The notes beneath the pieces were generated by a model. The model saw nothing but the letters and a program-made list of their open reading frames with translations. It did no database searches and was not told the origin of the DNA. A stretch of 36,010 nt of DNA from a virus: IMG/VR virus record IMGVR_UViG_3300020051_002041, positions 1 through 36,010 of that record. One strand, given 5' to 3'. This document shows positions 1-36,010 of this stretch, one piece after another; the stretch's first letter is position 1; the number at the start of each line of letters is the position of its first letter. Made by a program: the position numbers and the translations under genes.

Positions 1-876
1 CTAAATTTGCTGGGCTGCCTGAAGATTTTTAATTAAATCATAATATTCAATCTCGTACTGTCCATTAAAATTTATTTTTAATTTTTCAATTTCTAAAAAA
101 ACTTCATTATTCATTAATGGAGTTTTTTCTATTTCCTCCCATCCTGTATATTTAGGTCTAGGTAAAAAATCATAATTTTCACTGTAAATTTTATGTTTAC
201 TTGTGCGAGTACTTAATTTTCCAGGATGTAAATTGTTTACTAAATCTACAACTGTTTTATTTTGTAAAAAACTCAAAGTTACTTCAGGTGTATACCTTAA
301 AAAATCAGGTGTTCCTAAAATTTTATTATTTTTATACCAGTTCATGTAGCTATTAACTCTTTCAGTTTCTTGCCACATCCATCTTCCGTTATAATTTTTT
401 AAATAAGGTTCGCCGTTAGCCATTATTAATGTACCATCAAGTTTTAACAAACCTTCCATTATACTTGGCATTTGATAAGCACAACATTTTGCATTAGTTG
501 CTATTTCTAAAATTCGACCAGATTTTATAAATTGATCGATGTCTATATCTACTACTATAGGAGTTATTCCTACACTACTGCAAAAGTCAAATGCATATTT
601 TGTATCGTGTGCATTGTAATCCCCATAAGAAATAATTGCAATATTAAAAGGTATTTTTGCAGCTTGGAAAGTTCGGATCATAAACTCTCCGTCAAGACCT
701 CCACTAAATAACAGTGTAATAGGAGATGTAGCTGTATCATACACAATTTGTGCAGCTTTAATAGATTCTAAATTAAAATTTTGTATGTTAGTTGACATGC
801 ATCTAGTAAGAGATACTGTCCAATCGTTACCATTACCAGATGTAGTAAAATAATTGTTATAGGAAAGTTCAACCAT
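1..876 (-). CDS. PP-loop ATPase-like protein (asparagine synthase / ATP-pyrophosphatase-like)
   Basis: This is a complete 291-residue protein. Residues 58-63 read SGGLDG after a hydrophobic strand (ITLLF), which matches the PP-loop that binds ATP in asparagine synthase C-terminal domains and other N-type ATP pyrophosphatases. The usual motif is SGGxDS, and here the last Ser is Gly. Such enzymes adenylate a carboxylate or carbonyl before amide or thiol transfer. There is no N-terminal glutaminase domain, so free ammonia or a partner protein would be needed. The start is the ATG at 876. A later Met at residue 27 is possible, but the residues before it look coding (NDWTVSL). The start codon overlaps the divergent gene at 875. 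Family is moderately sure, substrate unknown. Confidence 0.6.
   Translation of the reverse strand: MVELSYNNYFTTSGNGNDWTVSLTRCMSTNIQNFNLESIKAAQIVYDTATSPITLLFSGGLDGEFMIRTFQAAKIPFNIAIISYGDYNAHDTKYAFDFCSSVGITPIVVDIDIDQFIKSGRILEIATNAKCCAYQMPSIMEGLLKLDGTLIMANGEPYLKNYNGRWMWQETERVNSYMNWYKNNKILGTPDFLRYTPEVTLSFLQNKTVVDLVNNLHPGKLSTRTSKHKIYSENYDFLPRPKYTGWEEIEKTPLMNNEVFLEIEKLKINFNGQYEIEYYDLIKNLQAAQQI
792..819 (+). promoter_or_regulatory. Possible sigma70-type promoter for the 875-2875 operon
   Basis: TTGACA (792-797) is a perfect -35 hexamer. It is followed by a 16-nt spacer and TACTGT (814-819), a poor -10. It lies inside the 5' part of the opposite-strand PP-loop gene. It would give a leader of about 50 nt ending in an AGGAAAG ribosome-binding site before the ATG at 875. 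The weak -10 makes this tentative. Confidence 0.25.
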
Positions 877-1552
877 GACCGATGTTTTTAAACCTTTAGA
901 TTTTGATTTTAATCAAGAAAAAATTTATAACGACTTAATGGCTATGAATATTTTTGATAAAAGTTTCCTTGCTACAGTTATTTACGCAGATGGTCGAAGC
1001 AAGTATGACAAAGACGGTTATTTTGAAGATTATCAGGACGTCATTCACTATGACGAAAATCGGCAATTAGTTAAACAAAATTTTAACACTTTTGTTACGT
1101 ATAACTTTACTCATATTCCGGGCGTTAAAGAAACAGACGCTGATAGCTTTGTTGATACACCTACTGGACGCAAACCTATATGGCAAGTATATAACACTGA
1201 ATGGAAATGGAAAGATGATACGCCGCAATCCTTAAAAAATACTATAACTGCATTAGATTTAGAATGGGTTAGTTGTGTTAGACTAGTCGGGCAAACTCCT
1301 CCTAGTAAAGGCATAGTGCATGCGGATGCTAGTTACAAAGATAATTTTAAATATTTTAAAAACAACGGCGTTGCTATTACACTTAATATTTCAGACGGTG
1401 GCGGACATTTAAAATACAGAGTTGGCAACGAATTAATAGAAGTAGACGAATCAAAATATAAGTCTTGGCATTTTGATGATTCAATGCCACACTGTACTAC
1501 TGAAATATCATCGCCTAGAATACAGATAAGAATATTTGGAAAAAGAAAATGA
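875..1552 (+). CDS. 2OG-Fe(II) oxygenase
   Basis: This 225-residue protein has the facial-triad layout of 2-oxoglutarate/Fe(II) dioxygenases: HAD (H149, D151), distal H206 in PHCTTE, and a 2OG-binding Arg at R215 in PRIQIRIFG. These enzymes couple 2OG decarboxylation to hydroxylation or related oxidation of a substrate. The length suits a small stand-alone hydroxylase. The ATG at 875 has AGGAAAG upstream. The gene heads a three-oxygenase plus-strand operon, and its stop overlaps the next start (ATGA at 1549-1552). The fold is confident and the substrate unknown. Confidence 0.8.
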   Translation: MTDVFKPLDFDFNQEKIYNDLMAMNIFDKSFLATVIYADGRSKYDKDGYFEDYQDVIHYDENRQLVKQNFNTFVTYNFTHIPGVKETDADSFVDTPTGRKPIWQVYNTEWKWKDDTPQSLKNTITALDLEWVSCVRLVGQTPPSKGIVHADASYKDNFKYFKNNGVAITLNISDGGGHLKYRVGNELIEVDESKYKSWHFDDSMPHCTTEISSPRIQIRIFGKRK

Positions 1553-2259
1553 CAGATTGGAAAAATTTAATATTTTCGCCGCTGGCATTGCCTGATCCAC
1601 CTGAAGTAGATATGGATGAATTTGTTGCATGGCACAGTGACCAAAAAAAGTTTATGCTACAACACAATCAAAATAAAGTAAACAGTACAAACATATACGG
1701 AGGATATTGCTGGCATATTAGTTGGGCAATTTGGTGGAATACTTATGATTTAGATAATCCGTGGATATGTGATTTTGACAAAAGACTTCCTGAACTTGCA
1801 GAATATATTAAGTTATTTCCGTTTAAAAAAATAAAAAGCATTAGCTTTCTTAATCAAATAGGTGGAGCAAAAGTAGAACCGCATAGTGATCCTGATAGCA
1901 TGTGGGGAATGAGATTTTACTTAAAAAATAAAACAAAAGATTCATTGTATTTTAGCAGAATGAAAGAACCTAACAATTACAGAATTGCAACAATGGAAGA
2001 CGAAAACGGCAATACTGTTAAAGAGCGTAAAAATCATTTAGAATTTTGCAGAGACGAAAAGATATATGCACAGTTTCCTAAAGATAAATGTGCATGGATG
2101 CTCAACAGTCATCGAGCATGGCACGGCTTAGATGAAAATGCTTCGCCTACAGGAAGTAGGATCACTTGTGCAATTATAGGCGATTACGATGAAGAAAAAT
2201 TATTTAACTTACTAGAAAATAGTACACAGCAACATAAAGAATATCAGATTTGGTTTTAA
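1549..2259 (+). CDS. 2OG-Fe(II) oxygenase
   Basis: This 236-residue protein carries HSD (H112, D114), distal H192 in AWHGLDE, and R204 in SRITCAIIG, a full set of iron and 2OG ligands. The start overlaps the upstream stop by 4 nt, with GGAAAAAG as ribosome-binding site. It resembles the next gene in length, in a D-x-D-E-F opening with an early Trp-His pair (residues 22-29), and in a long insert between the two ligand motifs. The pair probably arose by duplication. Substrate unknown. Confidence 0.78.
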   Translation: MTDWKNLIFSPLALPDPPEVDMDEFVAWHSDQKKFMLQHNQNKVNSTNIYGGYCWHISWAIWWNTYDLDNPWICDFDKRLPELAEYIKLFPFKKIKSISFLNQIGGAKVEPHSDPDSMWGMRFYLKNKTKDSLYFSRMKEPNNYRIATMEDENGNTVKERKNHLEFCRDEKIYAQFPKDKCAWMLNSHRAWHGLDENASPTGSRITCAIIGDYDEEKLFNLLENSTQQHKEYQIWF

Positions 2260-2260
2260 C

Positions 2261-2875
2261 ATGACAGTATTATACACTCCTTTAGATTTGCCCGCATTAG
2301 AATTTGACAGAGATGAATTTATTAAATGGCACGAAGCAAAACGATGGCGTAATAGAGATAATATTAATTACGATAAAAAAGACTTTATTGCGCCTTGGTT
2401 AGTGAGTTTTGCATATCACGTTGACTACGGCTGGTGTAATAGATTCTTAAAGGTAATTCCTAATTTTCAAGATATATTATATAACCATTTGCCATATACT
2501 GATATAACATATGTAAATTTTTTAGAACAAAAAATTCCTTGTCAATTGCATCAAGATGTAGGCAGTCGTCCTAGAAGAGAAGCAGAACCAGGAGCATATA
2601 AAGCATTTATGGTGTACGATGCTCCCCTTATGTATTTTCAACAAGGCGAAACAAAAGATAATATACGTGAAGAAAAATTATATATCGATCACCCTAATGA
2701 GCTTACTAAATGGTTTGCTATAAACAATTACGATGCATTCCATGCAGCCGACTTACCAGCACAGGGACAACGTAAAATTATTATGACAATATTAGGAAAG
2801 CTAGACGAAAACAAACATAAAGAAATATTAAGTCGCAGTCTTGAAAAATATAAAGACTATTTGATTACAGTTTGA
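2261..2875 (+). CDS. 2OG-Fe(II) oxygenase
   Basis: This 204-residue protein has HQD (H97, D99), distal H161 in AFHAADL, and R171 in QRKIIMTILG. It is a likely paralogue of the preceding gene; both begin with a P-L-x-L/P-P region then D-x-D-E-F and a Trp-His. One nucleotide separates its ATG from the preceding stop, so translational coupling is likely. Its 3' end overlaps the convergent radical SAM gene by 19 nt, with no terminator between them. Confidence 0.76.
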   Translation: MTVLYTPLDLPALEFDRDEFIKWHEAKRWRNRDNINYDKKDFIAPWLVSFAYHVDYGWCNRFLKVIPNFQDILYNHLPYTDITYVNFLEQKIPCQLHQDVGSRPRREAEPGAYKAFMVYDAPLMYFQQGETKDNIREEKLYIDHPNELTKWFAINNYDAFHAADLPAQGQRKIIMTILGKLDENKHKEILSRSLEKYKDYLITV

Positions 2876-4326
2876 ATATAATTGTCAACGATTAGTTTTT
2901 TGTTTTCTCTTAGCATTGCAACAGGTAGTTTATTTCTTAATCCTTGATGTTTAGAATAATGTTCATCTAAATCCAATCCTAAACTAGTTAAGCCGCCGCA
3001 AGACCAGCCCGCTACTTTTTGATAATCATCGTCCATATTTCGCAAGTCTTCGGCAATTTTGCCTGCTTTGATAGCATTCATATGTTCATTCTTCCATACA
3101 GTCATCCATGCATTAGTTTTGCCAGCTAATGTAGTTTTAAGCAATCGCTGCTGATGATGAACTTTATATCCAAATTTTTCTGGATCTCTGTCAATAGGTG
3201 AATGATATTCGTGATGTTCTTTTGAATGTATTAGCAAAGGATACCAATACCACAAATCAATATTAGGATTAGTTATTACCCGTTCTCTACTAGCTCTAAT
3301 ATTTTCTTCACTTTGATGAGGAAGCCCTACAATAAGATTAATTTGTACCTTGACTTGATCTTGACTTTTTTGTTTTATGCTTTCAATTGCATCTAAAACT
3401 TTTTCAATATCTGCACCTTTTTGTATAGCTTGTCGAGTTTCTTTATTATAACTTTCTACACCAAAACTTGCGCCTCGAAGGCCACTTTCAATAAGTAAAT
3501 CTATTTGATCAGGCCAGCGTACTAATAATTCTGGTTTAATATACGTATCAAACTTTATTTTAAATGGTAAACTTGTAATTACTTCGTGCATTAATTCTAG
3601 CTTAACCATACTATCATTGTATGTGTCGTCCATGAACCAATAATTAGTTGTACCAAACTGTTCATAGTTACGCATAAATTCTGCGTACATGTCATCCTTG
3701 ACACGAATATAATCAAACTTACTTTTATTGTTTAATGGAAAATTACAAAATGCACAATTAAATATACAACCTCTAGCAATTTCCATAGGAAGACTTTGTT
3801 GTGCAGTAATACCGTCTTCGGGCTTCCATATCACTGGAATGTTTGCTAGATCTTTTCTATCATACGAATGATTACTATCTACAATTTTTTTACCTTTGTA
3901 GTCTTTGAATATTAAGTTAGTATCTTTGCCTGCAAGGTAATGTGTAATTGCAACAGCAGCATCGTCAGCATACCCCGTGACAAATATATCACCAAAGTCT
4001 AAGAACTCTACCATTGCTTTTGCGCCGCCGATTACAAACGGCACATTAAATCTCTTTCGCATATTAATAAAAAACTCAGTTCTATCTTGCAAAAGTTCAC
4101 TAGTATTAAAAAATGTTGTACTAAATCCAACCCATAACGTTTCTTTACTAACATATTTTTCTAGTGCAAGTTCTATATGTTCGTCTGTAAGATTATGAAA
4201 GTAATCAACAACTTTTACATTGTATCCCTGGGCTTCTAATTCTGTGCGGATACGATATGCGCCAAGAGCTCTAAAATAGCTAGTGGTTCCCATGTCAATT
4301 CCTGTAAAAATTACTGCATGATACAT
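2857..4326 (-). CDS. Radical SAM enzyme with cobalamin-binding-like N-terminal domain
   Basis: This 489-residue protein has two parts. Residues 1-150 form a Rossmann-like region (YRIRTEL, VGFSTTFF, VIGGAKA, VTGYADDA), as in B12-binding radical SAM proteins, though the DxHxxG cobalamin motif is not evident. C187, C191 and C194 (CIFNCAFC) bind the [4Fe-4S] cluster that cleaves SAM. Further motifs such as GVESYNKETR and VGLPHQSEE fit the TIM-barrel. It is closely similar to the gene at 5661. It follows the oxygenase at 4311 with a 16-nt overlap in an operon led by the desaturase. The start has AGAGAA upstream. The reaction is unknown. Confidence 0.85.
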   Translation of the reverse strand: MYHAVIFTGIDMGTTSYFRALGAYRIRTELEAQGYNVKVVDYFHNLTDEHIELALEKYVSKETLWVGFSTTFFNTSELLQDRTEFFINMRKRFNVPFVIGGAKAMVEFLDFGDIFVTGYADDAAVAITHYLAGKDTNLIFKDYKGKKIVDSNHSYDRKDLANIPVIWKPEDGITAQQSLPMEIARGCIFNCAFCNFPLNNKSKFDYIRVKDDMYAEFMRNYEQFGTTNYWFMDDTYNDSMVKLELMHEVITSLPFKIKFDTYIKPELLVRWPDQIDLLIESGLRGASFGVESYNKETRQAIQKGADIEKVLDAIESIKQKSQDQVKVQINLIVGLPHQSEENIRASRERVITNPNIDLWYWYPLLIHSKEHHEYHSPIDRDPEKFGYKVHHQQRLLKTTLAGKTNAWMTVWKNEHMNAIKAGKIAEDLRNMDDDYQKVAGWSCGGLTSLGLDLDEHYSKHQGLRNKLPVAMLRENKKLIVDNYIQTVIK

Positions 4327-4895
4327 TTGAAATTCTCTGTTATACCTGTTGTATCAATTACATCCATTACGATATGATACCTATTTTGGTTTGATTCATT
4401 TATATATTGATGTTTTAAATTAGCCCAAAACATATAAACACTGCCGTCTGCTTTCATACTAATTCTAGATTTTTCGACATTGCTGTTATTATATAGTATA
4501 TGACAACATTGCTCATTTGTCAAGAGAGGAATATGTAATCTAGCTTTAAAATCATTAGCAGGATAATCTCTGTGTATGCTGCTTTTACTATGCGGTGGTA
4601 AATTGTTTATTCTTACTTTAAATGGAGTTAAACCTTTACCAACTAGATCATCTAACACCTCTTTCATGTACCCTATACATAATTGTGTAGGCTTATTGTA
4701 TTCACAAGGCGGATATACTGTCTCATTTTCTTTTCGCCAGCCGTCTTGCCAAGTGCCGTCTTGGCTGGTAATGCTCCAACCTCCAAACCCAGGTTCTATT
4801 GGACAGATAGGATCTCCTATTGACATCACTGTGTCCGTTAAAAAACCTTGTAATTTTTGAATATTATATGTAAATGGCAGTCTTTCAAAGACCAT
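4311..4895 (-). CDS. 2OG-Fe(II) oxygenase, aspartyl/asparaginyl hydroxylase-like
   Basis: This 194-residue protein has HRD (H108, D110), distal H162 in LKHQYINES, and R172 in NRYHIVMDV. The closing pattern (H, short loop, N, R, hydrophobic strand) is like the aspartyl/asparaginyl beta-hydroxylase group. It sits between the desaturase and the radical SAM gene on one transcript. AAAGG about 10 nt upstream supports the ATG at 4895. The target could be a protein side chain or a small molecule. Confidence 0.75.
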   Translation of the reverse strand: MVFERLPFTYNIQKLQGFLTDTVMSIGDPICPIEPGFGGWSITSQDGTWQDGWRKENETVYPPCEYNKPTQLCIGYMKEVLDDLVGKGLTPFKVRINNLPPHSKSSIHRDYPANDFKARLHIPLLTNEQCCHILYNNSNVEKSRISMKADGSVYMFWANLKHQYINESNQNRYHIVMDVIDTTGITENFKCIMQ

Positions 4896-4899
4896 CTGA

Positions 4900-5652
4900 C
4901 TAGGCCTTTACTAGCTTTATTACCCATGCACTAGGGTCTAGTTCCCACCAACGATGTGAAAAGTTCCATCGTCCAGGTTTTGCATGATGATTGTTATGCC
5001 AACCTTCGCCCCATGTAATTACTGCTAGCCACCAGGTATTACGGCTATCTTCTTTAGTTTCGTAATTGCGGTATCCCCACATATGGTTTCCATAGTTACT
5101 TAATACACTTGCCCATATTTGTATACCCATAGGAATGATACCTACAAATATTAATACGTTTATTCCACCTAGTACAAACAATAATGCAAGCCATACTAAC
5201 AATATTAAGTAATAGTAGTTGTGTAAAATTAAATGAAACTTGTCAGTAATTAATCTACGCACTGCCCATTTGTTCATTTCAAAATCGTATTTTGGAATTA
5301 AAACATTCCACAATCCTAAATGCGGACTGTGCGGATCACCATCTTTATCGCTGTGTTTGTGATGCTGATTATGTACTGCTACCCATCCAATGGAACTGCC
5401 AGTGCCGCCTACTGCTCCAAAGAATGTAAAAAGATATTCCATCCATTTGTATCGAAACTTAAAGCTGCCGTGAGTAAGTTGTCTATGGAAGGTAATAGTG
5501 ATACCCAAGCAGCCTGTTAAAAAATACATGCCAAAAGAAAGCAACCACCAATTTACAGATGGTGCAAAAAATGCCATATAAACAATCATTAATGTTGCTA
5601 TTGCTTGAATATACGGAAAATATGATGTATTTGCTCTAAAGTAACCCTTCAT
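4900..5652 (-). CDS. Membrane fatty acid desaturase (acyl-CoA delta-9 type)
   Basis: This 250-residue integral membrane protein shows all three histidine boxes of delta-9 desaturases: HRQLTH (56-61), HNQHH (94-98) and HNNHH (219-223). These hold the di-iron centre that inserts a cis double bond into a saturated acyl chain. Hydrophobic stretches near residues 12-55 and 140-190 fit membrane hairpins. It is near the short end for the family but complete. It heads an operon with an oxygenase and a radical SAM gene. A GATAAATA late-type box lies 5 nt before the ATG. Phage desaturation of host lipid, or of a lipid made by this cluster, is inferred. Confidence 0.88.
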   Translation of the reverse strand: MKGYFRANTSYFPYIQAIATLMIVYMAFFAPSVNWWLLSFGMYFLTGCLGITITFHRQLTHGSFKFRYKWMEYLFTFFGAVGGTGSSIGWVAVHNQHHKHSDKDGDPHSPHLGLWNVLIPKYDFEMNKWAVRRLITDKFHLILHNYYYLILLVWLALLFVLGGINVLIFVGIIPMGIQIWASVLSNYGNHMWGYRNYETKEDSRNTWWLAVITWGEGWHNNHHAKPGRWNFSHRWWELDPSAWVIKLVKA

Positions 5653-5657
5653 GTATA

Positions 5658-5665
5658 TATTTATC
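5658..5665 (-). promoter_or_regulatory. Late-type promoter GATAAATA, 5 nt before the desaturase ATG
   Basis: GATAAATA matches the NATAAATA late promoter of T4-like phages. The stop codon of the upstream gene (TAA at 5663-5661) lies inside it. Only 5 nt separate it from the ATG at 5652. By T4 geometry transcription would begin at or next to the start codon. Confidence 0.6.
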
Positions 5666-7091
5666 GCCCTAATAATTGTTTTTTATAATTTGTGATAAAC
5701 TGCTGTTTAGCAAGTTTTAACTTATTATAAGGTAACTTGTGTAAATATCCGCTATGTTCTTTGTTGTGTTTATCTACATCAAAGCCTAAATTTAATAAAC
5801 TTTCTCTATACCATACAGGAATTTTAAATCGTTCTGCGCATCGATCATTTAATTCAGTTGCAATCTGACTAGCACGAGATTCGTTCATATATTCATTGTA
5901 CCATGTCATTGGTGCGCCGTTGGTTCTTCCAGCACTAGTTGTTTTTACTACATCTCTTGGTTTTACAAAATATCCAAAGCCTGTAGGATTTTTATCAATA
6001 GGACTTGTGTAAGCATAATTATTTGGATTGTGTATAGTTAATGAATAATAACTAAAATGATCTATGTAATCTGCATTGTATAATACATCAAATGAATTAT
6101 ATATACTTTCAATTGATTCGTGCGGTAATCCTACTATCATAGTGCATTGATTACTGATATTGTTTTTATGCATAACTTGCAATGCTTCTAATATTCTACT
6201 AGGATCTTTCATTTTAAATATTGCTTGTCTGGTATCAGGATTTAAACTTTCAAGACCGTACGCTGCATACTTTAATCCTGTTTCGATCAATAACGGTATT
6301 TGATCCGGCTGTGCAACTAGTAACTCAGGCTTTATATACGTACTATAGCTTATTTTAAAATCTAATTTAGATATTGCAGTGTGCAGCATTTCTAATTTTT
6401 GTATACTATCATTAAATGTATCATCCATAAATGAATAATCAGTTACACCATATCGTTCGTAATTTTCTTTAAGTTCATCTGCAATATTGTCAACATTCCT
6501 AAAATAGTCAAATTTCTTTTTGTTATTCATTGGAAAATTACAGAACGCACAATTAAATATACAACCTCTTGCAATTTCCATTGGCAAACTACTACCCGGA
6601 AGGATCATATCAGTGTCTTTCCATTTAATAGATATATTTGATAGGTCTTTTTTGTTGTAATCTTGGTTACTATTAATAATTTTTTTATCAAATGTATCGA
6701 TAGCTTTAGTAAATTTTACTATTGCATCGTCTGCATACCCTGTAACATAATAATCAATAAATTCAGTTTCCTGTACCAGTGCTTTGCTGCCGCCGAAGAT
6801 TAATTTAACGTGAGGATACGTTTTCTTAATTGTTTTCCAAAACGTATCATTTTCACTTATTTCAGTTGTAGTATTAAAAAATGTTGTGCTAAATCCTATC
6901 CACACCGTTTCAGCTGTAACATATGTTTCTAATAATTTAAAAATGTCGCTATTAGAAAAATGTTGAAAGAAATCTACAACAAGGCAAGAAATACCTGCAT
7001 CTTCTAGTGCAGTTCTTATACGATATGCGCCAGCGCCTCTATACAAAGAATGCGGCGATATTTCTAGTCCAGTAAAAATTATAGTCTGCAT
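5661..7091 (-). CDS. Radical SAM enzyme with cobalamin-binding-like N-terminal domain (paralogue of 2857-4326)
   Basis: This 476-residue protein is collinear with the radical SAM protein at 2857-4326: GAYRIRT near residue 21, IGFSTTFF near 65, GGSKALV near 100, VTGYADDA near 116, and the cluster cysteines C177, C181, C184 in the identical string RGCIFNCAFCNFP. Shared C-terminal landmarks (SPIDK/R...P, FGY, then a TxAGxTN segment) show whole-length duplication. It is transcribed alone from a TATAAATA box 5 nt upstream of the ATG at 7091, just ahead of the desaturase unit. Substrate unknown; related tasks on related substrates are inferred. Confidence 0.85.
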   Translation of the reverse strand: MQTIIFTGLEISPHSLYRGAGAYRIRTALEDAGISCLVVDFFQHFSNSDIFKLLETYVTAETVWIGFSTTFFNTTTEISENDTFWKTIKKTYPHVKLIFGGSKALVQETEFIDYYVTGYADDAIVKFTKAIDTFDKKIINSNQDYNKKDLSNISIKWKDTDMILPGSSLPMEIARGCIFNCAFCNFPMNNKKKFDYFRNVDNIADELKENYERYGVTDYSFMDDTFNDSIQKLEMLHTAISKLDFKISYSTYIKPELLVAQPDQIPLLIETGLKYAAYGLESLNPDTRQAIFKMKDPSRILEALQVMHKNNISNQCTMIVGLPHESIESIYNSFDVLYNADYIDHFSYYSLTIHNPNNYAYTSPIDKNPTGFGYFVKPRDVVKTTSAGRTNGAPMTWYNEYMNESRASQIATELNDRCAERFKIPVWYRESLLNLGFDVDKHNKEHSGYLHKLPYNKLKLAKQQFITNYKKQLLGR

Positions 7092-7096
7092 TAATA

Positions 7097-7104
7097 TATT
7101 TATA
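7097..7104 (-). promoter_or_regulatory. Late-type promoter TATAAATA, 5 nt before the radical SAM ATG
   Basis: This is a perfect T4 late-promoter octamer in the 26-41 bp divergent gap. It ends 5 nt before the ATG at 7091. No ribosome-binding site fits between, so the predicted mRNA is leaderless or nearly so. Confidence 0.65.
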
Positions 7105-7119
7105 TGCGTAGTTAACTAT

Positions 7120-7127
7120 GGTAAATA
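7120..7127 (+). promoter_or_regulatory. Variant late-type box GGTAAATA, 5 nt before ATG 7133
   Basis: GGTAAATA differs from GATAAATA at one base. It stands 5 nt before the ATG at 7133, the same spacing as the exact boxes at 5658, 7097 and 17783. This favours 7133 over the ATG at 7118 as the start. It is weaker than the exact matches. Confidence 0.3.
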
Positions 7128-7132
7128 ATATT

Positions 7133-7798
7133 ATGTTAGACATCTTACAAAAAATTCCACATTTAGATCTAGGGTTTAAATATAACCCTAAACAAATGCT
7201 GGATGAAATTAAGCATTTTGATTATGCAAATTATCAAACATCGTATGCTAATACAAAAGAATTATATGAAAAAAATTGGAGTGGTGCTAGTTTAGTTAGT
7301 ATCGATGGAAGTATTTTTGGAGACATGAGTGAACTTAAAGTATATCCAGAAGTTAATCCTAAAGAAACAGAGTTAGCAAAAAAATGTCCTTATCTAATGC
7401 AAATTTTACATGATATAGGCAGTAACAATGAGCGCAGTCGAATCATGCGCATTGCTCCAAAGGGCAGTTTAGACTGGCATAGTCATGTACTACATCATAA
7501 ACAAAATCCAAAAAGATTAGTGGTTCAGATACCTATTGTTGTTCCTAAAGGATTTACATATAGTGTTATGCATGCCAAAGACTTGTCAGCATTTAAAAAG
7601 GGCCAAAGCATTCATACATATGATAAAGAATATGAAGAAGGAAAAGTGTATGTGTTTAATAGTTTTCATCCTCATAATGTCTTTAATCCAAGTGACGATT
7701 ATCGAATTACACTAATGACATATATGAATATTGATAATTTAAAAAGCAAACAAATTGTAGAGAAAGCTGTTAACAATTATGTCGGGCCATTACTTTAA
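7133..7798 (+). CDS. 2OG-Fe(II) oxygenase-like, aspartyl beta-hydroxylase type, with HxH in place of HxD
   Basis: This protein has 221 residues from the ATG at 7133, or 226 from 7118. It ends like aspartyl/asparaginyl hydroxylases: FHPHNVFNPSDDYRITLMTY, with distal H181 and R191 (numbering from 7133). The proximal motif is WHSH (H116, H118), so the usual Asp ligand is replaced by His. Some aspartyl hydroxylases lack the acidic ligand, so activity is possible. The start at 7133 is chosen because of a late-type box 5 nt upstream; neither ATG has a ribosome-binding site. The next gene overlaps its end by 20 nt. Confidence 0.68.
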   Translation: MLDILQKIPHLDLGFKYNPKQMLDEIKHFDYANYQTSYANTKELYEKNWSGASLVSIDGSIFGDMSELKVYPEVNPKETELAKKCPYLMQILHDIGSNNERSRIMRIAPKGSLDWHSHVLHHKQNPKRLVVQIPIVVPKGFTYSVMHAKDLSAFKKGQSIHTYDKEYEEGKVYVFNSFHPHNVFNPSDDYRITLMTYMNIDNLKSKQIVEKAVNNYVGPLL

Positions 7799-8390
7799 AG
7801 TATATAAACAATTTGAAGAATTTTCTAAATTAATTTCAAATATTGATTTAGAAGATGATAGCGATTATTTAGATAATCATCGCAACGATATATACGATCG
7901 GCTGCGTTTGCCGATGCGAATGTTTAAAGGCGATAAAAGAAAATATGTAGACAAACTAATAAAAGATTATTTTGGGTTAGAAGATTTTGTTTTTAGTGTT
8001 ATATCTAGCGAAGGCGCAAGTCGTATCCACACAGACACATATTACAAAAAAGAATCACACTTACAACGGTATTGTAATTTTGCATTTCCTATAAGCGGCG
8101 ATTTTAATTCAAGACTTACATACTGGCCTAATTTAAATAAAATTGATGCTAAGGATGTCTTTATTAATGCTTTTCTTAAAGATGAAAATTTATACAAATA
8201 TAGTACTGCCAATACTTGGCATGATTCAATTTTACACAAACAGTATCAACCAGTTTTGTTAAACACTAGTATTCCGCATGCTGTACTCGGAAACGGCAAA
8301 TCACTATTTGCATATATTACTATTATAGGAAAAACCTATGATGACTGTGCAGCTTTATACGACAATATATCTAATTCGGCAATTATCTGA
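7779..8390 (+). CDS. 2OG-Fe(II) oxygenase-like protein
   Basis: This 203-residue protein has HTD (H84, D86) and distal H167 in SIPHAVLGNGKSLFAYITIIG. The spacing and final strand fit the 2OG oxygenase fold, although the 2OG-binding Arg seems replaced (K174 is the nearest basic residue). The start lies within the preceding gene in another frame. The 3' end overlaps the convergent acetyltransferase gene by 55 nt, so its last 18 codons are also antisense to coding sequence. Confidence 0.65.
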   Translation: MSGHYFKVYKQFEEFSKLISNIDLEDDSDYLDNHRNDIYDRLRLPMRMFKGDKRKYVDKLIKDYFGLEDFVFSVISSEGASRIHTDTYYKKESHLQRYCNFAFPISGDFNSRLTYWPNLNKIDAKDVFINAFLKDENLYKYSTANTWHDSILHKQYQPVLLNTSIPHAVLGNGKSLFAYITIIGKTYDDCAALYDNISNSAII

Positions 8391-8908
8391 TTAGTATACT
8401 GTACTTCTTTAAGCTCGTCGTACCATTTTAAATTTTGGTATATTTCTCTAGGGCCGCCGAATGTGCTTGCTTTACCTTCACTCATACGTTTTAAAAAATT
8501 TACAAGTTTATGATTATATTCGTTAAACGTTAACCAAACACGACTGTATCCTAGTGATTCTGCCCACTTAATTTGTTGCGGAAATATATGTCGAGCTTGG
8601 CACCAGTGCCCGCCACCGCGGTAGTCAGGGTGTGTAAATGCTCTTACACCGATAATAGGAACGTCATTGTAGATATATGCACCACTCATAGCAATAGGTT
8701 TATCATCGTTTGAAACAATATTAAATACTCCAAATCTTTGTTTATGATAAAGCAAATTTAATAAAGTGTGCGGCTTATTTTGCCAATCACTTACATCGTA
8801 ATTAGCGTATGCAGGTTCTTTTAAATAATATGCATCTTCGCACAATGTTATTAATCTATTGTGTTGTTCGTCTGTTACTGTGTCAGGTGTAAAAGTTTCA
8901 ATTTTCAT
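8336..8908 (-). CDS. GNAT-family N-acetyltransferase
   Basis: This 190-residue protein has GNAT features: the strand IIGVRAFTHPDY followed by the acetyl-CoA pyrophosphate loop RGGGHW (motif A, R-x-x-G-x), a helix, then YSRVWLTFNEYNHKLVNFLKRM (motif B). It would move an acetyl group from acetyl-CoA to an amine. It is the last gene of the 17777-8336 operon, and its start overlaps the upstream oxygenase by 11 nt. The target is unknown; an amino-sugar or a modified residue produced by the neighbouring enzymes is a guess from context. Confidence 0.7.
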   Translation of the reverse strand: MKIETFTPDTVTDEQHNRLITLCEDAYYLKEPAYANYDVSDWQNKPHTLLNLLYHKQRFGVFNIVSNDDKPIAMSGAYIYNDVPIIGVRAFTHPDYRGGGHWCQARHIFPQQIKWAESLGYSRVWLTFNEYNHKLVNFLKRMSEGKASTFGGPREIYQNLKWYDELKEVQYTNQIIAELDILSYKAAQSS

Positions 8909-9401
8909 ATTCTATAAACTCGTCTATATCTGATGGTTGCCAATCCATAGGCATACGTAACATATAAGTGTATCTTTCGTGTTCATTGTGTATACTATGC
9001 GGAACTCTAGTATCCATAACAAAAATTTTCGTAGTGGCATATCTAGACAACAGTTTAGCTTGTCTTAATTCCCAAACCCATAAGTTGTTTGGTTTATTAG
9101 GTTTTCCCTTGGTTTTCCAAAAATGTGTATAACTTTTTTCATATCCAATAACTGGAATATTAACGCTCCAAATATAATTTATGCCTGCATATAAATCTCT
9201 ATGACAATGTGTCTGTTTAGTTGCAGGGTGCCGTAATGTTTCACAAAGAACTGGAGTTTTTCCTAAAAAGTCAATAAATTCTCGAACTTCGTCTGTATAT
9301 GGACCGTTGTACGCATGTACATTAATTTTTGCGTTTAACACTATAGGTATTAAACTTTGTTGCAACTCTAAAAATTTTGGGTAATCTATCGTGTAATACA
9401 T
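8898..9401 (-). CDS. 2OG-Fe(II) oxygenase, small
   Basis: This 167-residue protein has HRD (H67, D69), distal H135 in RVPHSIHNE, and R143 in ERYTYMLRM. It is short, near the minimal double-stranded beta-helix core. Its start overlaps the upstream oxygenase stop by 16 nt, and it overlaps the acetyltransferase downstream by 11 nt, so it lies in a translationally coupled chain. Substrate unknown. Confidence 0.72.
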   Translation of the reverse strand: MYYTIDYPKFLELQQSLIPIVLNAKINVHAYNGPYTDEVREFIDFLGKTPVLCETLRHPATKQTHCHRDLYAGINYIWSVNIPVIGYEKSYTHFWKTKGKPNKPNNLWVWELRQAKLLSRYATTKIFVMDTRVPHSIHNEHERYTYMLRMPMDWQPSDIDEFIEYEN

Positions 9402-10087
9402 TTTATTTTATATGCCCAAAAAACATTATCTTCGGTCCCAGGAATCCATTTATGTAAAATATTAGTTTGCACTAATGTAGGTTTGTTAATATTTATAATA
9501 GCATCTTTATACTCTATTATTGTATGTCCTTTAATAGGTACTATAACAAGTCCCCATATTCCAGGTGCTTGATGCCAGTCTACTGTTCTTGTAAGTTGAC
9601 TTACGTACTCAGAATGATGCAAATGCAGCCAGGCCCTATCATTAATTAAACTATTATTGTGTTTTTGTTTTAACCATTCCTGCCATAACAATTTAGTATC
9701 TGGCCATTGCCAAGTTTGTTCTAATTCTATCTGTATAAATTGTCTAGGATTTGGCGTACAAACCCTGTGCTCTTCAGATACATTTATACACCAAGATTGA
9801 TTTTTTTCTGATGTAAAGTTTCCTGTCCTAAATTCAGTTTTTCCGTTTCCTGGCTCTATATATACATTAATTACCCATTCTCCCCTAGTATCTCTATGCC
9901 AAATTGATTCTACAGGTTTTGGTATGTCAACAAATGACAATCTAGTATTACTAGGAAGATTTAAACGCTTTTGTAGAATATTAGGAATAGCATAATAATA
10001 AAGTTCATTTTTACCAGAATGCTGCAAGTCACTACATAAAGATTGATACTCTTCTTTCCAGCCGATGTCTGTGTATGCAGAAAAAAA
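9386..10087 (-). CDS. 2OG-Fe(II) oxygenase with uncertain 5' end abutting the tRNA
   Basis: The frame shows WHRD with an adjoining RGEW segment, then EEHRVC and PRQFIQIEL (Fe and 2OG ligands), and a C-terminal half of about 110 residues with no motif I recognise. No ATG or GTG follows the tRNA. The frame runs open through the tRNA up to a TTG at 10180, which would encode the tRNA itself as about 30 residues. Coding-like sequence begins right after the tRNA (SAYTDIGW, KEEYQSL). The first later start codon is a TTG at 10027, which would remove part of that. The real start is unresolved: either a rare codon is used or the N-terminus was cut when the tRNA entered. I give the tRNA edge as the limit. 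Confidence 0.6.
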   Translation of the reverse strand, partial: FFSAYTDIGWKEEYQSLCSDLQHSGKNELYYYAIPNILQKRLNLPSNTRLSFVDIPKPVESIWHRDTRGEWVINVYIEPGNGKTEFRTGNFTSEKNQSWCINVSEEHRVCTPNPRQFIQIELEQTWQWPDTKLLWQEWLKQKHNNSLINDRAWLHLHHSEYVSQLTRTVDWHQAPGIWGLVIVPIKGHTIIEYKDAIININKPTLVQTNILHKWIPGTEDNVFWAYKIKCITR

Positions 10088-10178
10088 TGGTGCGGCTGGG
10101 GGATTCGAACCACCGTAGGTGCTATTGCTACCATCTGATTTACAGTCAGACACGTTTGACCACTCCGTCACGAGCCGC
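10088..10178 (-). tRNA. tRNA-Tyr (anticodon GTA), class II with long variable arm
   Basis: Read on the minus strand, the acceptor strands GCGGCT and AGCCGC pair and are followed by ACCA in the DNA, so CCA appears encoded. The anticodon stem TCTGA/TCAGA holds the loop CTGTAAA with anticodon GTA. The D loop is purine-rich (GAGTGGTCAAA). A long variable arm (GGTAGC, AATA loop, GCACC) and a T loop TTCGAAT complete a class II tRNA. My hand fold has one mismatch in the T stem and leaves the seventh acceptor pair open. It overlaps the 3' end of the upstream SGNH gene by 33 nt. Confidence 0.85.
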
Positions 10179-10727
10179 AATAGTATTTAACAAGTGCGTT
10201 GCAATTAATGCGTTGCCTTTGGCTGTAATGCCGTTTGGTCCTTGAGAAAAATCACATCTATTAGATTTTGCTATTGTCATGCATTTAATATCTTCATTAG
10301 ATAATTTAATCCAATTAGGAAATGGGTGCGCAGTATCAACACAATTAATTACAAACGTATTTGTATCATTACAATACTGTTCTATTTGCATTGCAGCACC
10401 ATATAGCCTTGCACGTTCTAATTCTTTATCTCTAAAATAAGTGTTATAGGTTTCGAGCATTTCAATTTCATCTGGGAGAAGTCCGTAATCACTGCTTGCA
10501 TCAAAATCGTAATCTCTATTTGGTGAATAAATTAATCTGCTTTGACTATGAAACACAACTGCAATATCAGGTTTAGTTTTTTTTAAGTCTAATAAAGAGC
10601 GTTCCTCTGAGCCCATGCGGACACCCACATTAACTATGTCAGCACCTAACGTTGTTCCAATTAAATCTATAAATGATTCGCTGCTACGATATGCACAAGT
10701 AGAATGGCCATAAAATCCTATTTTCAT
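10146..10727 (-). CDS. SGNH/GDSL-like protein, probably lacking the catalytic His; 3' end inside tRNA
   Basis: This 193-residue protein opens with a strand and GHS (residues 7-9), like the nucleophile block of SGNH esterases. It has NVGVRMGSEE near residue 33. It ends with GPNGITAKGN where active relatives have D-x-x-H-L-S. Compared with the SGNH gene at 19833 (DDGHHLSLQGN), the catalytic His is replaced by Asn or Gly, so it may be inactive or only bind its ligand. The last ten codons (AARDGVVKRV) and the stop come from the 5' half of the tRNA-Tyr gene, so the natural C-terminus was probably altered. ATG at 10727 overlaps the previous stop (TAATG). Confidence 0.55.
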   Translation of the reverse strand: MKIGFYGHSTCAYRSSESFIDLIGTTLGADIVNVGVRMGSEERSLLDLKKTKPDIAVVFHSQSRLIYSPNRDYDFDASSDYGLLPDEIEMLETYNTYFRDKELERARLYGAAMQIEQYCNDTNTFVINCVDTAHPFPNWIKLSNEDIKCMTIAKSNRCDFSQGPNGITAKGNALIATHLLNTIAARDGVVKRV

Positions 10728-11209
10728 TATATTGCCTTAGTTACTATTAGTCGTTCAAAGGTAAAAGGATATTTTACCTGTAATATAAGTGCTACCCTAT
10801 AATCATCTGTTCGATTTTCATAACTGTGAGGTAAGTCACATCTAAATGCAATAGGGCCTGTAATATCAAATACATGCTCGCCATTATTGTGTATTGTTAA
10901 AGGACTATTGTAATTTTTAAGAGGAAATAAAAAATTAACTGTACGCTGTATACTATCTAACCCAGAACTATCAGTATGCGGATCTATAACAGTATTAGGA
11001 GTAGTTCTAATAAAACTGCTGTTGTAAAACCGCACTTTAGGTAGTTGTTGGATTATACTTTTTATCAACGGATGATCTAATCCAAAAGCAGGTACGATTT
11101 CTTGAGGTATTTGCCTACCTAATTCTTTAGATGCACGATTATATTCCAAAGAATTTGCTAAACTTAAAAGTTCTTCTTTGTTATATTCTACATCTAACTT
11201 TTTAAACAT
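10727..11209 (-). CDS. 2OG-Fe(II) oxygenase
   Basis: This 160-residue protein has HTD (H78, D80), distal H128 in LPHSYENR, and R138 in DYRVALILQV, a compact but complete ligand set like small hydroxylases of the aspartyl hydroxylase group. TAATG overlaps join it to genes on both sides, so it is co-translated with the oxygenase upstream and the SGNH-like gene downstream. Substrate unknown. Confidence 0.76.
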   Translation of the reverse strand: MFKKLDVEYNKEELLSLANSLEYNRASKELGRQIPQEIVPAFGLDHPLIKSIIQQLPKVRFYNSSFIRTTPNTVIDPHTDSSGLDSIQRTVNFLFPLKNYNSPLTIHNNGEHVFDITGPIAFRCDLPHSYENRTDDYRVALILQVKYPFTFERLIVTKAI

Positions 11210-11940
11210 TACGATTCGCCAGCATCTAATATATTTAATACACGCAACACATTATCATACGTTTTTGGTATATTCATAACTAAATGTATGCTGTCATGAA
11301 CATAACTGTGCGTCCTATGTGTTTTTCTAGTATCTATATAGTATGCACGACCTTCTTCAATTTGTCTAACTCTGTGATCATGTTCCCATTCATAATGTGC
11401 ATGTCCGGTATTAGTAAGAAATAATACAATTCTAAATGTTTGACGTTGTAATAAAATACCATCTCTATGTTTAGGAAACCAGCCGCCGGTGTTAACCTTT
11501 ACTAAACTACAACGACCTAATTTAGGAAAAACATTTAACAACGGGTGTATACTCTGTAGGTCATAATATAATTCAGTAGGAGTGTCAAAATCTAATTCAG
11601 ACAATTTGCGACCTGTGCGGCGTTGGGCTTCTGGCATAGATAAACTATCAGTCGGAGTATCGCCAGGCAATCCTATTAAATTTAGCCCTTGTCGATCATT
11701 AAGTACACCTTCTCGATGCAAATAAGGAACCCATGATGATTCATATTTTTTAATTTCTTGCTGAAATTGAAATAAATCTACTTTAAAGTTTAGTGGAACA
11801 AAATCTCCAATTGCGTCTAATTGCATTTCACAAGCAATATCCATTATTTTAGGATTAGTGATTATCCCTTCCTCATACGCTTCAAGATAATTAACTTTAA
11901 GTTTCTTTTTTTCTTCAGTTGTAATGATATGATTCTTCAT
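11209..11940 (-). CDS. 2OG-Fe(II) oxygenase, aspartyl/asparaginyl hydroxylase-like
   Basis: This 243-residue protein has a helical N-terminal region followed by the oxygenase core: HRD (H158, D160), then KTHRTHSYVHDSIHLVMNI with distal H208 or H211. This H-x-x-H-S pattern with a final HLVMN strand is typical of aspartyl/asparaginyl hydroxylase-like enzymes. A GGAG ribosome-binding site stands 7 nt before the ATG at 11940. Its stop overlaps the next start by 1 nt. Substrate unknown. Confidence 0.78.
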   Translation of the reverse strand: MKNHIITTEEKKKLKVNYLEAYEEGIITNPKIMDIACEMQLDAIGDFVPLNFKVDLFQFQQEIKKYESSWVPYLHREGVLNDRQGLNLIGLPGDTPTDSLSMPEAQRRTGRKLSELDFDTPTELYYDLQSIHPLLNVFPKLGRCSLVKVNTGGWFPKHRDGILLQRQTFRIVLFLTNTGHAHYEWEHDHRVRQIEEGRAYYIDTRKTHRTHSYVHDSIHLVMNIPKTYDNVLRVLNILDAGES

Positions 11941-12633
11941 TTAAATCTCCGTAAAGATACTTAGTCCAATTTTTCGATTGATACCTACTTTTTTGAAGTT
12001 ACTAGAGCAATGTATCTTTAAACTATCAAATGCTATTATCGATCCTATTGTCCATGGATAATATGTTTGCACACTAAGACCTTCTAACCATTCTTCCTTT
12101 AAATGACTGAGTAATTGTAATTTTATTGGTTTAAGTATACTAGTGTTTGATAAATTTTCAATATCAGTATAATCGTATAGATGCTTGTTATAAAAGATAA
12201 CTTCTTTTTCAAACACTTCACCTTTGAAAAACTTTACTGGGCCGCCATAATAATATTGATCAAACATGACCAATTTAATTTTATTACAATCACCTGATTC
12301 TACCCATAACGGTATAGTAAATGCTTTGTAACTATTTGGATAATCATAACTATCGTCTATATGCAATACGTGAGGATTATCAACATCAAAGAAGTGGCAA
12401 GCACGAACTTTAAAATTGCCAAACTGTTTGCGCAACAGTATAAGCATATCGTCAATTATGCCTGTTCCTTCTTTTACATAAACTACTTTTGGACCTGTAT
12501 TTTTTTCTATTTTGTCTTGACTATGATAGTAGTCTAATAGAAATTTAATCTTAGTTTCGTCCAATGCATTAAATATTTGCACAGGATCAGAATGTGTTTT
12601 TTTAATTTTTTCTATTTGTGTACTACTGCGCAT
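11941..12633 (-). CDS. 2OG-Fe(II) oxygenase, same subfamily as 20563-21459
   Basis: This protein has 230 residues from the ATG at 12633, chosen over the longer frame reaching 12744 because AAGAG lies just upstream and the overlap with the preceding radical SAM gene drops to 11 nt. Ligands are HID (H91, D93), distal H208 in LKIHCSS, and R220/K221 in INRKIGLSIF. The order of landmarks (ENMR/NMR opening, IPLW after the HxD, LEGLS near the end, then PW-x-x-G) matches the oxygenase at 20563. In both loci the gene directly follows a radical SAM gene. I infer a shared substrate class. Confidence 0.72.
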   Translation of the reverse strand: MRSSTQIEKIKKTHSDPVQIFNALDETKIKFLLDYYHSQDKIEKNTGPKVVYVKEGTGIIDDMLILLRKQFGNFKVRACHFFDVDNPHVLHIDDSYDYPNSYKAFTIPLWVESGDCNKIKLVMFDQYYYGGPVKFFKGEVFEKEVIFYNKHLYDYTDIENLSNTSILKPIKLQLLSHLKEEWLEGLSVQTYYPWTIGSIIAFDSLKIHCSSNFKKVGINRKIGLSIFTEI

Positions 12634-13741
12634 GTTTTCTCTTAGGTATCTTACTATCAGCACTTGATACACAACTCTTAGTAATACATGTTTTAGGTGT
12701 CTTAAACAGTGTAAAACCTGTTTCGATGTTACCAAGAGGTGCATCGTGACAACTATAGCTTCTTTTTACCGAACCGTCTGGCTCGCGTATTATAATGCCA
12801 CTGTAACCGGCATTGCAAGCCCATCCTTCAAAATTGTTGAAATTAAAGGCGTTAAATCGTTCTGCTTGGTCCATGTACCATTTTTCGCCCTTAGAGTCTT
12901 TTAACTCAACTTGCATATGCCAAGGAACACTTGCATCATTTTTTCCCATAATATCTCTAGGAACTTGGAATGTTGCTTTAGGTCTACCTTCCCATTTACG
13001 CTTGCTCTCTGTGTACGCACGTTGCGGCATGCCGTTGTGTAGTCGCTTTAGGTTCTCTGCTGTATACCCATCAACTACTCGGCTAGCTGTAGGGTCGCTT
13101 TGAGGCTTTAGCGTGACGTTTATGCCTTGCTCGTGAAAGAACAATGCGTTTTCCCAATCACGCTCAAACCAGTCCGGAACCATAACCATATTAATCGTAA
13201 CTTGTACATCGTGCTCTTGACAGAAGATTAGCTTGTCTGCAAAGTCCTGCATCTTCTCTTTAGTGTTTAAATGTTCTGTATGCAGGCTTGCTGTAATACT
13301 TGCACGATGGAATGGCTTTACTGCCTCCACATACTGCTCAAACCAAGCCATATTGCGTGAGCAGTTTGATGTCATGTGAACACTAGTATAATTAGTATTA
13401 TCAACATCATCAGCAAGATGTTTGAGAATATCCAAGTAGCCAGGGTGAAAAGTAGGCTCACCGCCAGATAAACTAAAATGAAAACTATTAAAACCGTTAT
13501 CACGAGCTTGCCTCTTTATTTCATCAATTGTATGAAGACATAGTTCTGTTGGTCTATGGTCTTTGCGATCACTTCTAGCATAGGGCCAACAGTAACTACA
13601 CTTATAGTTACAGAATCTCCCAAGCAACCAACTAACAGTAAATAGATCCCTGTAGAGAAGAGTTCTTTGGCCTACACTAACAATATCCTCAAAAGGAATT
13701 TTAGTAAAATCATAATTGCTCCATTTTAAATCTTCAGTCAT
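12623..13741 (-). CDS. Radical SAM enzyme (GC-richer than neighbours)
   Basis: This 372-residue protein has the cluster motif at C44, C48, C51 (CNYKCSYC), the SAM-binding GGEPTFH near residue 94, and HMTSNCSR and SITASLHTE strands of the TIM-barrel. Late cysteines (C at WACNAG, YSCHDA, KTCITKSC) suggest a SPASM-like auxiliary cluster region. GC by hand over 13021-13260 is 47 percent, against 29 percent over 14041-14160, pointing to a different recent source. It is followed by an oxygenase overlapping by 11 nt. AGAGAAGC precedes the start. Confidence 0.85.
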   Translation of the reverse strand: MTEDLKWSNYDFTKIPFEDIVSVGQRTLLYRDLFTVSWLLGRFCNYKCSYCWPYARSDRKDHRPTELCLHTIDEIKRQARDNGFNSFHFSLSGGEPTFHPGYLDILKHLADDVDNTNYTSVHMTSNCSRNMAWFEQYVEAVKPFHRASITASLHTEHLNTKEKMQDFADKLIFCQEHDVQVTINMVMVPDWFERDWENALFFHEQGINVTLKPQSDPTASRVVDGYTAENLKRLHNGMPQRAYTESKRKWEGRPKATFQVPRDIMGKNDASVPWHMQVELKDSKGEKWYMDQAERFNAFNFNNFEGWACNAGYSGIIIREPDGSVKRSYSCHDAPLGNIETGFTLFKTPKTCITKSCVSSADSKIPKRKHAQ

Positions 13742-13753
13742 AAGTTTGCTTCT

Positions 13754-14968
13754 CTATATATCATATATGTAATCGAACTTGTTTGGAAAATCTTTTTTCA
13801 TTACGTGTTTAAAAAATTCAAGTTCGCTTCTTAATTGTTTATTATTTTCTAAATTAAAGCAATGATTGTCTATTGACTGAAATACATTTAAAAAATGTTC
13901 TGCCGATGATTCATCAAGTACTGCGTTAATTTTTTCTTTTAGTCCAACAAGATATTTACTAGGTAAACTATCTAATGTCATAGAAAAAGGTGAAGTGAGA
14001 ATTATAGGATTTATTTTGCATGCTTTGCCTTTCATTTTGTCATTCCACCAAATTATTAATTGATCAAGTTCTATAATACTTAACGCATGCATTACCGGCA
14101 CTATTGTAATCTTAAAATTTTCTTTTATATAAGGCATTGCAAGATCAATATTTTGGTTAATAGTTTTCCAATTAGATGCATGGCGTAAATATTCTAATGT
14201 GTCTCCGTATGCATCTATACTTAAATTTAATTCAACTGACCTAAATTCTAACAATAAATCTAATTGAGCAGACGTTATTTTACTAAAGTTAGTGTTGCAC
14301 CAAAAATTTATATTTTTTGCATAGCCTCTAGTTACTAATGACTCAATATATGTCCAAAGTTCTTTTATTATAAACGGTTCTCCGCCAGTAACATACAACT
14401 GTGTTAACTGACTGTCTACTTCAGAAAGTCCTTCCCAAAATTTTGGAACTTTGGCAATATTTTTAAATGGAACGCTATTTCTATTCCATCTATCAAAATT
14501 AAACTTTTCAGCAACAGCTGGATCGGTTCGATTATATATTGATTCAATTAAACTTGAATAGAATGGTTCGCACATTATGCATGCTTGGTTACAAGTTTTT
14601 GAAACTTGCAAATTATAATATATCGGCACTATGTCTTCGCTGTTAGACCAACGTTCCATATTGTTGGCTACTGCTGGATCGTCAATTGCATCTATATCAA
14701 GTTGTCGCTTGCTTTTAAGGCCCTTTGCTTCTTTATTCCAACACGATGCACACTCTCGATTTTTAATTCTTCTAAGATTATTTCTTCTAATCGTGTTGTA
14801 AGCATTACTATTAAATATTTCTTTAATTGTATAGGTTGACAAATCAAGCTCGTTGTCATTCATGTGAGCTGCTTCACAGCAAAACTTTACTAGTCCATTA
14901 GGATCTGTACTAAAATGTTGCCAAAGATGAGGACAAAACGTAGGATGACTTTTTAATGGATTAGTCAT
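13754..14968 (-). CDS. Twitch domain-type radical SAM enzyme
   Basis: This 404-residue protein has an N-terminal cysteine module (C12, C30, C31, C73, C76) of the sort called a twitch or SPASM-like auxiliary cluster. The radical SAM motif follows at C126, C130, C133 (CNQACIMC) and GGEPFI near residue 195. The layout matches the proteins at 16566 and 21446. Its start overlaps the SDR gene stop by 8 nt with GGATG as ribosome-binding site. The TIM-barrel strand NLSIDAYGDT is clear. Substrate not predictable. Confidence 0.85.
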   Translation of the reverse strand: MTNPLKSHPTFCPHLWQHFSTDPNGLVKFCCEAAHMNDNELDLSTYTIKEIFNSNAYNTIRRNNLRRIKNRECASCWNKEAKGLKSKRQLDIDAIDDPAVANNMERWSNSEDIVPIYYNLQVSKTCNQACIMCEPFYSSLIESIYNRTDPAVAEKFNFDRWNRNSVPFKNIAKVPKFWEGLSEVDSQLTQLYVTGGEPFIIKELWTYIESLVTRGYAKNINFWCNTNFSKITSAQLDLLLEFRSVELNLSIDAYGDTLEYLRHASNWKTINQNIDLAMPYIKENFKITIVPVMHALSIIELDQLIIWWNDKMKGKACKINPIILTSPFSMTLDSLPSKYLVGLKEKINAVLDESSAEHFLNVFQSIDNHCFNLENNKQLRSELEFFKHVMKKDFPNKFDYIYDI

Positions 14969-15518
14969 GTTGCATCCTATCTATGCTGATTTCATTAATA
15001 TTAATATCGCTAGGTTGATCAATTAGCCATTTAATATATTCAGCTGCTTTACTAATGTTTAAGCATTTTCGATCAGGGTGTTTTTCCTGATTGTTTGTTA
15101 GTGTGCCAAAACTAATATAACTAACTTTAGGTGCATCACTATTCCACACTCCGCTGATTGCTAAAGTGTTTGAATAATCTCTTAACGCTTTTTTTTCAGC
15201 ATTATATAACCAGGCTTTTCCATTTTTTACTCTATCAGTTGTGCTACCTACGCAAATAATTCTTGTAGGTTTTTTTACTTCAATTAGTTTTTTATAAACA
15301 GTATCTAATAACACAGTTTGATTAAATTTCCATAAGGCACTGTTAATAACTACTACGTCGTGGTGTTGAGCTAATTTTGCAAATAATTCTTGACCTGAAG
15401 TTGTAGTAAGATCAAAGCCCGATGCCCGGCTGGCAAAATTTGCGTCAATATATATTTTTTTAAGTTCTTTAGCTAACCCAAAATTAGAATTGCCACTTAT
15501 TAATATTTTACAAGACAT
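14961..15518 (-). CDS. Short-chain dehydrogenase/reductase-like protein
   Basis: This 185-residue protein has a Rossmann start (ILISGNSNFGLA, residues 5-16, the G-x-x-x-x-G form of the nucleotide loop), VVVINSA near 55 in the position of the NAG motif, a catalytic-type Ser at S92 in VGSTT, and YNAEK (Y105, K109), the SDR Y-x-x-x-K pair. It is shorter than the usual 250 residues because the C-terminal substrate lobe is reduced. It would use NAD(P)H for a carbonyl/alcohol or epimerase-type step. It lies between two radical SAM genes with 8-11 nt overlaps. Confidence 0.7.
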   Translation of the reverse strand: MSCKILISGNSNFGLAKELKKIYIDANFASRASGFDLTTTSGQELFAKLAQHHDVVVINSALWKFNQTVLLDTVYKKLIEVKKPTRIICVGSTTDRVKNGKAWLYNAEKKALRDYSNTLAISGVWNSDAPKVSYISFGTLTNNQEKHPDRKCLNISKAAEYIKWLIDQPSDININEISIDRMQHD

Positions 15519-16566
15519 ATTTTTTATCTAACCGTTTTTTAGTACCGCAGGTTTCAATACAGGCACTGCATTTTCCTAGTTGATTTTCTTGCGCTATTGC
15601 CCAGCTATCATGTATAATCGAAAAGAACTTACCTTTGATAATTTCATCCATTGTGTGATTTTTTAGATTAAATGTATCTGTGCCGCCAGCCAACTCATAC
15701 CATAACTTTAATTTTTTGTCGTTATTAAACATTCTTGCGCCAAGGTGGCAACACGGATATACTGCACCTGTTGCCATAATCATAATATCGCGATTTCCAA
15801 TAACTTCACAATCAATAGTTGTAGTATTTTCTGGCAATGCTTTTCGAGTAGGATCATTCCTAATCTTTTGCATTCCCATTATATCGTTCCATTTTTTAGA
15901 TTTCTTTTTACTAATTTTTTCTAACATCTCAAACTGAAACTCGATAGTTTTATTACTATACATGCTATCAGTAGCTCCGTTCCTATGACTTTGTATTATA
16001 AAAAAGTTTTGAAATCCAACATCTATACTATATGATCGGGCATCTAAAACTTGATGTTCATTCCACGGAAATACAATAAATTGCCAATGGGCACATCCGC
16101 CTGCATCTATAAACGCTTTAATGTTTTGATTTAGTTTATTCCAATTTACGCCTACGCGATATTTGTGGTTAGTATCTTCTAAGCCATCAATGCCAAATAC
16201 AATCCAGCGGTTGCCTTGATATAGTTCTGCTAATTTTTTCCAATCTTTTTCATTTTTTAATCCGCCGTTTGTACTACAAATAATTTTAATGTCAGGCCAT
16301 TCGTCTATAAAATGCTGTGTAATTTCGTATAGTTTTGGATGAGTTAATGGATCGCCGAAACTACCACAAAATCTAACAGCGTTTAATCTTGGTAGCTGTT
16401 CTTTTGTAAATCTTTCTTTTATCAATTCTAAAGATAGCATGTCTTTATCTAAAAACGGACGACATAAACTATCAATTTCTCTTACACATTCGGGACATTT
16501 TGCATTACAAAAATTTGTAAGATCGAAATGCAATTGTTCTATGTCTTTAGATTCTAATGGCCACAT
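15508..16566 (-). CDS. Radical SAM/SPASM enzyme (paralogue of 22879-23961)
   Basis: This 352-residue protein has the radical SAM motif at C20, C24, C27 (CNAKCPEC) very near the N-terminus, and C-terminal cysteines (CEVIG, YPCCHLGA, CSACIETC) of a SPASM domain with auxiliary [4Fe-4S] clusters. SPASM enzymes often modify peptides or sugars. It is clearly homologous to the protein at 22879: both contain DGLxDTNHxYRxGVNWN and NEHQV in the same order. The start overlaps the twitch radical SAM stop (TAATG). Substrate unknown. Confidence 0.86.
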   Translation of the reverse strand: MWPLESKDIEQLHFDLTNFCNAKCPECVREIDSLCRPFLDKDMLSLELIKERFTKEQLPRLNAVRFCGSFGDPLTHPKLYEITQHFIDEWPDIKIICSTNGGLKNEKDWKKLAELYQGNRWIVFGIDGLEDTNHKYRVGVNWNKLNQNIKAFIDAGGCAHWQFIVFPWNEHQVLDARSYSIDVGFQNFFIIQSHRNGATDSMYSNKTIEFQFEMLEKISKKKSKKWNDIMGMQKIRNDPTRKALPENTTTIDCEVIGNRDIMIMATGAVYPCCHLGARMFNNDKKLKLWYELAGGTDTFNLKNHTMDEIIKGKFFSIIHDSWAIAQENQLGKCSACIETCGTKKRLDKKYVL

Positions 16567-17777
16567 TATGCTACCTCTTGTATTTTATTTTGCAAGTGCG
16601 GAAATGTATCTAGTATATTAATACCGTTTCGTGCAGCAGCTCGTTGACTAGAAAACCCACGTAAAATTTTCCACCATTTATTTTCGTTATATAATCCTAA
16701 ATTATTTTTAATATTTTCTAAATGTGATATCCATTGTATGTGAACACTATTTGATATATTAGGTAATTTATTAGATTCTTCAATTGCGCTATCTATAAAT
16801 GATTCGTAAGACTTATCTAACATATAAGGACTGAGATATTCAGGGCCCGTAATTGTATTTTGTCCAAAGTGCCATTTACTAATATAGTTTTCTTTTCCGA
16901 GCAACTTTGTAAAATAATTAACAAACTCTTTAAGATAAGGTAAACAGAATACATTAATACTAGGTAATATGCAAAGCATAACATTATCAAGATTGTATAG
17001 CTTTTTGATGTTTTCTTCTATGATTGAAAAGTTACTATGAAATCTTATAGCATCGTTTCTTTCGTAAATATCATCAATACTTGCAACCCATGTCCATTTA
17101 ATGTCAGCACTCTCAGATATTAATTTTATAAACTTGTCTAACTGTTTAGGTTTAGTATTAAAATTACTAGTTATATCAATCCGTATTTTTGTTTTGTTTT
17201 TACAAATTTGAACAATCTTTTCAATAAGATCAAATGTTTCATTGTCGTATGTAGGCTCTCCGCCTGAAAAAGCAAATGTCATTTCTGGAATTTTAGAATA
17301 ATCTTTTTGTTCTAAATACAAATAAAAATTTTCTAAAAGTTTATTTTTCCAATGCAAGTCTGCTTTGTAAATAGGAACGCCCATTTCTTTAGCCCATGTG
17401 CTACTGTTTTCAGCATTGCAATATATACAAGCTAAATCACATGCTGTACTATTAACTATTTCGATATAATTAATCCAATCAGTCTCACTGATAACTTCTT
17501 TTTCAGTGTCTGTCTTAGGTTCATCCCATCGATTCCAAAGTTTACGCATACTGTTAGGTTCTGCTTCTATACAATATTTACAAGCTGCTGGCAATTGATC
17601 ATCGTATACTAATGCACGCCTGCGCTCGGCTATATCAGCTTGCATAGAAAATACATTAGGTCCATATTTTTCAATGTCTTCTAATGTAAAATTTGTTTCG
17701 AGTGTTTTGCAACAATTTTTTACACTGTGTGCAAACAGTCTTAAATTGAGGTCTGTAAATTGTTTACTACATATCAT
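16566..17777 (-). CDS. Twitch domain-type radical SAM enzyme
   Basis: This protein has 403 residues from the ATG at 17777. The frame extends to 17858, but a GATAAATA box stands 5 nt before 17777 and the extra residues look non-coding, so 17777 is chosen. The N-terminal cysteines C3, C22, C23, C66, C69 form the twitch-type module, and C113, C117, C120 (CDLACIYC) bind the SAM cluster. FSGGEPTYD near residue 170 is the SAM-binding GGE. It heads the long minus-strand operon that runs to 8336. It is related in layout to 13754 and 21446. Confidence 0.84.
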   Translation of the reverse strand: MICSKQFTDLNLRLFAHSVKNCCKTLETNFTLEDIEKYGPNVFSMQADIAERRRALVYDDQLPAACKYCIEAEPNSMRKLWNRWDEPKTDTEKEVISETDWINYIEIVNSTACDLACIYCNAENSSTWAKEMGVPIYKADLHWKNKLLENFYLYLEQKDYSKIPEMTFAFSGGEPTYDNETFDLIEKIVQICKNKTKIRIDITSNFNTKPKQLDKFIKLISESADIKWTWVASIDDIYERNDAIRFHSNFSIIEENIKKLYNLDNVMLCILPSINVFCLPYLKEFVNYFTKLLGKENYISKWHFGQNTITGPEYLSPYMLDKSYESFIDSAIEESNKLPNISNSVHIQWISHLENIKNNLGLYNENKWWKILRGFSSQRAAARNGINILDTFPHLQNKIQEVA

Positions 17778-17782
17778 GAAAA

Positions 17783-17790
17783 TATTTATC
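17783..17790 (-). promoter_or_regulatory. Late-type promoter GATAAATA, 5 nt before ATG 17777
   Basis: GATAAATA is followed by exactly 5 nt and the ATG of the first gene of the longest minus-strand operon. It shares its spacing with the boxes at 5658 and 7097. No ribosome-binding site fits between box and ATG. Confidence 0.62.
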
Positions 17791-17805
17791 ATTATATGCT
17801 TAGTT

Positions 17806-17813
17806 AATAAATA
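17806..17813 (+). promoter_or_regulatory. Late-type promoter AATAAATA for the 17832-20573 operon
   Basis: AATAAATA lies 18 nt before the ATG at 17832, with a GGAGAG ribosome-binding site in between. Together with the GATAAATA on the other strand it forms a back-to-back promoter pair within a 54-bp gap. Confidence 0.5.
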
Positions 17814-17831
17814 ACATTGGACGGAGAGAAA

Positions 17832-19211
17832 ATGAGAAGAAAACCTATCAGAAATCAATTTACAATATACATTGTAGATGATAAAAATGTTAAAGATCCA
17901 CTATGTCGCGAAGTAAATTATAATTTACTCGAAGGATCAGTAAGGCACGACATCGAATACAAGTATTTTACAGATTATAACTCAGCGTTTGAGTGTTTAA
18001 AAACAGAATCAGTCGAGTATGCATTGTTTACTAAGCCAAGCGGAACATTTGATCCGTACTATTTAAGAGAATTAACCGGAAAAAATTTAAAAGGTTATTC
18101 ACTAATAGGACATTTATTAGATAAGAATGAAGAGTATTACGAGTTGCATGAACAATGTTTTATAATACATACTGAATCTTATAGATCTATAGGATGCCCT
18201 ACTTACAGCGGAGGAATGACTGCCGACTTGCAAAATATTGCTCGGAGTGTTGAGACATTTCATGACGGATATACTCCAATTTCTGTTACTAAAGGAAATG
18301 GTAAAACGGAATTTAAAAATGTTAAACCGGGTGCATTAATTATTTCTAAATTACTTGAAAATAATTTTCAAATTAGACCATGGTCTGAAGAAGAACGCAA
18401 ACATAAATTTTATTTGTATAATGATCTTGCTCTTAAATACGGAAGCTATCTTCGAATAGAAACTAACATGACCGACACTGTATTTAATTGTGCAACTGAG
18501 CCATTAATTTCTGAAGAAATGCCCACCGTTCAGAAACTCGTAACACCAGCAAACGGACTACAAGCACTTGCAATTGTAGATCGCTGTCCTAATTTACATA
18601 CAGTTGATTTTAAAGATATTAATTCGAAACAGTTAGAATTTACAAAAAAATTAATAAAAGAGTATGACGGAACTAACTTTGCAGAATTTTGTTACAATAC
18701 TGGGTTAGCATTACACGATTCTAATAAAGATAAAATAGACAATTACGAAAAAGAGTTTTTAGAAAATTTAACCACTGATTGGAATAGTTTAAAATTAAGA
18801 TTGCAAAAATTGAATATATTTTATAATAGAGAGAGCTTTTTTGAAATAGAACAATTAAGCAATCAAATACAAGAGTACTGTGTAACATTATACAACTTTA
18901 GCAATATACTTTCTTATAGAAAAACATACTATTTGTTTAGTCAAATACATTTTAATCTAATGATCAAGATTCTTGCACATAATGAGAGATTAAAAAATAA
19001 CAATAGCTTTATTCGGGGTATTTTGCCTAGTAGTGAAGCAAAGACAGGCTTTGGTACTGAGAGCGTAAATACGTTTACATTAGATCCTGATGAAATCGTA
19101 AATTACGAATGGAGGAAAGATTTATATGAGTACTATACAGACTATCTCAAAGTTCTTCGAAAAGAGGAAATTAGAAAATCATTATTTAAATCTACCAAAA
19201 ATTCCGAGTGA
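17832..19211 (+). CDS. Two-part protein with C-terminal SAM-binding Rossmann-like domain
   Basis: The protein has 459 residues from the ATG at 17832, chosen for its GGAGAG site 6-11 nt upstream; the frame extends to 17817. The N-terminal third (TIYIVDD, YALFTKPSGTF, GYSLIGHLLDK, YYELHEQCFI) looks like a glycosyltransferase-like nucleotide-binding fold without a clear DXD. Residues about 236-275 (LVTPANGLQALAIV, HTVDFKDINSKQL) resemble motif I and the acidic motif II loop of SAM-dependent transferases, including the DUF3419/BtaA type with its D-x-N-x-x-QL. I am not sure of either assignment. It overlaps the next gene by 86 nt. Confidence 0.5.
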   Translation: MRRKPIRNQFTIYIVDDKNVKDPLCREVNYNLLEGSVRHDIEYKYFTDYNSAFECLKTESVEYALFTKPSGTFDPYYLRELTGKNLKGYSLIGHLLDKNEEYYELHEQCFIIHTESYRSIGCPTYSGGMTADLQNIARSVETFHDGYTPISVTKGNGKTEFKNVKPGALIISKLLENNFQIRPWSEEERKHKFYLYNDLALKYGSYLRIETNMTDTVFNCATEPLISEEMPTVQKLVTPANGLQALAIVDRCPNLHTVDFKDINSKQLEFTKKLIKEYDGTNFAEFCYNTGLALHDSNKDKIDNYEKEFLENLTTDWNSLKLRLQKLNIFYNRESFFEIEQLSNQIQEYCVTLYNFSNILSYRKTYYLFSQIHFNLMIKILAHNERLKNNNSFIRGILPSSEAKTGFGTESVNTFTLDPDEIVNYEWRKDLYEYYTDYLKVLRKEEIRKSLFKSTKNSE

Positions 19212-19836
19212 TTTAAACAAAGACGAAGCACTTAAATGGATTATCGAAGAAAGTCCTATTAAATCGTTGCGGCTTGATTTAAGTATGCCGTATGAAGAAA
19301 TGTATAACGAGGCATACAATCTTATAGACGATTTCTATGAACATAGATCCGACGGCGAAAGTCATTGGGGATGGAAAAGTTTAGTATTGCACGGACGTGG
19401 TAAACATATTACTCAAGGCGATGACCAATACGATATTTCGTCTATGCCGGAAATGCACTGGACTGAAATTGCAGATGCGTGTCCAAAAACAATATATTTT
19501 TTAAAAAATATAATGCCGTTAGATCAATTTTTAAGAGTCCGATTTATGCTATTAGAACCAGGCGGATATATAATGCCTCACAGAGATAATGACAAAAATA
19601 AATTACAGGCATTTAATTTGGCATTGAATAATCCACATGACTGTATGTTCGGCATGGAAAATTACGGAATCATACCATGGAAGTCAGGAGACATAAGAAT
19701 GTTAAATATTAGTACAAATCATGCTGTGTGGAATAACAGTGATGAACCTCGAATACACATAATTGTACACGGCTGGGCTAGTAAAAAATATCAGCAATTT
19801 AGATCTTGTATGATAAACGGATACAACAAAATATGA
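19126..19836 (+). CDS. Aspartyl/asparaginyl beta-hydroxylase-like 2OG oxygenase
   Basis: This 236-residue protein has PGGYIMPHRD (H152, D154), then NHAVWNNSDEPRIHIIVHG with distal H199 and R209, the signature of the aspartyl/asparaginyl hydroxylase family. The ATG at 19126 has a perfect GGAGG at 19111-19115. No later Met occurs before residue 54, so the 86-nt overlap with the upstream gene is probably real. ATGA joins it to the SGNH gene downstream. The target may be a protein side chain or a proline-like free amino acid. Confidence 0.8.
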   Translation: MSTIQTISKFFEKRKLENHYLNLPKIPSDLNKDEALKWIIEESPIKSLRLDLSMPYEEMYNEAYNLIDDFYEHRSDGESHWGWKSLVLHGRGKHITQGDDQYDISSMPEMHWTEIADACPKTIYFLKNIMPLDQFLRVRFMLLEPGGYIMPHRDNDKNKLQAFNLALNNPHDCMFGMENYGIIPWKSGDIRMLNISTNHAVWNNSDEPRIHIIVHGWASKKYQQFRSCMINGYNKI

Positions 19837-20573
19837 AAAAAATATTACACTTAGGTTGCAGTTGGAGTGAAATAAGTCCATTTAGAGATAACCAAAGTTC
19901 TCCTATTACATTATTAAACTCGTTATTAAAAGAAAAAGATAAAGATTTCAAAATATACAGTACTGCTAGCGGCGGTAGTAGTATAGGTATGCAGATAGAT
20001 TTATTATTACAAATATTAGATACTGATTTAAAGTTTGATGCAATAATTTTTCAATCTACTACGTTAGGCAGAGGATACAGTAGGAATTTATTAGATTTTA
20101 CTCCAGTAAGTGAAAAAGACTTTATTGAGTTTACACCTAAATACCCTTCTTCAACTGTTTATACTCTACGCGATTATGAATATAAAAACTATCACTGGTA
20201 TAGTACTCAGAGTATAGTACCAAAAAGGCATTCAATTACTGGTAAAAATTTAAATACTTTTTTTGTCTTTAAGAACCGTATACAGTATGACGAGAATTCA
20301 GAGTTTTTTGGGCAAGTATTGCTAGCAAAAAAGATATTAGAAAACTCAAAGATTCCGTTTATAATGTATGGTCATCAGATTATAGACGCTCAACGGTCGG
20401 GATTTCCCTTACGGTGTTATGATGATATTAGAAAAGAATTTGATTTTGTTTCTGCTGAAGAATTTGATATAAATCCGTATTGCATAGATGACGGACATCA
20501 TTTAAGTTTACAAGGTAATCTAAAGGTAGCAGAAATATTACTACCTTTAGCGTTAGATCGATTTACATCTTAG
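19833..20573 (+). CDS. SGNH/GDSL-like hydrolase
   Basis: This protein has 246 residues from the ATG at 19833, which forms an ATGA overlap; the frame runs back to 19806. HLGCSWSE (residues 6-13) provides the nucleophile Ser block, ASGGSS near 44 the block II Gly, and DDGHHLSLQGN near the C-terminus the Asp/His block. SGNH enzymes remove acyl groups from lipids or glycans. It is the last gene of its operon and overlaps the convergent oxygenase by 11 nt. Unlike the 10146 gene it keeps the catalytic His. Confidence 0.68.
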   Translation: MKKILHLGCSWSEISPFRDNQSSPITLLNSLLKEKDKDFKIYSTASGGSSIGMQIDLLLQILDTDLKFDAIIFQSTTLGRGYSRNLLDFTPVSEKDFIEFTPKYPSSTVYTLRDYEYKNYHWYSTQSIVPKRHSITGKNLNTFFVFKNRIQYDENSEFFGQVLLAKKILENSKIPFIMYGHQIIDAQRSGFPLRCYDDIRKEFDFVSAEEFDINPYCIDDGHHLSLQGNLKVAEILLPLALDRFTS

Positions 20574-21459
20574 CTTGTTCAGCTCTCCAATCGAGCAATA
20601 AGTCGTCATCTAGTTCAATTAGATATGTAAGAAGTAATCCCATTTTGCTATTCCACATCTTTTTGCCAGCTGCTTTTGTGCCTTCATTACTTGCATGTAA
20701 CTGAGTTGCATCAAAACTCATCCCAATAGTAGGTTCCCATGGAATAATCTTCTCAAGACTTAAACCTTGTAGACGCTCGTATGGAGTATTCATCCATAGT
20801 TTATGCATAGTTTTGTCAAATGGTGTTGCATTATTTTCTTTAGGTATTGCATTTCCGTCACCATCATGAAATTGAATTTCAGTATAATCTGTTGTAATTT
20901 TGTAAACACTAGCAATGTTTGGTGTTTTGTTTCCGCCATTATATACATGTGCCCAATCAATATGACGTTGATTAAAAAATACAATTTGGCCGCCATCTAC
21001 TTCGTCGTGATGTGTTCCTATCCATAATGGAATTAAAAAGTTTTTCCAACATGTATATTTTCTACGTTCGTGATTTAGCGGCGTATGCTTATAAGTGTTT
21101 TCAAAGTCTTCTGGCCTGATACTGTCATTGTGCAATCCATATTGTTGAGGCGTAATAAAGTAGTTGCCTCCAATGCTAGGCGATAATGCAGCAGCAGGTC
21201 CCATAAAGTTATCAATACGTTCTTTAAACTCTAAGTAAATTTCTTCTAACCCGCCTGCAATAAGAACAGTACCGTTTCGATTGAGTCTAGGTTGACGATC
21301 ATTTTTAAATGCTTGTTTCCATATGTTGTCTAACTCAGCTGCACTAAACATGTTTTCTAACACTTCAGCTTTAGAACTATGTCTGCGCATGTTTTCTATT
21401 GCTATTGGATGATCCATAGGCAACATATAGTGCTCTCTTAGGTAATCATTTACTGCCAT
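20563..21459 (-). CDS. 2OG-Fe(II) oxygenase-like, same subfamily as 11941-12633
   Basis: This 298-residue protein has HND (H110, D112) in YGLHNDSIRP, an IPLW segment, VDGGQIVFF, and distal H255 in TQLHASNEG; the 2OG-binding basic residue may be K272 (MWNSKMGLLL). The whole plan follows the oxygenase at 11941, with about 65 more residues. AAAGGATT precedes the ATG at 21459, which overlaps the upstream radical SAM stop by 14 nt. It is the last gene of the operon that starts at 29661. Confidence 0.7.
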   Translation of the reverse strand: MAVNDYLREHYMLPMDHPIAIENMRRHSSKAEVLENMFSAAELDNIWKQAFKNDRQPRLNRNGTVLIAGGLEEIYLEFKERIDNFMGPAAALSPSIGGNYFITPQQYGLHNDSIRPEDFENTYKHTPLNHERRKYTCWKNFLIPLWIGTHHDEVDGGQIVFFNQRHIDWAHVYNGGNKTPNIASVYKITTDYTEIQFHDGDGNAIPKENNATPFDKTMHKLWMNTPYERLQGLSLEKIIPWEPTIGMSFDATQLHASNEGTKAAGKKMWNSKMGLLLTYLIELDDDLLLDWRAEQAKM

Positions 21460-22870
21460 TTTCTAATCCTTTAAATATATCTTTCATTTCTGGAAATGTT
21501 TCTTCAAACTTAACACCACGTTGTTTATCGCATAAATCTAAAAATTCTTTTGTTTCAGGCAATCGCACAGTCCAGTCTTCGCTTTCCATAAATTTTAGCA
21601 TGCCTTCAAGACGTTTAATACCATAACTTGCATTGCGCCAAGTATCGTAGTCTACTTTGCCTTTATGCCAGCTTGGTATACTTTTCTCCCAATTAGCTTC
21701 CCACCATGGATAAAATTCTTCATACTTTTTGCGACACGCTGCTTTGAATTCATTAGGCAGGACCTTAACATTAAGATGCGGCGGATGATAAACAAAGTGA
21801 TAATTTACCCCGCCGGCGCCAAATGGCCACATGTTAATCTTTTTAAACCCTTGTTCAAGTTTCCATTTAATAAGATCAGGGATATAATATATATTCAGTG
21901 CTTGAACTGCACATGCTACAGTAACTTCTACGTTATTGCTTGTTTTTTTGTCTAATATATGAAATACTTCTGCTTGGCGTGTCCACTTACTAGGATAACG
22001 AATATAATCATTCATTTGTTCAATGCTGTCTATACTGTAATGGAAGCGTACTAGCTTAAACTCTTTCCATAACTCAAACAAATCTTCGCGCCATTCTACA
22101 CCATTTGAGTTGTATCGCAATTCAAGGTTTTTAGCATAGCCCATTTTAATAGCATGTTCAAGAATCTCATAGTGTTCTTCAATAATAAGACTTTCGCCGC
22201 CAGCAAAATAAATTTGTTGCATACTTGGCATTTGCTCATAGAACTGTTTCCAGAATGTAGGATTCTGTTTGTGCCAATTGTAGCTACTGCCGTTATAGCT
22301 GCCTTTATCCTGCCATTGCATAGTTTCTTTTAGGCTTGCATTTTCTACAGCAGGAAAGATTGCTTTATAATCTTTGATCCAACCGCTACTATCGTGTGGA
22401 CTGCACATCACACATGCAAGCTGGCACTTAGTACCAAATCTTAAGTCTATATATGCAAGCTGTGGAGGAACACTTCCGTCTTCTTTAGTATCAGCAATTA
22501 ATTTGTCAACATCGACACGCTGACTCCAATACGCAGTTTCCCACATACGCTTACTATTATGGCCGGCTGCTTCTTCTTTGTAACATTTTAAACAACTAGC
22601 TGGCTTTTCTCCTGCAAGCATTTGTTTACGCACATTTTTCATATATGTGCTGTTCCAGGCAGTTTCAAAATCACTTACATTCAAGTTGTTAGGCTTGCCG
22701 TCTTCTGTTTTAAGAACACCAACTTGGCCATAATGGGTGTGATCATTCGTAGGACCTACGCTACTTGCGTTTGCGGTACAACATACTCGCATGCTACCGT
22801 CCGGTCTTGTGCTTAAATGCACCCAAGGTAGCAAACAAAATGTTTCTGAAGGGGGGTTATTGTCTGTCAT
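21446..22870 (-). CDS. Twitch domain-type radical SAM enzyme
   Basis: This 474-residue protein begins FCLLPWVHLSTRPDG followed by VCC, the hallmark N-terminal module of twitch domain-containing radical SAM proteins (C12, C30, C31, C93, C96). The SAM cluster motif is C149, C153, C156 (CQLACVMC), and AGGESLI near residue 218 is the SAM-binding GGE. The 5' part is GC-richer than most neighbours (about half GC over 22741-22860). No clear ribosome-binding site precedes the ATG at 22870. It sits between the SPASM radical SAM gene and the oxygenase. Confidence 0.86.
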   Translation of the reverse strand: MTDNNPPSETFCLLPWVHLSTRPDGSMRVCCTANASSVGPTNDHTHYGQVGVLKTEDGKPNNLNVSDFETAWNSTYMKNVRKQMLAGEKPASCLKCYKEEAAGHNSKRMWETAYWSQRVDVDKLIADTKEDGSVPPQLAYIDLRFGTKCQLACVMCSPHDSSGWIKDYKAIFPAVENASLKETMQWQDKGSYNGSSYNWHKQNPTFWKQFYEQMPSMQQIYFAGGESLIIEEHYEILEHAIKMGYAKNLELRYNSNGVEWREDLFELWKEFKLVRFHYSIDSIEQMNDYIRYPSKWTRQAEVFHILDKKTSNNVEVTVACAVQALNIYYIPDLIKWKLEQGFKKINMWPFGAGGVNYHFVYHPPHLNVKVLPNEFKAACRKKYEEFYPWWEANWEKSIPSWHKGKVDYDTWRNASYGIKRLEGMLKFMESEDWTVRLPETKEFLDLCDKQRGVKFEETFPEMKDIFKGLENGSK

Positions 22871-22878
22871 ACTACTAC

Positions 22879-23961
22879 TTATTTAAATTGTTCAGCATAA
22901 GGATCAAACTCGGTTCCACATTTTTGCGCACATACTCCTAATTTTCCCTCTTTAACACTATCAAGTTTCCAACTATTAGTAATACTAGATATTAATTTGC
23001 CATCGACAACATCTTTAATGTCGTTGTTTATTACACTAATTCCTTCTTTGCCGCCAGCGACATCTATATGATCCCATATTTGTTCTATTTTAGGATCAGC
23101 GTGCCACCATTTATACATGCGGCCAGCAGTCCAACAACACGGCATTAACAATCCTTCAGCTGTAATAAAAATACTTCCTTGTTTAGCTACTTTGCACGAA
23201 ACGTTACATTTATCAAGATAGTTCTTCATACCGCCATAAGATTTCTCAATTTCAGCTTGTTTTTGTAATGCCAAATTTATATTTTCTTTTTTCTTAGGTT
23301 TTGATAATACAGCAGTTTGTTCACCTTTTCTATTTACCGATTGGTGTGTTTCTTTAGCTTTAACTTTCGATGTTACAAATCGGCCAGTTTTCTTCTTGAT
23401 AAATTTTTCAAAACCCCATTTAATTGAAAGAGCTTCTGCTTCTTCTACTTGATGCTCATTATGTTCAAATATTAAAAAATCCCAACGTGCTCTGCCGCCA
23501 GCGCTAGCAAACGCTTTCATGCTACGTTCTACATTGTTCCAATTTACACCTTGTCTGTAAATATGATTCGTATCGCGAAGACCGTCGACACTAAAAATAA
23601 CAGCCCCCATTCTTCCAAAGACATGGGCCAGTTCAGTCCACCATTCAACATTTTTTGCTCCTGCGTTTGTATTCATACTTAGCCACATATTAGGATTATG
23701 TTCGCGGAAGTATTTGAATATTTCTAATGTATCTTTAGCAACAATCGGATCACCTAAATTTCCACACATATACATAGTTTTTAATTGTGCAATAAACTCT
23801 GGCTTAAAGATGCGCTTGCAGTCTTCTAATGAAAGTTCTGCATTCGTAATATGAGGATTATCTTCACCACCATTTATATTACGATCACACATAGAACATG
23901 CAGCTTGACATCGTTGTGTTACTTCCAAGTGTACTTCTTTAATATCTGTGTAATTGTACAT
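22879..23961 (-). CDS. Radical SAM/SPASM enzyme (paralogue of 15508-16566)
   Basis: This 360-residue protein has the cluster motif at C18, C22, C25 (CQAACSMC), MCGNLGDP in the GGE position, DGLRDTNHIYRQGVNWN near residue 128, and C-terminal SPASM cysteines (CNVSC, MPCCWTAG, CAQKCG). A Lys-rich insert near 190-235 is absent in the paralogue. AAGGAAAT precedes the ATG. It starts the second radical SAM module, ahead of the twitch enzyme at 21446. Confidence 0.87.
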   Translation of the reverse strand: MYNYTDIKEVHLEVTQRCQAACSMCDRNINGGEDNPHITNAELSLEDCKRIFKPEFIAQLKTMYMCGNLGDPIVAKDTLEIFKYFREHNPNMWLSMNTNAGAKNVEWWTELAHVFGRMGAVIFSVDGLRDTNHIYRQGVNWNNVERSMKAFASAGGRARWDFLIFEHNEHQVEEAEALSIKWGFEKFIKKKTGRFVTSKVKAKETHQSVNRKGEQTAVLSKPKKKENINLALQKQAEIEKSYGGMKNYLDKCNVSCKVAKQGSIFITAEGLLMPCCWTAGRMYKWWHADPKIEQIWDHIDVAGGKEGISVINNDIKDVVDGKLISSITNSWKLDSVKEGKLGVCAQKCGTEFDPYAEQFK

Positions 23962-24306
23962 TTACTTGATTTCCTTTTGATAAAAATAATCTTTTACAAT
24001 ACTAATCATATCATCATAATTTAATCTGTAATGAAAACTTTGTTCGTCGCGCCAGTAATCAATTCTAACATAATTTGCAGGCTCACAAACTGGTCTAGGT
24101 CCTCTTTTTTTATGTTGGAACATCCAACTACCGTTATTTGTTCTAAATTCAATTCCGCCAGGTTTATCCCAATTTTCTATTATTTTATCAAATTGCGATT
24201 CCGTAAATCTATATGAATTAACAAAATTATCAGCTACTTTGATACTAAGAGTAATTTCTTGCGTGTCTTTAAAGTAGTAAAGTTTAATATTATTTTTAAA
24301 AATCAT
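23962..24306 (-). CDS. Small protein of unknown function
   Basis: I do not recognise this 114-residue protein. It is mostly predicted beta strands with aromatic residues (IKLYYFKD, YRFTESQFD, NYVRIDYWRDEQSFHYRL) and no signal peptide, membrane segment or cysteine motif beyond a single Cys. ATGA coupling ties it to the 73-residue gene upstream, and it touches the SPASM radical SAM gene downstream. It could be a substrate carrier, a recognition partner for the radical SAM enzymes, or unrelated. Confidence 0.6.
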   Translation of the reverse strand: MIFKNNIKLYYFKDTQEITLSIKVADNFVNSYRFTESQFDKIIENWDKPGGIEFRTNNGSWMFQHKKRGPRPVCEPANYVRIDYWRDEQSFHYRLNYDDMISIVKDYFYQKEIK

Positions 24307-24524
24307 TCTAATACCAATTTTATATCTTTGCCAGGACCTACTCGACTAGGCAAGTCTCCGTACTGTTCTACATACCATTCAATAACTGCCTTATACCAAT
24401 TTTGACTATTGTGATGTGCTTGTTTGTTAAATTGCCAAATATTGTTATTAGTAGCTTCTATTGTGCTTAATGCCTTAGCACTTTCTTTTTGAAGATCTCT
24501 TAAACTTAAATTATCTAAATTCAT
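24303..24524 (-). CDS. Small protein of unknown function (73 residues)
   Basis: This is a largely helical, polar protein with ATGA overlaps to genes on both sides, which supports real translation. It is rich in Asn, Gln, Trp and Tyr in the middle (NNNIWQFNKQAHHNSQNWYK) and ends in GPGKDIKLVLE. It has no cysteines. It lies on the same transcript as two radical SAM enzymes and an oxygenase, so a role as a peptide substrate or adaptor can be considered, but nothing in the sequence proves this. Confidence 0.55.
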   Translation of the reverse strand: MNLDNLSLRDLQKESAKALSTIEATNNNIWQFNKQAHHNSQNWYKAVIEWYVEQYGDLPSRVGPGKDIKLVLE

Positions 24525-25480
24525 GGTCGACCTATCATCATAAATCTTTTATATCCGTACATTTCTTTTTCTCCAGCAAACTCTAATCTACTCATAGGAA
24601 ACTTCTTTTGCATGTGATCTAAAGTATATACACACAGTTGATGCTCTAGTACATCAAACAAGTTGTTTGTTTGTATTACAAATAAAGGATCTGTTTCCAT
24701 AGGACGATTAATCATTTTGTGATACCACACACTGCTCATGTGCTCTGCACTAGAATTTATAATTAAATCAGGCATTGTTTTTTCTTTGTAAGAATTACCT
24801 TTGTTATAATTTTGTACATCGTACTCGATACCAGTTCTAGTCACCCAAGGCATATTTTGTTCTTCCTCTGAATCGTCTCTAAGAGGAAGTCTTAGTTCAG
24901 TTGCTTTAGCTTTGTATCCTTCAATAAGATCGTTGTTGAATATTGTGTCACTCACTTCACAAGCAAACCTATCAACATCAAATATTCTCATTTTATTATA
25001 AGAAATATTTGCAGCATCTAAATATAATCTTGTTTGACCCATCCAACCAGCATGAATATGAATCATTTCAAAATTATCTTTAATTTTTGCTAATTCAGAA
25101 ACCATCCATGTTTTGCTATTTACTTGTCCTCTACTAAATGCATCAGCAATATTTGTATCATGCAATCTATAATACTTTGCTAATATGTTTAATAGTTCTT
25201 CATTTGGATATAATAGTTGTAAGGCTGTACTAATTTCCTTTAGTTTCATGTTTTGTTCATCATTAACAGTATGACTAAAAAAGTTAACAACGTTATCTAC
25301 AGGGTTGGTTTCTATACCTTCAAGTATTACATTGCGCAGTACAGGTGCTTTATTTTCAGAATATAAAACCTTTAAAAAGTTTTTACAAAATTGAGAAATA
25401 TCATGTTTGTTTGTAAATTCAAAATAATCTTGCAAGCCATGCAGCCAACTGATGGAATTTGTGTTAGTTTCCTTGTTCAT
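24521..25480 (-). CDS. Probable SAM-dependent methyltransferase-like protein
   Basis: This 319-residue protein has a helical N-terminal half and then a Rossmann-type order: MIHIHAGWMGQT (about 139-150, motif I), MRIFDVDRFA (about 164-173, acidic motif II), MPDLIINSSAEHMS (motif IV) and PLFVIQTNNL (motif V strand). This suggests a class I methyltransferase fold, though the glycine loop is degenerate. GGAGAAG precedes the ATG. It overlaps the double glycosyltransferase gene upstream by 17 nt and is ATGA-coupled downstream. Function is inferred. Confidence 0.5.
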   Translation of the reverse strand: MNKETNTNSISWLHGLQDYFEFTNKHDISQFCKNFLKVLYSENKAPVLRNVILEGIETNPVDNVVNFFSHTVNDEQNMKLKEISTALQLLYPNEELLNILAKYYRLHDTNIADAFSRGQVNSKTWMVSELAKIKDNFEMIHIHAGWMGQTRLYLDAANISYNKMRIFDVDRFACEVSDTIFNNDLIEGYKAKATELRLPLRDDSEEEQNMPWVTRTGIEYDVQNYNKGNSYKEKTMPDLIINSSAEHMSSVWYHKMINRPMETDPLFVIQTNNLFDVLEHQLCVYTLDHMQKKFPMSRLEFAGEKEMYGYKRFMMIGRP

Positions 25481-27068
25481 TAAACTTCTCCATTAACCAT
25501 TCAAAATCATTTATTTTTTTAAGAGCTTCAATGTCGCCTTGACTTGCTGTTCCGTAAGCAGTCCCTGCTTCTGCGCCTTTAATAGCCCATTCTCCGTAAG
25601 GACGGTCTTTCCCGACTGTCTGCCAGACATGTAAACGATGTTCTGTTTCTTCATTTTTCTGCCTATCAATTACTTTACTACTAAGTTTGCAACATTCTCT
25701 AAATGCACTACGCCAAGTACTAAATTCGTCTGTATTAAATCGAGTAACACACGCTACTTCTTCCATCTTCTTAAATTTAGTACTAATGCTTGTAGTCATA
25801 TCAGGTTTAGACATATCCATACTGCGAGTTAGTTTAGTAGGAAATAACTTGATGCCTCCATATCCATATTCTAAATCGTTGATTGGGTTTTTACTATGCC
25901 ATACAAACACACAATCTCGATCGTGGTCATCGACATTGTAATCAAAATTAAATGTGTCTAACACATCTGCATCAGCGTCAATTACCCACATCATCGGTGT
26001 AGTGCATGCATCTGCTGCGGCTTTGTGTGCAGCATGAATACCTTTAACGCCGTCTATTCGTTTAATTCGAGAAAATTTCTTTTTTAACTTTTCGTAATTT
26101 ACATCTGCGTTAGATTCATTGTAAGAAATCATAAATATGTCATAATTACTTTTTATAACAATGTTGCTTATATCAGTAGTACGTACAGGTTGAACGTACA
26201 TTTGTTTAAAAAATGCACTTTGCTGTTTATTAAATGGCACAGAAGATATCGGTATTTGTAACTTTTGTATAAGTTTGTTGCCGTATTCTTCTATTTCATA
26301 TTCAATATCTTCAATTGACTCAAAAGAAACTTTCCATAAATCATTTAAATACTCAAAGTCACGTACTTGTACATAATCCCAATCTGTACACATTGTCATG
26401 TATAAACCTGCTCTTGCGCCTAGTATTGCCCAAAGACCATTTTGCACATCTGCACCGACCATTAACCAAATATATAGTCGTTGTAGGTTACGCTTGTGAC
26501 CATTTATAAAATTTTCTATGGAGGGTTTGGCTCCTTGATCAAGTGACATTTTGACCCCTTCACGAAATCCAGCACGCCAGGCTTGTTGAGGTGTAGCATT
26601 GTTATGTATAGTAGAAAATATTGCATTTTGCTGTAAGTAATTCAAGTCCCAACAAAAGTCTACTTGTGCTGCAATATTATCAGCATCAGCATTTTCGTGT
26701 GTACGCATGTTTAATACATGCTGCTTAGGCCAGCACTTGATGCCGCCGTTGCCATATGTAAGGTCGTTAATAGAATTTTTTGCAGACCAACTGATGACAC
26801 TAGTAGACAAGTCAACATGCTCTTTAAACTCGATTTCTTGATTAAGGAAATCTCTGTCAACAATATTATCGCCGTCAATAGTAATGAAACGATCTGTTTC
26901 ACTTAGATTTGCACAAGCCTTATGTGCAGCATCACTGCCTTCTACACCGTGTACACGTTTTGCCCAAGGCACTTTAGTACACAAATCTGCATAGTTTTTT
27001 TCTGCGTTCGGCTCATCATAACTTAGATAGATAATATCACAGTCGATTACTTTAAATAATTGTGGCAT
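25464..27068 (-). CDS. Double-domain glycosyltransferase-like protein
   Basis: This 534-residue protein is an internal duplication. Each half has D-x-I-x-x-x-SY-x-E-x-N-A-x-x-NY, then RI/RV-x-GV-x-G-x-x-AAHKA, then a DXD-type motif (DGDN at 65-68; DADAD in the second half), then K-x-x-INDLxYGxGGIK and WR-x-x-FRE. The DXD motif and fold order suggest nucleotide-sugar-dependent transferases using Mn2+ or Mg2+, perhaps two linkages by one polypeptide. GGAAATTAAAG precedes the ATG. GC is somewhat above its neighbours. Sugar and acceptor unknown. Confidence 0.68.
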   Translation of the reverse strand: MPQLFKVIDCDIIYLSYDEPNAEKNYADLCTKVPWAKRVHGVEGSDAAHKACANLSETDRFITIDGDNIVDRDFLNQEIEFKEHVDLSTSVISWSAKNSINDLTYGNGGIKCWPKQHVLNMRTHENADADNIAAQVDFCWDLNYLQQNAIFSTIHNNATPQQAWRAGFREGVKMSLDQGAKPSIENFINGHKRNLQRLYIWLMVGADVQNGLWAILGARAGLYMTMCTDWDYVQVRDFEYLNDLWKVSFESIEDIEYEIEEYGNKLIQKLQIPISSVPFNKQQSAFFKQMYVQPVRTTDISNIVIKSNYDIFMISYNESNADVNYEKLKKKFSRIKRIDGVKGIHAAHKAAADACTTPMMWVIDADADVLDTFNFDYNVDDHDRDCVFVWHSKNPINDLEYGYGGIKLFPTKLTRSMDMSKPDMTTSISTKFKKMEEVACVTRFNTDEFSTWRSAFRECCKLSSKVIDRQKNEETEHRLHVWQTVGKDRPYGEWAIKGAEAGTAYGTASQGDIEALKKINDFEWLMEKFNEQGN

Positions 27069-27657
27069 CTTTAATTTCCATAGAATATATATTAAAATAT
27101 TTTGACGTATATATACTTACATCTTCGTTATTAAATTCAAACGGGTATTCAAACGGCACCGGTGATACATTTTTAAATTCAATAGATCTATAAAGTATAT
27201 TAGGATCATTCTTTTTTGTTACACTAAAATAAAATACGTTTTTTGAGTCTTTTAAACTTTCTATAAACAATTTACTAGCGGCATCAAGTTTTAATTCCCA
27301 ACATTTTGCTTTTAAATTTTTTATAATAGTAACATTTGCATTAGAAATATTCTTGGGTATATTATAACAATTATTAGTTGCATCAGGTGTAATTAATACA
27401 TTACTAACAAGTGTTAGTATAGGAGTTTTTGTTTCAGGGTGATTAATTACTATATAATCACTTGTTCTTTTTTTACCTGATAATATATCGTTAGTATCGT
27501 CGATAGGAATTTCTAATATATTAAACTCAGTGTCATTTAATTTACGATTACTAATTTTATTTATTATACCTAAACTATCGTAGTAAACGTAAGTATTTTG
27601 ATTAACATTAATAGATGTATTTGATATTTTTTTAAATAATTCTTGCAGATTAGACAT
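27052..27657 (-). CDS. Hypothetical protein
   Basis: I do not recognise this 201-residue protein. It is beta-rich with short repeats of charged and Asn-rich loops, and has no membrane segment. It starts with MSNLQELFKKI in an ATGTCTAA overlap with the preceding glycosyltransferase-like gene, and AAGGA is well placed upstream. Its position among glycosyltransferase-like genes next to tail genes suggests a virion-associated or glycan-related role, but this is only context. Confidence 0.55.
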   Translation of the reverse strand: MSNLQELFKKISNTSINVNQNTYVYYDSLGIINKISNRKLNDTEFNILEIPIDDTNDILSGKKRTSDYIVINHPETKTPILTLVSNVLITPDATNNCYNIPKNISNANVTIIKNLKAKCWELKLDAASKLFIESLKDSKNVFYFSVTKKNDPNILYRSIEFKNVSPVPFEYPFEFNNEDVSIYTSKYFNIYSMEIKDATII

Positions 27658-28477
27658 TTAAAATATCCTTATATATTGAAACAATGTTAGTATTAGTCAA
27701 CAGGTCTTTTTCAGTATAATGCAATATACCCGTTTGTAAATAATTACCAATCTTAATTGTTCCATCCGTTGATACGTAACAACCTGCATGTATTTGCCAA
27801 GAGGATGAAGGTTTTAACCAACCCTGGCTTTTTAATTTCATATGGGTAAACAGTGGTTTATAATTAGTGATATTAATATCTAATATCACTGCAACTATTG
27901 CTGCACACACATCAATACTAGGACCCACTGGTCTAGATTTAATATCTAAAAAAGATTTATAAAACAATTGCCAATTAGTTAATACAACTTCTAACCACAA
28001 ATAGAATTCACTAGCAGAATTAGATTTTTCAAAATAATGTAGCCCGCTATATAGATTAGGTAAGTTATTGTCAAGAAATGTTTGTCTGTAAAAACTATTA
28101 TCAGCAATTGTTCCGCGATAGTTATAAACATTGCCTGTAAAAAATATTTTATACTTTTCTAAAAAATTCCAATACGATGTTAAGTCACTAAGCACAATCA
28201 TATCTGTATCTAATACTATTGTCTTGTTATACGGACTTGCATTATAAATTTTCCACCGATTTTCAATCTTCCAATTAGAATCGGCTGCATCGTCGGTTCC
28301 GGGAATAGGAATAATTTTATCAAATAAATGTTGATATTCTTGGGGAACATCATCGTTAGTTATCAATGACACATTCGAAAACTGTTGTGTTACTTTTAAA
28401 CTCATTGCACAAAGGCATGCTTGCAATACATAGTTATCTTGGCTGTTTTGCGCAAGCATTACATATCCGTTAGACAT
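27650..28477 (-). CDS. Glycosyltransferase family 8-like protein
   Basis: The protein has 275 residues from the ATG at 28477, which has AAGGA 8-9 nt upstream; a TTG two codons earlier is too close to that site. YVMLAQNSQDNY leads into an N-terminal nucleotide-sugar fold, and TIVLDTDMIVL (D90, D92) gives the DXD metal-binding motif. Later segments (NLYSGLHYF, IHAGCYV) fit the acceptor half of GT8-like enzymes. It is homologous to the preceding gene at 28470. It overlaps its neighbours by 8 nt on both sides (ATGTCTAA). Confidence 0.66.
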   Translation of the reverse strand: MSNGYVMLAQNSQDNYVLQACLCAMSLKVTQQFSNVSLITNDDVPQEYQHLFDKIIPIPGTDDAADSNWKIENRWKIYNASPYNKTIVLDTDMIVLSDLTSYWNFLEKYKIFFTGNVYNYRGTIADNSFYRQTFLDNNLPNLYSGLHYFEKSNSASEFYLWLEVVLTNWQLFYKSFLDIKSRPVGPSIDVCAAIVAVILDINITNYKPLFTHMKLKSQGWLKPSSSWQIHAGCYVSTDGTIKIGNYLQTGILHYTEKDLLTNTNIVSIYKDILNV

Positions 28478-29324
28478 TTGCAAATTCCTTATCGATTATG
28501 CGCCCTAGACTAAATTTGTTCATAACATGTACTGTTTGATTTGACGACGATAAGGCTGTATAATTACCTAATTCATTCTTTTTCTCAACAAGAAAAGTCA
28601 TATTACCATCAGTTAAAGAAATTAACAAATCTTTATCAGTAGTGTACCACATTTTTCCCGGCATTGGATTAGCAAAGTCTCCTTGTTGAAATCCATTCAT
28701 AATATGGATAGCAATACTAAAGGCATAATCATTTCTAAATGTAGAAGATTCGATCTGATAAGTTCTACGATAGTGTGTCCATTCCTCTTCAATATGAGAT
28801 ACAAGATCAAAGTATATTTTATTAGATAATGTTTTCCTAAAAAATACAGCAGTAGCCCAATAAAAGTCTACACCAATCTCACTTATAAATTTAAATTCTT
28901 GTTCATCTCTAACCTGGGCAAGATCGCTTGCATCCTTATATATTAAAAAATCATTATTTGATTTAAAACAATTTTTTAAAATATTATTTGAAATAATATA
29001 ATCAGTATCTAATAATAATGTTTCATCATACGGCGATAACTCGTATGCTATTGCCCTATTGCTATTTCGAAAGCTAGCTGTTTTGTTAGAAGTTGTGCCG
29101 TCAAAGAATAATCGCTCATTAACTGACGATGCAGTATCTTTGATCACGATAATTTGATCAAAAACAGTTGCGTCATATGTTTTAACTAGATACGATGTGT
29201 TATCAGTAATAATAGTAGTTGGAATATCTAAATATTTTTTAATACGTTGCGCAAGAAATACTGCTTGCTTAATATAGTCCACGTACTTATTATTTTTAGC
29301 AATTAGTACTGCACCTTTACTCAT
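28470..29324 (-). CDS. Glycosyltransferase-like protein
   Basis: This 284-residue protein is related to the 27650 gene: GAVLIAKNN opening, TTIITDN, FDQIIVI, and LLLDTDYII (D106, D108) as DXD motif. It would transfer a sugar from a nucleotide donor. The later YWATAVFFRKTL segment and HIMNGFQQGD resemble the acceptor-side region. The ATGAGTAA overlap couples it to the gene upstream. Sugar, acceptor and whether both paralogues are active are unknown. Confidence 0.62.
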   Translation of the reverse strand: MSKGAVLIAKNNKYVDYIKQAVFLAQRIKKYLDIPTTIITDNTSYLVKTYDATVFDQIIVIKDTASSVNERLFFDGTTSNKTASFRNSNRAIAYELSPYDETLLLDTDYIISNNILKNCFKSNNDFLIYKDASDLAQVRDEQEFKFISEIGVDFYWATAVFFRKTLSNKIYFDLVSHIEEEWTHYRRTYQIESSTFRNDYAFSIAIHIMNGFQQGDFANPMPGKMWYTTDKDLLISLTDGNMTFLVEKKNELGNYTALSSSNQTVHVMNKFSLGRIIDKEFANV

Positions 29325-29661
29325 AATTTATTAATTTTTCAACTGATCTAGATTTTTTTAATTCGTTATATTCATCTAAATATTCATTAGATGCGTTAGT
29401 GTATATTTCAATAATATCTGCTGTAAAACTTAACAAGTTATCAATTTTAACTGGAATACCGTTGTCATCAATTAATATAATTGAAGTAGTATGTGCTAAT
29501 GCTTGACAGAATCCTATAATTTCTTGAGTAATAGTAAATTGACTACCATTAAAATAATATACACAACTTTCTTTAAATTTTTCGTTTAATATGCGTTTTT
29601 GGTTACTAAGAGTAACCGCATAATTAGAAAAATCAATTGCTTTTTTTAAACGCTGATCCAT
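29317..29661 (-). CDS. Small hypothetical protein, first gene of the sigma70-promoter operon
   Basis: I do not recognise this 114-residue protein. A helical start is followed by a beta segment (YYFNGSQFTIT), an alpha segment and a second strand set (IILIDDNG). An AGGA site stands 7 nt before the ATG at 29661. It is the promoter-proximal gene of the operon reaching 20563. No enzyme motif is visible. Confidence 0.58.
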   Translation of the reverse strand: MDQRLKKAIDFSNYAVTLSNQKRILNEKFKESCVYYFNGSQFTITQEIIGFCQALAHTTSIILIDDNGIPVKIDNLLSFTADIIEIYTNASNEYLDEYNELKKSRSVEKLINYE

Positions 29662-29685
29662 AATTTATTCCTAATATACTTGTAC

Positions 29686-29714
29686 AGTATATAACAAATT
29701 TTGATCTGCGTCAA
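29686..29714 (-). promoter_or_regulatory. Strong sigma70-type promoter
   Basis: The minus strand reads TTGACG (29714-29709), an ideal 17-nt spacer, and TATACT (29691-29686). Both hexamers match consensus at five of six positions. Transcription would start about 29680, giving a leader of about 20 nt with an AGGA site before the ATG at 29661. The -10 lies within an inverted repeat (ATATACT, loop TGTAC, AGTATAT at 29674-29692) that could be an operator or an RNA hairpin. Confidence 0.7.
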
Positions 29715-29726
29715 CCTAAAAGATGG

Positions 29727-30731
29727 TTATCCTAGATTCGAAACAGTTGAACCTTTTGGTAACTTTGCAATAGGAAATAATACAGTCGGATGCTCAATTC
29801 CATTAATTGTTACTACTCCGTCTGGTTGAGCAAGTTCAGCTCTGCTAGTAAAGTCTCCAAATACTGCTTCGTCGATACCATATGTAATATCGTTTGGTTG
29901 GCCGTCAACAAACGAAACTTTAAACTGTATTGTAGATGTATTCAGTGATAATACATCTATAGTATAGTTATTTCTTGCATATGTTGTTCCGCCAGTACGA
30001 GAATAAGCACGTTGGTATGTACTAGATAATTGATAATTTCCAATCGGATAGCCTGTGCCCTGACCGGCAACATTGCTGGCAGTATTATTAGCTTTGAAAC
30101 TAATACTACCCATTGCTGCTAAAATTGTTTGCCAATCAACTGTTTTTGCTTGACTACCTACATATGATACAAGTGCGCTTAATCGAATTTCTCCACCGGC
30201 ATTAAAAAATTCACGTCTTTTAACATCTGATTCAAATGTTACTGTAAAAATATGTGTAATAACCCCATTCCATGTGCCATTGGCACTATTTAATCGTGTA
30301 CTAACAAGCGGGGCACCTTGAGTATTCTTAAGAGTGTCTAGATTAAATTGCGTTGGATGAATTAAAAATCTATCTGTTTCTATTTGGGCAGCTAATGATT
30401 CGAGCGCAGTCATATATGCCAATTCAACTTTATCAGTGCTAGCTAAGTTAGTTTCGTAGTCACCTAGAACAAATGGAGATATTGCAAAAGATCCAATTTG
30501 ATGTGCCCTTGTTCTTACTAAGTCAATGTATAAATCTTCGTAATCTTGCGCACTTATTTTATTAACAGTTGATAATGTCGAATCAGCTCTAGATCCAACA
30601 ACTGCAGAAGTTGAAAATCCTTGACCGTAACCATAATTAGGTGATGCTGATACAGACGCTCCTAGAACTTTATTTGTTAAATTTCTAAGCGTGTTATATC
30701 TACTTGCTAATATTGTTGTAGTTGTAGCCAT
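29727..30731 (-). CDS. Phage virion structural protein (tail-fibre region)
   Basis: This 334-residue protein has a Thr/Ser-rich start (MATTTTILASRYN), a NYGYGQGFST loop and a beta-rich C-terminal half. It is paralogous to the gene upstream at 30790: both share R-x-HQ-(V/I)G near residue 75, FL-x-HP-x-Q, a TWNG segment, and NTGGEIR/NAGGEIR. This pattern is typical of repeated virion proteins beside the tail fibres of marine T4-like phages. A late-type AATAAATA box stands 19 nt before the ATG. Confidence 0.65.
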   Translation of the reverse strand: MATTTTILASRYNTLRNLTNKVLGASVSASPNYGYGQGFSTSAVVGSRADSTLSTVNKISAQDYEDLYIDLVRTRAHQIGSFAISPFVLGDYETNLASTDKVELAYMTALESLAAQIETDRFLIHPTQFNLDTLKNTQGAPLVSTRLNSANGTWNGVITHIFTVTFESDVKRREFFNAGGEIRLSALVSYVGSQAKTVDWQTILAAMGSISFKANNTASNVAGQGTGYPIGNYQLSSTYQRAYSRTGGTTYARNNYTIDVLSLNTSTIQFKVSFVDGQPNDITYGIDEAVFGDFTSRAELAQPDGVVTINGIEHPTVLFPIAKLPKGSTVSNLG

Positions 30732-30750
30732 CAGTACTCTCTTTACCCAG

Positions 30751-30758
30751 TATTTATT
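30751..30758 (-). promoter_or_regulatory. Late-type promoter AATAAATA
   Basis: The NATAAATA match lies 19 nt before the ATG at 30731, in a 58-bp gap. A GGTAAAGAGAG stretch downstream offers a ribosome-binding site, so this unit should have a normal leader. Confidence 0.45.
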
Positions 30759-30761
30759 TTA

Positions 30762-30783
30762 TTTAATTGTTAAAACAATTAAA
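30762..30783. repeat. Perfect 10-bp inverted repeat
   Basis: TTTAATTGTT and AACAATTAAA flank a 2-nt centre, just upstream of the AATAAATA box and downstream of the 30790 stop codon. It is AT-rich and has no T-run, so it is a poor terminator. It may be a processing hairpin or a protein-binding site. Confidence 0.5.
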
Positions 30784-30789
30784 GCCGAA

Positions 30790-31713
30790 TTATGCAAGAG
30801 TGATTTGATTAAAATACGCAGGTGCAGCAACATCAACATCGGCGCTTGCCCGATAATGTTGAAAAGTACTTTCAAGTCGTCCATCTACATTATTGTCGAC
30901 GTTGTTATCAAACACAACGTCATTAAACTCAACTGTAAATATAATAGTGTTATCAGATTCTGACCTAGCTTTTATTGTATAAATGTTTCCTGCGTAAACT
31001 GTACTATATGTGCCGCCGCCAATTTTTTGATATACTGTTTGATCAGAAGAAGTTAATGTATAATTACCAATACTCTGGGCACCACCTTGCGTACTCTGCG
31101 TATTGTTAGCACTAAATGATACTATTCCTACTTGTGAGCAAACTTCAGCCCAATCTAGTCCTTTAGGTGTAGATGCACTAGTATTGTTTGCACTAATTCT
31201 AATTTCGCCGCCAGTGTTAAAAAAATATCTACGCTCGTTTTCATCAGTAAACGTTACAATTACTTGGTGTTTAATTAATCCATTCCAAGTAGCAGTTCTC
31301 ACACTGTTAATTGCAGGCTCAAGTGCAGCTTGCGACGGATGCATTAAAAATTTATCAATTTCAACTGATGACATTAAGTTTTCAAAATCAACAATACCCT
31401 TTTTATTTCCTTCAGGATCAGGTGTTGTAATTCCATCGTCATCAACAAAATTACTTGTATCTAATGCAATAGTATTTAAATTTTGTATTACTTCTGCAAT
31501 ACCAATATCACCTACACCGACTTGGTGTATTCTAGCCTTTAATACATCAGCGTAGATATTATTTACGTCTTCTGCAGATGCAATATCTCCTAAATTTGAA
31601 ACAGGAGAACTTACAAGAACTTGTCCATATCCATTTTGTCCTGCTCCAACTCCTAGAACAAGTTTAATCTTTTCGTGTAAATTGTTTATTCGAGTTGCGG
31701 TAATATCGGCCAT
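30790..31713 (-). CDS. Phage virion structural protein (paralogue of 29727-30731)
   Basis: This 307-residue protein shares with the next gene the NGYGQ loop near residue 27, ARIHQVG near 71, FLMHPSQ, TWNGLIKHQVIVTF and FFNTGGEIRISA. The C-terminal half is beta-rich. AAGGATTACTA precedes the ATG. It follows the fibre-like gene at 31723 by 9 nt, so it is likely on that transcript. Assignment to the virion rests on paralogy and position. Confidence 0.62.
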   Translation of the reverse strand: MADITATRINNLHEKIKLVLGVGAGQNGYGQVLVSSPVSNLGDIASAEDVNNIYADVLKARIHQVGVGDIGIAEVIQNLNTIALDTSNFVDDDGITTPDPEGNKKGIVDFENLMSSVEIDKFLMHPSQAALEPAINSVRTATWNGLIKHQVIVTFTDENERRYFFNTGGEIRISANNTSASTPKGLDWAEVCSQVGIVSFSANNTQSTQGGAQSIGNYTLTSSDQTVYQKIGGGTYSTVYAGNIYTIKARSESDNTIIFTVEFNDVVFDNNVDNNVDGRLESTFQHYRASADVDVAAPAYFNQITLA

Positions 31714-31722
31714 TAGTAATCC

Positions 31723-33201
31723 TTAAACTTTAAGTACACATTCGATTAATTTTTCCGAAGCGTCGTCACTTGATTCTAATGCAACTCCAACTAAACAGCA
31801 ACCATTTAATACAGCATTTGCTGTGCCATTGTCACCGCAGTATACTGCTTGACCTTTCTTTACTGGTCCAACTACACGCACAGGAACTCGTCCTTTTAAA
31901 CCAATTGCTTGTCCGTTGCATTCGCTGTTCATCAAGTATGCAGGTGCATGTGATATCACACCAATTGCAATACTGTTAGTATTAGCTGCTTCAGTTTCGT
32001 GATCTTCGTGTGCGCAAACTGCCATAACTGTACCAACAGGGTACTCTTCAGCAGTTGTATATTTTTCTGCTAAGTCAGCATATCGTGCTTGTGTTGCAGT
32101 ACCTTGGAATAAGTTTGCAGCAATGTTACCAGTTGCATCACGAACAGCAACAGAATTATTAGATGCACTAATATCACCGCTTCTAGATGTTCCACTAACT
32201 ACTAATGCGCTGGATTTTTCTGCAAGACCTGTAAAGTTAGCTGCATAAACATTTGCCCAACGCAAGCTAGCACTGCCTATATTAAATGTGTTATCAGTTG
32301 CAGGGATAAGTCCAGTTGAATTAACTGTTGCAACGTGTGTTACAACTCCTTGTGAATCAGTTGTTTTTAGTTTAATAATACTGTTATTGCCTGAAACGTT
32401 TTGAATAACACCTTCAGTGCCATTTTCAACAATTATTTGAAGATCTTGTGAATCGCCTACAAAAAGTCCAGCATCTGGAAATTCTACAACTGAGCTGAAT
32501 ATTGTATTTTCGCCAACTGCTGTTAATACATATTCTGATGCATCTCTGCCACCTAATTTTAATGAATTAGAAGCTGTTCCCCAGAAATAATGCGGCGTCG
32601 ATGTAACACCGCTTGTATCTAATTTAGTATTAACAAGAGTTACACCTTTTTTGACTCTATCAAAACCAGTTACTGGAGTAGCATCTGATAATGTAAATTC
32701 TGTCGGACTAATAACCATAACAACTTCGTCTTCGATAGTTGCGCCAATAATTCCTCTTACGCCGCCGATATCGTCTAGAACTTCTAGACTTTGCATTTGG
32801 GTTACACCTTCGCCTGCGTTTTGTGGGCCAATCAATACAAAGTTCGTACCGTTATATACATATAACTGATCATTGCCAGAGTCCCACCAAAAGTCTCCAA
32901 CTGCTAAACCAGTTGGTTCAGCTGATCCAATTTCAGCGCCGCCAGTAGTGCGCCATTTTGCGCCGTCATAAAATTTAAGTTTGCTTCCAGCAGTATCAAA
33001 CCAAACTTGTCCACTTAATGGTCTTGCTGGTTGATTTGCTCCTGCAAAATTTTCAAGTAAATAAAGAAAGTTCTCGTTTTGGATTTCGCCGTAACCGGCA
33101 TAGTTTTTACCGATAAATTTAAGATCGGTAGTTTGATCAACCGTGCCGTCTTCGACAACTGTTAATAATGTATTATTATATCTATCAATTTGATATGCCA
33201 T
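31723..33201 (-). CDS. Tail-fibre-like virion protein
   Basis: The first 135 residues of this 492-residue protein match the next gene upstream: IDRYNNTLLT, FIGKNYAGYGE, PLSGQVWFDT, LKFYDGAKW, a second GDFWWDS plus LYVYNGT repeat, and LIGPQ. The middle holds fibre-type repeats (NTFNIGSASLRWANVYA). The end (ADLAEKYTTAEEYPVGTVM, then PAYLMN and LKGRVPVRVVGPV) is a terminal domain seen on phage fibre proteins. A late GATAAATA lies 27 nt upstream, with AGGGG as ribosome-binding site. Confidence 0.75.
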   Translation of the reverse strand: MAYQIDRYNNTLLTVVEDGTVDQTTDLKFIGKNYAGYGEIQNENFLYLLENFAGANQPARPLSGQVWFDTAGSKLKFYDGAKWRTTGGAEIGSAEPTGLAVGDFWWDSGNDQLYVYNGTNFVLIGPQNAGEGVTQMQSLEVLDDIGGVRGIIGATIEDEVVMVISPTEFTLSDATPVTGFDRVKKGVTLVNTKLDTSGVTSTPHYFWGTASNSLKLGGRDASEYVLTAVGENTIFSSVVEFPDAGLFVGDSQDLQIIVENGTEGVIQNVSGNNSIIKLKTTDSQGVVTHVATVNSTGLIPATDNTFNIGSASLRWANVYAANFTGLAEKSSALVVSGTSRSGDISASNNSVAVRDATGNIAANLFQGTATQARYADLAEKYTTAEEYPVGTVMAVCAHEDHETEAANTNSIAIGVISHAPAYLMNSECNGQAIGLKGRVPVRVVGPVKKGQAVYCGDNGTANAVLNGCCLVGVALESSDDASEKLIECVLKV

Positions 33202-33228
33202 GTTAGTTTAACCCCTAGTACTATCTAT

Positions 33229-33236
33229 TATTTATC
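33229..33236 (-). promoter_or_regulatory. Late-type promoter GATAAATA
   Basis: GATAAATA lies in the 40-bp gap, 27 nt before the ATG at 33201, leaving room for a leader with AGGGG. It gives a structural-gene reference for the late promoter class in this genome. Confidence 0.62.
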
Positions 33237-33241
33237 GTTTT

Positions 33242-35122
33242 TTAATATGCTGTAGTTGTCTGGTGCACCCAGGCGTTACCTACTGCTTTATATACCATTA
33301 ATGACCTTGTTGGTGTAAGAACAACTAGTCCTGAGGCGCCTTCTGGAGCAAAAACTACATCTTGCACCACTGATTCATTTTGTGTACCATTTGAATCAAC
33401 TGCAATATAACTTACATTTTTAATTGCTTCAACGTTAACGCCGTCAACTGTTGCACCTGCATAAGAAGTAGCATGTATCTTTGCAAGTTTGTTTGCGTTT
33501 ATTGAACCTACTGGATACATATCTGCCAAGTATGCTGCTACTGCATTTTGCAAAGTCACTCCGCTACCAAGACCGGTAATATCCATACTAAATGCAATTG
33601 TTTCTACTGCAACTTTTGTGTCTACATATAATTTATTTGCAGCATCTTGATCGTTATTTGGTGTAGCAAGTCCGGTAATCTTTTGATTATCTGCAATAGC
33701 AATATCGCCTGCTGCTGTAATAGAAATACCTGCTGTTGAGACTACTCGCAAATCGTTAGTTGAACTAATTGTTTTACCGTTGACATTAATTTCATCAACT
33801 TGTAGTTCTGTTAGCGTTCCTAAATTTTCTAAACTACTGTTAATAACTGTAGATTCTAAAGTAGTATTAGATAATTTTGCAACGCCGCCGATCATAAAAG
33901 ATTTAGCAGTGTCGCTGACGTTTACGTTTACGTTAGATGTCCATGCATTAGTAGCTTGTTTCCAAGTAAGAAGCTTTTGTTTAGGAACTGCTGCTTCAGT
34001 AATGTCTAATATTAAACCTGCGTTATCTGCATCAGCTTGATCAAGCACTGTACCGTCGGCTGTTTTTGCAATTTCAATGTTTTTATCTTCTACTCTTAAA
34101 GTTGCAACATCAATACTTGTAGTATCGCCTTCAATTAATAAGTTTCCAGTTACTCTTAAATCGCCTTCTACGTCTAAAGTATACTCAGGAAGTCTATCTG
34201 TTGTAAATATACCTACGCGACCTTCGCTTGCATCAATGTAAATACCATCAACTGTAACCGATCCATATGCGCTTGATTTAACACGCAAACTTAAATCGTG
34301 ATCTGTAAGCTGATTTTCAATATAAAAACGTGGGCCAACAACTTTTTGTACGTTATTTTGCGACAGACCGATTGTTAATCCACCTGAGTTTTGTACAGTT
34401 AAAGTTCCTACTGTAATACCATTTGAATCTGATGGTAAAAATTGGTCAGCTGTTCTAACAACGCCTGTACCTGTTACAAGTGAGTTAGCGCCTGATGCGA
34501 TTCCGTGATACTTAAATGTATCTTTATTAATAATATTAAAGCCTTCGTATATTGTTCCATTTGGATTTGTATCAGTAACTAGTCCTAATATTCTCTGAGA
34601 ATAAATTGGTGTAAATTCTAAATTACTAAACACTCCAGACAGTGTTCCGCCTATATACAAATAAGAAACAGTACGTGAACGACTTTGTAAATCTAACAAA
34701 CTTCCAATTACAAATCCGCTTTGCCCTTGAGTAGCAGTATATTGTGGACCAATTAATATAGTATCTGTTCCGTCATATGCATACAACTGATTGTTTAGGT
34801 TGTCAATCCATAAGTCGCCAGCAACCATTTGTGGTCGCGAATCTTGTACAAATGGTCCGCCAGATGCTTTCCATACTGCACCGTCGTATACTTTTAATCG
34901 CTGATCAGTTACATCCCACCATACCTGTCCTGTTAAAGGATTACTAGGAGCAGCAGTATTTGCAAAACTTTCTAATAACTTAATAAAGTTTTCATTAAAA
35001 TATTCACCGTACCCGGAATAATTTCTACCAACTAACACAAGGTTAGTGCTACTATTATCAATTTGCCCGTCGATTAAATCTGTTAGCAGTGTTCCGTCTG
35101 TCTTGTTTAGTTGATAACTCAT
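33242..35122 (-). CDS. Tail-fibre-like virion protein
   Basis: The N-terminal 140 residues of this 626-residue protein are paralogous to the 31723 gene (NYSGYGEYFNENF, PLTGQVWWD, LKVYDGAVWK, QLYAYDGTDTILIGPQ). The middle has fibre-type segments (GDLRVTGNLLIEGDTT) and a LATPNNDQDAANKLYVDTK motif common in phage tail fibres, with predicted beta strands throughout. GGAAA about 8-9 nt before the ATG at 35122 supports the start. It follows the tail-collar gene by 3 nt. It probably contributes to the distal tail or fibres. Confidence 0.77.
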   Translation of the reverse strand: MSYQLNKTDGTLLTDLIDGQIDNSSTNLVLVGRNYSGYGEYFNENFIKLLESFANTAAPSNPLTGQVWWDVTDQRLKVYDGAVWKASGGPFVQDSRPQMVAGDLWIDNLNNQLYAYDGTDTILIGPQYTATQGQSGFVIGSLLDLQSRSRTVSYLYIGGTLSGVFSNLEFTPIYSQRILGLVTDTNPNGTIYEGFNIINKDTFKYHGIASGANSLVTGTGVVRTADQFLPSDSNGITVGTLTVQNSGGLTIGLSQNNVQKVVGPRFYIENQLTDHDLSLRVKSSAYGSVTVDGIYIDASEGRVGIFTTDRLPEYTLDVEGDLRVTGNLLIEGDTTSIDVATLRVEDKNIEIAKTADGTVLDQADADNAGLILDITEAAVPKQKLLTWKQATNAWTSNVNVNVSDTAKSFMIGGVAKLSNTTLESTVINSSLENLGTLTELQVDEINVNGKTISSTNDLRVVSTAGISITAAGDIAIADNQKITGLATPNNDQDAANKLYVDTKVAVETIAFSMDITGLGSGVTLQNAVAAYLADMYPVGSINANKLAKIHATSYAGATVDGVNVEAIKNVSYIAVDSNGTQNESVVQDVVFAPEGASGLVVLTPTRSLMVYKAVGNAWVHQTTTAY

Positions 35123-35125
35123 GTT

Positions 35126-36010
35126 TTATTTTCCAGTGTAAATTATATAATTTAATGCTAAGTATGGGTTCATTACATTTAATGCAGTGCCTAATACACC
35201 TGTTGTTTTTACACCACCACTTTGTGCTAGACCTTGTGTGCCGCCTAGCCCTGGTTCTATCGAAAGGGTAATTGCGCCAACGTCTTCTGCTGCACCAGAT
35301 GCTTCACGAATTCCGTAGTATTGGTTACCGTTACTACCTTCCATATCGTGCTCATGTTCAGGTAAGTTATCAATTCCAATTGAAGTTGACTCTGCACCTA
35401 AGTTTCCGCCGATTTGGTCAGCCGCAGCATTAGTAACTCTATTAGCACTTGGGCCTCCCAAGTTATCAAGACCTAGTGGGAATCTACCACGCATGTCCGG
35501 AAGCGCAAAATAGTTAACACCAGCATCAGATAATAGTGCAGGGTCTTTAAAGTTAAATCCAATTACGTTATATAACTCAGTGAAATCAGAACGTTTAACT
35601 TCACTTCCGTCACATATTAACCATCCAGTTGGTGCTTCAGTTCCGCCAAATGGCATAATTGCACCCGGAGGCACCAATGGTATTGATTTTAGAAAATTAC
35701 GCTTAGTAATTTTATAAACACCCGTTGTTCCTGTAGTTACGTTTAATAACAATTCGTCAGCATTGCTTGCATCATATGTTACTGTTTTATTTGATATAAA
35801 ACTATTAGCGATTGAAACATTAAATGTTTTAGTGCTTCCGCCAGTTTGTCCATCAAACGAAAAACTGTTTGGCTCAACATCGCCGCTTAACGTAAATGTA
35901 GTTGCACTAGCAAGTCTATCTGCACTGCCTGCGCGGCCACTAACTGTTCCACTTACGTTACCCTGAACATTTCCGTAGAATGTTGTAGCATGTATTTGAT
36001 TAAATTTTAA
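35126..36010 (-). CDS. Tail fibre protein with phage tail-collar domain (5' end beyond window)
   Basis: The frame is open to the right edge, so the start lies outside; a TTG at 35752 is not the start because coding-like fibre sequence continues upstream (SADRLASATTFTLSGDV, SFDGQTGGSTKTF). The C-terminal part carries the tail-collar motif: PPGAIMPFGG, APTGWLICDGSEV, FTELYNVIG, LPDMRGRFPLG, as in T4 gp12-type short fibres and many receptor-binding fibres. Its final 208 residues lie after 35752. It is the anchor for identifying the window as phage. Confidence 0.85.
   Translation of the reverse strand, partial: LKFNQIHATTFYGNVQGNVSGTVSGRAGSADRLASATTFTLSGDVEPNSFSFDGQTGGSTKTFNVSIANSFISNKTVTYDASNADELLLNVTTGTTGVYKITKRNFLKSIPLVPPGAIMPFGGTEAPTGWLICDGSEVKRSDFTELYNVIGFNFKDPALLSDAGVNYFALPDMRGRFPLGLDNLGGPSANRVTNAAADQIGGNLGAESTSIGIDNLPEHEHDMEGSNGNQYYGIREASGAAEDVGAITLSIEPGLGGTQGLAQSGGVKTTGVLGTALNVMNPYLALNYIIYTGK

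Follow-up and report, generated by a model that had tools for sequence, protein, structure and literature searches.

An island of radical SAM enzymes and iron-dependent oxygenases adjoining the tail-fibre genes of an uncultured marine phage is partly conserved and consists of two separable modules

General features of the island

The window analysed here, a 36-kb fragment of an uncultured virus (a large marine phage), carries an island of eight radical SAM (rSAM) genes and about ten to thirteen genes for iron-dependent oxygenases, adjoining the tail-fibre genes. The island is real, is partly conserved across relatives and is made up of two separable modules, A (0 to 12 kb) and B (29.7 to 12.6 kb; Table 1). 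It is best explained as part of a host-recognition region in a virus of the T4 superfamily that is related to jumbo phages, and it probably tailors a surface molecule containing sugar or lipid. The original prediction had read these genes as a single complete tailoring pathway, which is too strong given that the modules separate, but neighbours are conserved within each of them. The random subsets without conserved neighbours that were to count against a single pathway were not what relatives display: neighbours are kept, but as two separable modules.

A gp23-type major capsid protein (MCP) is absent from the 36-kb window and present in island-carrying relatives, where this T4-type MCP shows about 70% identity to those of cultured jumbo phages (71% to Vibrio phage 2.275.O). 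A nucleotide search of INPHARED gave no match, nor did protein searches with the products of genes 12623, 25464, 28470, 2857 and the PP-loop gene as queries (genes are named by their first coordinate), while a comparison of ten island proteins with PHROGs gave a single weak match.

Table 1. Features of the island and the adjoining tail genes
Coordinates	Strand	Predicted product	Basis
31723..33201	-	Tail-fibre-like structural protein, late tail operon start	PHROG 19602 tail fiber, E 2e-20
29727..30731	-	Virion-type protein, paralogue of 30790	Paralogy
28470..29324	-	GT8-like glycosyltransferase, paralogue of 27650	Profile A3 vs PDB
27650..28483	-	GT8-like glycosyltransferase	Profile A3; Pfam GT8 E 0.005, under cut-off
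25464..27068	-	Tandem GT-A-type glycosyltransferase, module B core	AF2 and Foldseek
24521..25480	-	Methyltransferase-like core protein (weak, sequence pattern)	Alignment A2
24303..24524	-	73-aa conserved small protein	In 33/39 long loci
22879..23961	-	rSAM, module B core	PF04055 33.8 bits
21446..22870	-	N-terminal-twitch rSAM, most conserved island gene	NF033640 418 bits vs 170
20563..21459	-	2OG oxygenase	AlphaFold, Foldseek, alignment A1
19126..19836	+	2OG oxygenase, PF05118	Pfam; OlsC best NCBIfam match, E 3e-6
16566..17858	-	Twitch-type rSAM, variable cassette; start codon uncertain	NF033640 162 bits
15508..16566	-	SPASM rSAM, variable cassette	PF04055 and PF13186
14961..15518	-	SDR-like short protein	In 17/39 long loci; no Pfam match
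13754..14968	-	Twitch-type rSAM, variable cassette	NF033640 259 bits
12623..13741	-	rSAM, far anchor of module B	PF04055 54.6 bits
11941..12633	-	2OG oxygenase, paralogue of 20563	hhalign 100% to 20563
11209..11940	-	2OG oxygenase, PF05118-linked	hhalign 99.9%
10727..11209	-	2OG oxygenase, PF05118-linked	hhalign 99.4%; Pfam E 3e-4, under cut-off
9386..10084	-	Possible 2OG oxygenase (weak)	Best hhalign 19%
8898..9401	-	2OG oxygenase, PF05118-linked	hhalign 98% to 4311
8336..8908	-	GNAT, module A	PF00583
7779..8390	+	Probable 2OG oxygenase (weak)	53% to 10727, 51% to 19126
7118..7798	+	2OG oxygenase, PF05118	E 2e-9
5661..7091	-	B12-binding-type rSAM	PF04055 75 bits
4900..5652	-	Acyl desaturase, module A	PF00487 74 bits
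4311..4895	-	2OG oxygenase, PF05118	E 1e-7
2857..4326	-	B12-binding-type rSAM, module A	PF04055 62 bits
2261..2875	+	2OG oxygenase, module A	Profile-profile comparison; invariant HxD and distal H
1549..2259	+	2OG oxygenase, module A	Profile-profile comparison; invariant HxD and distal H
875..1552	+	Probable 2OG oxygenase, module A	HxD in all homologues displayed
1..876	-	PP-loop ATPase-like, module A	SGGxDS in relatives, SGGLDG in window

Module B and its relation to the tail-fibre operon

From 29661 to 20563 the genes of module B overlap or nearly abut. As the T4 consensus TATAAATA occurs in the window below chance frequency, a late-type promoter motif of the group's own was derived; 46 of its 55 sites in G001 (3.7 expected) and 23 of 29 in G002 (1.6 expected), both island-carrying relatives, lie at most 120 nt upstream of genes. 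This motif is found in the gap before the gene at 31723 (GATAAATAA at 33236, minus strand, 35 nt upstream) and in that before 29727 (AATAAATAC at 30758, minus strand, 27 nt upstream), the latter being the final gene ahead of module B with such a motif, and in no later gap up to 20563. The placement of these motifs predicts that module B is expressed late and continues the operon of the tail fibres. Scans for sigma-70 promoters and terminators were at chance level.

The tail genes are followed by putative glycosyltransferases. A profile covering 28470 and 27650 matched glycogenin in the PDB (E 9e-7) and its DxD motif is invariant. The product of 25464, present in 36 of 39 long loci, gave nothing useful in a PDB profile search; its AF2 model (pLDDT 81) has the bidomain chondroitin polymerase as best Foldseek hit (E 4e-7), followed by other glycosyltransferases, all with low TM-scores. 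Gene 24521 (37/39 loci) encodes a protein with neither a Pfam match nor a useful PDB relative, and the small protein of 24303 is conserved over its full length, with 65-82% identity and 28 invariant positions.

All 40 long relatives possess rSAM domains, between 4 and 21 each. Their genes follow a constant order (tail fibre, GT8, GT-A, 24521, 24303, 22879, then 21446 and finally 12623) with variable rSAM genes lying between the last three; 22879 is found at 45% identity or more in 38 of 39 long loci and 12623 at 60% or more in 23 of 39. Relatives hence retain the frame of module B and exchange rSAM cassettes between its anchors. The 2OG genes outside module A are mostly variable, with a median of one per 20-kb rSAM locus against nine rSAM genes. 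The original prediction had also named SGNH and SDR genes, and neither call was backed by a Pfam match.

Radical SAM enzymes

All eight rSAM genes that had been predicted are borne out, each having the CxxxCxxC motif and a match to PF04055 in the Pfam scan of the window proteins (E 1e-23 to 5e-7), with 13754 and 16566 slightly below the Pfam cut-off. Using the curated cut-off of 170 bits, 21446 and 13754 belong to the N_Twi_rSAM family (NF033640) and 16566 falls narrowly short; the remaining five rSAM proteins of the island are not members. For 5661, the nearest profile is TIGR04072/PhpK, far under its cut-off, and a viral scan returned no close relative.

Relatives of 21446 were identified in 297 viral contig stretches, and its closest solved relative in the PDB is SkfB (E 0.0085). 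Between G001 and G002 it shows 81% identity, the same as the MCP, and a dN of 0.157 compared to 0.168 for the MCP, with 59% of four-fold sites diverged. In phages that carry it, 21446 is under strong purifying selection, with a constraint equal to that on the MCP.

2OG oxygenases

Proteins were assigned to the 2OG oxygenase superfamily on a double-stranded beta-helix fold or profile homology, together with HxD...H and a 2OG-binding R/K. The motif on which the earlier calls were based does not discriminate alone, occurring by chance in 15-66% of shuffles of the same proteins and in 34% of control ORFs, but the calls were mostly right: ten of the thirteen are backed by profile or structure, while 875, 7779 and 9386 are only probable. 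Pfam PF05118 detects 4311, 7118 and 19126, and 10727 weakly. Profile-profile comparison with hhalign linked 11209, 8898 and 10727 to these genes at 97-100% and 1549 and 2261 at 92-94%, and HxD and the distal H are invariant in the alignment of the linked genes. For the three probable members the best hhalign values were 35% (875), 53% (7779) and 19% (9386), always to 2OG families.

A PDB profile search with 20563 gave nothing useful. The 50 PDB matches listed by Foldseek for its AlphaFold model (pLDDT 89.5) were to Fe/2OG enzymes or their close kin (best E 3e-6), and its alignment with 11941 has invariant H110, D112, H255 and K272; on this predicted structure both paralogues are identified as 2OG oxygenases. 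Judged by homologues, the true start of 11941 is near 12633 rather than 12744. The ORF at 9386-10180 starts within a tRNA-Tyr gene (10088-10178), the upstream part of the ORF being tRNA. Scores against the OlsC and LpxO equivalogs fell far short of the cut-offs (450/500 bits) for 19126 (26.7 and 19.5 bits) and 4311 (14.8 bits). The PF05118 family also includes peptide hydroxylases.

Module A and its separation from module B

Module A comprises the PP-loop gene, three 2OG genes, a B12-rSAM, an acyl desaturase and a GNAT, with synteny kept in at least ten contigs. The PP-loop call is supported by the motif in relatives, the QueC match having an E-value of only 0.07, and the desaturase and GNAT calls were confirmed by Pfam. 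The desaturase also matches a DesA-type profile (E 1e-23, under the equivalog cut-off) and an acyl-CoA desaturase in the PDB (E 7e-14). Among ten close loci, 2857 accompanies the PP-loop gene in nine, the 875 family is present in nine and the GNAT is co-localised with the PP-loop gene in eight. At 53 distant loci the PP-loop gene is found with the desaturase in 22 (5 of 56 rSAM loci, p 1e-4), with the GNAT in 16 (1 of 56, p 3e-5) and with the B12-rSAM in 13 (1 of 56, p 4e-4). FA_hydroxylase and ATP-grasp genes occur among relatives. A bacterial origin of module A was considered and rejected: in genomes, the one contig matched (335 kb, from a Neomarinimicrobiota MAG) also carries gp23-family phage sequence and is probably a misbinned phage.

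The proposed search of marine viral contigs for conserved co-occurrence found order and content kept within modules, but the modules separate. The rSAM core 22879/21446/12623 is missing from two contigs that carry module A (G043 and G044), and rSAM-core loci mostly lack module A (4900 family in 5/56, 2857 family in 1/56). The rSAM loci studied here were selected by the rSAM core itself. None of twelve contigs chosen by MCP has a close 21446 orthologue, which rules out that the gene is universal in the MCP clade and makes the rSAM core a sub-lineage trait; four of the MCP-chosen contigs, each over 130 kb, have two to five rSAM domains.

Possible function of the island

Most likely the island encodes a late surface-tailoring system that targets the tail fibre or the host envelope and may involve an acyl group. 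The GT8 and GT-A enzymes of module B would build a sugar chain, to be tailored by the methyltransferase-like protein and the twitch/SPASM rSAM enzymes, and the most likely target would be a tail fibre of the phage or some other surface structure formed during infection. The anchors 25464, 24521, 24303, 22879, 21446 and often 12623 may perform a constant step, with two to eleven further rSAM cassettes swapped to vary the product according to host range or receptor contact. Module A would add or edit an acyl-type group: the PP-loop enzyme could activate a carboxylate for transfer by the GNAT, and the desaturase, PF05118-type 2OG enzymes and B12-rSAM could desaturate, hydroxylate and C-methylate it. 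We give this two-module explanation as a whole a probability of about 0.4. Surface tailoring beside the tail fibres remains the best reading, and the glycan and acyl-lipid chemistry gains some support from the GT8, GT-A, acyl desaturase and OlsC/LpxO-like 2OG genes. The activity of each enzyme, the target molecule and its sharing by A and B are inferred, and no signal in the analysis points to the molecule modified. It is a speculative and rather unlikely extension that a late rSAM/2OG line places a sugar-acyl decoration unseen in cells on the tail fibres, thereby varying host contact.

The enzymes could instead act during infection on LPS, an aminolipid or a surface glycan and so remodel the envelope of the host, blocking superinfection or easing release and leaving the virion unmodified. 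The acyl desaturase, the FA_hydroxylase, GNAT and ATP-grasp genes of relatives and the PF05118 enzymes nearest OlsC/LpxO agree with this, as do the glycosyltransferase-rich host-recognition clusters of pelagimyophages, tied to LPS synthesis in earlier work (PMC7029224). We consider it a possibility of lesser weight, since module B runs on from the tail-fibre operon with late-type motifs, which is late for superinfection exclusion, and no export genes were recognised in the island. Hypermodification of phage DNA by the 2OG, rSAM and glycosyltransferase enzymes is very improbable. These classes do occur in known DNA-modification systems, but the scanned window enzymes gave no Pfam match of TET/JBP, thymidylate-synthase or nucleotide-kinase type, the 2OG enzymes are PF05118-like, and neither the location in a tail operon nor the acyl desaturase would be explained.

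Peptide or protein modification of a RiPP-like kind, in which twitch/SPASM rSAM and Asp/Asn-hydroxylase-like 2OG enzymes act on a tail protein or on 24303, would fit the relationship of 21446 to SkfB, the proximity of 24303 to 22879 in most loci and the SPASM/twitch domains common in peptide maturases (PMC11002830). It appears unlikely, as 24303, the candidate examined, is conserved end to end, unlike a conserved leader with a variable core, no peptidase or transporter was recognised, and the glycosyltransferases and acyl enzymes are left unaccounted for. The genes might also be unrelated metabolic cargo that belongs to no common pathway and has collected at a recombination hot spot behind the tail-fibre genes; the variable cassettes and 2OG genes, the separation of the modules and the en bloc swapping of a five-rSAM module between phages CP220 and CPt10 (PMC2853527) are in keeping with such cargo. 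The constant anchors, the MCP-level constraint on 21446, the synteny of module A and the fact that PP-loop, desaturase, GNAT and B12-rSAM genes co-occur even in distant loci make this improbable too.

Comparison with known systems

The rSAM arrays of T4-type phages were termed 'highly unusual' in 2010 (PMC2853527); no explanation was found in later literature, and a survey comparing 224 jumbo phages never uses the word 'radical' (PMC7824862). Phages CP220 and CPt10, which belong to the T4 superfamily, encode 11-12 rSAM genes (PMC2853527). Five of these form a cluster behind the baseplate genes, and the genes for two nucleotide-sugar transferases come next. Similarly, some five rSAM genes of the island cluster with sugar transferases near tail genes; the CP220 rSAM proteins fall under the same broad profiles as those of the island, and a CP220 tail protein is homologous to 31723. 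The transferases are not homologues, there being no sequence relation. CP220 and CPt10 differ in their smaller genome and in an amidinotransferase, for which the island enzymes scanned gave no Pfam match, and in the CP220 stretches examined the 2OG, PP-loop and desaturase families gave no matches. The independent pairing of rSAM enzymes with nucleotide-sugar transferases in CP220 counts in favour of the two-module explanation.

A similar number of rSAM genes (twelve) is found in the marine T4-like virus TARA_ERS488813_N000010, reported in connection with Fe-S assembly genes (PMC5332604). Pelagimyophages have a variable host recognition cluster that combines tail fibres and glycosyltransferases with rSAM cassettes, and an Asp/Asn beta-hydroxylase core to all of them; their genomes are 132-164 kb, and fixed rSAM anchors and module A do not figure in the available part of their description (PMC7029224). 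Their cluster is placed between vrlC and gp14; the window analysed here stops within the tail genes. The cultured Vibrio phage K566 (OZ196521) has six PF04055 matches, four to five of them clustered, and matches the twitch profile, but module A and the glycosyltransferase families were not found. OlsC/LpxO and ornithine-lipid enzymes share the PF05118, FA_hydroxylase, desaturase and GNAT classes with module A and its relatives, although the equivalog cut-offs are missed widely and the island lacks a full lipid pathway. Arrays of rSAM genes are thus already known in CP220, the TARA phage and pelagimyophages, and the island adds a variant in which fixed anchors and swappable cassettes can be told apart and a second module is also conserved, with a small gene set (25464, 24303, 22879 and 21446) that makes the old question of these arrays directly testable.

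Enzyme content of the island

From sequence motifs, the original prediction had placed eight radical SAM (rSAM) enzymes and thirteen 2OG-Fe(II) oxygenases (2OG) in this island. All eight rSAM genes are real, each possessing CxxxCxxC and a PF04055 match. Ten of the thirteen oxygenases were upheld by independent evidence, the other three being probable. The HxD...H pattern used to call them proves little by itself: taken as a triad plus R/K, it is matched by 34% of control ORFs, and when the candidate proteins are shuffled it still arises in 15-66% of cases.

Selected features of the window (genes by start coordinate; N-terminal-twitch cut-off 170 bits)
Position	Feature	Evidence or remark
21446	N-terminal-twitch rSAM	NCBIfam, 418 bits
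13754	N-terminal-twitch rSAM	NCBIfam, 259 bits
16566	Close to N-terminal-twitch rSAM	NCBIfam, 162 bits; start codon may be further downstream than annotated
15508, 22879	rSAM, like SPASM maturases	NCBIfam
2857, 5661	rSAM, B12-binding type	NCBIfam; PhpK and TIGR04072 nearest, far under cut-offs
12623	rSAM	
4311, 7118, 19126	2OG	PF05118; for 19126, OlsC and LpxO nearest, score far under cut-offs
8898, 10727, 11209	2OG	Profile comparison, 97-100%; 10727 weakly PF05118
1549, 2261	2OG	Profile comparison, 92-94%; H/D/H invariant
20563	2OG	Confident AlphaFold model; the 50 PDB matches listed are Fe/2OG enzymes or kin
11941	2OG	Paralogue of 20563 (profile comparison); start ~12633 by comparison with homologues
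875, 7779, 9386	2OG, probable	
27650, 28470	GT8-like	Glycogenin, E 9e-7; DxD invariant
25464	Two GT-A-like domains in predicted fold	Chondroitin polymerase best, E 4e-7, low TM-scores
24521	Methyltransferase-like	By pattern only
24303	73-aa protein	Conserved over full length
1-876	PP-loop	
17817-19211 (+)	464-aa protein	Kept alongside 19126 in locus L052; no family match found
10088-10178 (-)	tRNA-Tyr	Overlaps annotated 5' end of ORF 9386-10180; none found in twelve related loci
33236	VATAAATAH	35 nt ahead of 31723
30758	VATAAATAH	27 nt ahead of 29727
27565	VATAAATAH	Inside 27052 gene
17782-17814	Divergent late-type motif pair (17790 minus, 17806 plus)	Between 16566 and 17817

Conserved gene order behind the tail fibres

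Relatives were gathered by scanning viral contigs with 21446, the best 80 of 297 being kept; all forty long records tested carry rSAM domains (4-21 each). Among 56 non-redundant loci a recurrent order was seen: tail fibre, GT8-like genes, 25464, 24521, 24303 and 22879, followed by variable rSAMs, 21446, further variable rSAMs and often 12623 (module B). Across 39 long loci 21446 is present in all (by selection), 22879 in 38, 24521 in 37, 25464 in 36, 24303 in 33 and 12623 in 23. These loci encode a median of nine rSAMs (5-14) against eight in the window, and a median of one 2OG gene (0-5) against thirteen. In L011, L014, L041, L042 and L082, 25464 is split into two ORFs with an rSAM gene between the halves, and additional cargo genes in L021, L034, L035 and L043 are alginate-lyase-like, kinase-like, or of nitroreductase or AMP-ligase type. 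Very long ORFs of variable length (1,837 to 5,029 aa) adjoin the tail-fibre genes of contigs G006, G031, G042 and G044, beyond the 35126 homologue.

The motif VATAAATAH, derived from upstream regions and resembling the T4 late promoter, is followed by a gene within 120 nt at 46 of 55 sites in related contig G001 (3.7 expected) and 23 of 29 in G002 (1.6 expected). In the window it precedes 31723 and 29727; the same strand has a single further copy ahead of 20563, inside the 27052 gene. From 29661 to 20563 the genes either overlap or leave almost no gap, which makes module B look like a piece of a late tail operon, its expression being predicted from sequence.

Constraint and distribution of 21446

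In contigs themselves selected by 21446, this gene is 81.3% identical between G001 and G002, the level of the major capsid protein (MCP), ranks first in identity between G001 and G006, reaches 87% between G002 and G006 (91% for a 901-aa protein) and has a dN of 0.157 against 0.168 for MCP. With 59% and 49% of 4-fold sites divergent, the conservation of 21446 reflects purifying selection as opposed to recent transfer. Twelve contigs selected by MCP contain no close orthologue (best matches 24-36% identical), though rSAM domains do occur in the four longest of them, all over 130 kb, at 2-5 per contig. G042 and G045, found via module A gene 1549, carry 21446 at 83%. The core is thus a strongly constrained trait in part of the group and is not universal to it.

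The window, a 36,010-base IMG/VR fragment of a viral genome, has no near match among 50,697 phage records searched. Since gp23-type MCP is present in island-carrying relatives (five of ten tested records), we infer that it belongs to a jumbo T4-superfamily virus. Compared with the G002 MCP, those of Vibrio phage 2.275.O (349 kb) and Sinorhizobium phage Phosso (469 kb) are each 71% identical, and those of BF-like and PA5oct-like phages 67-68%; one related record is 383 kb in length.

A second, separable module

Module A (PP-loop, 875, 1549, 2261, 2857, 4900, 8336, then 11209/11941) keeps its gene order in G031, G041-G045 and other contigs, G031 being without 1549 and G041 ending before 8336. 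Modules A and B are separable, as G043 and G044 carry A without 22879/21446/12623 and most rSAM loci are without A. Among 53 loci whose only PP-loop relative is a distant one, desaturases are commoner than among the 56 rSAM-anchored loci (22 against 5, p 1e-4), as are GNAT (16 against 1, p 3e-5) and B12-rSAM (13 against 1, p 4e-4), a rough control because the sets differ in locus length and selection; the desaturase gene usually stands 1-3 genes from the PP-loop gene. Relatives add PhyH, ATP-grasp and FA_hydroxylase genes. These, the match of 4900 to acyl-CoA desaturases and the nearest families of 19126 at most hint at an acyl substrate. A 335-kb contig (L151, PBPT01000016.1) in a Neomarinimicrobiota MAG also bears module A; it probably represents phage DNA that was binned together with the bacterial genome, as gp23 in that MAG sits on a contig with rSAMs.

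Possible function and comparison with known systems

Our best reading, at roughly two chances in five, is a putative late surface-tailoring system acting on the tail fibre or another surface structure. Its rivals would have the enzymes remodel the host envelope, modify a peptide or modify DNA, or the island be independent cargo.

Phage rSAM arrays as a kind are already known. CP220 has 11 rSAM genes and CPt10 has 12, a module of five being exchangeable (PMC2853527), and a TARA T4-like virus carries 12 (PMC5332604). Pelagimyophage host-recognition clusters vary by rSAM cassettes and an Asp/Asn hydroxylase is common to these phages (PMC7029224). In CP220 the five-rSAM module lies behind baseplate genes and is followed by two nucleotide-sugar transferases, which have no homology to the transferases of the window island. 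Within the literature that could be reached, novelty appears to lie in the fixed anchors, in the constraint as measured and in module A.
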